DNA of 64,000 nt from NCBI RefSeq assembly GCF_003390885.1, contig NZ_QMEL01000006.1, forward strand, positions 1 to 64,000, written 5' to 3'. Source of the stretch: Pelagibacterium sediminicola. Lineage in GTDB: Bacteria; Pseudomonadota; Alphaproteobacteria; Rhizobiales; Devosiaceae. Both the position numbers and the translations under genes were made by a program. Shown piece after piece: positions 1 to 64,000 of the stretch (position 1 is the first letter of the stretch; every line of letters begins with the position of its first letter). Below the pieces are notes generated by a model that was given only the letters and a program-made list of their open reading frames with translations, was not told the origin of the DNA and did not search any database.

Positions 1-60
1 ATGCTGTTCGGCGACGCCAAGAAAGTGACCGAGGCTATCGTCAAGTCGATGCACCACTGA
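1..60 (+). CDS. pntB: NAD(P) transhydrogenase subunit beta, C-terminal end (partial)
   Basis: Only the last 19 codons and the TGA are inside the window. The peptide MLFGDAKKVTEAIV matches the very C-terminus of the membrane-bound proton-translocating transhydrogenase beta subunit, where an MLFGDAK stretch lies in the NADP-binding domain. The rest of the gene lies upstream of base 1. The ATG at base 1 is an internal methionine, not a start. A strong terminator follows at once, so this is the end of its transcription unit. The identification rests on one short motif. Confidence 0.7.
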   Translation: MLFGDAKKVTEAIVKSMHH

Positions 61-86
61 AACATGCGCCATACGCAATCGCAAAA

Positions 87-110
87 GGGAGCCCCAAGGC
101 TCCCTTTTTT
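87..110 (+). terminator. Rho-independent terminator after pntB
   Basis: A perfect 7-bp stem (GGGAGCC / GGCTCCC) with a CCAA loop is followed by six T residues, 27 bases after the pntB stop codon. Confidence 0.9.
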
Positions 111-134
111 GTTTGGGCCGGCGCTGGATATGTG

Positions 135-1115
135 TCAGGCAAGCACGTGCTTGCGCAATGACGTTTCGATTGCGGCCGCCGTCAGATCGCGGGCGATGAA
201 GACGATTTGGGAGGCACGAACATCCACGGGCCATCGTGGCAGAAACTGCGGCGGATAAACCATGGTCTGCACGGCCTGGAGCACCAGGGGACGATGGTCC
301 CCGCGCACTGCCAGCAAACCCTTCACCCGTAGAATTGATTTACCGCGTGCCGATAGCAGCAATTCGAGCCATGTCACGAACCGGGGCCAATCGACATCAT
401 CTTCAATCTGAACCACGAACGAGCCGATGTCGCCGCTGTGGTCGTGATGCAGATGCTCGTCATGCCCATGAGAGACAGGCGCATCGAGCAGCGCGCGTGG
501 CTCGTTGGAGAACCTGAAGGGGTCGTGCGTGGTCTCGGAGTCGATCAGTACTGCCTGGGCGTTGATCGTCCTGATCTGCTGCTCCAACATGGTGACCAGG
601 TCGGGCGGCACGAGGTCGGTCTTGGAGATGACGACGGTATCGGCCAGGCCCAATTGGTGCTCTGCTTCCGGGAAGCGCGTGATGTTTTCTGCCCCATTGA
701 TCGCATCGATCACTGTCAGCACGGGCCCGGCTTCAAAGATCGTGTTTAGGCGCCGGTCGGTCATGACCAATGTCAGTACCGGGCCCGGATCGGCCAGTCC
801 GCTGGTTTCGATGACCACCCGGTTAAAGGCCGGCGCATCGGCATGATGGCGCAGGTGATAAAGTTCGAGCAGGGTCGAGGCAAGATCGTCCCCCGCGCTG
901 CAGCAAAGGCACCCGGAATCGAGCAGCACCACATCCTCGCTGACTTCGCGCGCGATTAGATGATCGAGCCCCACCTCGCCGAACTCGTTGATTAGAACTG
1001 CGGTGTCGGCGAATTCGGGCCGCGCCAGAAACTTCGCGAGCAGCGTAGTTTTGCCGCTGCCCAGAAAGCCCGTGAGAACGTAGACCGGTATTGGGGCGTC
1101 CGGGCCGTCAGTCAC
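135..1115 (-). CDS. CobW/COG0523-family GTPase (putative metallochaperone)
   Basis: G3E-family P-loop GTPase of about 326 aa. The Walker A motif GFLGSGKTT lies near the N-terminus, followed by the CxCC metal motif in SGCLCCS, an SKTD guanine-specificity motif, and a His-rich stretch (HGHDEHLHHDH) at about residue 215 before the CobW C-terminal domain. Family members insert or deliver Zn, Co or Fe to client enzymes. The start is taken as the GTG at 1115, directly after the ridA stop; an ATG at 1208 would overlap ridA by 92 bp. It is the last gene of a gntR-ridA-cobW unit. Because the neighbourhood is full of metal-dependent amidohydrolases, a role in loading them with metal is plausible but only inferred. 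Confidence 0.85.
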   Translation of the reverse strand: MTDGPDAPIPVYVLTGFLGSGKTTLLAKFLARPEFADTAVLINEFGEVGLDHLIAREVSEDVVLLDSGCLCCSAGDDLASTLLELYHLRHHADAPAFNRVVIETSGLADPGPVLTLVMTDRRLNTIFEAGPVLTVIDAINGAENITRFPEAEHQLGLADTVVISKTDLVPPDLVTMLEQQIRTINAQAVLIDSETTHDPFRFSNEPRALLDAPVSHGHDEHLHHDHSGDIGSFVVQIEDDVDWPRFVTWLELLLSARGKSILRVKGLLAVRGDHRPLVLQAVQTMVYPPQFLPRWPVDVRASQIVFIARDLTAAAIETSLRKHVLA

Positions 1116-1116
1116 G

Positions 1117-1584
1117 TCACGCAATCTCGAAGATCGCGTCGACCTCGACGGGGACATTGCGCGGAAGCGAATAAACGCCGACGGCGGCCCGGGCATGGCG
1201 GCCCGCATCGCCGAACACCTCGACCATCAGGTCCGAGGCGCCATTGAGGACCTTGGGATGATCGGTGAATTCGGGCACGGCGTTGATGAATCCGCCGAGC
1301 CGGACGACATTGACCACGCGGTCCAGGTCGCCGCCCACCGCGTCGCGCAGATGGGCGAGGATGTTGATGGCGCAGATTCGCGCGGCATCCTGGCCCTCTT
1401 CGATCGAATAATCCGCACCTAGCTTGCCGGTATAGACATCCTTGCCGTCACGCGCGGGCACCTGGCCCGATACATAAAGGCTCGTACCGAGCACCCGGGT
1501 AGGGACATAATTGGCGAGTGGGGCGGATGTGGCCGGCAAGGTAATGCCAAGGTCCGCAAGCCGGCTTTCGATCTTTCCTGTCAT
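1117..1584 (-). CDS. RidA family protein (YjgF/UK114 type)
   Basis: Protein of 155 aa, in the longer RidA subgroup, with the typical YVSGQVP strand, a helix containing INILAHLRDAVGG, and a conserved RAAVGVYSLPRNVPVEVDA end. RidA proteins hydrolyse reactive enamine/imine intermediates to keto acids and ammonia, protecting PLP enzymes. The gene begins 9 bp after the gntR stop with an AGGAG Shine-Dalgarno just after that stop, so the two are co-transcribed. An imine-hydrolysing partner would suit the flavin-dependent amine dehydrogenase at 9444-10697; this link is inferred. Confidence 0.9.
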   Translation of the reverse strand: MTGKIESRLADLGITLPATSAPLANYVPTRVLGTSLYVSGQVPARDGKDVYTGKLGADYSIEEGQDAARICAINILAHLRDAVGGDLDRVVNVVRLGGFINAVPEFTDHPKVLNGASDLMVEVFGDAGRHARAAVGVYSLPRNVPVEVDAIFEIA

Positions 1585-1593
1585 AAGGATCTC

Positions 1594-2349
1594 CTAAAAG
1601 TCGCCGAACAGATCGGAACGTGCGGCGAACGGCAGATCGGCCATCCCGTTTTCGCCCAGAACGGTGAGCAGCGCGCGTTTGGTGGTGCGGATGTCGTGGA
1701 CGATGCCGCGTTTGACCGCTGCGTGTTCCCCCTTTTTCAGTGCATCGAGGATCGCCCCATGATCGGCAGCATTCCACGGCATGGAGGGAACCAGCAGCGA
1801 CATGTACATGGTTGGGCCGAACTGAAGCCAAAGTGCTTCGATCAGAGGCAGAATGACGTCCGATCCGCAGCCGCGATACAGTGTGAAGTGGAATTCCTGG
1901 TTGAACGAGAGGCAGCCAGAGATGTCGCGCTTTTCGATAGCCACCAAGAGCTTTGTATTGATCGCCGTTAGTTCCTCGATCAGTGCTGGCGTCGCCTTTC
2001 GCGCCGCCATTTCCGCGGCCATGCCTTCGAGGACTTCGCGGACCGAAAACAGGTCCTCAAGCTTGTCGGGGCCGAGCCTTGGGGGCGCAACCGAACCGTT
2101 GGCTGTTTCCTCGAGCGCACCGGCAGCGATCAGGCGGCTCAACACCTCGCGCACGGGCATGGGGCTAGTGCCCAACCCGGCAGCAAGCTTGCGCAGGCTC
2201 AAGACTTGACCGGGAAGGAATGCGCCGACCATCAACCCCCTGCGCATACGCGACAGCACGTGTTCGTGAACCTGCCTGCGCTCGCCCTTTTTCTGGGGGG
2301 GCTGGTCGAGGTCAGGTGTCGAAATGGCCTTGGCGTTCTGCATCCGCAA
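1594..2349 (-). CDS. GntR family transcriptional regulator (FadR/FCD subfamily)
   Basis: Protein of 251 aa. The N-terminal winged helix-turn-helix spans about residues 25-95 (recognition region SPMPVREVLSRLI). It is followed by an all-helical FCD ligand-binding domain with His residues in FNQEFHFTL, ADHGAIL and IVHDI that probably bind a metal; the usual first Asp appears as Asn. It reads divergently from the deaminase gene at 2519. A paired GTGATC operator (2403-2427) lies 54 bp upstream of its start, and the same site precedes two other units at 9391 and 14849. This argues that it is the autoregulated local repressor or activator of the whole island. The ligand is unknown. Confidence 0.9.
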   Translation of the reverse strand: MRMQNAKAISTPDLDQPPQKKGERRQVHEHVLSRMRRGLMVGAFLPGQVLSLRKLAAGLGTSPMPVREVLSRLIAAGALEETANGSVAPPRLGPDKLEDLFSVREVLEGMAAEMAARKATPALIEELTAINTKLLVAIEKRDISGCLSFNQEFHFTLYRGCGSDVILPLIEALWLQFGPTMYMSLLVPSMPWNAADHGAILDALKKGEHAAVKRGIVHDIRTTKRALLTVLGENGMADLPFAARSDLFGDF

Positions 2350-2402
2350 TGTCCCGTTTCGTTCAGGAGAGAAAGAGGCGTTTAACCTTGACTTGCGCCG
2401 AT

Positions 2403-2427
2403 TTGTGATCTCAGTATGTGATCATAA
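2403..2427. promoter_or_regulatory. Putative GntR operator, site A
   Basis: Between gntR and the divergent deaminase gene are two GTGATC cores, at 2405-2410 and 2418-2423, exactly 13 bp apart. Read on the minus strand the halves are TTATGATCACAT and TGAGATCACAA, nearly identical to the halves of sites B (9391) and C (14849). It is placed to control both divergent genes. Confidence 0.65.
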
Positions 2428-2518
2428 AAAGCCGGCAGCGACAAGTCCTTTGTCGCAGCTTTGCAGCCCTCCGTTTGGCTGGCGAGTATATACCAAGTTG
2501 TCACAGGGCAAAGGCGCT

Positions 2519-3865
2519 ATGATTTCGACTGAAAAGCCCAGCGGTACCAGTTTGCCATTTCCCGTCTCCAATGCCGGCCTAAACCGTCAACTCGCCGGTC
2601 TGGCGCCTGAGGGTAATGTCGTTTTGGCAAATGCAACGCTGGTAATCGAGGGCCGGCTGTCGCCGGGCGATATCGGCATTTCGGGCGGAAAGTTCGCCTT
2701 CATTGGATCTGCGCCAGAAACCCCGATTGATTGGCCACGGATCGACCTTGCCGATCGTCTATGTTTGCCAGGCTTTGTCGATCCACACACCCATCTCGAC
2801 AAAGGTCACCTAATCGGGCGGGCCGGTGCTGGCGATGGCACGCTGGAAACTGCCATCGACCTGGTCTCAAAAGACCGCGTGGACAATTGGTCGCGTGAAG
2901 ACGTCAGCACGCGTATGGCCTTCGGTCTGGCCTGCGCCCATCACTATGGCACGGCTGCGCTGCGGACCCATATCGATTCACAGCCCGATCAGTTCGAGAT
3001 ATCTTGGGACGTTTTCGAGCACCTGCGCGATCACTGGCGTGACAGGCTCGCACTGCACGGCTCCAGCCTGTTCTCGATTGTCTTTGCGCGTGATGCCGCG
3101 TTCATCGATATGGTCGCCCGGCGAGTGGCGCGGGCAGGGGGATCGTTGGGCGCAGTGACCTTTCCGCTGCCTGATCTTGACGCACTGCTCGATACGATGT
3201 TTCGGGCTGCGGACCGTTATGGCCTGTCGCTCGATTTCCATGCCGATGAAACCAGCGATGCGGCCTCTGATACATTGTCTCGGATCGCAGCTGCCTGTCT
3301 TCGTCACGGCATGAAAGGCAAAGTCGTGGCCGGCCATTGCTGTTCGCTGGCATTGCAGGATGCGCTCGAACGCGACCGGACGCTCGAATTGGTTGCAGAG
3401 GCCGGGATCGGGTTGATCTGCCTGCCTGCGTGCAATCTGTATTTGCAGGATCGGCGGTTCGACGGCACAACCCCGCGCTGGAGGGGCGTCACCGCATTCA
3501 AGGAGGCCAGAGCGCGCGGTATCGATGTGGCGCTCGGTTCGGACAATATCCGTGATCCATTCCACCCCTTCGGCGATCTCGATATGCTCGAAACGTTGGG
3601 ACTGGGCGTTCGAGCGCTCCATCTGGACAGCCCGGTTAGCGCTTGGGTCGACGCTGTCACCGTGAAACCGGCGTCTATGCTGGGGATCGATGCGGGCAAG
3701 ATCGCTGTCGGCCAGCGGGCAGATTTCACGATCTTTGAAGGGCGCGATTTTACCGAAGTGCTTGCCCGACGCGAGCCCGATCGGATTGTCATGCGTGATG
3801 GGCGAGCCATAAACGCGGCATTGCCTTCCTATCGAGAACTCGACGGCCCATTCGAGCACAGATGA
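2519..3865 (+). CDS. Amidohydrolase, cytosine/creatinine deaminase-like
   Basis: Metal-dependent hydrolase of about 448 aa in the cytosine deaminase branch. Signatures in order are DPHTHLDKGH (metal His pair plus the family Lys), HADET (metal His and catalytic Glu), GHCCS (metal His) and GSDN (catalytic Asp). Cytosine deaminase and bacterial creatinine deaminase (creatinine to N-methylhydantoin plus ammonia) share this fold, so the substrate cannot be fixed by motif. The ATG at 2519 is chosen because it follows an AAAGG and begins the family domain; the frame is open further upstream but there it covers the operator. The gene diverges from gntR and stands alone on the plus strand, facing the long minus-strand operon. 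Confidence 0.8.
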   Translation: MISTEKPSGTSLPFPVSNAGLNRQLAGLAPEGNVVLANATLVIEGRLSPGDIGISGGKFAFIGSAPETPIDWPRIDLADRLCLPGFVDPHTHLDKGHLIGRAGAGDGTLETAIDLVSKDRVDNWSREDVSTRMAFGLACAHHYGTAALRTHIDSQPDQFEISWDVFEHLRDHWRDRLALHGSSLFSIVFARDAAFIDMVARRVARAGGSLGAVTFPLPDLDALLDTMFRAADRYGLSLDFHADETSDAASDTLSRIAAACLRHGMKGKVVAGHCCSLALQDALERDRTLELVAEAGIGLICLPACNLYLQDRRFDGTTPRWRGVTAFKEARARGIDVALGSDNIRDPFHPFGDLDMLETLGLGVRALHLDSPVSAWVDAVTVKPASMLGIDAGKIAVGQRADFTIFEGRDFTEVLARREPDRIVMRDGRAINAALPSYRELDGPFEHR

Positions 3866-3902
3866 AAGCGGCCCGAGACGCGCCCCGGCCGTATGGTCAT
3901 AT

Positions 3903-4120
3903 CTGGATCGTTTCAGGTTCTGACGGAATCGTCGAGACTCCCCTGATTGCGGCGGGTCCGGTCTGGACCCCGGGAATGAATCCCGGGGGCGACAGGCGGG
4001 CATGGGGCAGATATCGGCCATAGCCACCAATGTCGTTCCGGGACTCGTTCTCGGAAACTAGCGCGATCTTTCAAAACGCGCCGCTCTGTGCCGGTTCGAT
4101 CAAGACCTGAAACGCTCTAG
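3903..4120. repeat. Dispersed ~220-bp intergenic repeat with inverted ends, copy 1
   Basis: This fills the gap between two convergent genes. The left end (CTGGATCGTTTCAGGTTCTG) and the right end, read on the other strand (CTAGAGCGTTTCAGGTCTTG), are imperfect inverted repeats. The 3' part 4061-4113 is nearly identical to 36970-37018. An internal CCCGGGAATGAATCCCGGG hairpin lies near 3968. There is no coding capacity, so it resembles a non-autonomous MITE-like element. Confidence 0.7.
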
Positions 4121-4127
4121 GCAGGTA

Positions 4128-5120
4128 TCAGTCCGCGGTTGCTCCGACTTGGTAGAGTTCCACCTTCGTGCCGTCAGGGTCCGCGATGTAGATCGTCAAT
4201 CCATATGGACCGTTGTGCAGCTCGTTAAAGAATTTCACACCGGCAGATTTGAGTTTGGCCGACATGGCGCGCACGTCATTGACCTCGAAGGCGATATGAT
4301 CGAGTTGCCGATGACCACCTTCGCGCCCTTGTGTTAGGGCAATGCCCTGATGAAATGCTGTAAACGCCCGGCCGTCCGCCAGAGGCTTGGCCGGACGGAT
4401 CGTGAAGCCGAGCTGTTCAGTATAAAATTTCACAGATGTGTCGATGTTATCGACCAAAATGAGCTGGTGGCCATATTCAAGCACGCGCGGCTCGGTCTGG
4501 CTGTCGATCCACTCGATCATGGCGCTTGAATCGGACATCTCACAAAGATACTGCGCCCAGACCTTCTTGGCGGTTTCTTCCCATTCGCCATTTACACCCG
4601 ATATGCAGTCGTCGACGGCAATAACGTCATAATCGCGCAGATAGGCTTCGCGGATCGATGTCTCAACACACGCATTTGTTGTAGCCCCGGTGACGAAAAG
4701 GTGCTGGACGCCCAACATCTTCAGCATCATCTCCAGCCGAGTCTCATAGAACGCGCCGAAGCGGTGCTTGCGAATGACGAATTCGGGATTGACCTCCGAG
4801 AGGGGCTTGAGTTCATCTACGAACTCTTCGTCCCATGACCCTGCCAGTGCGGAAACCTGCTTGCGTTTGGAGGTGTGACCGGCAAGTTTCTTGCGCGCCC
4901 GATTGTGATCGGTGGCAAAATGCTCCTGTTTGGTCCAAATAACCGGCACTCCGGCATTCTGGCAGCGCGTAATCAGCTTGTGGAGCGGTGAGACAATGGT
5001 CGACAGACGTTTGGTATCGATCCCGGATACGCCGAGCGTGCCTTCTTCATGGATGAATGCGTTCTGTAGATCGATCACGAGCAGCGCCGACTTCCGAACG
5101 TCGAGTTGGTCCAGGCTCAT
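4128..5120 (-). CDS. Isochorismatase-family cysteine hydrolase fused to a VOC (glyoxalase) domain
   Basis: Two-domain protein of about 330 aa. Residues 1-195 form an isochorismatase-like hydrolase with the Asp of LLVIDLQNAF, the Lys of FVIRKHRFGAF and the nucleophile Cys of TGATTNACVETS, the Asp-Lys-Cys triad of N-carbamoylsarcosine amidase and relatives. Residues 210-330 are a vicinal-oxygen-chelate domain (LILVDNIDTSVKFYTEQLGF; QLDHIAFEV; IADPDGTKVELYQ). The start is the ATG at 5120, with GGAGG upstream and a 4-bp overlap with the tautomerase stop. It is the last gene of the six-gene operon. An N-carbamoyl amide substrate would fit the upstream hydantoinase, but this is inferred. The fusion is uncommon. 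Confidence 0.85.
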   Translation of the reverse strand: MSLDQLDVRKSALLVIDLQNAFIHEEGTLGVSGIDTKRLSTIVSPLHKLITRCQNAGVPVIWTKQEHFATDHNRARKKLAGHTSKRKQVSALAGSWDEEFVDELKPLSEVNPEFVIRKHRFGAFYETRLEMMLKMLGVQHLFVTGATTNACVETSIREAYLRDYDVIAVDDCISGVNGEWEETAKKVWAQYLCEMSDSSAMIEWIDSQTEPRVLEYGHQLILVDNIDTSVKFYTEQLGFTIRPAKPLADGRAFTAFHQGIALTQGREGGHRQLDHIAFEVNDVRAMSAKLKSAGVKFFNELHNGPYGLTIYIADPDGTKVELYQVGATAD

Positions 5121-5317
5121 TTCTTGTTTTCCTCCATATCGATCCCCAGTACACCTGCGCGGCCCCAACTGTCCTTGGGCGTATCGTGGATGACCACGTG
5201 CAGGTGCTCGGGTTTGCAGGCAGCCTCTTCGACCATGGCCTTGGTTATGGCTTTGACGAGGTTGCGCTTCTGATCAACAGTGCGCCCCTCCCAGAATTCG
5301 ACAATCACGAATGGCAT
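5117..5317 (-). CDS. 4-oxalocrotonate tautomerase family protein
   Basis: Small protein of 66 aa that begins Met-Pro-Phe, leaving the catalytic N-terminal proline of the tautomerase superfamily after Met removal. The VIVEFWEGRT strand, the helix KRNLVKAITKAMVEEA and the HVVIHDTP strand match the beta-alpha-beta unit. A longer reading from 5353 is rejected because the ATG at 5317 has a GAGGAG Shine-Dalgarno and gives the required Pro-1. It starts 1 base after the upstream stop and overlaps the next gene by 4 bp. It probably interconverts keto/enol or imine/enamine forms of a pathway intermediate; the substrate is unknown. Confidence 0.88.
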   Translation of the reverse strand: MPFVIVEFWEGRTVDQKRNLVKAITKAMVEEAACKPEHLHVVIHDTPKDSWGRAGVLGIDMEENKK

Positions 5318-5318
5318 C

Positions 5319-6008
5319 TCAGTTCTCCTCTTTTTGGGCTTGGCTGCTGGCATTTCTTGCCCAGGTGGGGACAGGCGGAGCGAATCCGGTGACCAGATCG
5401 CTGTCGCCCCGGTTTTCGCCGGAGATCAGCCAGAGTGGGCGGTTGGTGTAATTGATGAGAACCTGTTCCTGCATGCAGATACGATTTGCCGGGAAGGCAG
5501 GGTCTCGGATGAAGTGGCATCTTGCCGACATGAGTCGGACGACGAGTATCGGGGTGCGGTCAAGCGTGAGCGTTTCCAGGGCAGACACGATTTCGGCATG
5601 GTCTACGCAGGCCAGTATCTCGATGGTCTCGGATATGGCGAGAACCACTATCGCTCCCTGCAGTTGGACCGCTGGCCAGTAGCGGCCCTCGGCATCGCGT
5701 GGAGAGACTGAAATATAGTCGGCTCCACGCAGATAGAGTTCGCTATCCCACAAGATGATGTCGTTGCCGAGGATGCTGCGGGCGCGTTCGATCAACTCCG
5801 ATGATTCGCAAGCTTCCAGGAAGCGCCACGGATCGGTAAAGTTGGCCGCAGATCCCCAGGGGTTGTGGATGCCCGAAAGCTGCTCCTGCATTAGGTCTGG
5901 ACGCGATTGCAGTGAACGCACAAGCGTGGACAGCGGCGGGCGCTCACCCAGAATAGGCGTTCGTCCGGCTAGCGGCAGATCAGTGCTGTCCGCTTGCCTG
6001 ATCATCAT
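5319..6008 (-). CDS. Uncharacterised protein, remotely like phytanoyl-CoA dioxygenase
   Basis: Protein of about 229 aa with no clear family match. The stretch GNDIILWDSELYL followed by GRYWPAVQLQGAIVVLA, and the later arrangement of ILVVRLMSARCH, resemble the double-stranded beta-helix core of PhyH-type Fe(II)/2-oxoglutarate oxygenases. However, the iron-binding HxD and distal His are not visible at the expected places. It could be an inactive or repurposed PhyH relative. The start at 6008 (or 6005) overlaps the hydantoinase stop by 4 bp, so it belongs to the same translationally coupled operon. The function is not assigned. Confidence 0.55.
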   Translation of the reverse strand: MMIRQADSTDLPLAGRTPILGERPPLSTLVRSLQSRPDLMQEQLSGIHNPWGSAANFTDPWRFLEACESSELIERARSILGNDIILWDSELYLRGADYISVSPRDAEGRYWPAVQLQGAIVVLAISETIEILACVDHAEIVSALETLTLDRTPILVVRLMSARCHFIRDPAFPANRICMQEQVLINYTNRPLWLISGENRGDSDLVTGFAPPVPTWARNASSQAQKEEN

Positions 6009-7351
6009 GCGGGTACCGTCACACAACGGCCGCGACCATAATGCTCATCGGACACTTGGCCATTCTCGTAGACCACGTCGCCGCGCGCCACAGTGAGCAC
6101 CGGCCAGCCTTTGAGTTTCCAGCCTTCATAGATGCAGGTGCCTTTGCCCGTGTGCACGACCTCACGCTCTTCGTCGAGATCGACAAGCACCAGATCGGCG
6201 TCGAAGCCGACCTCGATGTCGCCCTTGCGCGGCCAGAGGCCGAAGCGGCGCGCAGGATTGTACGAATTGACCTCGACCAGTCTTGAAAGCGGCAGGCCGC
6301 GCTGATGAACGCCGAAATGCAGCATGAGTGAAAGTTCCCAGGGGAAGCTGACCACGCCGGGAAATTCTGTCCACAGATCCTCACCCTTTTTGGGCAGGAA
6401 CGGAACGTGATCGGTTCCCAGCGAATAGACCGAGCCGTTGAGCATGCCGTCCCAAAGCCCCTCGAGTTCCGTGCGGTCGCGCAGGGGCGGGGATATCTTG
6501 GCCTTCATGTCGAGATCTTCGTCGTAGCACGTGCGGGTCAGATAGTGCGGACAGGTCTCGACCGTCACTTGAACGCCGCGTGCCCGCGCCTCTGCGGCGA
6601 GAATGGGGCCCATTCCCACCGAGGTATGGACAAGATGGAGCGAACATCCGGTCTTTTCCGCCAGAAAAATCATTCGGCGAATGGTCTCCACCTCGCAAAA
6701 GGCAGGTCGGGACTCGGTGTAGGCACCCAGATCCTGGCGGCCCGTTGCCGCAATTTCCTTCTTGATCCAGGATGCGATCTGGGTGTTTTCGCAGTGAACA
6801 TTGATCACGCCGCCCGGCACTTGAGCGAGAATTCGCATTGCCGCATAGACCCACCCGTCGGTCGCCGGCACGATGCCGATCGGATTGTCGGGCTCGTATC
6901 CGAAATAGCATTTGAAGGATTTTACCCCTGTATGCTCGATGATTTTGGGGATTTCAGCGATGTGCTCTTCGCGCTGAATGCCGAAATGAAACCCAAAATC
7001 GATGACCGAGTTTGCTTCGCCAATGGCTTTTCGTTCATCGTAAAAGGGCAGGTAGGATTCCTTGAGATTGCGGATATAGAGCAGGGCGGTGGTCACGCCT
7101 CCGGACGCTGCGGCAGCCGTTTCGGTGCGCATGTCTTCATCGAAGGGAAATTTCACGCCCAGATGGCAATGTGGATCGATCAGCCCCGGCATCAACACGC
7201 GCCCCGCCGCATCGATCGTCCGTGCCGCCTCGGGCAGGACGTCGTTGGCGCCGGTGGCGATGACCTTCTGGTCCTTTATGGCAACTCCGCCAAAGAACTC
7301 TCCATCATGGCGTATGACCCGGGCATTCTTGATAACGAGATCGGCCTTCAT
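6005..7351 (-). CDS. Dihydropyrimidinase/hydantoinase-family cyclic amidohydrolase
   Basis: Protein of 448 aa, the usual length for D-hydantoinases and allantoinases. It shows all five metal-site elements: DPHCHLG, a Lys in GVKSFKCYFGY (the carboxylated bridging lysine), NVHCEN, LHLVHTS and GTDHVPF. The family opens cyclic ureides (hydantoins, dihydropyrimidines, allantoin) to N-carbamoyl amino acids. The start is the ATG at 7351, which overlaps the upstream stop by 4 bp; the frame stays open far upstream but that part is only the other gene in a shifted frame. The downstream isochorismatase-type hydrolase could remove the carbamoyl group. The exact ring substrate cannot be told. Confidence 0.88.
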   Translation of the reverse strand: MKADLVIKNARVIRHDGEFFGGVAIKDQKVIATGANDVLPEAARTIDAAGRVLMPGLIDPHCHLGVKFPFDEDMRTETAAAASGGVTTALLYIRNLKESYLPFYDERKAIGEANSVIDFGFHFGIQREEHIAEIPKIIEHTGVKSFKCYFGYEPDNPIGIVPATDGWVYAAMRILAQVPGGVINVHCENTQIASWIKKEIAATGRQDLGAYTESRPAFCEVETIRRMIFLAEKTGCSLHLVHTSVGMGPILAAEARARGVQVTVETCPHYLTRTCYDEDLDMKAKISPPLRDRTELEGLWDGMLNGSVYSLGTDHVPFLPKKGEDLWTEFPGVVSFPWELSLMLHFGVHQRGLPLSRLVEVNSYNPARRFGLWPRKGDIEVGFDADLVLVDLDEEREVVHTGKGTCIYEGWKLKGWPVLTVARGDVVYENGQVSDEHYGRGRCVTVPA

Positions 7352-8238
7352 TTCTGTTTCTCCATGATGTCCTTGATGCGCCGTTCGATGCCGGTCCACT
7401 GGCTTTTCCCGACGGTGATCGGCGCGCGCGCACCCATGCCGCGCGCCCAAACAGCCTTGATCCCCATTTCGCCGGCCTTGTCGCGGTCGATCGTGCCCGG
7501 AGGGGCCGCGACGTCGACGAGAAGGACGTCGGACCTCATGGTCTTGAGCAGGTCTTCGCCAATGAGTTGACGGGGTACGCTTCCGATCACGATGTCCATT
7601 CGCGGCAAGATCTCGGGCAGTTCTTCGAGCGTGTAGGCCTCTGCGCCGGCGGCATAGGCGGCGGCGCGCTGCACCGGATTGCGGGCAGCCACACTCACGC
7701 GGGCGCCAAGGCCGACAAGCGTATGGGTCAGGAGAGAGCCTATAGTGCCCTGGCCGACAAGACAGACGTTTGCCCTGTGAACGGTGATCTGGGTGTTCTC
7801 GATCAGGACCTTGAGGACACCTTCTACAATCGCCGGGCCACGAAGGAGCATTAGGTCGACGTCCCACTCATATTCATGGAGCGAAATGCCGAGGGCGTCG
7901 CAGTGGGACTTGAGGTTGTCGTCAGCCCAGCCCAGAATGATATTTGCGCCCTTGTTCATACCCGCCAGCATTTCATGCGAGGGAATGATCCGGTCCGGAT
8001 TGGACGGCGCGAACAATCCGCCGTCCGGCGCGATACCGGGAATGGGAAACAGCGCGATATCGGCACCTTTGAGTGCATCAGCGGCGTCGGATGCATGATA
8101 AACGCCTTCGATACCCTTTTCCGGCCACGGAAAGCCGAAAGCACGGACCCTGGCTCCGGCGCGAACGGCGCAGCGGGCAATTTCCTGTTCGCGGGCATCC
8201 CCTGCCACGACTGCGATAGTAAGATCGTTCCAGCTCAT
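7348..8238 (-). CDS. Dipicolinate synthase subunit A-like NAD(P)-binding protein
   Basis: Protein of 296 aa resembling DpaA/SpoVFA. The N-terminal domain begins with IAVVAGDAREQEIARCAVRAG, followed by a Rossmann segment CLVGQGTIGSLL with GARVSVAARNP, and a late SVPRQLI / LLVDVAAPPGTID region. In spore formers DpaA works with DpaB to make dipicolinate, but this is a Gram-negative, non-sporulating background and no DpaB is present. The gene is translationally coupled (4-bp overlaps) to an opine dehydrogenase upstream and a hydantoinase downstream. It may reduce or oxidise a cyclic imine or dicarboxylate intermediate; this is an inference. Confidence 0.72.
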   Translation of the reverse strand: MSWNDLTIAVVAGDAREQEIARCAVRAGARVRAFGFPWPEKGIEGVYHASDAADALKGADIALFPIPGIAPDGGLFAPSNPDRIIPSHEMLAGMNKGANIILGWADDNLKSHCDALGISLHEYEWDVDLMLLRGPAIVEGVLKVLIENTQITVHRANVCLVGQGTIGSLLTHTLVGLGARVSVAARNPVQRAAAYAAGAEAYTLEELPEILPRMDIVIGSVPRQLIGEDLLKTMRSDVLLVDVAAPPGTIDRDKAGEMGIKAVWARGMGARAPITVGKSQWTGIERRIKDIMEKQK

Positions 8239-9323
8239 CGTGCGCTCACTTTTCTTATCAGTGCGTCTTTTGACAGGCCGGCAATGCCCATCGCATCGGC
8301 GGTGCGTCCGCCGGTGTGGTAGTCGATGCCGACGGCGGCCTCTGCTAGCGCGTAGAGCGCGTCTGCCACCGGCACAGCCACTCCAGCGATTTGCGCGAGT
8401 TCGCGGAAGGGCAGAAGGCCATGCCCGAAATCTTCGCGATAATAGCGATGCTGGAGTGAATCGGGTGCCTTGATCTTGGCGTTTGCGACACCGCCCGCTA
8501 TTGCGCTGCGATAGTCGGAAGTGTCGGCGACATCGGCTTCCACAGTTCCGATCAGCTTCATTTCTTCAATCAGATTAGGCAGTTTATGACCGAAAGCCGC
8601 CGCAACGTTCAGTCTCTCGTGATCGAGCCGCTCCATGACGCGCGCGACACCATCGGTCATCGCGTCCACATAGAATGTGAAGTCGCCCGCGGTCGCCTCT
8701 ACCCAGGCCACGCCGAGGACAGCGCCGGGCGTGTGGAGGACCATGTTAACATTACAAAGATCGGATGCCAGAACGTCGCTAACCGGGCTGGCGCCGGGAA
8801 AGAGCAGGGTTGCGGTTGTAAGATGACTGTCATCGCCCCCCAGGACTGCAGCGCGAACCTGGCCGGCACGACCGGTCACCGTCACTTCATCGGGTTTCAG
8901 CTTGCGGGCAACGTAGGTGAGTGTTGAGAATTCGACGACCGGTGGCGCGGTGCGGCCTGCTGTCTCGAATGCGTGGGCAAATTCCAGCGCCCCGCCGGTG
9001 TGCCCAGGATTGAGAACAACCAGCCTGTCCGACGGCCAGCCTGCTTCGGCGAGCGCTTTCGCCATAGACGCGTGCGAAAACGTGGGAAGAGTTACGAGCG
9101 CCACCTCGCAGTCCTTTACCACGGCGCCGAGATCGGAGGATATCGTTTGTGGGCGAGCGACACCCGAACCCAGCACGCCATTATATGCGATGCCGCCCAA
9201 CTCCAGGAAAGGCGCCAGCGTCGATTCCGATCTGGCCCAGTACGAGACAGCGTGTCCGGCCTGTGTCAGTTCGGCAACCGCTGCGGCGCCTCCCGCGCCT
9301 CCTCCCAGCACTGCTACCTTCAT
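8235..9323 (-). CDS. NAD/NADP octopine/nopaline (opine) dehydrogenase family protein
   Basis: Protein of about 362 aa. The N-terminal Rossmann motif VAVLGGGAGGAAAVAEL is followed by the opine dehydrogenase C-terminal domain, with the family His in VLHTPGAVLG and the RYYREDFGHGLLPF helix. Opine dehydrogenases reversibly condense an amino acid with a keto acid by reduction of the imine. The start is the ATG at 9323 with AGGAGG upstream; a longer frame to 9386 lacks a Shine-Dalgarno. It is the first gene of the six-gene operon, and operator site B lies 68 bp upstream. In this catabolic setting it may act in the oxidative, opine-cleaving direction. Confidence 0.85.
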   Translation of the reverse strand: MKVAVLGGGAGGAAAVAELTQAGHAVSYWARSESTLAPFLELGGIAYNGVLGSGVARPQTISSDLGAVVKDCEVALVTLPTFSHASMAKALAEAGWPSDRLVVLNPGHTGGALEFAHAFETAGRTAPPVVEFSTLTYVARKLKPDEVTVTGRAGQVRAAVLGGDDSHLTTATLLFPGASPVSDVLASDLCNVNMVLHTPGAVLGVAWVEATAGDFTFYVDAMTDGVARVMERLDHERLNVAAAFGHKLPNLIEEMKLIGTVEADVADTSDYRSAIAGGVANAKIKAPDSLQHRYYREDFGHGLLPFRELAQIAGVAVPVADALYALAEAAVGIDYHTGGRTADAMGIAGLSKDALIRKVSAR

Positions 9324-9390
9324 TGCTTCCTCCTCAAGACCCTGTAGGTACGACGTCAATTCGCGGCGAACCATACGAAGCGTCAAAATG

Positions 9391-9414
9391 TGAGATCACA
9401 CCTTATGATCACAA
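9391..9414. promoter_or_regulatory. Putative GntR operator, site B
   Basis: TGAGATCACA (9391-9400) and TTATGATCACAA (9403-9414) lie between the DadA-like gene and the opine dehydrogenase operon. Their GATCAC cores are 13 bp apart, as in sites A and C. It would control the six-gene operon 8235-9323 through 4128. Confidence 0.65.
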
Positions 9415-9443
9415 TTTATATTGTCAAGCAGCGCTGACCTCGA

Positions 9444-10697
9444 TTACCCGGCAAGCTTCAGGCTGCCGACACCGTCACTGTCCACGCATTCAGCGATCAT
9501 ATCAGCGGTTGCGGCCGACAACGTCCAGCCAAGATGGCCGTGACCGGTATTGTAATAAATGCCCGGTAGACGGCCTTTGCCTACACGCGGCAGCATGGAT
9601 GGCATCATGGGGCGAAGGCCGGCCCAAGGGACCACGCGGCGCGTACTGGTTCCCGGAAACAGCGTGCGGGTCCAGGCTACAAGTGGTTCGATCCGTTCGC
9701 TGCGGATATCGCGGTTGACGCCGTTGAACTCGGCCGTTCCCGCCACGCGAAACCGGTCCTTGCCCAGACGCGAGGTGACGATTTTGGCCTTATCGTCAAG
9801 AAGGCTCACCCAGGGCGCTGCGTTCTGGCTTTGCTCGTCATCGAGATGAACCGTGATCGAATACCCCTTTACCGGATAGACGTTCACCCGGTCTCCCACC
9901 ATGGCTGCGAGGGCGCGACTGCCGCAGCCGGCACAAATGATAATGCCGTCGAACCCTTCCTTTCGTACTGATGGTGCGTGATCTTCCGATCCCTGCCACT
10001 CAATTATATGGCGCCCGTTTTCCGTGCGAAGTCGCGTTACCTGGGCGTCGAATGCAAACCGCACACCCTTTTTTTCGCAGGCATTTGCAAGCCCGGAGGT
10101 GAACTTGTGGATATCGCCGGTGGAATCTGAAGGGGTAAAGAAGCCGGCATAGATGTCGCCACGAACCGTGGGTTCGATTGTCCGAACGTCCTCAGGCGAA
10201 ATCGCACGCCTGTCCAGTCCCCCCTGGGCGAGCAGCGCGTTCACTTTCTTGGCGTGGTCAAAGCTCGGCTTGTCCCAATAGAGGTGAAGTATGCCGCGGC
10301 GTTCGAGATCGAATGCGATGTTCTCGTTTTCGGCAATTTCAAAAAGGTGGCTGCGCGCGGCAATGGCAAGCCGGGTGGTCTCGACGGTATTTTCTCGGTA
10401 GCGGCCGATATTGCTCATGAACTCGGCCAGCCATGAGTATTTATGCCACGATGGCGAAGGGTTGAGCAGAAGGGGCGCGTCGCGCTGCAGCATCCATTTC
10501 ATGCCCTTGAGGAGCGTGGACCAATGGTTCCAGACTTCGGCATTGCTGGCCGAGAGCTGGCCGCCATTTGCGAAAGAGGTTTCCATGGCCGCGTAGCGGT
10601 TTCGGTCGAAAACCGTGACGGAATGGCCGCGCTCCATGAGCGCATAAGCGGTCGTGATGCCGGTGATGCCGGCGCCGATAACAGCGAGTTGGGGCAT
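9444..10697 (-). CDS. FAD-dependent D-amino acid dehydrogenase-like oxidoreductase (DadA family)
   Basis: Protein of about 417 aa. The FAD-binding motif LAVIGAGITGITTAYAL opens the protein, followed by ETSFANGGQLSASNAE, a DadA hallmark, a central PVKGYSITV segment, and the C-terminal WAGLRPMMPSMLP and NTGHGHLGWTLS flavin contacts. The family oxidises D-amino acids, sarcosine or other N-substituted glycines to imines. The start is put at 10697 (TGGGAAC upstream) rather than 10709. A tandem glycine riboswitch lies directly upstream, which suggests that the product or substrate is linked to glycine. It is the last gene after the MLE, M24 and TrzA-type genes. Confidence 0.87.
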   Translation of the reverse strand: MPQLAVIGAGITGITTAYALMERGHSVTVFDRNRYAAMETSFANGGQLSASNAEVWNHWSTLLKGMKWMLQRDAPLLLNPSPSWHKYSWLAEFMSNIGRYRENTVETTRLAIAARSHLFEIAENENIAFDLERRGILHLYWDKPSFDHAKKVNALLAQGGLDRRAISPEDVRTIEPTVRGDIYAGFFTPSDSTGDIHKFTSGLANACEKKGVRFAFDAQVTRLRTENGRHIIEWQGSEDHAPSVRKEGFDGIIICAGCGSRALAAMVGDRVNVYPVKGYSITVHLDDEQSQNAAPWVSLLDDKAKIVTSRLGKDRFRVAGTAEFNGVNRDIRSERIEPLVAWTRTLFPGTSTRRVVPWAGLRPMMPSMLPRVGKGRLPGIYYNTGHGHLGWTLSAATADMIAECVDSDGVGSLKLAG

Positions 10698-10752
10698 GGT
10701 GGTTCCCATAATTGGATCTTTGATAGCGCCACGATTTTCGCCGCGCCGATGG

Positions 10753-10946
10753 TCCCCAATCTGTCGCTGTTACCTGAGAGCTTTCCGTGGGCCATGACCA
10801 CGGTTTCCCCTTCGGTGGGCAGGCGGATAGCAACGATCCACTCTGCCTCTCTCCAGATGTTTTCGCTGCCTGGTCAGCTTTGCCTGAGAGATTCCTGGGG
10901 GGTTGCTCCGTCGGCGCCGACATTGTTGGCCGGTCTCTCCCCGGCA
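10753..10946 (-). ncRNA. Tandem glycine riboswitch (two aptamers)
   Basis: Two glycine aptamers are visible in series on the minus strand. Aptamer 1 starts with CCGGGGAGAGACCGG near 10944 and carries CCGACGGAGCAA and ATCTCTCAGGCAAA. Aptamer 2 starts with CTGGAGAGAGGCAGAG near 10858 and carries CACCGAAGGGGAAA and GCTCTCAGGTAACAG. The linker is short, as in classic tandem glycine riboswitches. It begins 44 bp after the TrzA-type gene and ends about 55 bp before the DadA-like start, so it should control that gene by glycine level. Whether it works as an ON or OFF switch cannot be read from the sequence. Confidence 0.9.
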
Positions 10947-10989
10947 GCGGAATGTGTCGCCGGGCCATCGCGCTGACCCGGCGGCGGTT

Positions 10990-12432
10990 TCAATTTCCTT
11001 CGTCGTAAAGCGTTGTGGTTGTATCAACGTCGTCTTTGTGCAGGCCGGCGCGGATCACCGCCTCTGCCGCCAGTTCACGAGCCTTGCTGCGGATTTTTTT
11101 CTCGTCCACGCCATAGACTTGGCCGTCACCGTACACCTTGCGGCCATTGACCCATGTCTGACACACCGATGCGGTAGAGGCGGAATAAACAAGCGCCTGC
11201 AGCGGATCGTGGAACGGTGTCCATTCGACGTGGTCGAGGTCGAACAGGATGAAGTCGGCCTTCTTGCCGATCTCAAGCGAGCCGATTTCATCGTCCCACA
11301 TGAGGGCCCTGGCGCCCTCGATCGTTGCGGCACGCAGTGCCTGTCGGGCGGTGAAGATGTCGGGTTGAACCCGGGCGTCCTTGAACATCCCCGCAACCAG
11401 AAGCATCTGGCGCATTAGGTTCATGTTGCCGGCCGCCGAGACGCCATCGGTTCCGAGGCCGACCTTGACCCCCGCTGCGACCATTTCGGGATACTTTCCG
11501 ATGGCGGTCGCCCCCTTGCCCAATTTGAAAGAAGAGCAGGGACAAAATGCCACCGCTGCTCCACGTTCGGCGAGAAGTTTGACCTCTTCATCGGTGACGG
11601 CAGCACCGTGCGCGATCACGAGGTTCTTGCGAATGCCGCCCGCATTGTCGATGCGGGTGATAGGCCACACGCCGTACTTGCCTTCACACACTTTGGCTTC
11701 TTCGATCGAGGTCGCCAGGTGGTAGGTGGTGCCGACGCCCAGACGCTCGGCCAACTCGACCGCGCCCACGTGAAGCTCCAGCGAGCACGGTTCCTTACCT
11801 TCGATGTTAACCCAGCAGCGCGCCCGCCCGTCGAGGGCGCCGTTATATTTGACGACGCACTTCTCGAGTTCTTCAAGCGCCGTCTGCGCGTCGGGAAAGA
11901 AATGGTGGTCGGCCATTTCCTCGGTCCAGCCCTTTGGCAATTCGGCAGGGCGATTGTCGGCCGCGTGGCGCCCCGTAATGCCCCGGATGCCGGTGGGTTC
12001 CATGGCCTTTATGACGATGCCGGGATCATACTGCGAGCCCATGTCGAGAAAGCATGTGGTGCCACAGCGCAGCATTTCGGTGATCCCGAGAAGGGCACCC
12101 CAATACTCGTCCTCATCGGTCACATGCGCGTAGAACGGCTTGGCCCAGTGAAACACCCATGCGCGGGTGTTTAGATTGTCGGGGAACACGGCGCGCGACA
12201 GCGTTTCGGACAGGTGGACGTGGCTGTCGATAAAGCCCGGGCACATGCCCATCATCGCGCCGTCGATCACCTCATCGAATGACTCCCGGACGTGGCGCCC
12301 GGCGATCTCATCTGCCCCACCGATGTCGGCGATCCGATCATTGTCCAAGACAACGCTAGCTTTGCGTAAAACAGTATCGTCGGCATCGACGGTGAAAATG
12401 AAGTTCAGATTTTCGATTAGGGTTCGCAACAT
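10990..12432 (-). CDS. TrzA/AtzA-type amidohydrolase (putative deaminase)
   Basis: Metal-dependent amidohydrolase of 480 aa. Ligand motifs are DSHVHLSE (HxH), TTYHLATS (His), VIAHGAAV (His) and GLGTDGVSA (Asp). This is the subtype III set of chlorohydrolases, S-adenosylhomocysteine/5-methylthioadenosine deaminases, guanine and 8-oxoguanine deaminases. The C-terminal beta-sandwich (GSLEIGKKADFILFDLD) is complete. It starts 26 bp after the M24 gene stop in the same direction and is followed by the glycine riboswitch. The substrate is unknown; a deaminase or dechlorinase acting on an amino-substituted ring is the family expectation. Confidence 0.85.
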   Translation of the reverse strand: MLRTLIENLNFIFTVDADDTVLRKASVVLDNDRIADIGGADEIAGRHVRESFDEVIDGAMMGMCPGFIDSHVHLSETLSRAVFPDNLNTRAWVFHWAKPFYAHVTDEDEYWGALLGITEMLRCGTTCFLDMGSQYDPGIVIKAMEPTGIRGITGRHAADNRPAELPKGWTEEMADHHFFPDAQTALEELEKCVVKYNGALDGRARCWVNIEGKEPCSLELHVGAVELAERLGVGTTYHLATSIEEAKVCEGKYGVWPITRIDNAGGIRKNLVIAHGAAVTDEEVKLLAERGAAVAFCPCSSFKLGKGATAIGKYPEMVAAGVKVGLGTDGVSAAGNMNLMRQMLLVAGMFKDARVQPDIFTARQALRAATIEGARALMWDDEIGSLEIGKKADFILFDLDHVEWTPFHDPLQALVYSASTASVCQTWVNGRKVYGDGQVYGVDEKKIRSKARELAAEAVIRAGLHKDDVDTTTTLYDEGN

Positions 12433-12458
12433 TTCCTCCCCGGAGCGTGTCGAATATA

Positions 12459-13631
12459 TCAGGCGATCGAGCGGGTCTGGGCCTTATGGATGCCCTGACC
12501 GCAAACGATCAGATTGTCTGTATCTGAGTAGTCGGAAAGCAGTTCGGACCCGCTTGCCGTCACTAACAACATATCCTTGTTTTGCATGCCGAACCCGTGG
12601 CCGGTGTCATAGCAAAGCGGTTCAAAGCCCAGCACCATGTTTTCCTCGATCGGCGCATCCGAACCCGGTTTGCCCAGAACCGGTGTCAGGCCCAAATAAG
12701 GATCTTCGTGCAGGTGCAATCCGATGCCATGGCCGACAAAGGATATGGGCGGCAAGTTCATTTGCGAAAGCTTGGCGATAAAGCTGTCATATATGGCGCG
12801 GCAGCTTGCGCCGGGCCGGACCTTGTCCATGATTTCGTATTTGCAGTCGACGAGATGGGACCAGATATCTTCGGCATGGTCGGGCGCCTCGCCGACCACG
12901 GCCGTACGGCATACACCGGCCTGATAGCCGTCGATAACGGAAAAAATTTCGACGCGGCATACATCGCCCCTCTTGAGCACGCGGTCCGACGGGCCGACAT
13001 TGGGCAGAACGCTGCGCTCTCCGGTGGCGACGATCAGCAGTTTGAAGTGTTCGGCACCCAGTGCATAAACATTGCGGGTCAGATGCCCGGCAATGTCCAT
13101 TTCCGAATCTCCCTCATCGACCGAGGCAAGCGCGTCGTAGATGGCCTGATCAGCGATGCGCGAGAGCTTGCGTAGCAAGGCGATCTCGCCGGGCGTCTTG
13201 ATCTGGCGCAGCCGCGCCAGAACCCGTTCGGCGGGAACGAAAGTCGCGGCGGGCAGGGCTGCCTGCAAGCGCATCAGATCACCGGCAGGCAAGTAGTCCA
13301 TCTCGATGGCGATTCTTGCGGATGAAAGGTCGAGTTCCGATAATTGGTCGGCCAGGACCACCATCGGGTCATCGGAAAACTCCGCCCAAATGCAGGTTGG
13401 CACATCCGGCTGTCTGCGCTTGATAGTGCTTGCTTCCATATCGACGCCGAACAGCGCCTTGGTGCCGTCGGCGGTCACGATGGCCGCGGCGTGGCGGTGG
13501 CGTATCAGGGGTTGGCTGGGAACCACAAAGCCAGTCACATATGCAAAATTTTCCGGTGAACACGAGACGATGGCATCAAAGCCGTTCTCGCGCATCGCCC
13601 GCGTCTGTTTCTCGATGATTTCCGCGCGCAT
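12459..13631 (-). CDS. M24-family 'pita-bread' hydrolase, creatinase-like
   Basis: Protein of 390 aa with an N-terminal creatinase/prolidase domain and a C-terminal M24 fold (VGHGIGLHLHE and GFEPLCYD). In prolidases two Asp residues bind metals in the segment after the first core strand. Here the aligned segment is VEIFSVIDGYQAGVCRT, with Glu and Gly at those places, so the dinuclear site looks absent. Creatinase and ectoine hydrolase are metal-free members of this fold, making a creatinase-type C-N hydrolysis more likely than peptide cleavage. It lies between the MLE gene (19-bp gap) and the TrzA-type gene, all in one operon. Confidence 0.82.
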   Translation of the reverse strand: MRAEIIEKQTRAMRENGFDAIVSCSPENFAYVTGFVVPSQPLIRHRHAAAIVTADGTKALFGVDMEASTIKRRQPDVPTCIWAEFSDDPMVVLADQLSELDLSSARIAIEMDYLPAGDLMRLQAALPAATFVPAERVLARLRQIKTPGEIALLRKLSRIADQAIYDALASVDEGDSEMDIAGHLTRNVYALGAEHFKLLIVATGERSVLPNVGPSDRVLKRGDVCRVEIFSVIDGYQAGVCRTAVVGEAPDHAEDIWSHLVDCKYEIMDKVRPGASCRAIYDSFIAKLSQMNLPPISFVGHGIGLHLHEDPYLGLTPVLGKPGSDAPIEENMVLGFEPLCYDTGHGFGMQNKDMLLVTASGSELLSDYSDTDNLIVCGQGIHKAQTRSIA

Positions 13632-13650
13632 TGATGAAACTCCCCTTCAC

Positions 13651-14811
13651 TCAGATCGCGATTTGATATTTTTCGATTTTCTTGATGTCGACTTCGATGC
13701 CCATTCCGGGCCCATCGGGAACGACGATCGCACCGTTCTCAAATTGCATTGGTGCGACAAGAAGATCGTCTTTGTAGTACAGGCCTCCGATCTGACCGTG
13801 CTGTGCTTCTGCGGGCACAGAAACGGGAATGACGCAGGACAGCGTTACTGCCGGCGAAGCGGCGGCGAGCTGAACGTTTGCCAGATTGCCTACCCCGGTT
13901 TCGATCGAACCGTTGACGTTGCAGAGAATGCCTGCGGCGCGGCACACTGCGCCCACTTCCATGGCCTTGTAGAGGCCGCCTGCTTTGGTCGTATAGATCG
14001 AGATGATCTGGACCTGACCCTGATTGATGATTTGAATCGCGTCATGGGCGTTCCATGCGGATTCGTCGGCCATGACCGGAGCGTCGATCCGCCTTGCGAC
14101 CTCGGAAATCCGCTCGATCCCCATGACGGGTTGTTCGACATATTTGATGCGGCAGCCTTCGAAGCGACGAATGATCTGGACTGCCTCGCCGGGAGATTTG
14201 TAGCCCTCGTTCGCGTCCACGCACAGCTCCATGGCATCGCCTGCGGCTTCGCGGACAGCATGAACCATGGCAACGTCACGTTCAGGGTCGACCCCGATCT
14301 TGATCTTTATCGTCTTGATGCCCTCGGCTGCGAGTTGAGCCGCTTCGGATCGCGCTTCATCGATGGAAATCAGGCCGATCGAATGGGTGACGGGTATGCG
14401 GTCACGCGACTTTCCGCCCAAAAGGACGTGAACAGGAACGTCGAGCCACCGGCCGGTGACGTCGTACGCGGCGAATTCGACCGCTGCTTTCGCATAAGGA
14501 TATCCACGAATGATTGCGTCCATTCGGGCATGGAGCTCTGCGATGTTTCCCAGTTCGATGCCGGCAACTGCCGGAGCGAGGTAAGTGTCGATAACCGCCT
14601 TCACGGTGATAGCGGATTCGCCGAAATAGCGTCCGAACTCTCCACCCCAATCCTTGAGTGCGGGGGCCTCGCCCCACCCGACACGCCCGTCGCTGTCCGT
14701 GATTTTGACCAGCACGTAGCGTCCGATCACTTCGGTTAATCCCGCCCATTTGTGTTCACGCCGGGTGGGAAGCTGCACAACGAGGGTTTCGACTGTCTTG
14801 ATCGTGGGCAC
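13651..14811 (-). CDS. Mandelate racemase/muconate lactonizing enzyme family protein
   Basis: Enolase-superfamily protein of 386 aa. The N-terminal capping domain is followed by a barrel with KIKIG (the KxK catalytic lysines), the metal ligands in CVDANEGY, YVEQPV and ADESAW, and the opposite lysine in YTTKAGG, all typical of the MLE subgroup. That subgroup includes cycloisomerases, dipeptide epimerases, N-acylamino-acid racemases and hydroxyproline-betaine epimerases; which reaction this one does is unclear. It is the first gene of the operon running down to the glycine-riboswitch-controlled flavoenzyme. Operator site C lies 38 bp upstream. Confidence 0.88.
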   Translation of the reverse strand: MPTIKTVETLVVQLPTRREHKWAGLTEVIGRYVLVKITDSDGRVGWGEAPALKDWGGEFGRYFGESAITVKAVIDTYLAPAVAGIELGNIAELHARMDAIIRGYPYAKAAVEFAAYDVTGRWLDVPVHVLLGGKSRDRIPVTHSIGLISIDEARSEAAQLAAEGIKTIKIKIGVDPERDVAMVHAVREAAGDAMELCVDANEGYKSPGEAVQIIRRFEGCRIKYVEQPVMGIERISEVARRIDAPVMADESAWNAHDAIQIINQGQVQIISIYTTKAGGLYKAMEVGAVCRAAGILCNVNGSIETGVGNLANVQLAAASPAVTLSCVIPVSVPAEAQHGQIGGLYYKDDLLVAPMQFENGAIVVPDGPGMGIEVDIKKIEKYQIAI

Positions 14812-14848
14812 GGAGTTTCCTTTTGACGCTAGGCACGTTATAGCTTGA

Positions 14849-14872
14849 TGAGATCACCAATTGTGATCACAC
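14849..14872. promoter_or_regulatory. Putative GntR operator, site C
   Basis: TGAGATCACC (14849-14858) and TTGTGATCACAC (14861-14872) have GATCAC cores 13 bp apart. They sit between the divergent MLE gene (start 14811) and the small gene at 14954. The order and spacing match site B. Confidence 0.65.
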
Positions 14873-14953
14873 ACTACTGGTGGCATTGTGCTTCGTCAAG
14901 CATGGAAGTTTCGGCTATGGGCAAAGGCAGTCTGATGGCCCTGAAAGGAAGAA

Positions 14954-15253
14954 ATGATGATAATTGAGACGACGAACTATTACGCCAAGCCCGGGAGGGA
15001 AGAAGAAGTCCTTCTTCAGCGCAGGCGAGCGACGGCTATCCGCAAGAGATTGGGCTTGCCGGAAGGCCGCACATTTGCACGGCTGGAAGCAGAAGGTCCG
15101 AACGTGCAGTGGCGCTGCGAGTTCTCATCGGAAAGTGCTTACCGCGAAGACATGGCGGCAAGGAAAGAATCGGCCGAATTTTCCGCAGCGCGGGCGCAGA
15201 TGCATACCCTGATCGAGCGTTTTGAACGACATCTGCACGAGGAAGTCGATTGA
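14954..15253 (+). CDS. Small hypothetical protein, putative dimeric alpha/beta-barrel (NIPSNAP-like)
   Basis: Protein of 99 aa starting MMIIETTNYYAKPGREEEV; the second ATG (14957) is equally possible. It has a GGAAG Shine-Dalgarno. The strand-helix pattern (a beta-strand near 3-9, a long helix, a strand VQWRCEF, and a helix with Arg and Glu) resembles ferredoxin-like dimeric barrels such as NIPSNAP or antibiotic-biosynthesis monooxygenase-type proteins, but no catalytic motif is visible. It diverges from the MLE operon and shares operator C, so it is probably part of the same regulon. A fragment resembling an integrase follows immediately downstream. Confidence 0.55.
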   Translation: MMIIETTNYYAKPGREEEVLLQRRRATAIRKRLGLPEGRTFARLEAEGPNVQWRCEFSSESAYREDMAARKESAEFSAARAQMHTLIERFERHLHEEVD

Positions 15254-15275
15254 CAACAAAAGAGCAGGTCGAACG

Positions 15276-15383
15276 GCGCTCAAACGTCTTGTTTCCATGA
15301 AGCAGGAACTTGCCACCGCCTGTTGCGACAATCTGCGCCAGCCATGCTGCAGATCCGTCCTTGCTCGAACGCTTTATGTCCAT
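15276..15383 (-). pseudogene. Remnant resembling the N-terminus of a tyrosine integrase
   Basis: On the minus strand the short stretch IKRSSKDGSAAWLAQI ... GGGKFLLHGNKTFERR has the pattern of the N-terminal domain of rhizobial phage-type integrases (RKDGSxAYxAQIxIxRxGKxVHxExxTFDRR). The frame then loses the pattern and no catalytic domain follows. It lies between the small gene ending at 15253 and the LysR gene. This is a weak call based on about 33 residues. Confidence 0.35.
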
Positions 15384-15419
15384 GCCGATACGACATTTGT
15401 TGTAGTTGGCGGATGTGTT

Positions 15420-16301
15420 TCACCCCGAAAGCAGATTCTGCATCCGGGCGACGATTTCATCGAGCACGTGGATAGTGCGGCCTCCCGCTGGACGCACTGC
15501 ATAATAGGAAACGTCGATTTGCGGCAGAAAGGGTTTTGCGCATAGCGAGACACCAGCCGCTCGCATCGTGATATGGTCGACGATGCCGACCCCCATTCCC
15601 GCCGCCGCGAAATGGCAGCAGTTGAGCATTGATGTTTCCATCATGTTGAGCGGCGCGGTCTCGGCCGCCGCAAAGGCGAGATCGAGCCCGCGTCTGAGCG
15701 GGGAATTGCGCCCGGCCGTTAGCACGCGATAGTTGGCGAGATCGGACGGCGTGATGATCTCGCACTCGACAAGTGGATGATCCCGCCGCATCACTGCGAC
15801 CGCTTGTGAGTTGCACAGACGCACCGTTTGCATGTCGCCGGGACGCGGGGGCCCGAATACGAAGCCCAGATCGTAATGGTTATTTTCGACCATGTCCCAG
15901 ATGTGTCGGCTGTTTTCGACGTCCAGTACCAGCGGCAGATCGTGTTGTTCACCGGTGATATCGATGAGCGCCTGATGCAGAAACGGCCGTACCAGCGAGG
16001 AGACGCTCCCGATACGCAGCACGACGTTCTTGTGTTGACGAATATCGTTTGCCGCCCGCGCCACCTGATCGATGCCGATATAGAGACGCTCGACCTCGTG
16101 GAAAAGCAGATCCGCTTCCGGTGTTGGCCTGAGCCTTGCACCTTGCCGATTAAAAAGGGTCATCCCGATAGCCATCTCGAGATCCCGGATCAGCCTGCTT
16201 ACGGCTGGCTGGGTTATGTTCATCGCATCCGCCGCTGCGGTCACGCCGTGCGCAAGCATCACGTGGCGGAAGGCTTCAAGCTGGCGCGGTTTCAGGCGCA
16301 T
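15420..16301 (-). CDS. LysR family transcriptional regulator
   Basis: Protein of 293 aa. The N-terminal HTH has the standard form (LEAFRHVMLAHGVTAAADAM, then TQPAVSRLIRDLEMAIGMTLFNRQGARLRPT), followed by a periplasmic-binding-protein-like effector domain to the C-terminus. It diverges from the ABC transporter operon that begins at 16428. The 126-bp AT-rich space between them (including 16310-16360) is the likely operator and promoter region. It should control the nucleoside-type uptake operon, with a substrate or breakdown product as the co-inducer. Confidence 0.92.
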   Translation of the reverse strand: MRLKPRQLEAFRHVMLAHGVTAAADAMNITQPAVSRLIRDLEMAIGMTLFNRQGARLRPTPEADLLFHEVERLYIGIDQVARAANDIRQHKNVVLRIGSVSSLVRPFLHQALIDITGEQHDLPLVLDVENSRHIWDMVENNHYDLGFVFGPPRPGDMQTVRLCNSQAVAVMRRDHPLVECEIITPSDLANYRVLTAGRNSPLRRGLDLAFAAAETAPLNMMETSMLNCCHFAAAGMGVGIVDHITMRAAGVSLCAKPFLPQIDVSYYAVRPAGGRTIHVLDEIVARMQNLLSG

Positions 16302-16427
16302 GAATGCCTCTCCTTATAATATTTAGGCATGATAGCAGGCTTAAATGCAATTTTTAATCACCTTGCGAAAGATCTATGCAAGCGGATGCGTTTGTTTAAG
16401 AACCGTTCGAACGGGGAGGAATTTACC

Positions 16428-17975
16428 ATGAGAATTATCGCAGCGGCCGTGCTTGCCGCATCTGTAGTGTTTTTGCCGCTTACGGCGACGGCACGTGATC
16501 TGACGGTTGGCCTGTCTGCCTCTGCTACCTCGATGGACCCGCACTTCTATGTGGTGGGTCCCAATAGTGCGATGGCGCGCAATATCTTCGATGGGCTGGT
16601 TAACCAGGATGCGCACCAGCAGATTCAGCCCGCGCTGGCTGAAAGCTGGGAGCGGCTCGACGACATCACCTGGCAGTTCAAGCTGCGGACCGACGTCAAG
16701 TTTCACGACGGCAGTGACTTCACGGCTGATGACGTCGTCGCCAGTATCAGTCGCGTGCCGGTCGCGGCCACCAACAGTCCGAGTTCGTTCACGCCCTACG
16801 TCCGGGCAATCAGTGAGGTCATCGTAGTCGATCCGCACACCATTCGGATCGTGACCGACGGGCCGACGCCACTGCTTCTCAACAATCTCAGTCGCATCGC
16901 CATCATTCCCGCTTCACAGGGCGAGACCTCGACCGAGGAGATGAACAGGGGCAATGGCGTCATCGGCACCGGCCCGTTCAGGTTCGTGTCGTGGACACCA
17001 GATGCCGAGATCGTTCTTGAGCGCAACGACACCTATTGGGCTGGTGCGCCGGAATGGGAAAAAGTCACGTTCCGCATCTTCAGTAACAACAGCGCCCGCG
17101 TTGCCGCCATCCTGTCGGGCGATGTCGATCTGATCGAGAATATTCCGACGGCCGACACCCGCCGTCTGGAAGACAGCACGTCAATCAACGTCATCAAGGC
17201 CACGGGCAACCGCCTGATGTATCTGCACATGGATCAGGATCGGGAAGAGTCGCCATTCGCCAGCGGACCAGGCGGCGAGAACCCGCTGCTGAAGCCGGAA
17301 GTGCGGCGCGCGCTGTCTTTGTCGATCAACCGCGAGGCAATCGTCGACCGGGTCATGGATGGCCAGGGCACGCCGTCCGGCCAGGTCGTTCCGGAAGGCT
17401 ATTTTGGTTACGATGCCGCGCTGACGGTCGATCCCTATGATCCCGACCGCGCCAGGGAAATGCTGGCCCAGGCCGGCTATCCGGACGGTTTCACGCTGAC
17501 TTTCCATGCCTCGAACGACCGCTATCCCAACGACTCGCGGGTCGCTCAGGCGCTCGGCCAGTTCTTCAGCCGGATCGGGGTGAGGACCTCGGTCGAGACG
17601 CTGCCGGGCAGCGTCTATTTCTCGCGCGCCTCGGCGTTGGAATTCAGCTTCATCATGGGCGGCGCTGCGGTGGAAACCGGCGAGCCGTCCGGCGTGCTGG
17701 GGCCGCTTCTGGAGACCTACGGCGAGCAGGCAGGGCAGGGCAATCGCGGCCGCTACTCCAGCCCCGAGTTCGACGGCATACTCGGTCAGGCGCGCGCGAC
17801 GCTGGACGACGATGAGCGCGAAATGCTTCTGAAGAAAGCAACGGAGATTGCCATGGGCGACCTTGGTATCATTCCGTTGTTCTTCCTCGATAACACCTGG
17901 GCGGCCAAGGGCGGTCTGACCTATGAGGGTCGTTCGGACGGCTACACGCTGCCCTACTATGTGAGCGCCGAATAG
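16428..17975 (+). CDS. ABC transporter substrate-binding protein (peptide/opine/nickel family)
   Basis: Protein of about 515 aa of the SBP_bac_5 (DppA/OppA) family. A Sec signal peptide ([20 protein letters not shown], cut near TARD) precedes the motif [10 protein letters not shown], then [18 protein letters not shown] and the [12 protein letters not shown] signature. The ATG at 16428 is chosen for its GGGGAGGA Shine-Dalgarno; an upstream extension gives no signal peptide. It is the first gene of an operon with two permeases and a fused ATPase. The neighbouring nucleoside hydrolases suggest that the ligand may be a nucleoside or nucleoside conjugate rather than a peptide. That is inference. 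Confidence 0.9.
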
Positions 17976-18000
17976 GCGGGGAGCCAGGGAGGTGTCGCCG

Positions 18001-18882
18001 ATGTCGTTCCATGGCGTATTCCCCTATCTGGTGACACCGACGGATGCGGAGGGCGGCGTCAACACCGCCGTCCTCGGCGATCTCGTCGAGCATCTGGTCG
18101 GGCAGGGCGTTCATGGCCTCGCGCCGCTGGGCAGCACCGGCGAATTTGCCTATCTGTCGAACGCACAGCGTCTGCAGGTGGTGAAAACGACAGTCGACGC
18201 CAATCGCAGGCGGGTGCCGGTGGTGGCGGGTGTCGCCTCGACCACCACGGCCGATGCCGTGGCGCAGACGAGGGCGCTGGTCGAGGCCGGTGTCGACGGC
18301 ATTCTCGCCATACTGGAAGCCTATTTCCCGGTAGGCGATACCGGCGTCGAAGCCTATTTCAGGGCTGTTGCTGCGGCCGCCGGCGGACGGCCCGTCGTCC
18401 TCTACACCAATCCGCAGTTCCAGCGTTCCGATCTCAGCCTGCCGGTAATTGAGCGGCTCAGCCATGTCGGCAATATTGGCTACATCAAGGACGCCTCTAC
18501 CAATACGGGGCGGCTCCTGTCGATCATCGAGCGCACGCACGGGCGTATGCAGGTATTCTCGGCATCCGCGCATATTCCGGCCTGCGTACTGATGATAGGT
18601 GGCGTTGGCTGGATGGCCGGCCCCGCCTGCATCGTCGCCAGGCAAAGCGTTGATCTCTACGAGGCCGCCCGCGCGGGCGACTGGCCCCGCGTCATGGACC
18701 TGCAACGCCCGTTGTGGCGCGTGAACGAGATCTTCGCCAAATACTCCATTGCTGCCTGCATTAAGGCGGCGCTGCAGCTACAGGGATTTGCAGTGGGCGA
18801 TCCCGTCGCGCCGCAGGTGCCGCTGGACGATATCGCGCGCGACGAGATCGCCGGGGTGCTCCGGTCGGTCGGCGCGCTCTAG
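18001..18882 (+). CDS. DapA/N-acetylneuraminate lyase family aldolase
   Basis: TIM-barrel lyase of about 293 aa. It has the GSTGEF loop, VVLYTNPQF with the family Tyr, and the Schiff-base Lys in IGYIKDAS. The start is ATG 18001, spaced correctly from GGGAGG; a GTG at 17992 overlaps that site. True DapA makes dihydrodipicolinate, but the position inside an uptake operon, between the binding protein and two nucleoside hydrolases, suggests a catabolic aldolase or hydratase acting on a keto acid. The substrate is not predictable from motifs. Confidence 0.87.
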
Positions 18883-18948
18883 CTCGATACGGCAAGTATA
18901 CAACAATACCAGACGCCGGCGGCAGACCGCCGTCGCATAGGCGGATAC

Positions 18949-19908
18949 ATGACTGCTACACAAATTATCATCGACTGTGACCCCGGCATCGACGACGCGA
19001 TTGCGCTGCTTGCGGCTTTCGTGTCGCCAGAGTTCGATATCCTCGCCATCACAGCGGTTTCGGGCAACCAGCCGGTGGAGCAGACGGTGCGTAACGCACT
19101 GCAAATATGCGAGTTGGGAGGCCGAGCCGACATTCCCGTCTACACCGGTAGCCATCGTCCTCTCGTGCGCGAGGCGATCCGCGGGCAGTTCCACGGCAAT
19201 ACCGGCCTTGGCAACACATGCCTGCCTGCCCCGATTGCCGAGCCGGAAGAAAACGGCGCGGTCGAATATCTCGTCGACAGGTTGGGCGAGGCTCGACGCA
19301 CTGGAGAGTTAGTCACCTTGTGCTGCCTTGGGCCGATGACCAACCTCGCCATGGCGCTGTGTATAGACCCGAAGATCGCTGATGGCATCAAACGCATAGT
19401 CATGATGGGCGGAGCCTATCGTGAGCCGGGCAATCGTACGATGACGACCGAGTACAACATGCTTACCGATCCACACGCGGCACATGTAGTGTTTTCGAGC
19501 GGAATCCCGATCGTGGCATTGCCACTTGACGCAACGCACCAGGTCATTCTCACACCCGATCACGTGAAGAAATTCGAGGCAGCAAGCGGCCGCATCTCAG
19601 CTTCGGTGGCGGATCTCATGGCCTTCTGGGATCGTAACCAGGTTGAGCGATACGGTTCACGCGGCGGCCCGCTGCACGATCCGTTGGTGATTGCCTGGCT
19701 GCTGGCGCCGCGTCTTTTCAAGACGAAGCGCGCGCGTATCTTCATTGAACACGAAAGTGAATTGTGCATGGGGCAAACCGTGGCCGACTGGTACGGTAGC
19801 AGCGGCCTCGCGCCCAACGCCGAGATCGTGACTCAGGTGGACGCTGCGGGCGTGATCGACCTGTTTCTTGACCGCTTCTCCCGCTACAACCCGGATATTG
19901 CCGCATGA
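18949..19908 (+). CDS. Nucleoside hydrolase (IunH family), first copy
   Basis: Protein of 319 aa with the defining N-terminal calcium site IIDCDPGIDDAIALL, then MMGGAY, EYNMLTDPHAA and a C-terminal LHDPLVIAWLL. These enzymes hydrolyse the N-glycosidic bond of nucleosides to a free base and ribose. It is followed by a second copy with a 4-bp ATGA overlap. The gap of 66 bp to the upstream aldolase gene holds no visible terminator, so all are probably one operon. Confidence 0.92.
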   Translation: MTATQIIIDCDPGIDDAIALLAAFVSPEFDILAITAVSGNQPVEQTVRNALQICELGGRADIPVYTGSHRPLVREAIRGQFHGNTGLGNTCLPAPIAEPEENGAVEYLVDRLGEARRTGELVTLCCLGPMTNLAMALCIDPKIADGIKRIVMMGGAYREPGNRTMTTEYNMLTDPHAAHVVFSSGIPIVALPLDATHQVILTPDHVKKFEAASGRISASVADLMAFWDRNQVERYGSRGGPLHDPLVIAWLLAPRLFKTKRARIFIEHESELCMGQTVADWYGSSGLAPNAEIVTQVDAAGVIDLFLDRFSRYNPDIAA

Positions 19909-20885
19909 GCCGCCACCAGGTCATCATCGACACCGACCCCGGCGTCGACGACGCAGCGGCGATCCTGCTAGCGATGGCGTCGCCGGAGATAGACCTTTTG
20001 GGTATTTCGGTCGTTGCCGGTAATGTCGGGCTGGAGGCGAGCCTGGTGAACGCCTGCAAGCTGGCAGCACTTGCCGGATATTGCAACCTGCCAGTGCTGG
20101 CGGGCGCCTCGCGGCCTCTGATACGTGAGCCGGTGCTGGGTAAATACGCGCATGTCGGCCGCTTCGCCGACGATCTGGTTCCTCCGACCGACCTCGTCCC
20201 GCAACCTGACTCGGCCATCCGCTTCATCGCCGAACGGGCGCGTGAAGCGGCGCGGCGGGGCGGCGGCATAACGCTGTGCGCCATCGGACCGCTGACCAAC
20301 ATCGCGCTTGCGTTGCGGCTTCATCCAGAGGTGGCGCCCGGCATCAGGCAGATCGTCATGATGGGTGGCGCGTTCGCAGCACTTGGTCACCGCACGCCGT
20401 GGTCGGAATACAATATCCACGCCGATCCGCACGCAGCCGATGTCGTCTGGCGGTCTGGCGTCCCGCTCACGTTGCTGCCGCTCGACGTCACGTTTCAGGC
20501 GCTGTTCACGGAAGCCGATTTCAGCGCGTTTGAAGCGCGTGACGGTGTGTGCGGTAGGGCAATGGCCGAACTGCTGCGCGCTTATGACCGCAGCGATGAA
20601 AAGCGCTTCGGCCGCCCCGGCGGTCCGGTTCACGATGCGATGGCCGTCGCATGGCTGCTACGACCGGAGCTTTTCCACGGTCGCGAGGCAGCAGTCGGCG
20701 TGACGACCTGCGGCCCAACTGCCGGGCATAGCTGGGCGGATTTCCACGGCGTGACCGGACAAAGCCCCAATGCACACGTAATCGACGCGGTCGACGAGGC
20801 CGGCTATCGCCGGCTGGTCACGGAGCGCATCGCGGGATTGGGCGCGACACGAGAGGCGCCCGAAGGAAGGGAGATCGTCGCATGA
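19905..20885 (+). CDS. Nucleoside hydrolase (IunH family), second copy
   Basis: Protein of 326 aa with IIDTDPGVDDAAAILLA at the N-terminus, MMGGAFAALG, EYNIHADPHAA and VHDAMAVAWLL. It is a clear but diverged paralogue of the preceding gene, so the two probably differ in base preference or act on two related nucleosides. It overlaps both neighbours by 4 bp (ATGA), which implies translational coupling to the permease that follows. Confidence 0.92.
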   Translation: MSRHQVIIDTDPGVDDAAAILLAMASPEIDLLGISVVAGNVGLEASLVNACKLAALAGYCNLPVLAGASRPLIREPVLGKYAHVGRFADDLVPPTDLVPQPDSAIRFIAERAREAARRGGGITLCAIGPLTNIALALRLHPEVAPGIRQIVMMGGAFAALGHRTPWSEYNIHADPHAADVVWRSGVPLTLLPLDVTFQALFTEADFSAFEARDGVCGRAMAELLRAYDRSDEKRFGRPGGPVHDAMAVAWLLRPELFHGREAAVGVTTCGPTAGHSWADFHGVTGQSPNAHVIDAVDEAGYRRLVTERIAGLGATREAPEGREIVA

Positions 20886-21859
20886 GCAGTTACCTTCTAA
20901 GTCGTCTGTTCCAGACAGTCGTGACGCTGTTCGTCATGAGCGTTCTGGTGTTTGTCGGCCTCTACATGGTGGGCAACCCGGTCGATGTGCTCTTGAGTCC
21001 CATGGCCACCCCGGCCGAAAGGCTGGAGATCATCCGGGCGTTCGGTCTCGACCGCCCCGTATGGGAGCAATACCTCGTATTCGTTTCCAACGCGCTGCAA
21101 GGTGATCTCGGCAATTCCTTCATCTTCAATCAGCCTGCGCGCCACCTCATCCTCCAACGCTTGCCGGCAACGCTGGAACTCGCCTTCACCGCGTTGGCAA
21201 TGGGGCTGGTGCTGGGGATTCCGCTCGGCATCTGGGCCGGGCTAAAGCCGGACAGCTTCGCCTCGAAGTCTGTGATGGCCTTCTCAATCCTCGGCTTTAG
21301 CCTGCCGACCTTCTGGATCGGCCTTGTCATGATTATGGTGTTCAGCGTCCAGCTTGGCTGGCTGCCAGCATCGGGGCGCGGCGATACCGTCGATCTCTTC
21401 GGCGTGCCCGTCAGTTTTCTCTCACTGGACGGATGGTCGCATCTGCTCTTGCCCGCCTTTAACCTCGCGCTGTTCAAGATTTCGCTGATTATTCGCCTGA
21501 CCCGCGCCGGTGTAATGGAGGTGATGCAACTCGATTTCGTGCGCTTCGCGCGTGCCAAGGGCATCTCCGAAAAGCGTATCCTGCGCGTTCATGTCCTCAA
21601 GAATACGTTGATCCCGCTCATCACGGTTATCGGACTCGAACTTGGCTCACTCATCGCCTTCGCTGTGGTGACCGAGACGATCTTCGCATGGCCAGGTATG
21701 GGCAAGCTCATTATCGACGCCATCAGCGTGCTCGATCGGCCTGTGATCCTGGCCTACCTGATGATCACCGTCGTCATGTTCAGCGTCATCAATCTGCTGG
21801 TCGACATCTTGTATTCGATCGTCGATCCCCGCGTTCGTTTCGAGGGAGGTTCAAGATGA
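20882..21859 (+). CDS. ABC transporter permease (DppB family)
   Basis: Integral membrane protein of 325 aa. The first membrane helix contains TLFVMSVLVFVGLYMVG, and the usual DppB layout follows: a periplasmic loop, an FTALAMGLVLGIPLG segment, and the coupling motif FVRFARAKGISEKRILRVHVLKN with the EAA-like sequence. It pairs with the next gene to form the transmembrane channel. It starts within the second nucleoside hydrolase stop (4-bp overlap). Confidence 0.93.
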   Translation: MSSYLLSRLFQTVVTLFVMSVLVFVGLYMVGNPVDVLLSPMATPAERLEIIRAFGLDRPVWEQYLVFVSNALQGDLGNSFIFNQPARHLILQRLPATLELAFTALAMGLVLGIPLGIWAGLKPDSFASKSVMAFSILGFSLPTFWIGLVMIMVFSVQLGWLPASGRGDTVDLFGVPVSFLSLDGWSHLLLPAFNLALFKISLIIRLTRAGVMEVMQLDFVRFARAKGISEKRILRVHVLKNTLIPLITVIGLELGSLIAFAVVTETIFAWPGMGKLIIDAISVLDRPVILAYLMITVVMFSVINLLVDILYSIVDPRVRFEGGSR

Positions 21860-22791
21860 GTCAGCCAATCGAAAAGGCCGCTTCGGTACATGCCGGAATG
21901 GAGGCCGCCGCCAGTCCTGCATCATCGCCGCTGAGGCGAGTAGTGGTGTCGCTTCTGGGTGACCGGCTTGCACTGATTGGCACCATCGTTGTCGGCATTC
22001 TGGTCGTTGTGGCGGTGCTGGCGCCCGTTCTCGCACCGCAAAATCCCTACGATCTCGCCCAACTTGACATCATGGACGGGCGTCTGGCGCCAGGTGAGCA
22101 GGGCATATCAGGCATGACCTACCTGCTCGGCACAGACGATCAGGGCCGTGACCTTTTCAGCGCGATCCTTTATGGCCTGCGCACCTCGATCCTTGTCGGC
22201 CTTGCCAGCGCAGCCATAGCACTCGCAATCGGCACCAGCATCGGTCTGCTCAGCGCCTATGCCGGCGGCCGTGCCGACGCCGTACTGATGCGCATCGTCG
22301 ATATCCAGCTCAGCTTCCCGGCCATCCTGATCGCTCTGATCTTCCTCGCAATTCTTGGGCAGGGTGTCGACAAGATCATCATTGCGCTGGTTGTCACCCA
22401 ATGGGCCTACTATGCACGCACGGTACGTGGCTCGGCTTTGGTCGAAAGTAAGCGGGCCTACACCGATGCTGCACGTTCGTTGGCACTCTCCGATCGGCGG
22501 ATCATCTTCCGCCACATCCTGCCCAATTGCGTGCCGCCTCTGATCGTCGTTGCCACGATGCGCGTCGCCTACGCGATCATGCTGGAAGCGACTTTATCCT
22601 TCCTGGGCATTGGTTTGCCGGTAACCGAGCCGTCGCTCGGTCTGCTGATTTCCAACGGCTTTGAATATCTGCTGTCAGGCGATTACTGGATCAGCTTTTT
22701 CCCAGGTATCACGCTGCTTTTGCTCATCGTCGGCATCAACCTCATCGGCGATGCTTTGCGCGATATTCTTAATCCGCGTCGGGAGGGCTGA
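21856..22791 (+). CDS. ABC transporter permease (DppC family)
   Basis: Protein of about 311 aa. A cytoplasmic N-terminal tail is followed by a first helix LALIGTIVVGILVVVAVLA, the DppC sequence LLGTDDQGRDLFSAILYGLRTS, and the EAA coupling region YTDAARSLALSDRRIIFRHI. The start at 21856 has GGGAGG upstream and overlaps the DppB stop by 4 bp. The frame is open further upstream but that portion is a shadow of dppB. Confidence 0.93.
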   Translation: MSQPIEKAASVHAGMEAAASPASSPLRRVVVSLLGDRLALIGTIVVGILVVVAVLAPVLAPQNPYDLAQLDIMDGRLAPGEQGISGMTYLLGTDDQGRDLFSAILYGLRTSILVGLASAAIALAIGTSIGLLSAYAGGRADAVLMRIVDIQLSFPAILIALIFLAILGQGVDKIIIALVVTQWAYYARTVRGSALVESKRAYTDAARSLALSDRRIIFRHILPNCVPPLIVVATMRVAYAIMLEATLSFLGIGLPVTEPSLGLLISNGFEYLLSGDYWISFFPGITLLLLIVGINLIGDALRDILNPRREG

Positions 22792-22794
22792 CCC

Positions 22795-24615
22795 ATGACC
22801 GCACCGATCCTTTCCATCTCCGGATTGACCACGGCCTTTAAGGTGGACAGCGAATGGCGCGACGTTGTGCGCGATGTCAGCTTCAGTATCGCCGCACGCG
22901 AAACGGTGGCGGTTGTTGGGGAATCCGGCTCCGGTAAGAGCGTGACGGCTATGTCGATCATGCGGTTGCTCGGCCCCAACGCCCGTTCGACCGGCAACAT
23001 CGAGTTTGAGGGCCATGATCTGCTGTCTCTGCCGGCAAAGGAAATGCAGGCCATCCGGGGCAACCGCATCGGCATGATCTTTCAGGAGCCGATGACGTCG
23101 CTCAATCCTGTCCTCAAGATTGGCGACCAGATCACCGAGGTGCTGATGCAGCACAAGGGCCTCAATCATACGGCGGCGATGACAGAGGCGGCACGATTGC
23201 TTGACAAAGTGCGTATCCCATCCGCCAAGGCGCGGTTGAACGAGTATCCGATGAGTTTTTCCGGCGGCATGCGCCAACGTGTCGTCATCGCCATTGCGCT
23301 CGCCTGCGAACCGAGGTTGCTGATCGCCGACGAACCAACCACCGCACTTGACGTCACGATCCAGGCGCAAATATTGGAGCTGATCAAGACGCTACAGCGC
23401 GAAGAAGGCATGTCCGTCCTGTTCATCACCCACGACATGGGAGTGGTGGCGGAAATCTCGGACCGCACGGTGGTGATGTATCGCGGCGAGGTTGTCGAAA
23501 CCGATACAACCAAACACATCTTCCGCGACGCCGCCCATCCATACACGCGCGCGCTTCTGTCGGCGGTGCCGCAACTCGGCTCGATGATAGGCGAACCGCG
23601 TCCCCTGCGCTTTCCCATAGTCGACATGGCAACGGGTGAGGTACAGCCGGTGCCGCGGACGGCGGATACCGTCCGAATGGATGCCGAGCCTATCCTGAAG
23701 GTTGATAAGTTGGTGACCCGCTTCCCCGTCAGAAAGGGGATTCTACGCCGCACCGTTGGTAATATCCATGCGGTTGAGGACGTCTCATTCGCATTGCGGG
23801 CAGGTGAAACTCTCTCCCTGGTTGGCGAATCCGGCTGCGGAAAATCCACCACCGGGCGTTCGATCATCCGCCTCACCGACATGACCTCTGGAACGGTTGA
23901 GATCGGCGGCCGCAACGTAGCGCGTGCTGGCAAGGGAGAACTGGCAGACATACGTCGCAACGCCCAGATGATCTTCCAGGATCCCTATGAAAGTCTCAAC
24001 CCGCGCATTCGCATCGGTGATGCTATCGCCGAGCCGATGATCGCACACGGCCTCCTGAACGGTGCACAGGCGCGGCAACGTGTCGGCTCGCTACTCGAAC
24101 AAGTTGGCCTGTCTCCTTCTATGGCGGATCGGTTTCCACACGAGTTCTCCGGTGGACAGCGGCAGCGCGTCTGCATCGCCCGTGCGCTTGCACTGGATCC
24201 TAAACTCATCGTCGCCGACGAAGCCGTCTCGGCGCTCGATGTGTCGATCAAGGCGCAGGTTATCAACCTGATGCTCGATCTTCAGGAACAGCTTGGCCTC
24301 GGCTACCTGTTCATCAGCCACGACATGGCGGTTGTGGAACGCATCAGCCATCGCGTGGCGGTGATGTATATGGGTGAAATCGTCGAGATCGGCCCGCGAC
24401 ACGCGGTATTTGAGAACCCGGCGCACGCATATACACGCAAGTTGATGGCCGCCGTGCCGATTGCGGACCCTGAGCGTCGGCGCGTCCGTCACATCTCCAA
24501 CGACGAAATCCGCAGCCCCTATCACAATGCCGGTTATCTGCCGTCAGAGCATTTTTATCGCGAAGTGGGAGAGCAACATTTTGTGCTGGTCGACTCGCTG
24601 GAAACGGCCGCCTGA
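22795..24615 (+). CDS. ABC transporter ATP-binding protein, fused DppD-DppF type
   Basis: Protein of 606 aa with two complete nucleotide-binding domains. Domain 1 has Walker A GESGSGKS, signature FSGGMRQRV and Walker [13 protein letters not shown]. Domain 2, from about residue 300, has [17 protein letters not shown] and [12 protein letters not shown]. Each is followed by the oligopeptide-transporter C-terminal extension ([24 protein letters not shown]). The fused form replaces separate DppD and DppF subunits. It starts 3 bp after the permease stop. Confidence 0.94.
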
Positions 24616-24616
24616 A

Positions 24617-25507
24617 ATGATCGTTGTTTTCGGCTCGATCAATTGTGATTTCATCTTCGATATGCCTGTTATGCCGGTTGTCGGTCAGACGCTGTTGGCC
24701 AGCGGCCTGCGCATTGAGCCGGGCGGGAAAGGCGCCAATCAGGGGCTTGCCGCTGCGCGTGACGGCGCCAGGGTTGCGATGGTGGGTGCGGTTGGCGCGG
24801 ACGTAATCGCCGACACCGCCTTGAGCGGCCTTGACTCCCACGCGATCGACCTTTCGAGGGTGGTGCGAGTGGAACAGCAGACCGGCTGCACCTCGATTTT
24901 CATTGATGACCAGGGGCACAACCTGATTGCCGTTGCCCCGGGGGCCAACATGGAGGCCCGTGCAAGCCAGGTCGACGATATGCTTCTTGCCGAGGCCAGT
25001 ACTTTTCTTTTCCAGATGGAGACGGATCCGCGGCAAATGGCGGAATTGGCGCGTCGCGTGAAAATGGCGGGAAAACGCTCGATCCTCAATCTTGCACCGG
25101 CAATCCCCGTCGAACCGGCAATACTGTCCCTGTTTGACCTCGTTGTCGTCAACGAGGACGAAGCTCAGGCGCTCGGCGGATGGCTCGGTTGCACGCCGGA
25201 TTGTGAGTCGCTTTCACGACGCCTTGGTACAGGTGTCCTGTGCACACTTGGTGGAAATGGTTCGCAGGCCTTCGCCGATGGCAGGCATGCTTTCGCGCCT
25301 GCGATTTCCGTTGATATCATTGATACTTCGGCGGCGGGTGACTGTTACATCGGTGTACTTGCCGCCTCTCTGGATCGCGGCCTGACGCTGGAAGACGCGA
25401 TGAAACGCGCCTCATGCGCGGCTGGACTGGCCTGCGCACAACGTGGCAGCCAGAAAAGCATCCCTTATGCCGAAGAGACCACGGCTCGGCTGGCGCAGAC
25501 GATCTGA
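24617..25507 (+). CDS. PfkB-family carbohydrate kinase (ribokinase-like)
   Basis: Protein of about 296 aa. It begins MIVVFGSINCDFIFDMP and carries the ribokinase GGKGANQGLAAAR motif near residue 40 and the catalytic DTSAAGDCYIG motif near residue 240. It would phosphorylate the ribose set free by the nucleoside hydrolases, sending it into the pentose phosphate pathway; rpiA is also in this window at 35427. The ATG at 24617 starts 1 base after the ATPase stop. The long open frame upstream lies within the ATPase gene and is ignored. Confidence 0.9.
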   Translation: MIVVFGSINCDFIFDMPVMPVVGQTLLASGLRIEPGGKGANQGLAAARDGARVAMVGAVGADVIADTALSGLDSHAIDLSRVVRVEQQTGCTSIFIDDQGHNLIAVAPGANMEARASQVDDMLLAEASTFLFQMETDPRQMAELARRVKMAGKRSILNLAPAIPVEPAILSLFDLVVVNEDEAQALGGWLGCTPDCESLSRRLGTGVLCTLGGNGSQAFADGRHAFAPAISVDIIDTSAAGDCYIGVLAASLDRGLTLEDAMKRASCAAGLACAQRGSQKSIPYAEETTARLAQTI

Positions 25508-25948
25508 CCTCGGCCTCAGGTTGACTGTGTTCTACCGTAGATCGCGACGGCGGACTTAAATGCCATGGCCAAGGAGGATTTCGGATGCCTTGGTGGGGCT
25601 CAACTCCTGATCCTTCGTGAGCACAGAGCGACGCGCGCCAGGCCGATACCTTCGGTAGACGGGACCACGCCGTGAACGGCTGCGGCATGAGCGGGAATGG
25701 TCTTGATGTAGCCGATATCGAATGTCGCCGTCTCACGATAGACCACCTTGCCCTCGCTTTTGCGGACGATCTTCGCCATATAGGCGGCGGTGTTGTTCTT
25801 TCGAGGTCTGGCAACGATGGTTTCCACGAGTATCACAAAGCCCTATTGCGGTGTTACTTTGTGATCCTGCCTCGTCTGAAACCTCGTCGCATATGGTCGA
25901 TAACGCAACGTTACGCAACACGCGCATCAAATTTATGAAGAAAATACA
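25508..25948. other. Intergenic region of 441 bp with integrase remnant and inverted repeat
   Basis: No intact gene is visible between the sugar kinase and dusA. The region holds the integrase-like fragment on the minus strand (25717-25836) and a perfect 9-bp inverted repeat, ATCACAAAG at 25832-25840 and CTTTGTGAT at 25857-25865, with a 16-bp spacer. Its position at the edge of the uptake operon suits a recombination scar. Confidence 0.5.
25717..25836 (-). pseudogene. Remnant resembling the N-terminus of a tyrosine integrase
   Basis: On the minus strand, from a GTG at 25836, about 40 residues (VARPRKNNTAAYMAKI then EGKVVYRETATFD) match the N-terminal arm-binding pattern of rhizobial integrases, with a better fit than the remnant at 15276. 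The reading then changes to unrelated sequence and stops by 25600, so the gene is truncated. It flanks the nucleoside-uptake operon on the side opposite the first remnant. Confidence 0.45.
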
Positions 25949-26941
25949 ATGAAATCAGCGGTCGCAGCGTCTCGGCGTTTCAGTGTAGCCCCCATGATGG
26001 ACTGGACGGACCGCCATTGCCGGTTTCTTCACCGGCGATTGTCGTCGCATGCGTTGCTGTTCACCGAGATGGTGACAAGCGCTGCGCTGGTGCATGGGGA
26101 TGCCGGGCGGTTGCTGGCTTTTGATGCGAGCGAGCATCCTGTCGCCGTTCAGTTGGGTGGTTCCGATCCGGCAGAACTCGCCGCGGCCGTCAGGATTTGC
26201 GACCGGTTTGGTTATGACGAGATCAACCTCAATGTTGGGTGCCCGTCCGATCGGGTGCAATCGGGCAGGTTCGGTGCGTGCCTCATGGCCGAGCCCGGTC
26301 TGGTCGCCGATTGCCTCACCGCCATGCGCGATGCGACCGATACCCCCGTCACGGTAAAATGCCGCATCGGCATCGACGATCAGGACACCGAAGCCGATCT
26401 CGACCGCTTCGTGGACGCGGTCCTGCCCACCGGGATCGATGCGCTTTATGTCCACGCGCGAAAAGCGTGGCTCAAGGGCCTCTCGCCCAAGGAAAACCGG
26501 GACATTCCTCCGCTCGACTACCCGCGCGTTTACCGCCTCAAGCAGCGGCTGGGCGCCTTTCTGGTCTATATCAATGGCGGTATCGGCTCGCTCGATGAGG
26601 CCCAGGCTCACCGCGCCCACGTCGATGGCGTCATGCTTGGCCGCGCCGCCTATCATGACCCGATGATCCTTGCCGATGTCGATGCCCGCTTTTTCGGCGC
26701 AACCCGTCCCGCTCCTACGCTCCTCGATATCGAGCAGGCAATGACCGCCTATGCCGAGGCCGAACGGGGCAGGGGCACGCGCCTCAACCAGATCACTCGC
26801 CACATGCTGGGGCTGGCCAACGGCCGCCCCGGCGCACGCCGCTTCCGCCAGATCCTTTCGGTCGACGCCTCCAAGCCCGGCGCGTGCCCAGAGGTCATCG
26901 CCGAGGCCTTCGCCACCCTGGACCGTGCCCAGGCGGCGTAG
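25949..26941 (+). CDS. dusA: tRNA-dihydrouridine synthase A
   Basis: Protein of 330 aa. FMN-binding TIM barrel with RFSVAPMMDWTDRHCR at the N-terminus, FTEMVTSAALVHG, the catalytic-Cys motif NLNVGCPSDRVQ, VTVKCRIGIDDQD, and YVHARKAWLKGLSPKENR. These are diagnostic for the DusA subgroup that reduces U20/U20a in the tRNA D-loop. It is monocistronic on this strand and convergent with the aspartic protease gene. Confidence 0.94.
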   Translation: MKSAVAASRRFSVAPMMDWTDRHCRFLHRRLSSHALLFTEMVTSAALVHGDAGRLLAFDASEHPVAVQLGGSDPAELAAAVRICDRFGYDEINLNVGCPSDRVQSGRFGACLMAEPGLVADCLTAMRDATDTPVTVKCRIGIDDQDTEADLDRFVDAVLPTGIDALYVHARKAWLKGLSPKENRDIPPLDYPRVYRLKQRLGAFLVYINGGIGSLDEAQAHRAHVDGVMLGRAAYHDPMILADVDARFFGATRPAPTLLDIEQAMTAYAEAERGRGTRLNQITRHMLGLANGRPGARRFRQILSVDASKPGACPEVIAEAFATLDRAQAA

Positions 26942-26945
26942 TTAG

Positions 26946-27150
26946 CTGGATCGTTTCAGATTCTGATGGAAGCAGCCGCACATTCTTCCCGCGTTCACCG
27001 GCGAAGCGAGAGACGGGGCGGTCGTGTCGGATTTTGATCGAAACGATCGGCTTGTCTCCGCCGCTATCCCGGGCTCGACCCGGGATCCACAGCGAACCAT
27101 CCAACACGGTGAACTTTGCAGCATGGGCCCCGGCTTTCGCCGGGGCAGCA
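26946..27150. repeat. Intergenic repeat region between dusA and the protease gene
   Basis: The left part (CTGGATCGTTTCAGATTCTG, with a related inverted stretch ending near 27050) resembles the end of the 220-bp element found at 3903 and 36811, so it is a partial or rearranged copy. It is followed by the hairpins CCCGGGCTCGACCCGGG (27068-27084) and GCCCCGGC-TTTC-GCCGGGGC (27127-27146). No open reading frame of interest is present. Confidence 0.5.
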
Positions 27151-27190
27151 AAGAAGATTGAGGCTGATCCGGTCAAAACCCGCAACGGCT

Positions 27191-27877
27191 TTAGTCGTGC
27201 ATTTCGAGGCTGTCGCGGCTCACCGTATAGCGCGACAGGGTTTCAAGGAACGTCATGCCCAGAAGGCTCGTTTCCAGCGCACCTTCCTGCGCGACGAACG
27301 CCCGGATGCGGGCGCGGGCGATGTTGCCCACCTCGATCCGCTCCAGCGTCACCGGGGCAGCAAAGCTCGTGCCATTGGCGGTCTGCACCGGCACGCGGAA
27401 CGAAAGGTTTTCCGTGTCGATCCCCACAAGTCGCGCATCGTCCAGCGATAGCACCACCGCCGAAGCGCCGGTATCGAAGATCATCGGGAGCGTCACCCCG
27501 TTGACCGCCGTATCGACCCGGAAGCTGCCGCCGAACGAGCGGGCGATCTCCACGTTTCCGGTTTCCGGGTTGACGATCGCTACCCCCGGCTGCAACTGGC
27601 TCATCAGCCGCTGCCCGATTCCTGAAAAATCGTCGCGGAACGCATAGCCCACGAAAAATACCGCCCCGATCGCGATCCATACCGCAAAGCCGCCAACGAT
27701 CTCGCCTAGCCGATGCCGCCGCCCCACCAGCGTGCTGGCCAGCAGCGTGAGGATGACGACAAGCGGGATCGCCCGCGCCGTCTGGTCCTGCGTCAGCCCG
27801 AAAATGGCCCCGAAATCCGCATTGATGGCCAGCGCAATGCCAACGGTGATCAGGATGGCAAAGGCGACGAACAGCAT
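27191..27877 (-). CDS. TIGR02281-type retropepsin-like aspartic protease
   Basis: Protein of 228 aa with two to three N-terminal membrane segments (LFVAFAILITVGIALAIN; IPLVVILTLLASTLV; AVWIAIGAVFFVGYAF), then a single clan AA domain with the catalytic motif MIFDTGASAVVLS at about residue 135 and the strand SLLGMTFLETLSRY near the end. Members are probably homodimeric and face the periplasm. Their substrates are not known. In many Hyphomicrobiales genomes a gene of this type lies near cobS or dus genes, as here. Confidence 0.85.
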   Translation of the reverse strand: MLFVAFAILITVGIALAINADFGAIFGLTQDQTARAIPLVVILTLLASTLVGRRHRLGEIVGGFAVWIAIGAVFFVGYAFRDDFSGIGQRLMSQLQPGVAIVNPETGNVEIARSFGGSFRVDTAVNGVTLPMIFDTGASAVVLSLDDARLVGIDTENLSFRVPVQTANGTSFAAPVTLERIEVGNIARARIRAFVAQEGALETSLLGMTFLETLSRYTVSRDSLEMHD

Positions 27878-27905
27878 CCGGGGTCCATTATCTCAAGGAA
27901 AAGCA

Positions 27906-28712
27906 TCAAACGATCAGGCGCATGAACACGCCCAATATGGCAATTTCGAGCAGCACCTGCGCCGCCCCCGTCAAATCCCCCGTCTGCCCGCCCACGAGCC
28001 TGCGGCACAGCCTTGCCCAGCCCAGCGCCACGACTGCCGCGCACCCCGAGGCGAGGACAAAGCCCCATATCCCGGTAAAAGCGCCCGCTAGGACGAGCCC
28101 CAGTACAAGAGCCAAAACGTTCCCCAGCGCAAAGGCGTTCCCCGGCACCCCGCCCGCTGCCGCCGCCGCGCCATCCGTGCGGGCCGGAGGGAGCCGCATG
28201 GGCAGGTAGAGCGCCCCTGAGCGCGCCATCGTCGTGGCCGCCAGCCAGACCAGCGTCGCCGCCAGCGGATTGTGGCCCGCGATGGCCGCGAGCGCCGCGA
28301 CCTTCAGCCCCACGACGAAGACGATCGCCAGCACTCCGTAGCTGCCGTGGCGGCTGTCTTTCATGATCTCGAGCCGCCGCGCCGATGTCGCCCCGCCGAA
28401 CAGCCCGTCCGCCGCGTCCGCAATCGCGTCCTCGCTCATCGCACCGGTAACGAGGGCGGCGGCGGCAACGGCAAGAAGCGCGGAAAAAAGGGCAGGGAAC
28501 CCGGCATGGACGAAGACGAAAAGCAGCGCTGCCGGACCCGCACCGATCGCAAGGCTTGCCAGCGGCAACACGGGGGCGATCCGCCCAAGATCCGGCTTCT
28601 CGTGTGTGCCCTTGCCCGTCGGCAGGCGGGAAAAGAACCGCAGCGCCATGACCAGATCGGCAAGCGGCCGCGCAAATCGGGCGGCGGGCGAGGGTGTGTC
28701 GCCTTGGCTCAA
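27906..28712 (-). CDS. cobS: Adenosylcobinamide-GDP ribazoletransferase
   Basis: Integral membrane protein of 268 aa, the cobalamin synthase that joins alpha-ribazole to adenosylcobinamide-GDP. The family landmarks ALRFFSRLPTG, SEDAIADAADGLFGG (acidic, cation-binding), MKDSRHGSYG and a late GGQTGDLTGAAQVL are present, with several hydrophobic helices. It diverges from cobT with only 64 bp between the starts. That gap is too short for a cobalamin riboswitch. Confidence 0.94.
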   Translation of the reverse strand: MSQGDTPSPAARFARPLADLVMALRFFSRLPTGKGTHEKPDLGRIAPVLPLASLAIGAGPAALLFVFVHAGFPALFSALLAVAAAALVTGAMSEDAIADAADGLFGGATSARRLEIMKDSRHGSYGVLAIVFVVGLKVAALAAIAGHNPLAATLVWLAATTMARSGALYLPMRLPPARTDGAAAAAGGVPGNAFALGNVLALVLGLVLAGAFTGIWGFVLASGCAAVVALGWARLCRRLVGGQTGDLTGAAQVLLEIAILGVFMRLIV

Positions 28713-28776
28713 TTGCCTTTTCCTTTTCCATGCCGCAAAACGGCATTCCTCTTATCACCTCAATTCCGGAGTCGCC

Positions 28777-29790
28777 ATGTCCGCCTCAGCCTTTGCCGAC
28801 ATTCAGGATCTTTTGATGCTCGGCCCCGATGGCGATGAAGCCGCCGTTGCGGCGGTGCGGGCGCGCGATGCCCAACTCACCAAGCCCGCCGGTTCGCTTG
28901 GAGAGCTTGAAGGGCTCGTCGAGTTTCTCGCCCGCTGGCAGGGCAAGCCAGAGCCGACCATCGAAGACCCTATGGTCGCGATTTTCGCCGCCAATCACGG
29001 CGTTACCGATCAGGGCATTTCGGCCTACCCGCGCGAGGTGACGCGGCAGATGGTTGCCAACTTCACCAATGGCGGCGCGGCCATTTCCCAGATCTGCGCG
29101 CTGCATGAAATCAATCTGCGCGTCTTCGAGCTCGCCCTCGAAGTCCCCACCGGCGACATAACCGTCGTTTCCGCGATGGATGAGCGCGCCACCGCCGCCA
29201 CCATCGCCTACGGCATGGAGGCCATCGCCGGCGAGGTCGATCTGCTGTGCATCGGGGAAATGGGCATCGGCAACACCACCGTCGCCGCCGCCATTTACGC
29301 CGCGCTTTATGGCGGCACCGGCGCGGATTGGGTAGGGCGCGGCACGGGCGTCGATGACGAGGGCCTGAAACGCAAGGCCGATGCGGTGGACCGCGCGCTC
29401 CAGCGCCACGCCGGGCGGCTGAACACCCCCTTTGAAATCCTCAGCCATCTGGGCGGCCGCGAAATTGCCGCCATGCTCGGTGCCATCATTTCGGCCCGCC
29501 ACCAGAAGGTTCCGGTCATCATCGACGGGTTCGTCGCCACCAGCGCCGCCGCCATCGCGCACGCCGTCAACCCCGCCGCCATCGACCATTGCCTCTTCGC
29601 TCACACCTCCGCCGAAAACGGCCACGCAAGGGCTCTCGAAGCGTTGGGCGAAAGGGGCCTGCTTGATCTGGGCATGCGGCTGGGCGAGGGGACGGGCGCG
29701 GCGCTTGGCGCCATACTGTGCAAGACCGCGCTGCATCTGCACAAGAACATGGCAACGTTCGCGGAAGCTGCGGTAGAAGGAAAGTTGTAG
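28777..29790 (+). CDS. cobT: Nicotinate-nucleotide--dimethylbenzimidazole phosphoribosyltransferase
   Basis: Protein of about 337 aa that makes alpha-ribazole phosphate for the lower ligand of B12. Motifs include TKPAGSLGELE near residue 35, FAANHGVTDQGISAYP, GEMGIGNTTVAAAI, GRGTGVDDEGL, PVIIDGFVATSAAAIA and the catalytic Glu region LGEGTGAALG. The ATG at 28777 starts the family domain; the open frame further upstream runs antisense to cobS and is not used. It works directly with CobS, encoded on the opposite strand. Confidence 0.94.
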   Translation: MSASAFADIQDLLMLGPDGDEAAVAAVRARDAQLTKPAGSLGELEGLVEFLARWQGKPEPTIEDPMVAIFAANHGVTDQGISAYPREVTRQMVANFTNGGAAISQICALHEINLRVFELALEVPTGDITVVSAMDERATAATIAYGMEAIAGEVDLLCIGEMGIGNTTVAAAIYAALYGGTGADWVGRGTGVDDEGLKRKADAVDRALQRHAGRLNTPFEILSHLGGREIAAMLGAIISARHQKVPVIIDGFVATSAAAIAHAVNPAAIDHCLFAHTSAENGHARALEALGERGLLDLGMRLGEGTGAALGAILCKTALHLHKNMATFAEAAVEGKL

Positions 29791-29803
29791 CACTTGCAGC
29801 TTG

Positions 29804-29905
29804 CTGGATTCCGGGAATAAATCCCGGAATGACAATGATGGTTTTGGTTGGCTTTCAAGCCCACCTCTCCTCCAATGTCACCCCGGTATTCATTACCGGG
29901 GCCCA
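29804..29905. repeat. Two intergenic hairpins after cobT
   Basis: ATTCCGGGA-ATAAA-TCCCGGAAT (29808-29830) and CCCCGGTA-TTCAT-TACCGGGG (29881-29901) are perfect stems, related to hairpins inside the elements at 3903 and 36811. There is no T-tract, so they are repeats rather than standard terminators. Confidence 0.6.
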
Positions 29906-29953
29906 GGCGATATTGACGGCAAACGCAGCGGCATCGTTATTGGGAGGAAAACC

Positions 29954-30637
29954 ATGTACACCCTCTACATAGCCAACAAGAACTATTCGTCCTGGTCCCT
30001 GCGTCCCTGGGTTTTGCTCAAGGCGCTCGACATTGCCTTCGAGGAGCGTTTCATGCCGTTCCTTGACGCGGGCAGCTACGAAACCTTCCGAAAGTTTTCC
30101 CCCACCGGCCTCGTGCCCTGCCTCGTCGATGGCAGCGTTACCGTCTGGGATTCGCTCGCTATCGTTGAATATGTGGCCGAGGACCACCCCCAGGTCTGGC
30201 CCGCCGATCGGGCCGCCCGCGCCTGGGCCCGCTCGGCCAGCGCCGAAATGCACTCGGGCTTTTCAGCCCTGCGCAACATTTGCGGCATGAATGTCGGCGT
30301 GCGCGTAGAGCTCCACGAGACCGCCCCGGTGCTGGCACAGAACATCGCGCGCCTGGACGAACTCTGGACCGAAGGTCTCAGCCGCTTCGGCGGCCCGTTC
30401 CTCGCAGGCGAAAATTTCACCGCCGCGGACGCCTTCTTCTGCCCCGTCGCCTTCCGCATCCAGACCTACGGGCTGGAACTGGGCGAAACCGCACACCGCT
30501 ACGCCCAGCGCCTCCTCGATCTTCCCGCCATGAAGGACTGGTACGAGGCTGGCATCGCCGAAACCATCCGCGACAAGCCCCACGACGCCGAAATCCCGGG
30601 TATCGGCACGCTGATCGAGGATTTGCGCGCGGTTTAG
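29954..30637 (+). CDS. Glutathione S-transferase family protein
   Basis: Protein of about 227 aa. The N-terminal thioredoxin-like domain has KNYSSWSLRPWVLLKAL (catalytic Ser region), SPTGLVPCLVDG with the cis-Pro, and WDSLAIVEYVAE (glutathione-contact Asp-Ser). The all-helical C-terminal domain follows (FTAADAFFCPVAFR). The pattern resembles the YfcF/maleylacetoacetate isomerase-like GSTs. The ATG at 29954 has GGGAGGAAA upstream. The physiological substrate is not known. Confidence 0.9.
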   Translation: MYTLYIANKNYSSWSLRPWVLLKALDIAFEERFMPFLDAGSYETFRKFSPTGLVPCLVDGSVTVWDSLAIVEYVAEDHPQVWPADRAARAWARSASAEMHSGFSALRNICGMNVGVRVELHETAPVLAQNIARLDELWTEGLSRFGGPFLAGENFTAADAFFCPVAFRIQTYGLELGETAHRYAQRLLDLPAMKDWYEAGIAETIRDKPHDAEIPGIGTLIEDLRAV

Positions 30638-30957
30638 CGCGAAAGCTCTGGTCAATTCACCTTCCAGTAAGCATCGTAGCACCCCTCATCCGACCTCCGC
30701 TTCTCTCCGGCCACCTTCTCCCGCAAGGGGAGAAGGGGATTCCGTGGATGTCTCGGTTCCTGAGCACCCCTCTCCCCTTGAGGGAGAGGGGTGCTGGCAC
30801 AGGCGCGTGCTTCCAACTGGATTTATCCTCGCCTTTCGCGGCACCGCTATGCTGCCACTGGCACCAACCATAGCTCGCTGATCGAAAAGGGGACGACAGG
30901 ATGAAGCCCGAAAAAAATGACTGAACGAACTGAACGCGATCCGTTCAATTCGTCTAA
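30638..30957. other. Intergenic region of 320 bp carrying a palindromic repeat copy
   Basis: No gene is seen here. Positions 30675-30797 hold copy 1 of the CCCCTCTCC repeat family, in the opposite orientation to the other copies. It includes CTTCTCCC-GCAAG-GGGAGAAG and CACCCCTCTCCCC-TTGA-GGGAGAGGGGTG. It separates the convergent GST and histidine kinase genes; no T-tract terminator was found. Confidence 0.6.
30675..30797 (-). repeat. CCCCTCTCC palindromic repeat family, copy 1
   Basis: This is an imperfectly palindromic element of about 120 bp bounded by GCACCCCTC-type ends. It contains two nested hairpins around GCAAGGGGAGAAG and TTGAGGGAGAG, and is related to copies at 33284, 40736, 48931 and 55221. 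Confidence 0.7.
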
Positions 30958-32502
30958 TTATCCGACTTCCGAATAGATTTCGAGCGTCCGGCGCTCGACC
31001 ACCGGCGCCATGCCTTCCATCACGCGGGCGCGGGGGAAGGTGGCGATGGTTTCGGTGCCGAAGCGCAGTTTGGAGAACAGGTCGAACCGCCCTTGATGCA
31101 GGTCCATGATCTTCTGGACGATGGGCAGGCCGAGCCCGGCACCCTGTTCGGCGGTCTTCTGGGCCAGCGTGCCCTGGCCGAAGGACGACAGGACCGTCTC
31201 GATTTCCTCTTCGGGAATGCCCGGCCCGTTATCCTTGACCTTGACGAACTGCCCACCATCCTTGCTGCGCCCTACGGTCACTTCCACGCGGCCCGATTGC
31301 GGGGTGAACTTGATGGCGTTCGAGAGCAGGTTGAGCACCACCTGGCGCACGGCGCGCTCGTCGCCCCAGAGTTTTGGCAGGGCGTCCTCGCGCGAAAAGA
31401 CCAGCTCGATGCTCTTGGCCCGGGCGCGAATTTCCAGCATGCGGCGGCAATCGTCGGCGATCTCGCCAAGGCTCACCGCCTCTTCGTTGAGATCGTACCG
31501 CCCCGCCTCGATGCGCGAGAGGTCCAGCAGCTCGTTGATGAGGTTGAGAAGGTGCTGCCCGCTGGCGTGGATATCGCCCGCATATTCCTTGTATTGCGGC
31601 ACGGTATGCGCACCCAGAAGCTCGGATTTCAGCACCTCGGAAAACCCGATGATCGCATTGAGTGGGGTGCGCAACTCGTGGCTCATCGTGGCGAGGAACC
31701 GGGATTTGGCGATATTGGCCTGTTCGGCATGCCGCCGCGCCTCATCCGACATGTTGCGTGCTTCCTCCAGTTCGAGGATTAGGGCATCCTTTTCGAGCTG
31801 GTGTTCGAGATTGCCCAACTCGGACCTGTGCAACTGCTTGGCAAGAAAGAGGAAAAAGAAGAATGCTCCCATGGCGACCGCCGCCAGCGCAAAGTTGAGC
31901 GTCCCCCCCGACCAGACCAGCATCGCGCCCACCGCAAGGGAAGGGGGGAGGGTTGAAACCAGCGTTGCGCGGGGGAGGGTGCGGGTCGATACCGCGTTGA
32001 CGGCCACCCCCACCAGAAGCATGGCGAAGATGATGATGCGGATATCCTGCCCGCCCGCGACCGCCGGCAGAAGCGCCATCAGCGCCCAGGCCAGCCCGTT
32101 GATCGTTTCGGCGGAGATGAAGATCGCCGTCCAGCGCCGCGCATTGAACGCCTCGGCCCGCGCCCGGCGGAACTGGCGGCACAGCATTGCAATGCCGGCA
32201 TTGGCCGTAAGCACGAACCCCGCCCAGATCGCCGCGATGTTGGGGGAAACCCAAAGGATTGCTGCGGCGGTGAGAATGGCGATGACCAGAAGGGTGGGCA
32301 GGAAGCCGGAAAGACGCGCCGAGGCATAGTCGTCGAGCAGGTCGTAATCGAAGGAAACGCGGGTGCCCGAACTCGACGTCAGGCGCTGGCGGGCGTCCAG
32401 AACTGTGCGTTGCACGTTGCGCCGCTGGTCGCGGCTCGTTCTATGCGCTTCGGCCGCCTGATGCGCCACACTCGAGGGCATGATCGGAACTCGGGTACTC
32501 AA
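30958..32502 (-). CDS. Membrane-bound sensor histidine kinase
   Basis: Protein of 514 aa. The N-terminal half carries about six hydrophobic segments in two blocks (from FLPTLLVIAILTAAAILW to AVAMGAFFFFLFL), followed by a linking coiled coil. The HisKA motif is FLATMSHELRTPLNAIIGF (phospho-His near residue 290). The HATPase_c domain has LNLLSNAIKFTP (N box), VKDNGPGIP (G1) and GLGLPIVQKIMDLH. No PAS or receiver domain and no adjacent response regulator are present. The signal and partner are unknown; its general shape resembles PleC/DivJ-like kinases. Confidence 0.9.
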   Translation of the reverse strand: MSTRVPIMPSSVAHQAAEAHRTSRDQRRNVQRTVLDARQRLTSSSGTRVSFDYDLLDDYASARLSGFLPTLLVIAILTAAAILWVSPNIAAIWAGFVLTANAGIAMLCRQFRRARAEAFNARRWTAIFISAETINGLAWALMALLPAVAGGQDIRIIIFAMLLVGVAVNAVSTRTLPRATLVSTLPPSLAVGAMLVWSGGTLNFALAAVAMGAFFFFLFLAKQLHRSELGNLEHQLEKDALILELEEARNMSDEARRHAEQANIAKSRFLATMSHELRTPLNAIIGFSEVLKSELLGAHTVPQYKEYAGDIHASGQHLLNLINELLDLSRIEAGRYDLNEEAVSLGEIADDCRRMLEIRARAKSIELVFSREDALPKLWGDERAVRQVVLNLLSNAIKFTPQSGRVEVTVGRSKDGGQFVKVKDNGPGIPEEEIETVLSSFGQGTLAQKTAEQGAGLGLPIVQKIMDLHQGRFDLFSKLRFGTETIATFPRARVMEGMAPVVERRTLEIYSEVG

Positions 32503-32768
32503 CTGGACACAACACGATCCATCGGACGAAGCCTAACGGATTACTCTTACGCTTGGGCGTAACCTATGGCGTGCATGGTTAATACAGGGTTAGGGTCAGG
32601 GGCCGGATGGAGCCCAAACGGTTTTGGACGAGACCGCGTGACGCGTTTTCCTCCGGCCTCGCCTTGACACTGGCAATGCGAGCGCATCAAATGCTATAGC
32701 TGGGCGGATGATTTTCCATTTATGCGGAAAATTTCTCAAAGACTCGGAATTTCATTTCAGGGGCTCAC

Positions 32769-33248
32769 ATGGCGCTCGATAAGCTCGACCGCAAAATTCT
32801 TCAGTTGCTGCAAAAAGACGCGACCATGCCGGTTGCCGAAATCGGGCGGAAGGTGGGACTGTCCACCACCCCCTGCTGGCGCCGTATCCAGAAGATGGAG
32901 GAAGAGGGCGTCATCAAGCGTCGCGTTGCGGTGCTCGATCCGCAAAAAGTCAATGCGGGGGTAACGGTGTTCGTGGCGGTCAAGACCAACGAGCACAACG
33001 ACGCCTGGCTGCGCAAATTCGCCGCCGTGGTCGAGGATTTCACCGAAGTCGTCGAATTTTACCGCATGAGCGGGGACGTGGACTATCTCCTGCGCGTCGT
33101 CGTGCCCTCGATCCAGGCCTACGACACCTTCTATAAAAAGCTCATCGCCAAGATCGCCCTCAGCGACGTCAGTTCGTCCTTCGCCATGGAGCAGATCAAA
33201 TACACCACGGCTTTGCCGCTGGAGTTTGCGGTGCTGAGCGACGGGTAG
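32769..33248 (+). CDS. Lrp/AsnC family transcriptional regulator
   Basis: Protein of 159 aa. The N-terminal HTH reads LDKLDRKILQLLQKDATMPV then GRKVGLSTTPCWRRIQKMEEEG. A RAM/AsnC ligand domain follows, with VDYLLRVVVPSIQAYDTFYKKLI typical of Lrp. An AGGGG Shine-Dalgarno precedes the start. It is divergent from the histidine kinase across 266 bp of sequence containing no other gene. The target genes are not evident here. Confidence 0.92.
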   Translation: MALDKLDRKILQLLQKDATMPVAEIGRKVGLSTTPCWRRIQKMEEEGVIKRRVAVLDPQKVNAGVTVFVAVKTNEHNDAWLRKFAAVVEDFTEVVEFYRMSGDVDYLLRVVVPSIQAYDTFYKKLIAKIALSDVSSSFAMEQIKYTTALPLEFAVLSDG

Positions 33249-33283
33249 ATCATATCGGCATCCGGCGTTTGCGGAAGTATCGC

Positions 33284-33428
33284 CGGCCCCCTCACCCCCA
33301 GCCCCTCTCCCACAAGGGGAGAGGGGGGCTCAAGAACCGAAACCTCCACAGGGTTGCCCTTCTCCCCTCGTGGGAGAAGGTGGGCTTTCGCAAAGCGAAA
33401 GCTCGGATGAGGGGCTGCGATGCTGCCG
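33284..33428 (+). repeat. CCCCTCTCC palindromic repeat family, copy 2
   Basis: Between lrp and moaA, this starts GCCCCCTCACCCCCAGCCCC, contains CTCTCCC-ACAAG-GGGAGAG and CTTCTCCC-CTCGT-GGGAGAAG, and ends GGATGAGGGGCTGCGATGC. An inner TTTCGCAAAGCGAAA hairpin is present. Confidence 0.75.
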
Positions 33429-33452
33429 CAAACGCGCAACAGCTTATAGGGT

Positions 33453-34481
33453 CTATCCCCCCGTAACCGACATATGCCGCCGCACTGCCGGCTCCGCGCG
33501 GTCGATCTCGAAATCGTGCCCCTTGGGTTTCAGGATCATCGCCCGGTCGAGCGCCGCGTCGAGGCCCACCGCCCCGCTCTCGCGATAGGCCGCCCGCAGG
33601 TCCACCTTGTCGTCTTGCCCCAGGCACATATAGAGTTGGCCTGTGCATGTCAGGCGCACGCGGTTGCAGCTTTCGCAGAAATTATGAGAAAGCGGGGTGA
33701 TAAATCCCAGCGTTCCGCCCGTCTCGCCTACGCGCACGTAACGCGCCGGCCCGCCGGTGCGCTTGTTCATGGGTTCGAGCGCGTAGGTCTCAGCCAACCG
33801 ATCGCGCACCTCGCGCAGTGAGAGGTGAGCCTCGGAACGGTCTATCGCCACATCGCCCAGCGGCATTGCCTCTATCAGCGTCAGGTCGTATCCGCGCCCA
33901 TGCGCCCATTCGAGGAGGGGGATGATTTCATCGTCGTTCACCCCGCGTATCGGCACCATATTGAGCTTGATGGCAATACCCGCGGCATCCGCCGCCGCGA
34001 TGCCGTCGAGCACCTGCCCGAGCCGCCCACGCCGCGTAATGGCCGTGAACCGCGCGTCATCCAGCGTATCGAGCGAAACGTTGATGCGCTTGATCCCCAG
34101 TTCGGCCAACCGCGTGGCGTGCACTCCAAGCTGGCTGCCATTGGTGGTGAGGGTCAATTCATCCAGCGCACCAGAGGCCAGATGCGTTGCGGAGATGGCT
34201 TCGATGAGCTTGACGATGTCGCGCCGCACCAGCGGCTCGCCCCCCGTCAGCCGCAGCTTGCGTACGCCCCGCGCAACGAAGGCGGAAACGATCGCCTGGA
34301 TCTCATCAAAGCTCAGCACGTCCTTCTTGGGCAGGAACGTCATGTCCTCGCCCATGCAATAGGTGCAGCGGAAATCGCACCGGTCGGTAACTGAAACCCG
34401 CAAATACGTCACCTGCCGCCCGAACCTGTCGATCAGGGGGCGGAACGTGGATGAGGCTGTTGGGCTACCAGAATGAAGCAT
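33453..34481 (-). CDS. moaA: GTP 3',8-cyclase (molybdenum cofactor biosynthesis)
   Basis: Protein of 342 aa. Radical SAM enzyme with the N-terminal cluster motif [13 protein letters not shown] (CxxxCxxC), the SAM-contact region [13 protein letters not shown], and the C-terminal second-cluster cysteines in [21 protein letters not shown]. It makes 3',8-cyclo-GTP, the first molybdopterin intermediate. No other mo-co genes are adjacent. A terminator for the upstream gene lies just before its start, so it has its own promoter. Confidence 0.95.
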
Positions 34482-34531
34482 GGCTATGATTATAGGTCTT
34501 TACGCACACTTTAGAAACAGACCCGCATAAC

Positions 34532-34563
34532 AAAAAAAGACCGCCTCAAGGGGCGGCCTTTAA
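34532..34563 (-). terminator. Terminator after the L,D-transpeptidase gene
   Basis: On the minus strand, GGCCGCCCC-TTGA-GGCGGTC forms a hairpin followed by seven T residues, 20 bp after the transpeptidase stop and upstream of moaA. Confidence 0.85.
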
Positions 34564-34582
34564 ACTCGGGGAAGAGAAGAGG

Positions 34583-35173
34583 TTAGCGCCGCACGACCAC
34601 CCGCGCGCCGACCTGCACGCGGTTGTAAAGGTCGATGATGTCGTCATTGGTAAGCCGGATGCAGCCCGAGGACACGGCGGTGCCGATCGTCCAGGGTTCG
34701 GATGTGCCGTGCAGGCGATACATGGTGGAGCCTATATAGAGCGCGCGTGCGCCGAGCGGATTGTCGGGTCCGCCTTCCATGTAGCGGGGGAGGGTGGGGT
34801 CGCGGCGCAGCATGTTGGCCGTCGGGCGCCAGTCCGGCCACTCCGCCTTGCGCGAAACGGTGTTGGTGCCTGCCCACGTCGCGCCCTCGCGGCCCACGCC
34901 GATCCCGTAGCGCATGGCCTTGCCGCCATCGAGCACGAGATAGAGCCGCCGTTCGCTGGTTTCGACGACGATCGTGCCCACGGCAAGGTTGGTCTCGTAA
35001 TCGACGATCTGTTTTTTGATCGGGCTTCCGCCGCCATAGGCGCCGGTGGTTTCGCGATCGACGAACGTGTTGAGGTCGGCGTCATAGACACGGACGGTCT
35101 GGTTGGCTGACGCTGCCCCCATCGACAGGATCGCCAACAGGACGACCGACAAAAACAGATACACAGATTTCAT
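34583..35173 (-). CDS. L,D-transpeptidase (YkuD domain), exported
   Basis: Protein of about 196 aa with a Sec signal peptide (MKSVYLFLSVVLLAILSMGA, cut after SANQ). The YkuD catalytic domain covers the C-terminal 120 residues with HGTSEPWTIG and the nucleophile motif SSGCIRLTN. It forms 3-3 peptidoglycan cross-links or anchors proteins to peptidoglycan in the periplasm. The ATG at 35173 has GGAGGGG upstream and starts the signal peptide; a reading from 35386 is rejected. It diverges from rpiA. Confidence 0.92.
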   Translation of the reverse strand: MKSVYLFLSVVLLAILSMGAASANQTVRVYDADLNTFVDRETTGAYGGGSPIKKQIVDYETNLAVGTIVVETSERRLYLVLDGGKAMRYGIGVGREGATWAGTNTVSRKAEWPDWRPTANMLRRDPTLPRYMEGGPDNPLGARALYIGSTMYRLHGTSEPWTIGTAVSSGCIRLTNDDIIDLYNRVQVGARVVVRR

Positions 35174-35426
35174 TGCTATCAAGCCCCTCCAGAATGGCCC
35201 GCCCCGCGCGAATCCACTCGTCAAACCTTTCGCTGCATAATCTGATTGCCGATTCACGCATAGGCACTTCACGACAGCTTGAGTAGTCCTCCGCACTCCC
35301 ATCGGTGAAGTGTTGCAATCGGGCGACAATAGGTCGCGCCAAAGTGGGGCTATCCCCCTTTCGTCCGGTTGACATAGCCCGGCCAAGGCCGGAAACCTGC
35401 TATGGTTTCAACGATGGAGTGGCGCG

Positions 35427-36119
35427 ATGAGCGATGCGCTGAAACGGCAGGCGGCCGAAGCGGCCATGGCGGAAATCCGGCCCGGCATGCGCATCGGGCT
35501 GGGTACGGGATCGACGGCCTGGCATTTTGTGGACCTTCTGGGCGCCAGAGTGGCGAGGGGTTTTGAATGCCTGTGCGTTCCCACCTCGGAAGCAACGGCC
35601 ACCCAGGCCCGCGAGCTCGATATTCCCCTTGCCACGCTGGAGGACATCGACAGTCTCGATGTTACCATCGATGGCGCCGACGAGATCGATGCCCGTTTCC
35701 GTCTCATCAAGGGCGGCGGGGGCGCGCTCTTGCGCGAAAAGATCGTCGCGGCCGCCTCCGCGCGCATGGTGGTTATCGCCGACCAGTCCAAGCTGGTCGA
35801 AACCCTTGGGAAGTTTCCGCTGCCGATCGAGGTCAATCCGTTCGGGCTGGCGGCAACGCGCCGCGCCGTTGCCGGGGTCATGGACCGGTTCGGAGCCGAA
35901 GGCGGGTTTGCGCTGCGCCAGAGGGACGGCGCGACGTTCATGACCGATGGCGGCCACTACATTCTCGACGCATCTTTTGGCCGTATTTCCGACGCAGAAG
36001 CACTCTCGCGGGCTCTTCTGGACATTCCTGGCGTCGTCCAGCACGGCCTGTTCCTCGATTTGTGCCATGAGGCCTATCTTGCGGCACCGGATGGTGTTAT
36101 CCGCCTGTCTGATCGATGA
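35427..36119 (+). CDS. rpiA: Ribose-5-phosphate isomerase A
   Basis: Protein of 230 aa. Landmarks are [15 protein letters not shown] (phosphate loop), [25 protein letters not shown] with the catalytic Asp and Glu, and a C-terminal [13 protein letters not shown]. It interconverts ribose-5-phosphate and ribulose-5-phosphate. GGAG precedes the ATG. The order rpiA, DUF2059, gor is conserved in Hyphomicrobiales and helps place the organism. Confidence 0.95.
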
Positions 36120-36123
36120 CTGA

Positions 36124-36169
36124 AGCGGGATCAGGAAAAGCTGGAGACTTTTCCGGTTCGATTCCGCGA
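36124..36169. repeat. Intergenic palindrome between rpiA and the DUF2059 gene
   Basis: GGAAAAG (36134-36140) pairs with CTTTTCC (36148-36154), and flanking GCGGGATC and GATTCCGC extend the pairing. It is of the type widely dispersed in Hyphomicrobiales genomes. Confidence 0.6.
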
Positions 36170-36215
36170 TTGAACAACGATGCCGAACGGCAACTTGGAA
36201 GGGACCGAACGCACA

Positions 36216-36734
36216 ATGACCACAACGTTTTCCTTGCGCCGCCTTCCCGTGGCGCTCTTGCTCGCAGGCGCCATCGCGGTCTCGGGCATGTCGGTTGCCC
36301 GCGCCCAGCAGGAAATCTCTCCCGAACACCTCGCCGCCGCCCGCTCATATGTCGATATGACCGATGGCGCCGCGGTTTACGAGAACGAGCTTATCGAGAT
36401 CGGGCTCAACACCATGCGCGTGCTCGTCCAGCAGGACCCGGCACTGACCGATCCGGTCATCGAGGCCATCGATGCCGCCTATGCCGAATATCTCGAACGC
36501 AAGTCCGAGCTTTATAACCAGTTCGCGCGTATCTATGCGATGCGGTTTACCCAGGAAGAGCTCGAGGAAATCCTTGTCTTCTATAATGGCGAGGTGGGCC
36601 AGAAGCTGCTCGCGAACAATCCCGGCATCAACCAGGATCTGCAGATCGTCCTCGGTGTCTGGAGGAACAATACCGAGAGCGAATTCCTCGCCCGTGTTCG
36701 TGCCATTCTGCGCGAAGAAGGCTATAGCGTCTGA
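36216..36734 (+). CDS. DUF2059 domain-containing periplasmic protein
   Basis: Protein of about 172 aa with a signal peptide (RRLPVALLLAGAIAVSG, cleavage after VARAQ). The rest is helical and matches DUF2059 (YAMRFTQEELEEILVFYNGEVGQKLL). The start at 36216 is preferred over 36180 because it gives a proper signal peptide and follows GGAAGGGA. The function of the family is unknown. It is followed by a terminator. Confidence 0.85.
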   Translation: MTTTFSLRRLPVALLLAGAIAVSGMSVARAQQEISPEHLAAARSYVDMTDGAAVYENELIEIGLNTMRVLVQQDPALTDPVIEAIDAAYAEYLERKSELYNQFARIYAMRFTQEELEEILVFYNGEVGQKLLANNPGINQDLQIVLGVWRNNTESEFLARVRAILREEGYSV

Positions 36735-36761
36735 TTTGCCCCCGATCCGGGACAAATGAAA

Positions 36762-36790
36762 ACCCCTTGCCCCGCGCGAGGGGTTTTTTT
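36762..36790 (+). terminator. Rho-independent terminator after the DUF2059 gene
   Basis: ACCCCT (36762-36767) pairs with AGGGGT (36779-36784) around a GC-rich loop, followed by seven T residues. Confidence 0.85.
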
Positions 36791-36810
36791 ACGCGGAGCG
36801 GCGGTCCACA

Positions 36811-37028
36811 TTAGAGCGGTTCAGGTCTTGACGGAATCACCGAGGCTGTACGCTTTGTGGAAACCGTGCTCTGGCCCCCGGTAACAAGTACCGGGGTGAC
36901 GGTGGAGTTTTAGGCAGCAGCTTGCCAAAATCACCAGTGTCATTCCGGTATTCATTACCGGCAATCCAGCGCGATCCTTCAAAACGCGCCGCTCTGTGCC
37001 GGTTCAATCAAAACGTGAAATGATCTAG
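36811..37028. repeat. Dispersed ~220-bp intergenic repeat with inverted ends, copy 2
   Basis: The left end (AGCGGTTCAGGTCTTGACGG) and the right end around 37000-37028 form inverted repeats. The stretch 36970-37018 is nearly identical to 4061-4113 of copy 1. Internal CCGGTA-based hairpins match those at 29881. There is no coding capacity. Confidence 0.7.
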
Positions 37029-37055
37029 TGGCGGATAAAATGAAGAGTCTGGGCA

Positions 37056-38435
37056 ATGAGTGAAGAATTTGATCTTGTGGTGATCGGTGGCGGCTCGGGC
37101 GGTGTGCGTGCGGCGCGCATGGCGGCGGGCTTTGGCGCAAAGGTCGCGGTGGTCGAGGAATACCGGTTCGGGGGCACCTGCGTCATCAGGGGGTGCGTGC
37201 CAAAAAAACTCTTCGTCTATGCCTCCCGCTTTCCAGACCTGTTCGATGTCGCGCCCAGCTTCGGCTGGCAGGTGGATGCGAAATTCGACTGGCCGACCCT
37301 TCTTGCCAACAAGGACAAGGAAATCGCCCGGCTCGAAAACATCTATGAAAAACTGCTCGACGGGTCCGGCGTGACCCTGTTCCACGACCGTGCAACGATC
37401 ACCGGTCCCAATACGGTGGCGCTGAAATCGGGCGAGACGCTCAAGGCCGGGCACATTCTGGTCGCAACCGGCGGCGCGCCGTTCAAGCCGTCCATCGAGG
37501 GTGCCGAACTGGGCATCACCTCCAACGAGGCTTTCCATCTCGAAACTCTGCCCAAAACCATTCTTATAGAGGGCGGCGGCTATATCGCGGTGGAATTCGC
37601 AACGATCTTTTCGGGCCTGGGGGTCGATACGACCCTCGTCTATCGCGGCGACCGCATCCTGCGCGGGTTCGACCCGGACGTGCGCGAAGGGCTGGAAGAC
37701 GCGTTGCGCGAGCGCGGCGTACGCCTGCGCTACGGCTATCACATCAGCAAGCTCGAAAAGGAAGGCGAAGGCGTTTGCGTCAACTTCTCCCATGACGAAC
37801 AGGCATGCTTCGATGCCGTGATGTTCGCCACCGGTCGCCACCCCAACACATCCGGGCTGGGGCTGGAAAGCGCGGGCGTCGAACGCGACCAGACCGGCGC
37901 AATCGTCGTCGACGCCTATTCGCGCTCGTCCTGCCCCTCGATCTACGCGGTGGGGGACGTCACGGGCCGCGCCGCGCTGACCCCGGTAGCGATCCGCGAG
38001 GGCGCGGCATTCGCCCAGACCGTCTTCAACAATACCCCCACCAGGGTGCCCTACGATCTCATTCCCACGGCGGTCTTTTCCGAGCCGGAAATCGGTACCG
38101 CGGGCTTGTCCGAGGACCTTGCCGCCGAACGCTTCCGCTCTATAGACGTCTACATCGCCCGTTTCCGCCCGATGATGAATACGATGTCCGAGCGGCCCGA
38201 CAAGATGATGTTCAAGCTCATCACCGAAACCGCCACGGGCCGGGTGCTCGGCTGTCATATTCTGGGGCCGGGGGCAGGGGAGATGATCCAGCTCGTCGCC
38301 ATCCCCATGGGCATGAACGCAACCAAGGCCGACTTCGACCGCACCATCGCCATCCACCCAACGGCGGCGGAAGAACTGGTGACGCTCAAACTGCCCACCT
38401 ATCGCGTCGTGGACGGGGAGAAGGTGACGGTGTGA
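37056..38435 (+). CDS. gor: Glutathione-disulfide reductase
   Basis: Flavoprotein of 459 aa. The FAD motif VIGGGSGGVRAAR, the redox disulfide GGTCVIRGCVPKK, the NADPH-site GGGYIAVEFATIF with following Arg residues, the YAVGDVTG motif, and the C-terminal dimer active-site His-Pro-Thr in IHPTAAEE are all present. It keeps glutathione reduced, using NADPH. The Atm1-type exporter at 53304 and the GST at 29954 also belong to glutathione physiology, though they are not in one operon. Confidence 0.95.
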   Translation: MSEEFDLVVIGGGSGGVRAARMAAGFGAKVAVVEEYRFGGTCVIRGCVPKKLFVYASRFPDLFDVAPSFGWQVDAKFDWPTLLANKDKEIARLENIYEKLLDGSGVTLFHDRATITGPNTVALKSGETLKAGHILVATGGAPFKPSIEGAELGITSNEAFHLETLPKTILIEGGGYIAVEFATIFSGLGVDTTLVYRGDRILRGFDPDVREGLEDALRERGVRLRYGYHISKLEKEGEGVCVNFSHDEQACFDAVMFATGRHPNTSGLGLESAGVERDQTGAIVVDAYSRSSCPSIYAVGDVTGRAALTPVAIREGAAFAQTVFNNTPTRVPYDLIPTAVFSEPEIGTAGLSEDLAAERFRSIDVYIARFRPMMNTMSERPDKMMFKLITETATGRVLGCHILGPGAGEMIQLVAIPMGMNATKADFDRTIAIHPTAAEELVTLKLPTYRVVDGEKVTV

Positions 38436-38442
38436 GATTCTG

Positions 38443-38489
38443 CGGACAGATTTGTCCGAATATGCTTGAGATGCGGACAAATTTGTCCG
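38443..38489. promoter_or_regulatory. Putative hicAB operator: two tandem palindromes
   Basis: CGGACAGATTTGTCCG (38443-38458) and CGGACAAATTTGTCCG (38474-38489; a perfect palindrome) are 31 bp apart, about three helical turns, just upstream of the hicA-like reading. This is the expected layout for binding by a HicB-type autorepressor. Confidence 0.65.
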
Positions 38490-38518
38490 ATAATTGAGCC
38501 TTGCCGGGTGGATCGCCG

Positions 38519-38716
38519 ATGGAAAAACGTGACCGTTTCATCGCTGCGATCAGGAAAGAGGCCAAATCTCTGGGCCTTTACTTTTCCGTCCATAAGGGGC
38601 GAGGGAAGGGCGGTCACGCGATGATCCACGTGGGCGGTCGCTTTACCACCCTGCCGTAGCGCGAGATTGATCCAAAGACCGCGCGCAAGATTAGGAAGGC
38701 GTTGGGTCTCGATTAG
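38519..38716 (+). pseudogene. hicA: HicA-like toxin gene interrupted by an in-frame TAG
   Basis: The reading from ATG 38519 gives 46 codons ending GGHAMIHVGGRFTTLP, then TAG at 38657-38659, then continues in the same frame as REIDPKTARKIRKALGLD to TAG 38714. Joined, the 65 residues match a HicA double-stranded RNA-binding toxin, including the catalytic-His region KGGHAM and the final helix. No Shine-Dalgarno is obvious. The nonsense codon removes the last third, so the toxin is probably inactive unless the codon is suppressed. It lies 32 bp upstream of hicB. Confidence 0.75.
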
Positions 38717-38747
38717 GCAGGCTATCCGGCGATGGAGTTTTGAGAAC

Positions 38748-39173
38748 ATGCGAACTTATGCCTATCCCGTTCTGCTCGAGCCCGGAGACGATCCGGCGGT
38801 GACGGTCGTGACCTTCCCGGATTTCCCGGAGGCCATCACCGAGGGCGTTGGGGATATCGAAGCCCGCGCCAATGGAGCCGACGCACTCGGTGTTGTCATG
38901 CTCGAATATCTCAGGCAGGGCAGAAAACTACCGATGCCATCGGAAGGGCAGACCATTATTGCGCCAGAACCCGATGTTGCCGCCAAGATTGCGGTGCTCG
39001 AAGCATTTGCGGCGGCGGAAATTTCACAAAGGGAGTTGGCGCGCCGCCTCGATTGGGATGAAAAAGCCGTGCGCCGTCTGCTTGATCCTTATCACGCGAC
39101 CAAAATACCGCAGTTGTCTGCAGCACTCCATGCACTGGGTCAACGTCTTGTGATTTCCGTAGACGCCGCCTGA
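38748..39173 (+). CDS. hicB: HicB family antitoxin
   Basis: Protein of about 141 aa. The N-terminal half has the HicB partial RNase H fold (YPVLLEP, VVTFPDFPEAITEG, ANGADALGVVMLEYLRQGR). The C-terminal half is a helix-turn-helix (ISQRELARRLDWDEKAVRRLL) that would bind the palindromes at 38443-38489. The ATG at 38748 follows GGAG. The gene is intact although its cognate toxin reading contains a stop codon. Confidence 0.87.
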   Translation: MRTYAYPVLLEPGDDPAVTVVTFPDFPEAITEGVGDIEARANGADALGVVMLEYLRQGRKLPMPSEGQTIIAPEPDVAAKIAVLEAFAAAEISQRELARRLDWDEKAVRRLLDPYHATKIPQLSAALHALGQRLVISVDAA

Positions 39174-39294
39174 CCCCGGCCATGAGACAACGCGCCATAC
39201 TATAGGCTACTTGGCATTGGCGGCCCGACTTGGTAGACCACCTCACCCTCGCGGCGTTCCCGCGGGGCTTTAGCTATTGAAACAAGCGAGTGAA

Positions 39295-40674
39295 ATGATG
39301 AGCACGTGGACACCTGACAGCTGGAGGAACAAGCCAATCCTGCAGGTCCCGACCTATCCGAGCCAGACAGAGCTCGAGACGGTCGAGGCCCGGCTCGCTT
39401 CGTTTCCCCCCTTGGTTTTTGCAGGCGAGGCGCGCGACCTCAAGGCCAATCTGGCCGAGGTCGCAGCCGGGAGAGCCTTCCTCTTGCAGGGCGGCGACTG
39501 CGCCGAAAGTTTCGCTGAGCACGCGGCCGACCATATCCGCGACTTCTTCCGCGCCTTCCTGCAGATGGCGGTGGTGCTGACCCATGGCGCCTCCAAGCCC
39601 GTGGTGAAGGTTGGCCGCATCGCGGGCCAGTTCGCCAAGCCGCGCTCGGCCGATATCGAAGCCATCGGTGGCGTGGAATTGCCCTCCTACCGGGGCGACA
39701 TCATCAACGGCATCGATTTCACCCCCGAAGCGCGCACGCCCGATCCCCTGCGCCAGCTCGAAGCGTACCGCCAGTCGGCGGCGACGCTCAACCTTTTGCG
39801 TGCCTTCTCCTCGGGCGGCTTCGCCAACCTCACCCGTGTTCACGAATGGACGATGGGCTTCATGAAGGATTCCAACTGGTATCCGCGCTATGAGGAGGTT
39901 GCGAGGAAGATCGAGGACGCCATCGAATTTCTTGGAGCGCTGGGACTCAACCCCGAAAACACCCCGGCATTGCGCGAAACCAGGTTCTTTACCTCCCACG
40001 AGGCGCTGCTGCTTGGCTACGAAGAGGCGCTGACCCGCCGCGACTCCATCACCAACGACTGGTACGCGACCTCGGGCCACATGATCTGGATCGGCGACCG
40101 CACGCGCAATCCCGATCATGCCCATGTCGAATATTTCCGCGGCATCAAGAACCCCATCGGCGTCAAGTGCGGCCCTTCGCTGTCGAGCGAGGACCTCAAG
40201 CGCCTGATGGATACGCTCAACCCCGATGACGAAGCAGGAAGGCTGACGCTCATCGCGCGGTTCGGTTCGGACAAGGTGGATGACCACCTGCCGCGCCTCA
40301 TCGAGACGGTGAAGACGGAAGGCCGCACCGTCGTCTGGTGCTGCGATCCGATGCACGGCAACGTGATCAAGGCATCCTCGGGCTACAAGACCCGGCCGTT
40401 CGAGCGCATCCTTTCGGAAGCGAAGTCGTTCTTCGACATTCACCGCCAGATGGGAACCATCGCGGGTGGCGTGCACGTGGAAATGACCGGGGCGGACGTC
40501 ACCGAATGCACCGGCGGCGTCTCGGCAGTGACCGAAGCCTCGCTTTCGGATCGCTACCACACCCACTGCGACCCGCGCCTCAACGCCTCCCAGGCACTCG
40601 AACTGGCCTTCCTCATCGCCGAGGAAATGCACGGCCAGCGCAACGGCCAGCCCAGGCAGGCCGTGGGCTACTGA
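39295..40674 (+). CDS. 3-deoxy-7-phosphoheptulonate synthase, class II
   Basis: Protein of about 459 aa, first enzyme of the shikimate pathway (PEP plus erythrose-4-phosphate to DAHP). Class II (plant/actinobacterial/alphaproteobacterial) motifs include [66 protein letters not shown] and [10 protein letters not shown] (metal Cys and His). The adjacent ATG codons at 39295 and 39298 are both possible starts. It stands alone on this strand, after hicB. Confidence 0.94.
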
Positions 40675-41038
40675 GCCGAAACCGGCTTCGCGTTCCCTTT
40701 CAAGGCAGGGCTATCGCATCTGGATCTGCGTGTGTGGCTTCACCCCACCCCAGCCCTCCCCATCAAGGGGAGGGTGTTTCCTTTTCCTTGTTGTCTCCCG
40801 ACGCACAAGGCCAGCACCTCCCCCCTTGTGGGGGAGGTTGGGAGGGGGGGAGTCGGCGTAAGCCGAAACATATGCGATTGCCCTCCCCCTCAAGGAAGCG
40901 AAAGAGCCGAGACGTTCGCCATCTCCCAAAAGCAACGGTGCCAGCGGTGAGTTCAAGAGACCGCTTAGCATAACTTTAACCCTAACAGCGTCATAACGGG
41001 TGCATTGGCATGTATCTCGATTGATCTGGAGGGGGCCG
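40675..41038. other. Intergenic region of 364 bp carrying a palindromic repeat copy
   Basis: No gene is visible between the DAHP synthase and the outer-membrane protein. Positions 40736-40898 contain copy 3 of the CCCCTCTCC repeat family. The AT-richer stretch 40965-41000 probably holds the promoter of the next gene, but no convincing boxes were identified. Confidence 0.5.
40736..40898 (+). repeat. CCCCTCTCC palindromic repeat family, copy 3 (diverged)
   Basis: It contains CCCTCCCC-ATCAA-GGGGAGGG and CCTCCCCCC-TTGT-GGGGGAGG, plus a GGCGTAAGCC inner hairpin. It is clearly related to the other copies but has a longer middle and different ends. Confidence 0.6.
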
Positions 41039-41863
41039 ATGTCCCGTTACGTCCTCATAATTGCGGCAGCAGCGCTGGCATCCGGGGCAGGGGCCGTGCA
41101 CGCGGCTGATTGGGGCGTGTCGTCCTATGAAGAGCCCGCCTTCAAACCGGCCTATCCCGTCGATTATACCTATGACGACCCGCTGACCTTCGAGGCGGGG
41201 CTGCGTTATTTCTATAGTTGGGGCGGCCAGTCGTTCCAGACGGGCGGCAACACCTATTCGGCGAATGATACGGCCCATTCCTTCGAGGGGCATTTGCGGA
41301 TCGATGATCGTTCGACCTCGACCTATCTCAAGGGGCATATCGGGTTCGGCGCCATCGCCGATGGCGAATACAGCACGAACGGGGTACAGACCAGCGCCTA
41401 CCAGATCGGGCGCATCTCGTACGGCGTCGCCGATTTCGGATATACGCCGCTCGACACGGGCAGCATGCGGCTCGGCGTTTTCGGCGGCTATCAATTCACC
41501 CATGAGGCGCCCAGCAATATCGGGCTCGATATTCACAGCCTGAGGCTCGGCGTTTCCGGCCGGGTCGAGGTGGCCGACGTTTTCGATATCAACGCCGAAG
41601 TGGCTGCAATCCCCTATTCTGTCGTTTCCGGTTCCATGCGCAACACGGACGGCCCCACGACCATCTCCAATCTCGATGGTTCGCTCTATGGGGGCTCCGC
41701 CGAGGTGATGGTCGGGTTCCATCCCACCGACATGTTCACCATCCGCGGCGGCGTGCGCGGCACCTATCTCAACGGCCATGTCATGTCGGATCCCGGCAGC
41801 GCGCAGCGCTATGTCGAAACCTTCCGCTGGGGCCCCGTGGTCGAGCTCACCGCCAGCTTCTGA
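41039..41863 (+). CDS. Outer-membrane beta-barrel protein
   Basis: Protein of about 274 aa with a signal peptide (MSRYVLIIAAAALASGAGA, cut at VHA-AD). The mature part shows alternating hydrophobic strands rich in Gly, Tyr and Ser (LTFEAGLRYFYSW; TYLKGHIGFGAI; IRGGVRGTYLNG) and ends in an aromatic residue (LTASF), the usual signature for outer-membrane insertion. The ATG at 41039 follows GGAGGGGG. A porin or surface-antigen role is likely, but the specific function is unknown. Confidence 0.85.
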   Translation: MSRYVLIIAAAALASGAGAVHAADWGVSSYEEPAFKPAYPVDYTYDDPLTFEAGLRYFYSWGGQSFQTGGNTYSANDTAHSFEGHLRIDDRSTSTYLKGHIGFGAIADGEYSTNGVQTSAYQIGRISYGVADFGYTPLDTGSMRLGVFGGYQFTHEAPSNIGLDIHSLRLGVSGRVEVADVFDINAEVAAIPYSVVSGSMRNTDGPTTISNLDGSLYGGSAEVMVGFHPTDMFTIRGGVRGTYLNGHVMSDPGSAQRYVETFRWGPVVELTASF

Positions 41864-41987
41864 CGTTCATCACGAGCGATACTGACGCCGGAGGGCTTGC
41901 CGTCCGGCGTTTCGTGCCGCCTTGCTCTCATCGCCCGCGCAAGATAAGTCTTGCGCCGACCCGTTCCCCTCCATCCCGGACCCGCCC

Positions 41988-43658
41988 GTGACTGAAACGC
42001 TCCGCATCGCCCTGGCCCAGCTCAACGCCAAGGTTGGCGCGATCGGCGACAATCTGGCGAGGGCGCGGAAGGCGCTCGACGAGGCCGAGGCGGCGGGGGC
42101 GGACATCCTGATGTTCACCGAGCTTTACCTTACCGGCTATTTCCCGGAGGACCTGCTGTTCAAGCCGCGCTTCGTCATCGAAGCCATGTCGGCGGCGCGG
42201 GAGCTGGCCAAGGCAACCAAGGGCCTCAACGTTTCCGTCCTGCTGCCCACGGTCTGGTGCGCGGATGGCAAGCTCTACAACGCGGTCATCCTTGCCGAAG
42301 ACGGCGCGATCATCGACCGGCGCTACAAGGTCGAACTGCCCAGCGACGACGTGTTCTACGAAAAGCGCTATTTCACCCCCGGCGCTCTCCCCGATCCCAT
42401 GACGATCAAGGGCCTCACCATCGGAGTTCCGGTGTGCGAGGACGCCTGGCATGACCGGGTCTGCGAGACGCTTGCCGCGCGCGGCGCCGAGATGCTGCTC
42501 TGTCCCAACGGCTCGCCCTACTGGCGCAACAAGCAGCACATCCGGCTCGATCTCGTGCGCCGGCGGGTCAGGGAAACCGGCATCCCGTTCCTTTATTCCA
42601 ACCAGGTTGGCGGGCAGGACGAACTGGTGTTCGACGGCGCGAGCTTCGGCATCAACCCGGATGGGTCGCTCGCCTTTCAGGGCAAGAGCTTTATCGAGGA
42701 CATGGTGATGTCGGACTGGCAGAAGGATGCGGGGCGCTGGCGCTGCGTCAAGGGTCTCGTCACCGACCTCGTGCCGGTCAAGGAAGCGCCGTGGCACGCG
42801 GCCATGCTCGGCCTGCGCGATTACGTCCACAAGAACGGTTTTCAGTCCGTGGTGCTGGGTCTTTCGGGCGGCATCGATTCCGCCGTCGTTGCAGCCATCG
42901 CCGTTGATGCGCTTGGGCCGGAAAACGTCCACTGCATCATGCTGCCTTACCGCTACACCACCGAGGCCTCGCTGCGCGACGCGAGGGCCTGCGCGGAAAC
43001 GCTCGGGGTGCGCTATGACATCATACCCATCGACGGTGCGGTCGATGCGGCCAATAGGGAACTTCAGGGCCTCTTCGCGGGCCTTCCCGCCGATATCACT
43101 GAGGAAAATCTGCAATCGCGCATGCGTGGCACCATCCTGATGGCGATCTCCAACAAGCTCGGCTCGCTCCTCATCACCACCGGCAACAAGTCCGAGGTAG
43201 CGGTGGGCTATGCCACCATCTATGGCGACATGAACGGGGCCTACAACCCGCTCAAGGACATGCTCAAGACGCAGGTTTACGAGCTGGCCGCGTGGCGTAA
43301 CAGCTACCATCCCTCCGACGTGCACGGCCCCTCCGGCATCGTCATTCCGCCCGAAATCATCACCAAGGCCCCCAGCGCCGAACTGCGTCCCGACCAGACC
43401 GATCAGGACAGCCTGCCGCCCTATCCCGTGCTCGATGCGATCATCACCGGGCTGGTGGAAGAAGAGTGCTCCATTGCCGAACTGGCCGCCGAGGGGTTCG
43501 AGGCCGATCTGGTCGCGCGCATCGAGCGGCTGATCTATATCTCCGAGTTCAAGCGCCGTCAGGCGGCGCCCGGCCCCAAGCTGACGCCCAAGGCTTTCGG
43601 CATCGGGCGCAGATACCCCATCACCTCGGGCTATCGCGACGGGAGCCTTTCGCCATGA
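41988..43658 (+). CDS. nadE: Glutamine-dependent NAD+ synthetase
   Basis: Protein of about 556 aa. The N-terminal nitrilase-type glutaminase domain has the Glu of [10 protein letters not shown], the Lys of RRYKVELP and the nucleophile Cys of PVCEDAWHD. The C-terminal NAD synthase domain has the PP-loop [15 protein letters not shown]. It amidates nicotinic acid adenine dinucleotide to NAD. The GTG at 41988 starts the conserved domain; a TTG at 41922 would add 22 unlikely residues. The stop overlaps gltX by 4 bp. nadC at 60775 serves the same pathway. Confidence 0.93.
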
Positions 43659-45004
43659 ACGTTGTCGTGCGCTATGCGCCGTCCCCCACGGGCCTGCTGC
43701 ATCTGGGCAATGCGCGCCCGGCTGTCCTCAACTGGCTGTTTGCCAAAAGCCATGGCGGCAAATATATCCTGCGGCTGGACGACACCGACACCGCGCGCTC
43801 GAAAGAGGAATTCGCGAATGCCATCGAGGAGGACCTCGCCTGGCTGGGCATCGTTCCCGACCTCAAGGTCCGCCAGTCCGACCGCCTGCCGCTCTATGAT
43901 GCGGCTCGCGACCGGCTGATCGCGGAAGGCCGGCTCTATCCCTGCTACGAGACCGCCGACGAACTCGACCGCAAGCGCAAGCGGGCCCGCGCGCTCGGCC
44001 GCCCGCCGATCTACGACCGCGCGGCGCTGAACCTCACCCCCGAGGATCGCGCAGAGCTTGAAGCGGGGGGCCGCAAGCCGCACTGGCGCTTCAAACTCGA
44101 TGGCCGCGCCGTCACCTTCCCCGACCTTGTCCGGGGTGTTCAGACGGTCAATACCGCGTCGATGTCCGATCCCGTCCTCATCCGCGAGGACGGCAGCTAT
44201 CTTTATACCTTCACCTCCGTCGTCGACGACATCGAGATGGACGTCACCCATATCATCCGGGGTGAGGATCATATCTCAAATACCGGTGTCCAGATCGAGC
44301 TGTTCGAGGCCCTTGGCGCGACGGCCCCGGCCTTCGGCCACCATAATCTCTTGACCGACGCCGAAGGGCAGGGGCTTTCCAAACGGCTGGGCTCGCTCTC
44401 GCTGCGGGATTTGCGCGCCGAAGGCTATGAGCCTCTGGCGGTTGCCATCATGGCCTCGGTCACCGGCACGTCGCTGCCCGTCGAGCCCTATCCCGGCCTT
44501 GAGGCGATCGCGGAAAAACTCGATTTTGCGATGATCTCCCACAGCCCCGCCCGCTTCGATCCGGCGGAACTGGCGACGCTCAACGCGCGCATGATCCACG
44601 CCATGGATTTTGAAACGGCAAGGACGCGGCTTGCCGATTACGGCATCACCGATCCGGCGGTCTGGGACGTGCTCAAGGAAAATCTCACCCGCTTCGATGA
44701 CATCGCCGAATGGCGCAAGCTGGTCGATGGCGGCATCACGCCCGTGATCGAAGCCGATGACGCCGATTTCATCGCAACCGCGACCGGCCTGTTACCCCCC
44801 GAGCCGTGGGACGAGACCACCTGGGCGGCATGGACCAGCGCGCTCAAGGAAAAGACCGGGCGCAAGGGGCGCCAATTGTTCATGCCGCTGCGGTTGGCGC
44901 TGACCGGGCGACCCGATGGGCCTGAACTCAGGACGCTTCTTCCGCTCGTGGGACGAAAGGCGTCTCTGGGCCGACTATCCGGACGGGCCGATCCCCGAAA
45001 TTGA
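43655..45004 (+). CDS. gltX: Glutamate--tRNA ligase (short alphaproteobacterial form)
   Basis: Class I synthetase of about 449 aa. It has the HIGH-like motif [29 protein letters not shown], and the KMSKS-like motif [11 protein letters not shown] helical anticodon-binding C-terminal domain ends [20 protein letters not shown]. Many alphaproteobacteria have two GluRS genes; this shorter type corresponds to the second group, so another copy may exist elsewhere. It is translationally coupled to nadE (ATGA) and its 3' end overlaps the opposite-strand DUF2865 gene by 77 bp. Confidence 0.92.
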
Positions 45005-46070
45005 CGATCCTGAGATCCGCCGCGCTGCGCGAGGCGGGCGTCGTGACCGGGGCGACGGTTCCGTCATCGCGCGGCCGCGGGCGCGGTAGCGGAATATCGA
45101 CCAGCCCCGAGGTATCGGCCACCACCGTCTCCGCCGCACGGCGCGGATCGCGTTGGGGCAGGGGGAAGGTCACCTCGTCGAAGGCGATGATGGCGCGCGA
45201 CTGCCCGTCCTCGCCGTCGCCCATGGTGATCGAACCAAGCGCCTCGCGCTGCCGGCACGAGCAGTTTTCGGCAACCTCCTGCCGAAAAAGGAAGGCATAG
45301 GGCATCGAGCGGTACGGGGCGCCGGAAAGCGAAATCATGTCCTCGGGCTCTTCCCCCGGATTGCGGTATGAAAACAGCAGCACGTCGGTGCCCGGACACA
45401 TCTCGTGGCAGCGGATGGCGTCCTGCCCGATGAAATCGTCGGTCGTCGAAAAGCTGATCGGCCAGTAAAACCCGTCGCAGGTCCGCACGCAAACCGTACG
45501 GCGCGTGGCCATGGTCGACCACGGATCGAACGGGGATTCCCTGTAGTCGTCGCCGAAAAAGGGATCGTTGCCGCCAAAGATCTGGTTGAGCAGCGGCTGG
45601 CGCTGGCCGGGGAAGGCGGCCCCGCTCTGGTTGCCGCCCGCGCTGCAATTGAACCGTGCCGAATCCTGGAGCAGCCGCTCCCGGTTCTGGGCCAGCGATT
45701 GCCCCTCGCGCGCCGCGCCGGTCAGTTGCTGCACCTGCGAGCGCCCGCTGGTGATGGCCTGGGCGAGCGTCCGGCATTGTCCGCTCAATGCCTGCCCGGC
45801 ATTGAGCGCCTGCTGGCACCCGCCGCGAATCCACGTGCTTTCGTCCTGGCGCACGCGGTTCTCGGTCTGGCGCAGGCTGGCAACGATGTTCTGGTAGTTG
45901 GTATAGGCGACATTGCGCTCGATCCCGCGCAACAGCGCGATGATCTGCGTACAGGCCTGGTTCTGGGCCAGCGCCACCGACATGTCGGCGGCAACAAGCG
46001 TAAGCGCCGCCATGACCGCCAGCATCAGCCGTGCAAGGGAACTCAACCGCAAATCCCTGCCATGTCCCAT
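44928..46070 (-). CDS. DUF2865 domain-containing secreted protein
   Basis: Protein of about 380 aa. A signal segment ([20 protein letters not shown], cut near ALAQ) precedes a helical, Cys-containing region and then the DUF2865 core with [24 protein letters not shown] and [11 protein letters not shown]. Paired cysteines suggest disulfides in the periplasm. The start is set at 46070 because upstream starts (46163) fall inside an intergenic palindrome; 46091 is also possible. The family is restricted to alphaproteobacteria and has no known role. Its last codons overlap the end of gltX. Confidence 0.8.
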
Positions 46071-46134
46071 GAAACCAAACCCGCGCCGCATCGCCAATTG
46101 GGGTACGCGGCGTTTTCCCGCAAAGCAAGACTGT

Positions 46135-46243
46135 AGAGCGTTTCCAGCATAAGTGGATACCACTTATGCGGTTCGGAAACGCGATATAACAAAGACTTAG
46201 AGCATTCCCTGTTTTGATTCCATCAAAACAGGGAATGCTCTAA
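46135..46243. repeat. Two long intergenic hairpins
   Basis: Palindrome 1 (46135-46182) pairs AGAGCGTTTCC and CATAAGTGG with CCACTTATG and GGAAACGC. Palindrome 2 (46197-46243) is a perfect 22-bp stem starting TTAGAGCATTCCC with only a TCC loop. Both begin with the AGAGC motif of intergenic palindromes in Hyphomicrobiales. Confidence 0.8.
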
Positions 46244-46291
46244 CTGCTGAAACGGTCTTCACGCCAATCACGTGTCCGGTATAGTCCCCCC

Positions 46292-47299
46292 ATGAAACTC
46301 GCAACGCTCCGTAATGGCCGCCCGGATGGCCACCTCGTCATCGTCTCGCGCGACCTGTCGCGCTTCGCTTCTGCGGGGCGGATCGCCCCCAACCTTCAGG
46401 CGGCGCTTGACGACTGGGACCGTTGCGCCCCGATCCTGCGCGCCGTCTCCGACCAGCTCGACAATAACGAGATCGCCGGAATGCGTTTCGTGCCCTCCGA
46501 GGCGCTGGCCCCGATCCCTCGCGCCTTCCAGTGGATCGATGGCGCGGGCTATATGGTCCACCTCGACCGGGTGCGCTCATTGAAGGGATCGAGGGACGCC
46601 GAATTGCAGGACCAGCGCCCGCTGCTTTATCAGGGGGCTTCGGACAGCCTGACCGGCCCCACCGCGCCCATCGTCGTCCCCGAGGGTGATCTGGCCATCG
46701 ATTTCGAGGCCGAGGTGGCTGTGGTCACCGCCCATGTGCCGATGATGCCTTCAAAAGAAGAGGCTACGGCGGCCATCCGCCTCATCGGCATCTGCAATGA
46801 TGTCTCCCTGCGGCGGCTGGTGGCCGACGATCTCCAGAACGGCTTCGGGTTCTTCCACGCCAAGCCCTCGACCAGTTTCGGCCCGGTATTCGTCACCCCC
46901 GACGAGCTTGGCGAGAACTGGCGCGACAACCGCGTGCACCTCAAGGTGCGCTCGCACGTCAACAAGAGCCTTTACGGCCAGCCCAACGCAGGCATCGACA
47001 TGCGCTTCGATTTCGCTGACCTCATCGTGGAAGCCGCCCGCACGCGCGAGTTGGGCACCGGCACGATCATCGGCTCGGGCACCGTCGCCAACGCCCACGA
47101 GGAAATCCTGCCCATCCGGGGCAACGGCATCGGCTTTTCCTGCATCGTCGAGGCGAGGACCATGGAAAAGATCAAGATCGGCGCCCCGCGCACTCCTTTC
47201 CTCAAGCCCGGCGACAGGGTGCGTATCGAGGCCGTCGATGAAAATGGCCGCTCGGTGTTCGGCGCCATCGAACAGGACGTGACGCTGCTGGCCCGCTGA
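46292..47299 (+). CDS. Fumarylacetoacetate hydrolase family protein
   Basis: Protein of 335 aa. The core of the FAH fold is visible: VVPEGDLAIDFEAEVAVVTAH with the metal-binding Glu residues, IGICNDVSLR, FHAKPSTSFGPVFVTPDEL, and LGTGTIIGSGTVAN. The family hydrolyses or hydrates C-C bonds next to keto groups in aromatic and sugar-acid catabolism, using Mg or Ca. It has its own promoter after a pair of hairpins and no obvious operon partner, so the substrate is unknown. Confidence 0.88.
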   Translation: MKLATLRNGRPDGHLVIVSRDLSRFASAGRIAPNLQAALDDWDRCAPILRAVSDQLDNNEIAGMRFVPSEALAPIPRAFQWIDGAGYMVHLDRVRSLKGSRDAELQDQRPLLYQGASDSLTGPTAPIVVPEGDLAIDFEAEVAVVTAHVPMMPSKEEATAAIRLIGICNDVSLRRLVADDLQNGFGFFHAKPSTSFGPVFVTPDELGENWRDNRVHLKVRSHVNKSLYGQPNAGIDMRFDFADLIVEAARTRELGTGTIIGSGTVANAHEEILPIRGNGIGFSCIVEARTMEKIKIGAPRTPFLKPGDRVRIEAVDENGRSVFGAIEQDVTLLAR

Positions 47300-47512
47300 A
47301 TTGCCCAACCTGCTGGCGCGCCGTCCTTTTCGCGCTTGATTTGCGCGTCTCCCGAGTCCATTGTGCACGCCATGAAAACCGTTAAACCGATCTGCATTAT
47401 CGGCTGCATCATTATTCGCTGACCACTCGCTGGCGGCGCGGTTTTCTTTGATCCCCAAGACCGGATTGGACCCGCTGCCAGCGTGAAACACCGCATGTGG
47501 GGACTCTTTTCG

Positions 47513-48892
47513 ATGGCGCTCGTTACCAGTCTCAGGCTCTACAACACGCTCGCGCGGAATAAGGAGGCGTTCAAGCCGATCGATCCCGCCAATGTGCGCA
47601 TGTATGTCTGCGGCCCCACGGTTTACGATTTCGCCCATATCGGCAACGGGCGCCCGGTTATCGTGTTCGACGTGCTGTTCCGCCTGCTCCGGCATCTCTA
47701 CGGCGACCGGCACGTCACCTATGTGCGCAACATCACCGACGTCGACGACAAGATCAACGCCCGCGCCCTCCGCGACTTCCCCGGTCTGCCGCTCAACGAA
47801 GCGATCCGCAAGGTGACCGAAACCACCGCGTCCCGGTTCCGCGAGGATGCGCAGGCGCTCGGGTGCTTGGAGCCCACCCACGAGCCGCGCGCCACCGAAC
47901 ATATCGGCGACATGATCGCGATCATCGAAAGCCTCATCGAAAAGGGCCACGCCTATGAGGCGGGCGGCGAGGTGCTGTTCCGCGTCGAATCCATGCCCGA
48001 ATACGGCCAGCTTTCGGGGCGCAAACTCGAGGACAACATCGCAGGTGCCCGTGTCGCGGTCGAAGCCCACAAGGAAAATCCCGCCGATTTCGTGCTCTGG
48101 AAGCTCTCGAGCGAGGACGAACCGGGCTGGGAGAGCCCCTGGGGCCGGGGACGGCCGGGCTGGCACATCGAGTGCTCGGCGATGAGCGAGACGTTTCTGG
48201 GCCAGGTTTTCGACATTCACGGCGGCGGGCTGGACCTGATCTTCCCCCACCACGAAAACGAGATCGCCCAGTCCCGCTGCGCCCACGGCACCAACATGAT
48301 GGCCAACTACTGGATGCATAACGGCTATCTTCAGGTCGAGGGCCGGAAGATGAGCAAGTCCGAGGGCAATTTCATCACCATCCACGACCTGCTGGAAACC
48401 GACACGTTCGGTGGCCGGAAATGGCCCGGCGAAGTGCTGCGGCTGGCGATGCTGATGACCCACTACCGCGAGCCGATCGATTTTTCCGTGGCGCGGCTGG
48501 AGGAGGCCGAACGCATCGCGCTACGTGCCCACGAATATGTCGAGGGTGTGGAGGCCGGAACAGCGCCTACTGAATTCGTGGCTCTTCTGGCCGACGATCT
48601 CAATACCCCCGGCGCCATCAACTGGCTGAGCGCCCAGCGCAAGGACAGTGCCATCACCCCGGCCGATTTCAGGGCAGCCTATGAGCTTTTGGGCCTGACG
48701 CTGGCTCGCCGGGACGTGCAACCTGCCTTCGACCCCGAACACTTCGTCACCGAACGCCTTGCCGCGCTGGCCGCAAAAGACTTCGCCAAGGCCGACGCCA
48801 TCCGCGCCGAACTGCTCGAACAGGGTATCCAGCTGATGGACTACAAGGACGAGAGCGGCGAGCGCCGGACGAAGTGGGAGGTCAGGCGGTGA
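47513..48892 (+). CDS. cysS: Cysteine--tRNA ligase
   Basis: Class I synthetase of about 459 aa. It has [15 protein letters not shown] (HIGH with the zinc Cys), [26 protein letters not shown] (zinc Cys), [13 protein letters not shown] and the KMSKS motif [11 protein letters not shown]. The start is put at ATG 47513, which has GGGGA upstream, rather than ATG 47495 or the more distant codon at 47483. The 213-bp space upstream has no gene. Confidence 0.94.
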
Positions 48893-48930
48893 GTGGAAAG
48901 AGGGATAGGCCGGACGAGGGGGGAGGGATC

Positions 48931-49066
48931 GCGCACCCCTCACCCCCAGCCCCTCTCCCTCAAGGGGAGAGGGGGGCTCAAGAACCGAAGAGCCCCGGTT
49001 GCCCTTCTCCCCTTGAGGGAGAAGGTGGCCCGGCGCAGCCGGGTCGGATGAGGGGTGCTGCGGTGC
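48931..49066 (+). repeat. CCCCTCTCC palindromic repeat family, copy 4
   Basis: It starts GCGCACCCCTCACCCCCAGC, contains CTCTCCC-TCAAG-GGGAGAG, a near-identical CTTCTCCCC-TTGA-GGGAGAAG, and ends GGATGAGGGGTGCTGCGGTG. It lies directly after cysS and supplies the likely start and GAGGGG of the DUF559 gene. Confidence 0.8.
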
Positions 49067-49476
49067 CCCGGCAACCTGCCGGGTCGCAATGGCGGCACGA
49101 AACCCCCAGGCGCAATCGCGGTTTCGCCAAAACCATGCGCCGCAACCCCACCGAGGCGGAACAAAAGCTCTGGCTGCTCCTCAAGGATCGCCGCTTTGCC
49201 AGCTACAAGTTCCGCCGCCAGGTGCCCATTGGCCCCTATATTGCGGATTTCGTCTGCTATTCCGCGCGCCTGATCGTCGAACTCGACGGCAGCCAGCACG
49301 CCGACGGGGTCGATATCCGGCGCGATGAATGGCTTGCCGCCAAGGGGTTTGAGGTGCTGCGTGTCTGGAACAACGATCTCACATCCGGGGAAGCCGCTGT
49401 TTCCGACGCTATCTGGAACCGTCTTGACGCGAGCGCCCATGGCCGGCATCCACTCCAATCCAGCGATACTCAATGA
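49063..49476 (+). CDS. DUF559 domain-containing protein (putative endonuclease fold)
   Basis: Up to 137 aa. The DUF559 core is clear: TMRRNPTEAEQKLWLLLKDR, FRRQVPIGPYIADFVCY with a catalytic Asp, LIVELDGSQH with the Glu-x-Asp, and GFEVLRVWNNDL. This is the very-short-patch-repair-like restriction-endonuclease fold. The start is uncertain: GTG 49063 lies at the end of a repeat with GAGGGG upstream, while ATG 49135 begins the conserved core. The frame also stays open through the whole repeat back to 48874. It overlaps cimA by 4 bp. Confidence 0.72.
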   Translation: MPRQPAGSQWRHETPRRNRGFAKTMRRNPTEAEQKLWLLLKDRRFASYKFRRQVPIGPYIADFVCYSARLIVELDGSQHADGVDIRRDEWLAAKGFEVLRVWNNDLTSGEAAVSDAIWNRLDASAHGRHPLQSSDTQ

Positions 49477-51068
49477 CCAAAGAACGCCTCTATCTTTTCG
49501 ATACGACCCTGCGCGATGGCGCCCAGACCACGGGCGTTGAATTTTCGCTTGAGGACAAGATCACCATCGCCGGGCTGCTCGACGGGTTGGGGATCGATTA
49601 TGTCGAGGGTGGTTATCCGGGGGCCAATGTGGTCGATACCGCGCTGTTTGAAGAAAAGCGCACGACATCGGCGCAGTTTGTCGCCTTCGGCATGACCAAG
49701 CGGGCCGGGCGTTCGGTTGCCAACGATCCCGGCATTCAGGATCTGGTGGGGTCGGCGGCCGACGCGGTATGCTTCGTCTCCAAGGCCTGGGACCATCAGG
49801 TCAAGCTCGCGTTGGGCATCTCGACGAAGGAAAACCTCAAGAGCCTTTCAGAAAGCATCGCCGCCGCGATCGCGGCGGGCAAGGAAGCGTTCGTCGATTG
49901 CGAGCATTTCTTCGACGGCTACAAGGCCAACCGGGACTATGCGCTCGCCTCTGTCAGCACCGCGCTGGAGGCCGGCGCGCGCTGGGTGGTGCTGTGCGAC
50001 ACCAATGGCGGCACCATGCCTTCGGAAATCGAGGAAATCGTCACCGATGTGCTGAGCGTTGCGCCAGGCGACAGGCTTGGCATCCACGCCCATGACGACA
50101 CCGGTCAGGCCGTGGCCAATTCGCTTGCCGCCGTGCGCGCGGGCGTGCGGCACATACAAGGCACGCTCAACGGGCTGGGTGAACGCTGCGGCAACGCCAA
50201 TCTCGTGACGCTGATTCCCACTCTCGTGCTCAAGCCGGTGTTCGCCGAGCGTTTCGAGACCGGCATCACTGTGGAAAAACTCAGGACCCTGACCCATGTT
50301 TCGCGCGTCTTCGATGAGATATTGAACCGCGCCCCCTATCGCCAGGCGCCCTATGTCGGCGCATCGGCCTTTGCGACCAAGGCGGGCATCCATGCCTCGG
50401 CGCTCGCCAAGGACCCCTCGACCTATGAGCATGTGGCGCCAGAGAGCGTAGGCAACGAGCGCGCGGTGATGGTCTCCCAGCAGGCGGGAAAATCCAACCT
50501 CCTGACCGCGCTGGCGCGTTTCGGAATCGATCTTGCCAAGGACGACCCGCGCCTCGACAAGATGCTCCGGCAGGTCAAGGAGCGCGAGGCGCGCGGCTAT
50601 TCCTATGACGGGGCCGAAGCCTCGTTCTATCTTCTCGCTCACAAAGTGTTGGGAACGCTTCCCTTTTTCTTCGACGTCACGAGCTATCGCGTCGGTGTCG
50701 AGCGCCGCCACAATGCGCGGGGCGATCTGATCACCGTCTCCGAGGCGGTGGTCAAGATCGACATCGAGGGCGAGATGTTCATGTCGGTCGCCGAAGGCAA
50801 CGGCCCGGTCAACGCGCTCGATCTGGCCATGCGCAAGGACCTGGGCAAGTATTCGCAACGGATCGACGATCTCGAGCTTGTCGATTTCAAAGTCCGTATT
50901 CTGGATGGCGGCACCGGCGCCATCACCCGCGTGCTGATCGAAAGCAGCGACGGAACGGGCGAGCGCTGGTTCACGGTGGGCGTCTCCCCCAATATCATTG
51001 ATGCCTCGTTCGAGGCTTTGTATGAGTCTTTTACCTATAAATTGATGAAGACGCAGGGCGCGCTATAG
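49473..51068 (+). CDS. cimA: (R)-citramalate synthase
   Basis: Protein of 531 aa of the LeuA-like family. The N-terminal barrel has LFDTTLRDGAQTTGVEFS, VEGGYPGAN, LCDTNGGTMPSEIEE and HAHDDTGQAVANSLAA. A C-terminal regulatory domain (from about residue 390) is present, as expected for feedback control. CimA condenses pyruvate with acetyl-CoA for a threonine-independent isoleucine route; the GYPGAN variant and length favour CimA over isopropylmalate or homocitrate synthase. The start overlaps the DUF559 stop by 4 bp. Confidence 0.92.
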   Translation: MTKERLYLFDTTLRDGAQTTGVEFSLEDKITIAGLLDGLGIDYVEGGYPGANVVDTALFEEKRTTSAQFVAFGMTKRAGRSVANDPGIQDLVGSAADAVCFVSKAWDHQVKLALGISTKENLKSLSESIAAAIAAGKEAFVDCEHFFDGYKANRDYALASVSTALEAGARWVVLCDTNGGTMPSEIEEIVTDVLSVAPGDRLGIHAHDDTGQAVANSLAAVRAGVRHIQGTLNGLGERCGNANLVTLIPTLVLKPVFAERFETGITVEKLRTLTHVSRVFDEILNRAPYRQAPYVGASAFATKAGIHASALAKDPSTYEHVAPESVGNERAVMVSQQAGKSNLLTALARFGIDLAKDDPRLDKMLRQVKEREARGYSYDGAEASFYLLAHKVLGTLPFFFDVTSYRVGVERRHNARGDLITVSEAVVKIDIEGEMFMSVAEGNGPVNALDLAMRKDLGKYSQRIDDLELVDFKVRILDGGTGAITRVLIESSDGTGERWFTVGVSPNIIDASFEALYESFTYKLMKTQGAL

Positions 51069-51145
51069 TTCATAAAACAGAAGACCTATCGCCGATTCTT
51101 CATGACCGGCGCTGAGGCGTCGCCCGCTTTTTGGAGGAGGGAACT

Positions 51146-52858
51146 CTGGCCGGCCCATTTACTCCCGTCGTTCTTGCCGTCATTGCCGCCGTCACCACGG
51201 GTGTCGTCGTTGCAGGTGTCGTCACCGGGCCTACGGTCATGGGCTGCATCGAACGCGGCGATTTCAGCCAATGTATCGGCGAGGCTTATTTCGGGGCGGA
51301 ACCCGCCGCCGTGGCAGCGGATGCGCAACCTGAACCGGAGACTGTCGAGCCCGAGCCCGAGGAGCAGGAACCGGTTGCGGCGCTTGTGGTGCCTGAGTTC
51401 ACGCTCGTGCGCGTCGAGCCGGATGGATCAGCGGTCATTGCGGGGGCCGCGACCCCGGACAGTGAAGTCCGCATTTTTGCCAATGACGATCTGCTGGGCA
51501 GCGAGGCCACCGAATCCGGCGGCGATTTTGCATACGTGACCGCCGAGCCGCTGCCCTCGGGCGGCGTGGAACTGCGGCTGCTCGACGTGGCGTCCGGAGA
51601 ATTTGCCACCACCTCGATCGTCGTGATCGTGCAGGACGACAGGACCAGTGAACCCCTTGTGGTCGCTTCCGAACCGGGGGCGGCGAGCGAGATACTGCAG
51701 GGACTCGAAACGCCCGCTGCGCCAGCGGCGATCGAGCCTGCCGCCGAACCGGCACCCGAGCCGGTCGAAGCTGAAACACCCGCGCCGCCAGCCGAGGAAA
51801 TCGTCGCCGTTGCCGAGGCGAACGATACAACGCCCAAGGCCGAAGCGCCTGCGCCCGTCGAGACGGAAGCGCTCGCCGTGGCGGAAACGCCGGTTGTCGA
51901 GGAAACCCCGGCTGTCGAGCAAGCGCCTGCCGTCGAACAAGCCCCGGTCGCACAAGAAACTCCGGCGATGGAAGAAGCTTCAGCCCCCGATGCAACTCCG
52001 GTTGCAGAGGAGGTGCCGGCGCCCGAGCCGGATGTCCAGGAGGACGTCGTGGAGCCGCGCCCGGCTGTCGAGGAAACGGTTGCGGTGGCCGCGCCTGCCG
52101 AACCCGCCGCGCCGGAAGCGCCCGAGACGCCCGCTGTCGCGATCGTGCCGCCCACCATAGATGCCGTTGAAATCGATGGCGACCGCAACTTCTTTGCCGG
52201 TGGCGGCACCGAAGATCTGGTCCTGCGTCTTTACGTGGAGAATCGTCCGGTCGGCACGGCCGAGGTTCAGGATGGCCGTTGGCTGATCGAGGCGGAAAAC
52301 GTGCTCACGGCGCAATCGCAGCGCATCCGCGCCGACATGATCGATGCGGAGGGCGAGGTCGTGGGGCGGGCGGAAGTTGATTTCGTCATCGATCTGCCCG
52401 AGCCCGATCCGGTAGACGCACCCGTTGAGGGAGCTGAACAGGTGAGCGCCGTGGCCGAAGCGCCCGAGCTTGCTGTGGAACCCGAACCTGTCGTGGACTC
52501 TGCGCCAGCGCCTGTGTCCCAGCCCACACCCGAGGTGGCGTCTGAACCGGAGGCCGCTCCCGTGACAACGCCTGAGCCCGAGGGAGTATCGGAGCCTGCC
52601 CCGGAGCCACAGCCAGCGGCGGAACCGGTTCCAACCCTTGTCGGTGTCATCGAAGGCGAGCGCACCACATCGGGCCATGTCATCATCCGGCGTGGCGATA
52701 ACCTTTGGACCATCGCGCGGCGCGTTTATGGCGAGGGGCTTCGCTATACCCAGATATACGAGGCCAATGCCAACCATATCCGTGACCCAGATCTGATCTA
52801 CCCGGGTCAGGTGTTCGACCTGCCGGGCAGCGATATGGTGATCGGCGAACAGGATTGA
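51146..52858 (+). CDS. LysM domain protein with a long Ala/Pro/Glu-rich region
   Basis: Protein of about 570 aa. One N-terminal membrane segment (VVLAVIAAVTTGVVVAGVV) is followed by acidic, Pro/Ala/Glu-rich low-complexity sequence (about residues 55-90 and 180-340), two Ig-like segments (ITPDSEVRIF-type near 105; DGDRNFFAGGG near 345) and a C-terminal LysM (GHVIIRRGDNLWTIARRVYGEG). It is probably anchored in the inner membrane and binds peptidoglycan. No ATG or GTG fits: a strong GGAGGAGGGA at 51132-51141 precedes CTG 51146, the likeliest start; TTG 51131 is the alternative. Confidence 0.8.
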   Translation: MAGPFTPVVLAVIAAVTTGVVVAGVVTGPTVMGCIERGDFSQCIGEAYFGAEPAAVAADAQPEPETVEPEPEEQEPVAALVVPEFTLVRVEPDGSAVIAGAATPDSEVRIFANDDLLGSEATESGGDFAYVTAEPLPSGGVELRLLDVASGEFATTSIVVIVQDDRTSEPLVVASEPGAASEILQGLETPAAPAAIEPAAEPAPEPVEAETPAPPAEEIVAVAEANDTTPKAEAPAPVETEALAVAETPVVEETPAVEQAPAVEQAPVAQETPAMEEASAPDATPVAEEVPAPEPDVQEDVVEPRPAVEETVAVAAPAEPAAPEAPETPAVAIVPPTIDAVEIDGDRNFFAGGGTEDLVLRLYVENRPVGTAEVQDGRWLIEAENVLTAQSQRIRADMIDAEGEVVGRAEVDFVIDLPEPDPVDAPVEGAEQVSAVAEAPELAVEPEPVVDSAPAPVSQPTPEVASEPEAAPVTTPEPEGVSEPAPEPQPAAEPVPTLVGVIEGERTTSGHVIIRRGDNLWTIARRVYGEGLRYTQIYEANANHIRDPDLIYPGQVFDLPGSDMVIGEQD

Positions 52859-52932
52859 TCCCGTTAAGTCGGGATGGACCCATCCGCGCCGGACTTGTTT
52901 CCGGCGGAAATTTCTTCTATCGTAAAATAACG

Positions 52933-53274
52933 ATGGAAGATGATGGCATGGAAGACGAACAGCTTTCTTTGACCCTGCGGGCGCTTGGCCATCCGGTCCG
53001 GCTCGAGATTCTGCGCATCCTGATGGCGCGGGCCGACAGTTGCTGCTGTAACGACATCACCGACTGCCTGTCTCTGGCCCAGAGCACGGTCTCCCAGCAT
53101 CTCAAGGTCCTGCTCGATGCTGGCATCATTGAGCGTGAGGCGCGGGGCACGCGTAACAATTATTGCGTATGCATCGACCGGCTCGCCGCGTTCGGCACCG
53201 CCGTCACCGCCTATCTCGACAAACTTGGGCGGGTGCCAGCGGCCTGCAACCCTACGCTCGCAAGCACATTCTGA
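52933..53274 (+). CDS. ArsR family transcriptional regulator
   Basis: Protein of about 113 aa. Winged helix-turn-helix with LGHPVRLEILRILMARA, then a Cys-rich helix start SCCCNDITDCL and the recognition helix LAQSTVSQHLKVLLDAG. The run of three cysteines sits where As/Cd-type sensors carry their metal-binding CxC, and a YCVC follows in the wing. It is 29 bp upstream of the Atm1-type exporter gene and probably controls it. The start may be 52933 or 52948 (the latter has GGAAGA upstream). Confidence 0.88.
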   Translation: MEDDGMEDEQLSLTLRALGHPVRLEILRILMARADSCCCNDITDCLSLAQSTVSQHLKVLLDAGIIEREARGTRNNYCVCIDRLAAFGTAVTAYLDKLGRVPAACNPTLASTF

Positions 53275-53303
53275 TACCTCACTCCGACTTCAAGGCATAA
53301 CAA

Positions 53304-55205
53304 ATGGCGACTGCGCCCAAAGTGAGCGCCGATGCGGGCGCCACCCTTTCGACTATCCGCAACCTGTGGACCTATATCTGGCCCGCCGACCGCCCCGACC
53401 TGCGCAGGCGGGTGGTATTGGCCCTTTCCGCGCTGCTCGCCGCCAAGGTGGCAACGACGCTGGTGCCGTTCGCCTATAAGGGCGTCATCGACGCGTTCGA
53501 CGCCACCGGCCCGGACGCCGCGTTGATCCTTGGGCTTGCCGTTCCCATCGTTTTCGTCATTGCCTATGGTGTGGGACAGATCGTCGATGCGGGTTTCCAG
53601 CAATTGCGCGACATCCTGTTCGCTTCGGTCGGCCAGCACGCGGTGCGCCGCCTTGCCTACGAGACCTTCGTCCATATCCATCGTCTCTCGCTGCGCTTCC
53701 ATCTCCAGCGCAAGACTGGCGGGCTCTCGCGCATCATCGAGCGTGGCACCAAGGGCATCGAGACGATCGTGCGCTTCACCATGCTCAACACCGCGCCTAC
53801 GATTATCGAGTTCGTGATCGTGGGGGTTGTCTTCGGAGTCCTGTTCGGATGGACGTATGTGGCGGTATTGCTCGCCATGGTCGCGCTCTATCTCTGGTTC
53901 ACCGTCAGCGCCAGCAACTGGCGTATTACCATCCGCCGCGATATGAACGAGAGCGATACCGACGCCAACTCCAAGGCCGTCGACAGCCTGCTCAACTTCG
54001 AGACCGTCAAGTATTTCGGCAACGAAAAGCTTGAAGCGGCCCGCTTCGACGGCGCCATGGCGGGCTATGAGCGTGCCGCCACCCGCATCTGGACCTCGCT
54101 GGGCGTACTCAATTTCGGACAGGGCGTCATTTTCTGGCTTGGCATGATCGTCATTTCCATCATGGCGGCCCGGGGCGTGATGGCCGGCGACATCAGCGTC
54201 GGCGATTTCGTCCTGCTCAACACCTTCATGATGCAGATCTATCGCCCGCTCAACCAGATCGGTTTTGTCTATCGCGAGATCCGGCAGGGGCTGGCCGATA
54301 TCGAGGCAATGTTCGTCCTGCTTGGTCAGAAGCCGGAAATTGCCGATGCTCCGGCGGCTCAACCCCTTGCAATCGCCGGCCCGGTCCTGCGATTCGAGGA
54401 CGTTCATTTCCACTACGATGCGGATCGCAAAATCCTGAAGGGCATCAGCTTCGAGGTGCCCGCCGGCAAGACCATCGCCGTGGTGGGGCCGTCCGGGGCG
54501 GGAAAATCCACCATCTCCCGCCTGATCTACCGCTTTTATGACGCCACTTCGGGCCGGATCGCCATCGATGGTCAGGATGTGCGCGACGTGACGCAAGAAT
54601 CGCTGCGCTCCGCCATCGGCATGGTCCCGCAGGATACGGTCCTCTTCAACGACACCATCGCCTACAACATCCGCTATGGCCGCCCGGACTCCACTGATGA
54701 CGAGGTGCGCGCCGCCGCCGAAATGGCGCAGATCTCCGATTTCATCGAACGGCTTCCTCACGGATACCAAACCCAGGTCGGCGAGCGCGGCCTGAAACTC
54801 TCGGGCGGCGAAAAACAGCGCGTCGCCATCGCTCGCACCATCCTCAAAGCCCCACCCATCCTCATCCTCGATGAAGCCACCTCGGCCCTCGATACCCAGA
54901 CCGAACGCGACATCCAGTCCGCGCTGGACCAGGTGTCGAGGGGGCGCACGACGCTGGTCATCGCCCACCGGCTCTCGACTGTCATCAGCGCGGACGAGAT
55001 CATCGTCCTGCGTGACGGAACGATCGCCGAGCGCGGCACCCACGAAACCCTCCTCTCCGCCAACGGCCTTTACGCCCAGATGTGGAACCGCCAGCGCGAA
55101 GCCGCCGAAGCCAGCGAACGCCTCCGCGCCGCGCAGGTCGACCCTGAAGGTTTCGTCACGCGGCGGGAGCGGCTGGTCGAGGAAGTGGGGGAGGGGGGAG
55201 AATAA
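53304..55205 (+). CDS. Atm1-type ABC exporter (ABCB7/HMT1 family)
   Basis: Half-transporter of 633 aa. It has six membrane segments in the first 320 residues and the Atm1 feature SLRFHLQRKTGGLSRIIERG. The ATPase domain has VVGPSGAGKSTISRLIYRFYD (Walker A), LSGGEKQRVAIARTIL (signature), LILDEATSALD (Walker B) and the His of VIAHRLSTV. Relatives export glutathione-linked species and give heavy-metal tolerance or supply the Fe-S machinery. It is linked to an ArsR regulator with a Cys cluster, which favours a metal or thiol-stress role. Confidence 0.9.
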   Translation: MATAPKVSADAGATLSTIRNLWTYIWPADRPDLRRRVVLALSALLAAKVATTLVPFAYKGVIDAFDATGPDAALILGLAVPIVFVIAYGVGQIVDAGFQQLRDILFASVGQHAVRRLAYETFVHIHRLSLRFHLQRKTGGLSRIIERGTKGIETIVRFTMLNTAPTIIEFVIVGVVFGVLFGWTYVAVLLAMVALYLWFTVSASNWRITIRRDMNESDTDANSKAVDSLLNFETVKYFGNEKLEAARFDGAMAGYERAATRIWTSLGVLNFGQGVIFWLGMIVISIMAARGVMAGDISVGDFVLLNTFMMQIYRPLNQIGFVYREIRQGLADIEAMFVLLGQKPEIADAPAAQPLAIAGPVLRFEDVHFHYDADRKILKGISFEVPAGKTIAVVGPSGAGKSTISRLIYRFYDATSGRIAIDGQDVRDVTQESLRSAIGMVPQDTVLFNDTIAYNIRYGRPDSTDDEVRAAAEMAQISDFIERLPHGYQTQVGERGLKLSGGEKQRVAIARTILKAPPILILDEATSALDTQTERDIQSALDQVSRGRTTLVIAHRLSTVISADEIIVLRDGTIAERGTHETLLSANGLYAQMWNRQREAAEASERLRAAQVDPEGFVTRRERLVEEVGEGGE

Positions 55206-55220
55206 GTTCCGGCTGGCACC

Positions 55221-55358
55221 GCAGCACCCCTCGCCCCCAGCCCCTCTCCCTCAAGGGGGGCTCAAGAGCTGAAACATCCACAGGATTTCCCTTCTCCCCT
55301 TGAGGGAGAAGGTGGATCGGGCCGTAGGCCCGAGACGGATGAGGGGTGCTGCGATGCT
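55221..55358 (+). repeat. CCCCTCTCC palindromic repeat family, copy 5
   Basis: It begins GCAGCACCCCTCGCCCCC and ends GGATGAGGGGTGCTGCGATG; its middle CTTCTCCCC-TTGA-GGGAGAAG is shared with copy 4. A short GGGCCGTAGGCCC inner hairpin is present. One arm seen in the other copies is shortened here. Confidence 0.8.
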
Positions 55359-55375
55359 AACCATAAACGCCCGAT

Positions 55376-55407
55376 AAAAAAAGCCCCGCCTGAGAGCGGG
55401 GCTTTTT
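55376..55407. terminator. Bidirectional terminator between the Atm1 and RND genes
   Basis: GCCCCGC (55383-55389) and GCGGGGC (55396-55402) form a perfect 7-bp stem with a 6-base loop, flanked by seven A residues on the left and five T residues on the right. It can serve both convergent genes. Confidence 0.9.
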
Positions 55408-55416
55408 CGATTTGTC

Positions 55417-58400
55417 TTACTCAGCCGCCGGTCTTCGCGACACCACTGTGACCCCATTCTCGTTACGCTCGACGAGTGTTGTATCCTTGGTCACCACATG
55501 CGCACTCGCACCTTGCGCGGCGGGGACTTCGACCGCCATGCCGTCAAAGCCTGAGGGCATTTCGTCATCGGCCGATCTGCGGTTCCGGAAACGGTCGCGC
55601 AACTCGCGGATGCGGGCCTTGATGACGGCTGGTGCGGTGACCATCACCGGTACCATGATCAGTGTCAGCGCGGTCGAAAAGAACAGTCCGCTCACCAGCG
55701 CTGCAGAGAGATGGACGAACCAGAACCCGGCGATGCCGCCCACAACGATCTCGCGGCGGATGAAGTCGAATTCCACATTCGCCCACATCGGAATGACGCC
55801 GAGCGCGGTAAGGAACGCGGTGAGCAGCACCGGCCGCACGCGCTGCGCGGCGGTCAGCAGCATGGCCGTGATCGGCTCGACGCCCTGCGCGCGGTTGTAG
55901 TCGTTATAGGTATCGATCAGCACGATACCGTTCTTGACGACGATACCCGCCAGCGCGACGACCCCCAGCCCGGTCATGATGGCCGAAAAGCTCATGCCCG
56001 TCGCAAGCATGCCCAGCAGCACCCCGGCCACCGACATGACGACGGTCGAGAGCGTCACGGCCACCTGATAGAAGCTGTTGTATTCGAGCAGCAGGATCAG
56101 GAAGATCATGAACAGCGCCGCCATGAAGGCCTGTCCGATGAACGCATTGGCATCGCCCATCTGCTCCTCGGCCCCGCCAAAGGCGAACGTGGTGCCATCG
56201 GGCCAGGTCTGGGCATCGAGCCACGATTGCAACTCGGCGACGCGCTCGGCGGGATATACGCCCTCGGGCAGATTGACCAGATTGGCCGCGACCGGCATCA
56301 CATAGACTTGGTTGCGCCGCTCGATATTGGCAACCTTGGGCACCGGCTGGCGGTTGATGAAGTTCGAGACCGGCACCATGCCCTGCTGGGTCGCTATCCG
56401 CATGGAATCGAGCGCATCCATCGTCCGCTCCTCGATCGGAAGCCGGACCTTGATGTCGAGTTCGTCACCGGTCTGCTGATCGCGATAGGTGCCCAGATTG
56501 ACACCCGAGGTTACGAGCTGGACATAGGGCGCAAGCTCCCGCACGCCGACACCGTACCGCGCTGCCTCGACCCGGTCGATGGTCACCTGCCAGTCGATGC
56601 CCGGCGAGGGGCGCCCGTCCTCGATATCGGCTGTGTTGGGCAACTCGGTTTCCAGATATGTCCGGATGCGCTCCACGGTAGGCGCGAGAGTCTCGTAATT
56701 GGTGCTCTCGACGCGCATGTTGATGTCTTTGCCCGCCGGAGGGCCGTCTTCGGCGGCCAGCACCTGAACCTGCAGGCCGGAAATATCGGCAACGCGCGAG
56801 CGTATGTCGGTAAATATCTCCTCGGCCCGCACCCGGTTGTTGTAGTTGACGAGCTGGATCTGGAAATTGCCGACCGTGTCGGGCGGCATGGTGCCCATGG
56901 CGCCCGTCGTGCCGAACTGCATGATGACGTCCTGGATGCCCACGACATTGAGTAGCTCGTCCTCGACCTCGGTCAGCATGTCGCGGATTTCTTCGGGAGA
57001 GTAATTGCCGCGCGCAACGACCGCTACGGTTGCGTATTCAGGCTCGGACGCAGGGAAGGCCTCGACGCCCGTGGGATTGGCCGCATAGGCAAAGAACACT
57101 CCGAAAACGATGCCGAAGCCCACGAGCAGAGTCAGGATGGGGTGGTGCAGGAGCGTTGACATCACCCGCACATACACCCCCGTCAGGCCCTTGACTCTGT
57201 CGACGTGAAATCTCTCGGGATACATCACGATGTCGGCGGCTTCCTTGCGGGCCGGGTCGACATGGGTCGAGGCGATGATGGCGCCGAGCACCGGCATGAA
57301 GATCAGCGCCGAGATGAACGATGCGGACATTACCACGATAACGATGGTTGGCAGATCCGTCATGAACTTGCCGATGATGCCGGGCCAGAACAGCAGCGGC
57401 ACGAACGCCGCCAGCGTCGTCGCTGTCGCCCCGATCACCGGCACGAACATCTTGTACATCGCCTGGATGAAGGCTTCCTTCTTGGGAACCCCTTCCTGAA
57501 GCTTGCGCTCGGCGTATTCCACGACGACGACTGGATCGTCCACCAGCACGCCCACCGCGATCACGAGGCCGAACATGACCATCATGTTGATCGTCATGCC
57601 GGTCATCTGCATGTAGAGGAACGCGATCATGAACGAGAGTGGGATCGACATGCCGATAAGGAACGCGGCCCGCACCCCGAGCACGGCAACGCAGGTGATG
57701 AGCACCAGAGCCACGGCCGTGATCACGGCCGCTTCGAGCGAGCGGAACAGGTGGGTGGTCGTCTCAGCCTGATCGAGAAAGAAGCTGTGCCCGATCCCCT
57801 GCGGCCACTGGGCGGAGATCTGGGCGGTCATTGCCCGGACCTCGTCGGAAACCTCGATGATGTTGGTTCCGGCCTTCTTGCTCACACCCAGGATCAGGGC
57901 AGGGGAGCCGTTGATATTGGTGTATTCGGTTGCGTCTTCGAGCGTACGGGTGACCGATGCGATATCGCCGAATGTCACCACGGTGTTGCCGTCCGTCTTG
58001 ATTGGCAGCTCGAACACGTCCTGGGCCGATGAGATCAGCCCCGGCACTTCGACCTGGAAGGAGCCCTGGCCAGTGTTGAGCGTGCCGCCCGGCACGACGA
58101 GATTGTTGCGCGCCAGAGCGTCGAAAAGCTGGCTGGCGGTCAGGTTGTAAGCTTCGAGGCGCAGAAGATCTATGGTGATCTCGACGATCTCGTCGCGTGA
58201 GCCCGAAAGAGTGACCTCGCGGACATCGTTTATGCCTTCCAGCGCGGTCTTGAGCTCCTCGGCGCGGCGGACCAGCTCTCGCTCGGGTACATCGCCATAG
58301 ATCCCCACCGAGATGATCGGGAAGCCGACGATGTCGATTTCGTTGACACTGGGATCGTCGGCATCGGCGGGGAGCTTGGCCTTGATCGCATCGATACGCG

Positions 58401-58731
58401 CGCGCGTGTCTGCCACGGCCTGGTCCGTATCTACATTGGCATCGAACTCGAGGATGACCGAGGCGTGCCCGGTCGTCGAGGTCGAGGTCATGTTGACAAG
58501 GCCGCTGAGTCCGTTGAGTTCTTCCTCGGCGGGCTTGGCGAGCAGGTTTTCTGCATCGCGCGGGGAGACGCCCGTCTGGCTGATCGAGACATAGAGATAG
58601 GGGACGTCGATCGCCGGGAAGCTCTCTTTGGGCAGGATCGAGTAGGACAGCCCGCCCGCGAGCAGAAGCAGCGCCATCACCGTCATGACGACGCGGGGCA
58701 TGCGCAGGATGCGCTCGATGAAATTCGTCAT
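55417..58731 (-). CDS. RND-family efflux transporter permease
   Basis: Inner-membrane protein of 1104 aa of the AcrB/HAE1 superfamily. It starts with an amphipathic RILRMPRVVMTVMALLLLAG, has two large periplasmic loops, and has the proton-relay Asp pair in GVLVDDPVVVVEYAERK near residue 400. The repeated 12-helix layout is complete, with the second half ending in FFSTALTLIMVPVM. It overlaps the adaptor gene by 4 bp and lies downstream of a PadR regulator, so it forms an efflux operon. No outer-membrane TolC-like gene is nearby. The substrate is unknown. Confidence 0.92.
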   Translation of the reverse strand: MTNFIERILRMPRVVMTVMALLLLAGGLSYSILPKESFPAIDVPYLYVSISQTGVSPRDAENLLAKPAEEELNGLSGLVNMTSTSTTGHASVILEFDANVDTDQAVADTRARIDAIKAKLPADADDPSVNEIDIVGFPIISVGIYGDVPERELVRRAEELKTALEGINDVREVTLSGSRDEIVEITIDLLRLEAYNLTASQLFDALARNNLVVPGGTLNTGQGSFQVEVPGLISSAQDVFELPIKTDGNTVVTFGDIASVTRTLEDATEYTNINGSPALILGVSKKAGTNIIEVSDEVRAMTAQISAQWPQGIGHSFFLDQAETTTHLFRSLEAAVITAVALVLITCVAVLGVRAAFLIGMSIPLSFMIAFLYMQMTGMTINMMVMFGLVIAVGVLVDDPVVVVEYAERKLQEGVPKKEAFIQAMYKMFVPVIGATATTLAAFVPLLFWPGIIGKFMTDLPTIVIVVMSASFISALIFMPVLGAIIASTHVDPARKEAADIVMYPERFHVDRVKGLTGVYVRVMSTLLHHPILTLLVGFGIVFGVFFAYAANPTGVEAFPASEPEYATVAVVARGNYSPEEIRDMLTEVEDELLNVVGIQDVIMQFGTTGAMGTMPPDTVGNFQIQLVNYNNRVRAEEIFTDIRSRVADISGLQVQVLAAEDGPPAGKDINMRVESTNYETLAPTVERIRTYLETELPNTADIEDGRPSPGIDWQVTIDRVEAARYGVGVRELAPYVQLVTSGVNLGTYRDQQTGDELDIKVRLPIEERTMDALDSMRIATQQGMVPVSNFINRQPVPKVANIERRNQVYVMPVAANLVNLPEGVYPAERVAELQSWLDAQTWPDGTTFAFGGAEEQMGDANAFIGQAFMAALFMIFLILLLEYNSFYQVAVTLSTVVMSVAGVLLGMLATGMSFSAIMTGLGVVALAGIVVKNGIVLIDTYNDYNRAQGVEPITAMLLTAAQRVRPVLLTAFLTALGVIPMWANVEFDFIRREIVVGGIAGFWFVHLSAALVSGLFFSTALTLIMVPVMVTAPAVIKARIRELRDRFRNRRSADDEMPSGFDGMAVEVPAAQGASAHVVTKDTTLVERNENGVTVVSRRPAAE

Positions 58732-60020
58732 GTGCGGGTGCTCGCTTGGTTCGATTGAACAGGATCGCCGGCCGCTTCCTCGCTGCCTGCCCTCACGGCT
58801 TGCCCGTCGCGCACGAATTCCTGGCCGATCGTGATGACATCGATGGATGCGGGCAGCCCGGTAACCCAGACGCCTTCGCGTGTGTCGGAAACGATCGTCA
58901 CGGGATGGAACTCAACGATACCGCCCTTGACCGAGCGCACGCCCAGCACACCCTCGTCATCGAGCGTCAGGACCGACTGGGGGAGAAGGTGGCCGGGAAT
59001 GGTCCCCATATTGACCACCGCCTCGGCGGTCAGCCCGTCCCGGACTGCGAAGCTGGAATTGTCGGCTTCGATTTCGATGGGGAAGGAGCGTGTGGCATTG
59101 TCGGCGGAAGCGGCAATGAATGTCACCTTGCCGTCGAGCGTCAGCCCGGTCACCGTCGTGACCTTCGCATCGAGCCCGGTCCGCGCCAGGGCGATATTGG
59201 CCTCGGCGACATTGCTCATGAAAACGATGGGATCGAGCTGAACGATGGTTGCACAAGCTCCGCCGGGATTGAGCATTTCACCCACCGATGCGACCGGTGC
59301 TTCGACCAGCCCGCCCACCTTGGCGACGATTCGCGTGCGCTCCAGTTCGGCTTCTGCGTTGTCGAGTCCAGCACGCGCCGCCGAAACCGCTGCCCTCGCC
59401 GATGCCAGCGCGGCCTCGACAGCGCTTGCGGTATTGGCTGGTGCAAGCCCGCGCTCGCGAAGCGAGGCGTTGGTGTCGAAATCAAGCTGCGCCTGCGCGA
59501 GTCCGGCCTCCGCCTGCGCCAGCCCCGCCTCGGCCTGGCCGACCGCTGCTTGCCGGGTTCCCTGTTCCAGCGTGCACAGCAGTTCACCCGCTTCGATACG
59601 CTGGCCCTTGGTAACGTGGACCGATTGCACGATGCCCGAGGTTTCCGCCGCTGCCGTGATATGGGCCGTGGCGGCGGTACGGCCCCGGAGCGTCACCTCG
59701 ACCGGCAATTGCTGGAGGGTGAAGGTCTGGGTGCGGACCGAAACGATTGCATCCGAACCGCCATTTTCCTGTGCGATCCGTTCCGCGATTGTCATCCGCG
59801 CTCGCGCGATTTCCTCGTCGGAATGGGGCTTTGCCAGTATTCCTGCTTCATCGAGCGCTGTGGTCAGGGAGCCATTCTGGTCGCCCTCGATTAGCCCGGC
59901 AATCGATTTTTCGCCGTTGCCCGCGCCCTGTCCGCCAAGGACGAGCGTACCGGAAGCCATCCATAGCGCCGCGATGAGCAAAATTATGGCCGACAGGCCG
60001 AATGATTTGAGTGCGTGCAT
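58728..60020 (-). CDS. RND efflux periplasmic adaptor (membrane fusion protein)
   Basis: Protein of 430 aa. An N-terminal membrane anchor (FGLSAIILLIAALWMASG) is followed by the lipoyl half-motif SGIVQSVHVTKGQRIEAGELLCTLE, a long alpha-helical hairpin rich in Ala, Gln and Glu (AEAGLAQAEAGLAQAQLDFD), the second half-motif (GLVEAPVASVGEMLNPGG) and beta-barrel domains. It bridges the permease and an outer-membrane channel. Its start lies 9 bp after the padR stop and its end overlaps the permease gene. Confidence 0.92.
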   Translation of the reverse strand: MHALKSFGLSAIILLIAALWMASGTLVLGGQGAGNGEKSIAGLIEGDQNGSLTTALDEAGILAKPHSDEEIARARMTIAERIAQENGGSDAIVSVRTQTFTLQQLPVEVTLRGRTAATAHITAAAETSGIVQSVHVTKGQRIEAGELLCTLEQGTRQAAVGQAEAGLAQAEAGLAQAQLDFDTNASLRERGLAPANTASAVEAALASARAAVSAARAGLDNAEAELERTRIVAKVGGLVEAPVASVGEMLNPGGACATIVQLDPIVFMSNVAEANIALARTGLDAKVTTVTGLTLDGKVTFIAASADNATRSFPIEIEADNSSFAVRDGLTAEAVVNMGTIPGHLLPQSVLTLDDEGVLGVRSVKGGIVEFHPVTIVSDTREGVWVTGLPASIDVITIGQEFVRDGQAVRAGSEEAAGDPVQSNQASTRT

Positions 60021-60029
60021 CTTATGCCC

Positions 60030-60614
60030 CTATTCAGCAGCCTGCGAAGTGTGGCCCTGGTTGTCGGGCACTGCGGACGCAATTAAGTCGCTCATGTGGT
60101 CTCTGAGATAATTTTGTGCAAGTTCCAAAACGACGATTCCGTAGCGGACCACCCACGCATCGTTTGTATGACCGGATGCGGGAAGCCGGTCGGTTCCGCT
60201 CTCCAGTTCTTTTTCGACCTTCCTCAGTTCCGCGATATTGCCCGCAATCTCCGCCAGCCGCTCCTCGATCCGGGCGCGGACCAGGCTTGCGGGCAATAGG
60301 TGCGCAAAGCGCGCAAACAAAAGGAACGGGCTGCGGTAAACGTCCTCGCCCAGGGGTTCGAACAGCGCATCGACGAACGCGGTGCGGCCCGCATCGGTGA
60401 TCGAATATACTTTCTTTGAGGGCTTGCCCTTCTGATGCGCGATGCTGCTGGTGACGAGTCCATCATCCTCAAGCCTTGCCAGCGCAGGATAGATCGATCC
60501 AAAGCTTGCCTCCACGAAATAAGAGCATTCGCCCTCGGTGCACATCTTGCGGATTTCATATCCGCTCGCATCCTGCGTATAGAGAATGGATAGGCAAAGG
60601 GTCCGCACATTCAT
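60030..60614 (-). CDS. PadR family transcriptional regulator
   Basis: Protein of about 194 aa. The PadR winged HTH covers residues 1-90 (LCLSILYTQDASGYEIRKMC; SFGSIYPALARLEDDGLVTS; KKVYSITDAGRTAFVDAL). A C-terminal helical dimerisation region follows. The ATG at 60614 begins the family domain, and the open frame upstream to 60734 is not conserved in type. It is the first gene of padR, adaptor, permease; the 12-bp palindrome at 60653 is a candidate site for autoregulation. Confidence 0.88.
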   Translation of the reverse strand: MNVRTLCLSILYTQDASGYEIRKMCTEGECSYFVEASFGSIYPALARLEDDGLVTSSIAHQKGKPSKKVYSITDAGRTAFVDALFEPLGEDVYRSPFLLFARFAHLLPASLVRARIEERLAEIAGNIAELRKVEKELESGTDRLPASGHTNDAWVVRYGIVVLELAQNYLRDHMSDLIASAVPDNQGHTSQAAE

Positions 60615-60652
60615 GGCGATGGCCTTGCAAACAAAACGTCTTGATAGAGGTG

Positions 60653-60690
60653 CGGCATATGCCGGACGAGAATATGGCGGGCCTATATAT
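60653..60690. promoter_or_regulatory. Putative operator/promoter region of the padR-RND operon
   Basis: CGGCATATGCCG (60653-60664) is a perfect palindrome 39 bp upstream of padR. The adjacent ATATGGCGGGCCTATAT (60673-60689) is a second, imperfect one. PadR proteins bind inverted repeats near their own promoters, so these are good candidates. Confidence 0.45.
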
Positions 60691-60774
60691 GATCGTCGGG
60701 CAGAGCGCAATGGGAACGAGTGCCGCAGTGCCATGATGCGGGCCGCGTCGTCAATATTTTCTTACAAAAACGCG

Positions 60775-61641
60775 TCAGCCAAGCATAACCACGTCCAGCC
60801 CGAGATCCAGAGGCGCCGCCGCCATGGTGATTCTGCTCGAGGAGATGTAATCCACGCCCGTTTCGGCAATCGAGCGGACCCGTTCGAGCGTCACATTACC
60901 CGAGGCTTCGAGTTTTGCGCGGCCTGTGGCCATCGCTACGCCCCTTGCGAGCGTTTCGTTGTCCATATTGTCGAGCAGCACCGCCGCTGCGCCTGCATCG
61001 AGCGCGTCTTCAAGCTGATCGAGCGTATCGACTTCGACCTCGACCGCCACCAGATGCCCCGCAAAGGCGCGCGCCGCCTCGATCGCGGCGCGGACGCCAC
61101 CGACAACCGCAATGTGGTTGTCCTTGATCAGAATCGCGTCATCGAGCCCGAACCGGTGATTGTGGCCGCCTCCGCACCTCACTGCGTATTTTTCCAGCGC
61201 CCGCAGACCCGGCGTCGTCTTGCGCGTGCAACAGACACGTGCCCCTGTGCCCGCCACGGCATCGGCGAACCGGCGGGTGAGGGTTGCGACCCCGCTCAAA
61301 TGGGTAAGGAAGTTGAGCGCCGTCCGCTCGGCGGCAAGGATCAGCCGCGCATTGCCCGAGACTTCCAGTATCGGCATCCCGGCGTCCAGCTTGGCGCCAT
61401 CTTCCACGAACGGGGTGACCGCAAGACCCGGGCCGATCAGCCTGAACGCGGTACTTGCGCAGTCCAGCCCGCACAGCGTGCCCTCGCTGCGCGCATTGAT
61501 GCGCGCAACGGCGGTGGCATTGGGCGATATAGTCGCCTGGCTCGTTATGTCTCCTGCTTGTCCAAGATCTTCCTCGAGCGCGGTTATGACCGCGCGTTCA
61601 ACGATATGGAGCGGCACGAGCGGGGCGTAGGCAGGCGGCAT
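60775..61641 (-). CDS. nadC: Nicotinate-nucleotide pyrophosphorylase (carboxylating)
   Basis: Protein of 288 aa. It has [18 protein letters not shown] near the N-terminus, [56 protein letters not shown] (quinolinate and PRPP site, covered by several short motifs), and [15 protein letters not shown]. It makes nicotinate mononucleotide from quinolinate in de novo NAD synthesis; nadE at 41988 completes the route. No nadA or nadB is adjacent. Confidence 0.95.
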
Positions 61642-61730
61642 AGGCTAAATCCGGTCAAAGCAAGCGTGCGCCGTTCGTCGGGCGCGTCCCGCCCCATGCT
61701 TTAAAGGGCGGCGCTGCCCGGGGGAAGCCC

Positions 61731-61877
61731 TCAGTTGGCTTCGACCGAGACGCCCTGCTCGTTGAGCTCGATCTGAACGCCGCTCGGCTCGCTTTGCTGC
61801 TGATACATATAGATACCGAAACCGACGACGACTACCACCAGAACGGCGATGACGGCATAAAGGCCCTGACGTGACAT
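61731..61877 (-). CDS. Small single-pass membrane protein (48 aa)
   Basis: Starting at ATG 61877, with GAGGGAGA upstream, the product is a short basic start (MSRQG), one membrane helix (LYAVIAVLVVVVVGFGIYMY) and a soluble tail of about 25 residues (QSEPSGVQIELNEQGVSVE). The tail resembles ends of small inner-membrane proteins annotated as hypothetical in Hyphomicrobiales. The frame is open back to 61973, but that extension lacks a good start. The function is unknown. Confidence 0.6.
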   Translation of the reverse strand: MSRQGLYAVIAVLVVVVVGFGIYMYQQQSEPSGVQIELNEQGVSVEAN

Positions 61878-62087
61878 GAAAATGCGTCTCCCTCGATAAC
61901 GCGTTGCGATTATCATCAGAACGCTCATCGGGCGTTCGTGTTCCCTGATGGCTCCGGTCGATGGATGATCCATTGGATATTAACGTCTCATTTGCCACAT
62001 CACAGGAAAGGATTGCCGGGGCCATCCGGTTCACCTTTGATTCAGGGCCATCGGCAAAACTACGCAGCTTGAATTGGGGGAGTGCAG

Positions 62088-64000
62088 TTGAACGTGATGC
62101 GACGAGACGGGACCGATAACGCCCTGGCGGTCGAGACGGTGCTCGATTCGATGCCGTATGGCATGTGCCTCTGGGGCAAGGATCACACGATCCTGCTGTT
62201 CAACCATGCCTACGCCGCCGCATTCGGTCTTGAGGAGGGGGCGTTCCGGGCCGGAATGCACCTGCGCGAGGCGATAAAGCTGGTACTCGATGCCGGAAAC
62301 TATTTCGGCTATTCGGTCGACGATCTTTACGAGAACATGCTCGAACGCTTCGACCGGCAGGTCGAGGGAGCGCTGCCCCGCGAATACCAGCAGGTGCTGC
62401 GCGACCGGAACATCCGCACCACCTATTCGGCCCGCGCCGGGCTCGGCTGGCTCGTGACCCACGAGGATATCACCGACGCCAACGACCACATCACCGCGCT
62501 CTCGCGCCGCGAAGCGGAACTCGCCAAGCAGGCCATGCGGTTCGAGACGGCAGTGGACAACATGGCCCACGGCCTGTGCATGATCGACCCCGATCACCGC
62601 CTCGTCATCTGCAACTCGAACTATGCGAGCCTTTACGAGCTGCCCGAAGATCTCCAATGCCCCGGCACGCTTCTGACCGACATCATGGACTACCGCTTCG
62701 ATAACGGCATGCGGCCCAAGGATGGCCCCATCGCCTTTCTCCAGCGCCGCGTGCAGACCATAACGGAAGGCAAGCGGGCCATCGATATCTGCGAGTTCGA
62801 GAACGGCCAGATCATCTCGGTCGTCCATCAGCCCATGGCCGATGGCGGCTGGGTCGAAACCCATCAGGATATCACCGAGCAGCGCCGTTCCGAAGCACGC
62901 ATCCATCACCTCGCCCGGCACGACGCGCTTACCGACCTGCCCAACCGGACTCTCTTCGCAGAGGAAATGGTGATGGCCGAATCCCGCGTGCGGCGCGGGG
63001 AAATGATGGCCGTTCTGTGCTTCGATCTCGATCACTTCAAGATCATCAACGATACGCTGGGTCACGCCATTGGCGATGCGGTTCTCAAGGAGGTCGCGGC
63101 GCGGATCAACCATACCAAGCGCGAGCACGAAACCGCCGCCCGGCTCGGCGGCGACGAGTTCGCCCTTCTGGCCGGCCCGCTCAAGGGACCGAAGGACGTT
63201 GCCGCGCTGTCGGAACGCTTGATCGCCGCGATCAGCGAACCCATGGATATCGAAGGGCATCGCGTGATGGTCGGCACCTCCATCGGCATTGCTATCGCGC
63301 CGACCGACGGGGAAATCGGCGAGACCCTCATGAAAAACGCCGACCTTGCGCTTTACCGCGCCAAGGGCGACGGACGGGGCAATTATCGCTTTTTTGAAAA
63401 GGGCATGGACGCCACCATGCAGCACCGCCGCCTGCTCGAAAGCGGGCTCAAGCTTGGGATTATCCGCGATGAGTTCTCGCTGGTCTTCCAGCCGCTGATG
63501 GAACTCGAAAGCAACCGCGTGTCATGTTTCGAGGCGCTGCTTCGCTGGGACAATGCCGAACTTGGCGTTGTCTCGCCGGTCGAGTTCATTCCGGTTGCCG
63601 AGGAAATCGGTTTCATCGTTCCGCTGGGTGAATGGGTGCTGCGTGAGGCCTGCCGGGTCGCTGCGACCTGGCCGGGCGAAACCCGCATCGCGATCAATCT
63701 TTCCCCCATCCAGTTCAAGAGCCGCCGCCTGCTCGATGTCGTGCGCGATGCTCTCGATGAGGCGGGACTGTCCCCGAACCGGCTCGAACTCGAAATTACC
63801 GAATCCGTCATGCTCGCGGATTCCGAACAGACCCTCGAAACGCTGCACGATTTGCGGGCCATGGGCGTGCGGATTTCCATGGACGATTTCGGCACGGGCT
63901 ATTCCTCGCTCTCGTACCTGCGCGCCTTTCCCTTCGACAAGATCAAGATCGACCGGTCCTTCATCGAGGACGTCGGCTCGACCGACGCCAATTTCGAGAT
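62088..64000 (+). CDS. PAS-PAS-GGDEF-EAL cyclic-di-GMP enzyme (3' end outside the window)
   Basis: At least 637 residues are visible and the gene runs off the window edge. Two PAS-like domains (LDSMPYGMCLWGKD near residue 20; AVDNMAHGLCMIDPDHR near 155) precede a GGDEF domain with DHFKIINDTLGHAIGD and an intact RLGGDEF active site. An EAL domain has the intact EALLRW, INLSPIQF, ELEITESV and DDFGTGYSS motifs. Both catalytic sets are present, so it may both make and break c-di-GMP. Start choices after the GGGGGAG at 62076 are TTG 62088, GTG 62094 or ATG 62097. No membrane segment is seen. Confidence 0.9.
   Translation, partial: MNVMRRDGTDNALAVETVLDSMPYGMCLWGKDHTILLFNHAYAAAFGLEEGAFRAGMHLREAIKLVLDAGNYFGYSVDDLYENMLERFDRQVEGALPREYQQVLRDRNIRTTYSARAGLGWLVTHEDITDANDHITALSRREAELAKQAMRFETAVDNMAHGLCMIDPDHRLVICNSNYASLYELPEDLQCPGTLLTDIMDYRFDNGMRPKDGPIAFLQRRVQTITEGKRAIDICEFENGQIISVVHQPMADGGWVETHQDITEQRRSEARIHHLARHDALTDLPNRTLFAEEMVMAESRVRRGEMMAVLCFDLDHFKIINDTLGHAIGDAVLKEVAARINHTKREHETAARLGGDEFALLAGPLKGPKDVAALSERLIAAISEPMDIEGHRVMVGTSIGIAIAPTDGEIGETLMKNADLALYRAKGDGRGNYRFFEKGMDATMQHRRLLESGLKLGIIRDEFSLVFQPLMELESNRVSCFEALLRWDNAELGVVSPVEFIPVAEEIGFIVPLGEWVLREACRVAATWPGETRIAINLSPIQFKSRRLLDVVRDALDEAGLSPNRLELEITESVMLADSEQTLETLHDLRAMGVRISMDDFGTGYSSLSYLRAFPFDKIKIDRSFIEDVGSTDANFE

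Follow-up and report, generated by a model that had tools for sequence, protein, structure and literature searches.

A candidate regulon for the import and opening of a nitrogen-ring compound in Pelagibacterium sediminicola and related loci

Introduction

Creatinine degradation runs via N-methylhydantoin, and ectoine is hydrolysed by EutD/DoeA, which acts without metal. A glycine riboswitch is reported to regulate malate synthase (PMC3766115), and NMT1/THI5-like genes and PRK12393 amidohydrolases both fall within the gene set of an oxidised-purine riboswitch (PMC7373994). Here we analysed a stretch of 64,000 nucleotides from Pelagibacterium sediminicola (the window), in which a preliminary description had proposed a single regulated catabolic island of creatinine or hydantoin type, ending in glycine. 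All the components named there were recovered, in place or nearly so, and the results support the view of a single regulated island, whereas creatinine as its substrate was not upheld.

Results

The catabolic island comprises about 15 genes at positions 135-15253 of the window, in a genome of 3.24 Mb. Its features are as follows (bits are profile or structure-sequence scores).

135..1208, minus strand: CobW/COG0523 GTPase, putative metallochaperone (PF02492 142 bits, PF07683 75 bits; 23/27 loci)
1117..1584, minus: RidA/YjgF-type imine hydrolase (PF14588 119 bits; 24/27 loci)
1594..2349, minus: GntR-type regulator, FCD group, presumed to bind the repeat (PF00392, PF07729; 24/27 loci)
2404..2424, plus: operator-like repeat between gntR and amido1 (0 mismatches)
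2519..3865, plus: amido1, CodA-like amidohydrolase with intact HxDE (NF005759 495.7 bits, cut-off 403)
4128..5120, minus: RutB-like isochorismatase domain (residues 1-200) fused to a VOC/glyoxalase domain (PF00857 134 bits, PF00903 60 bits)
5120..5317, minus: 4-oxalocrotonate-type tautomerase (4-OT), 65 aa, beginning Met-Pro (PF01361 62.2, above 22; 25/25 judgeable loci)
5319..6026, minus: PhyH-like protein, by fold only (Foldseek best match 2a1x, E 1.1e-4, TM 0.35, weak)
6005..7351, minus: hydantoinase/allantoinase-type cyclic amidohydrolase (nearest solved structure L-hydantoinase 1gkr, 217 bits)
7348..8238, minus: DpaA-like oxidoreductase of the dipicolinate synthase A family (PF16924 71 bits)
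8235..9323, minus: opine dehydrogenase family protein, opdh (PF02317 127.7 bits, above 30; 1bg6 159 bits)
9393..9413, minus: operator-like repeat upstream of the opdh-dpaA-hyd-phyH-4OT-isoVOC unit (1 mismatch)
9444..10709, minus: DadA-like FAD enzyme (NF009074 727 bits, cut-off 494)
10759..10952, minus: tandem glycine riboswitch, two aptamers (RF00504, gathering score 32)
10990..12432, minus: amido2, COG0402/TRZ-ATZ-type amidohydrolase without the deaminase Glu (PF01979 181 bits)
12459..13631, minus: M24 protein with three of five metal-ligand positions replaced (alignment with 5cdl)
13651..14811, minus: enolase-superfamily enzyme, muconate-cycloisomerase subgroup (TIGR02534 255 bits, below the cut-off of 335)
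14849..14869, plus: operator-like repeat upstream of the enol-m24-amido2 unit (1 mismatch)
14954..15253, plus: conserved 99-aa protein, family unassigned (no Pfam or NCBIfam match; 19/27 loci)

The true start of the CobW gene possibly lies further in.

Conservation of the island

A comparison of gene neighbourhoods, which the preliminary description had suggested, showed clustering beyond chance in 27 loci found via the DpaA-like gene: opine dehydrogenase is present in all 27, the hydantoinase in 26, and the 4-OT and VOC domain in each of the 25 loci that reach far enough. When one locus near-identical to the window (L021) is left out, identity to the window amounts to 77-92% for the hydantoinase, 75-90% for amido2 and 78-85% for the M24 and enolase-type proteins, and to 62-79% for DpaA and 58-75% for opine dehydrogenase. 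The island is spread over several families and plasmids (14 plasmid records carry DpaA together with opine dehydrogenase), and is probably common to many soil and marine bacteria. When 385 genomes of the class were searched for DpaA, one more genome came up, holding two remote relatives (L054, L055) in other contexts.

A shared operator-like repeat links the island to an importer

The repeat TGTGATCW-N5-TGTGATCA stands before the three transcription units of the island and before an NMT1-type importer that is not linked to it. When up to one mismatch is allowed, the genome holds only four copies, three in the island and one at the importer, about 110 bp ahead of the importer's matched stretch; the count in the window was reached by none of 100 shuffles. 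An N3 spacing gave few matches (1 in the window against 0.38 expected), and N5 was used instead. Among genes with room upstream, the repeat was found, with at most one mismatch and within 300 bp, before 18 of 21 enolase-type genes, 21 of 26 opdh, 22 of 24 gntR and 19 of 22 importers; the pattern was derived from the upstream regions of these very loci, so that its one independent test is the site before the unlinked importer of the genome from which the window comes. Its presence at three island units and at the importer indicates that together they probably form one regulon with its own uptake, of which the GntR protein, as a putative binder of the repeat, is presumably the controller.

The glycine riboswitch and DadA form a portable module

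The glycine riboswitch of the preliminary description stands, corrected from a single element to a tandem before dadA: the aptamer at 10952-10861 scored 61.9 bits, and that at 10858-10759 scored 39.4 bits in the same scan and 52.9 bits in another (RF00504). This context, along with the malate synthase G gene adjoining dadA in some loci, suggests that the DadA-like enzyme acts as a glycine dehydrogenase/oxidase and offers a possible glycine exit. The dadA gene lies beside the island in 12 loci, with the riboswitch in all 12, and is absent beside it in 11; when six island genomes were searched for dadA at E 1e-60, three were without a match and a fourth had no more than a single 37% match. The pair also occurs away from the island, with the riboswitch at 7/7 sites scanned, and no operator-like repeat was found at these off-island sites. 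The riboswitch-DadA pair is a portable module and not part of the island core; the claimed glycine end is weakened to that extent, since the gaps and the off-island copies suggest that glycine is perhaps not the product of the island. The module might even be a hitch-hiker without any metabolic link, the island yielding something other than glycine. We consider this possible, with the odds leaning against it, given that dadA occupies the identical place between amido2 and opdh in 11 of the 12 loci, and that at the locus L046 two flavoenzyme genes resembling ThiO/SoxA, with scores below the cut-offs, are divergent from opdh with the repeat between.

Entry enzymes behind the same repeat

At other loci, the same repeat is followed by molybdenum hydroxylases (L022, L045) or, at L046, by a Rieske oxygenase and a homologue of 2paj, which we take to be isoxanthopterin deaminase. 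The L046 deaminase belongs to PRK12393, gives 480 bits to 2paj, and has its likely ATG about 30 bp from the repeat. These entry enzymes favour heteroaromatic, perhaps pteridine or oxidised-purine, substrates. Against this, a Neorhizobium locus that encodes FolE and a PTPS protein showed no repeat. The substrates might specifically be pteridines (or oxidised purines, for instance relatives of 8-oxoguanine), a pyrazine-derived N-(carboxymethyl)amino intermediate being split with release of glycine, but we find this restriction rather doubtful. Of 26 island genomes searched (L028 left out), a single one carried a close copy of the L046 deaminase, the one plasmid that was searched had none, and none of the 19 loci scanned gave a xanthine riboswitch at or above the gathering score. 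Consistent with the restriction are the closeness of the L046 deaminase to the repeat, the molybdenum hydroxylases and the oxidised-purine riboswitch shared by NMT1/THI5-like and PRK12393 genes (PMC7373994).

The L045 genome is a metagenome bin, in which genes not found may be unassembled. Searches of it recovered neither a hydantoinase nor amido2 nor an isochorismatase domain, its VOC domain is free-standing, and phyH, cobW, amido1 and the small gene are likewise absent from the locus. The free VOC domain and the missing ring-opening enzymes point to a split, in which a lower module may receive its compounds from an upper one that opens the ring.

Proposed ring-opening enzymes

The ureide or cyclic-amide chemistry proposed earlier is supported by the hydantoinase and the RutB-like hydrolase, both present in all judgeable loci except one. 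The former is a member of its family by metal motifs (HxH, Lys, H, H, D) identical in 26-27 of 27 sequences, with none of the 25 NCBIfam models listed reaching its own cut-off; the latter carries the Asp-Lys-Cys triad of cysteine hydrolases in 25/25 sequences, and the ligands H, H, E of its VOC domain are conserved. Such near-invariance would also suit a plain ureide route, with a 5-substituted hydantoin or dihydropyrimidine opened and decarbamoylated and the amino acid processed, no aromatic ring being involved. We regard this as improbable, because the molybdenum hydroxylases, Rieske oxygenases and deaminase behind the repeat point to (hetero)aromatic entry compounds in some loci, and the tautomerase and the muconate-cycloisomerase-type enzyme are not obviously required.

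A route from creatinine through N-methylhydantoin, N-carbamoylsarcosine and sarcosine to glycine, as first suggested, could draw on the hydantoinase, the RutB-like hydrolase, amido1, the M24 fold and the glycine riboswitch, but it is very improbable. A CodA-like deaminase with all its motifs (HxH, HxDE, H, D), amido1 is an optional member of the island, present in 16 of 27 loci and absent from 9 of the 25 judgeable ones (2 not judgeable), as counted at the locus only. In amido2 the H-x-x-E motif is lost (HLAT, compared with HIHE in 4f0r and HLAE in the L046 deaminase); among 23 sequences there are 22 HLAT and one HLTT, and the absence of Glu from 23/23 speaks against a deaminase, leaving no recognised creatinine deaminase in the island core. 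The isochorismatase-type hydrolase was correctly named, and the VOC fusion is now added to it; its likeness to N-carbamoylsarcosine amidase is only weak, the domain being nearest to RutB (80 bits vs. 34 bits for N-carbamoylsarcosine amidohydrolase). That hydantoinase, amido2 and amidase domain were not found in one genome also speaks against creatinine.

The remaining enzymes

M24 metallopeptidases bind metal through five residues, D, D, H, E, E. The corresponding positions here are E, G, H, E, K (vs. 5cdl), conserved in 23/23 sequences, which sets the protein apart from M24 metallopeptidases. Of the proposed metal-free creatinase-like protein the loss of ligands is retained and the creatinase placement is not supported: the sequence is nearer to prolidases (94 bits) than to creatinase (52 bits), and in Foldseek creatinase is one of many neighbours, prolidases and creatinase being equally near.

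The opine dehydrogenase belongs to its family, with the conserved His in 28/28 sequences. The DpaA-like protein falls below the cut-off for dipicolinate synthase subunit A (TIGR02853, 164.7 vs. 319.65), and the enolase-superfamily enzyme keeps the Lys/Asp/Glu motifs. The tautomerase was confirmed and corrected to a 65-aa gene starting at 5317, a 4-OT member with Pro after Met and Arg-11 (PRK02220 55.6, above 55; other NCBIfam models below cut-off). The PhyH-like label survives as a weak fold match: there is no Pfam match, and the conserved H-x-D...H iron site is missing from the alignment of 24 sequences, where H54 is the sole invariant His, which speaks against an active oxygenase. Three island proteins have lost standard catalytic groups, which makes new chemistry likely.

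A creatinine route has no role for six further conserved proteins or domains, namely the opine dehydrogenase, DpaA, the enolase-type enzyme, the 4-OT, the PhyH-like protein and the VOC domain; the earlier view that the extra enzymes mark a new pathway is probably right. The opine dehydrogenase, the VOC domain and a cyclic-guanidine-like logic might recall breakdown of arginine glycation adducts (hydroimidazolones) or opines, but this is highly unlikely, as the island shows neither a supporting gene nor any recognisable enzyme for arginine or ornithine, the entry oxygenases stay unexplained, and no such pathway appeared among the literature matches listed. A mycosporine substrate likewise seemed to lack a supporting gene.

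Discussion

In this work, co-conservation, a repeat shared by three units and an importer, enzyme families and lost catalytic groups were established from the sequence. Taken together, they favour, at a probability of roughly 55%, a catabolic regulon for NMT1-type import and opening of an organic nitrogen-ring compound, the likeliest candidates being heteroaromatic or fused-pyrimidine rings (pteridine or oxidised-purine class) rather than creatinine.

Under presumed GntR control, the compound would be imported by the NMT1-type ABC importer and then opened. The upper module (amido2, hydantoinase and isochorismatase domain) would open a cyclic amide or ureide and strip the carbamoyl group as ammonia and CO2. 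The lower module (opine dehydrogenase, DpaA-like enzyme, RidA, 4-OT, VOC domain, M24 and enolase-type enzyme) would deal with the C=N, C=C and C-N bonds that are left and split an opine-like secondary amine, probably with NADPH as a cofactor, because PntAB adjoins the importer. A C2-N fragment could leave as glycine, which the riboswitch-gated DadA would oxidise to glyoxylate; in loci that have malate synthase G, this enzyme would then condense the glyoxylate to malate.

The most specific version, in which a pteridine (or oxidised-purine) ring is opened past the urate/allantoin route with release of glycine sensed by the tandem riboswitch, has only a small chance of being correct as a whole. 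After oxygenation and deamination, hydrolysis of the pyrazine side would give an opine-like N-(carboxymethyl)amino intermediate; the hydantoinase and RutB-like domain would strip the pyrimidine as a ureide, and the opine-type dehydrogenase and RidA would release glycine, whereupon the riboswitch would switch on glycine oxidation. We know of no earlier gene set for full pteridine or oxidised-purine ring opening that bypasses urate and allantoin, and if true, this would be the first.

A literature search found no paper on this gene cluster. A conserved regulon, found in several families and also on plasmids and equipped with its own importer, suggests that some nitrogen-ring compound common in soil and sea is consumed along a pathway missing from the literature searched, and the operator-like repeat provides a direct handle on the inducer.

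Compared with known systems, the island shares with the creatinine pathway hydantoinase-type ring opening, ureido hydrolysis, a possible glycine end and an M24 fold, and differs in its optional deaminase, RutB-like amidase, six more conserved proteins or domains and modular split. Like the Rut pyrimidine pathway (RutB, RutC), it has a RutB-like cysteine hydrolase domain, albeit far below the TIGR03614 cut-off (92 bits vs. 378), and a RidA-family protein, but no RutA oxygenase was seen in the island, which has a hydantoinase instead and a fused VOC domain. The M24-fold enzyme of ectoine hydrolysis (EutD/DoeA) is a fold neighbour of the island M24 protein, yet the latter reaches only 82 bits of the 613 required by TIGR02993, and no deacetylase was recognised. 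With the E. coli ygeW-yqeA/ssnA purine-type cluster (PMC4016543), some loci share a COG0402-type enzyme together with xanthine-dehydrogenase genes; unlike that cluster, the island has no recognised carbamoyltransferase or carbamate kinase and adds opine dehydrogenase, DpaA, M24 and 4-OT. Finally, both elements of the riboswitch-malate synthase system (PMC3766115) are found here, but the riboswitch precedes dadA, and malate synthase G lies downstream in some loci.

Organization of the island

The 15 genes of the island (135–15253) lie near the start of a contig, the first base of the window being the first base of contig C41. The minus strand carries, in order, the genes for an enolase-superfamily enzyme (enol), an M24 protein and a COG0402-type amidohydrolase (amido2), a tandem glycine riboswitch, and the genes for a DadA-like FAD enzyme, an opine dehydrogenase (opdh), a DpaA-like protein, a hydantoinase, a PhyH-like protein, a 4-OT tautomerase, an isochorismatase domain fused to a VOC domain (isoVOC) and, later, GntR, RidA and CobW; the plus strand bears a CodA-like amidohydrolase (amido1) and a small gene. 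As called, opdh, dpaA, the hydantoinase gene and phyH overlap, and 4-OT and isoVOC follow at a distance of no more than one or two bases, so that these six genes very probably form a single transcript.

With the DpaA-like protein as a query, we collected 27 loci, in which gene presence was judged by tblastn in the fetched stretches. Their hosts are Hyphomicrobiales where named closely, together with two metagenome-assembled genomes (MAGs) labelled Rhodobacteraceae and one labelled Proteobacteria.

14954–15253, plus strand: 99-aa protein without a known family; 19 of the 27 loci keep it next to enol, with which it shares an intergenic repeat

Presence of genes and domains among the 27 loci (tblastn)
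opine dehydrogenase, DpaA-like protein: 27 each
hydantoinase: 26
PhyH-like protein, 4-OT, VOC domain: 25 each
isochorismatase domain, GntR, RidA: 24 each
CobW: 23
enolase-superfamily enzyme, M24, amido2, each of three importer genes: 22
small protein: 19
amido1: 16
DadA: 12
GlcG/HbpS-like protein: 10
malate synthase G: 7

Four loci (L026, L029, L037, L039) end before enol, and in L046 enol and m24 sit further along the contig. L022 and L039 stop short of the place of amido1, which is absent from 9 of the 25 judgeable locus stretches. Identity to the window, with the near-identical L021 included, is 77–99% for the hydantoinase, 75–98% for amido2, 78–97% for M24 and enol and 58–94% for the opine dehydrogenase, reaching lower for CobW (39–93%) and PhyH (40–91%).

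Catalytic motifs are retained in amido1, the hydantoinase, the isochorismatase domain and the enolase-type enzyme. At the position of HIHE in the solved deaminase 4f0r, amido2 has HLAT in 22 cases and HLTT in one. The metal ligands of M24 enzymes are D, D, H, E and E; the island protein has E, G, H, E and K at these five positions. No conserved H-x-D...H was seen in the alignment of the PhyH-like protein.

A shared repeat and a probable regulon

The operator-like repeat TGTGATCW-N5-TGTGATCA lies upstream of opdh, enol and gntR/amido1. In the window it gave six matches at ≤3 mismatches (three sites, both strands) vs. 0.51 expected, a count reached by none of 100 shuffles. Allowing ≤1 mismatch, the whole genome has only four such places (C41:2404, C41:9393, C41:14849 and C4:45657), and two mismatches add one unrelated place. 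About 110 bases after the site on contig C4 begins the match to an NMT1/THI5-type binding protein (family PF09084, as assigned on the L024 copy), followed by a permease and then an ATPase; the three are 56–58%, 76% and 81% identical, respectively, to island-adjacent copies elsewhere. PntA starts downstream of these importer genes and runs off the end of the contig; the PntAB transhydrogenase also lies downstream of the importer on three annotated plasmid records followed that far, the third stretch including PntA only.

Among the 27 loci, the pattern gave 239 matches on both strands vs. one for a reversed control, and a repeat with ≤1 mismatch lies within 300 bases upstream of enol in 18/21, opdh in 21/26, gntR in 22/24 and the binding protein gene in 19/22 of the copies with room, all these counts being descriptive, as the pattern was derived from the same loci. 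The GntR protein is the putative repeat binder.

The neighbouring group at 15420–24615 (a LysR regulator, a dipeptide-type ABC transporter, a DapA-family protein and a side-by-side pair of nucleoside hydrolases) contains no repeat match in the pattern scan of the window.

Plasmids and possible horizontal transfer

Eighteen plasmid records had a DpaA match: 14 are of the island type with an opine dehydrogenase gene (10 Aminobacter, 3 Shinella, 1 Phyllobacterium), and four are Bacillota dpaA/dpsA genes. A Devosiaceae island genome, probably Cucumibacter marinus, has a DpaA-like protein 78% identical to that of the window. In a tree of the core proteins, built from the 24 rows that have four or more of the six, the two Rhodobacteraceae-labelled MAGs fall into one group with the window and L021 (support 1.0), and Cucumibacter branches elsewhere, a pattern suggestive of horizontal transfer.

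Aminobacter aminovorans pAA03 bears a second, shortened island copy (L051) lacking enol and m24, with an amido2 match spanning only 49%; it is flanked at 6137–9492 and 24444–27799 by TniQ, TniB and Mu-type transposase sets with identical protein accessions, resembling a composite transposon. Remote DpaA relatives occur in other neighbourhoods of one alphaproteobacterial genome (L054, L055), one with M24-like and enolase-like frames. On a Neorhizobium EC2-8 plasmid (L056, 9811–26775), an amido2-related sequence (68%, split into several pieces) lies close to FolE, a PTPS-family protein, xanthine-dehydrogenase-type genes, a RutA-like monooxygenase, PyrD/PyrK-like genes and a carbamoylase-type hydrolase; the pattern scan found no repeat there.

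The riboswitch-dadA module

A glycine aptamer precedes dadA in all 12 island loci carrying this gene; scans of five island loci without dadA (L046, L022, L023, L027, L031) detected no such aptamer. The module is missing from eleven island loci. The riboswitch was also present at all seven scanned dadA relatives away from the island (L064–L069 and L060), six of them picked among 30 listed of 785 plasmid records and one from the L040 genome. Three come from island carriers (Pseudochelatococcus and two Shinella), and the others from Mesorhizobium loti, Agrobacterium, Burkholderia and Sinorhizobium meliloti plasmids outside the DpaA-matched set. The riboswitch-dadA pair is thus a portable module. 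In M. loti it is followed by malate synthase G and a haem-binding (HbpS/GlcG-like) protein, and a GlcG-like gene still stands beside opdh in three further island loci that are cut upstream. The riboswitch and the malate synthase context point to glycine as the probable substrate of DadA.

The Burkholderia copy lies near a dimethylformamidase large subunit. The window genome has a second tandem glycine riboswitch (G000:C35:309598-309798), by eye beside glycine-cleavage-like genes.

Possible upper and lower modules

The L045 locus retains enol, m24, opdh, dpaA, 4-OT, gntR, ridA, the importer and dadA; phyH, cobW, amido1 and the small gene are missing from it by tblastn. The fused protein is represented in the L045 genome by its VOC half only (71%), a free frame of 131 aa from ATG (PF00903, 62 bits) beside a molybdenum hydroxylase. 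Neither the hydantoinase (E 1e-40) nor amido2 (E 1e-20) was found in this genome, a single metagenome bin where a missing match argues only weakly for true absence; the same hydantoinase search recovered a copy in the L046 genome. Since L045 keeps the free VOC and the lower genes without the hydantoinase, amido2 and the isochorismatase half, the latter three may constitute an upper module, with the VOC domain belonging to a lower one.

Entry enzymes and the substrate

Several loci have additional enzymes behind the repeat. In L045 there are molybdenum hydroxylase genes on the same strand behind the permease (repeat site 11872), and in L022 a subunit of this type (PF00941/PF03450) has repeat sites at 860–893 directly ahead of its possible start at 851. 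A Rieske oxygenase occurs in L046 and, behind the small gene on the same strand, in three Bradyrhizobium loci; its nearest solved relative is dicamba O-demethylase (224 bits; NdmA, 75 bits). Furthermore, L046 has a deaminase, read from the ATG at 12364, about 30 bases from the repeat site 12395, which scores 480 bits to 2paj, which we take to be isoxanthopterin deaminase. It also exceeds the NF009059/PRK12393 cut-off (618.6 vs. 543). A published account names NMT1/THI5-like genes and PRK12393 amidohydrolases among those of an oxidised-purine riboswitch (PMC7373994).

A pteridine or oxidised purine is the most specific substrate favoured by these entry enzymes, at a chance of about one in four or less. 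Against it, a close copy of the deaminase was confined to L046 among the 26 genomes and one plasmid searched (L028 left out), three others matching at 34–37%, and in scans of 19 loci no xanthine riboswitch came up to its gathering score. The creatinine route of the preliminary description is disfavoured; six island proteins or domains have no role in it.

Proposed pathway and comparison with known systems

We favour a probable catabolic regulon for a nitrogen-ring compound. In the scheme that we infer for all its reactions, the importer would take up the substrate, which would be oxygenated or deaminated where needed; amido2 and the hydantoinase would hydrolyse the ring, and the RutB-like domain would remove a carbamoyl group. 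The opine-type and DpaA-type dehydrogenases with RidA might then reduce or cleave C=N bonds, 4-OT would tautomerise the product, and the VOC, M24 and enolase-type enzymes would perform the remaining steps. Carriers of the riboswitch-dadA module could convert glycine via glyoxylate to malate.

No match for this set of enzymes, the regulon or the division into modules turned up in the literature searched. The enzyme families themselves are already known; taken together, they make up a catabolic island with a possibly new pathway.
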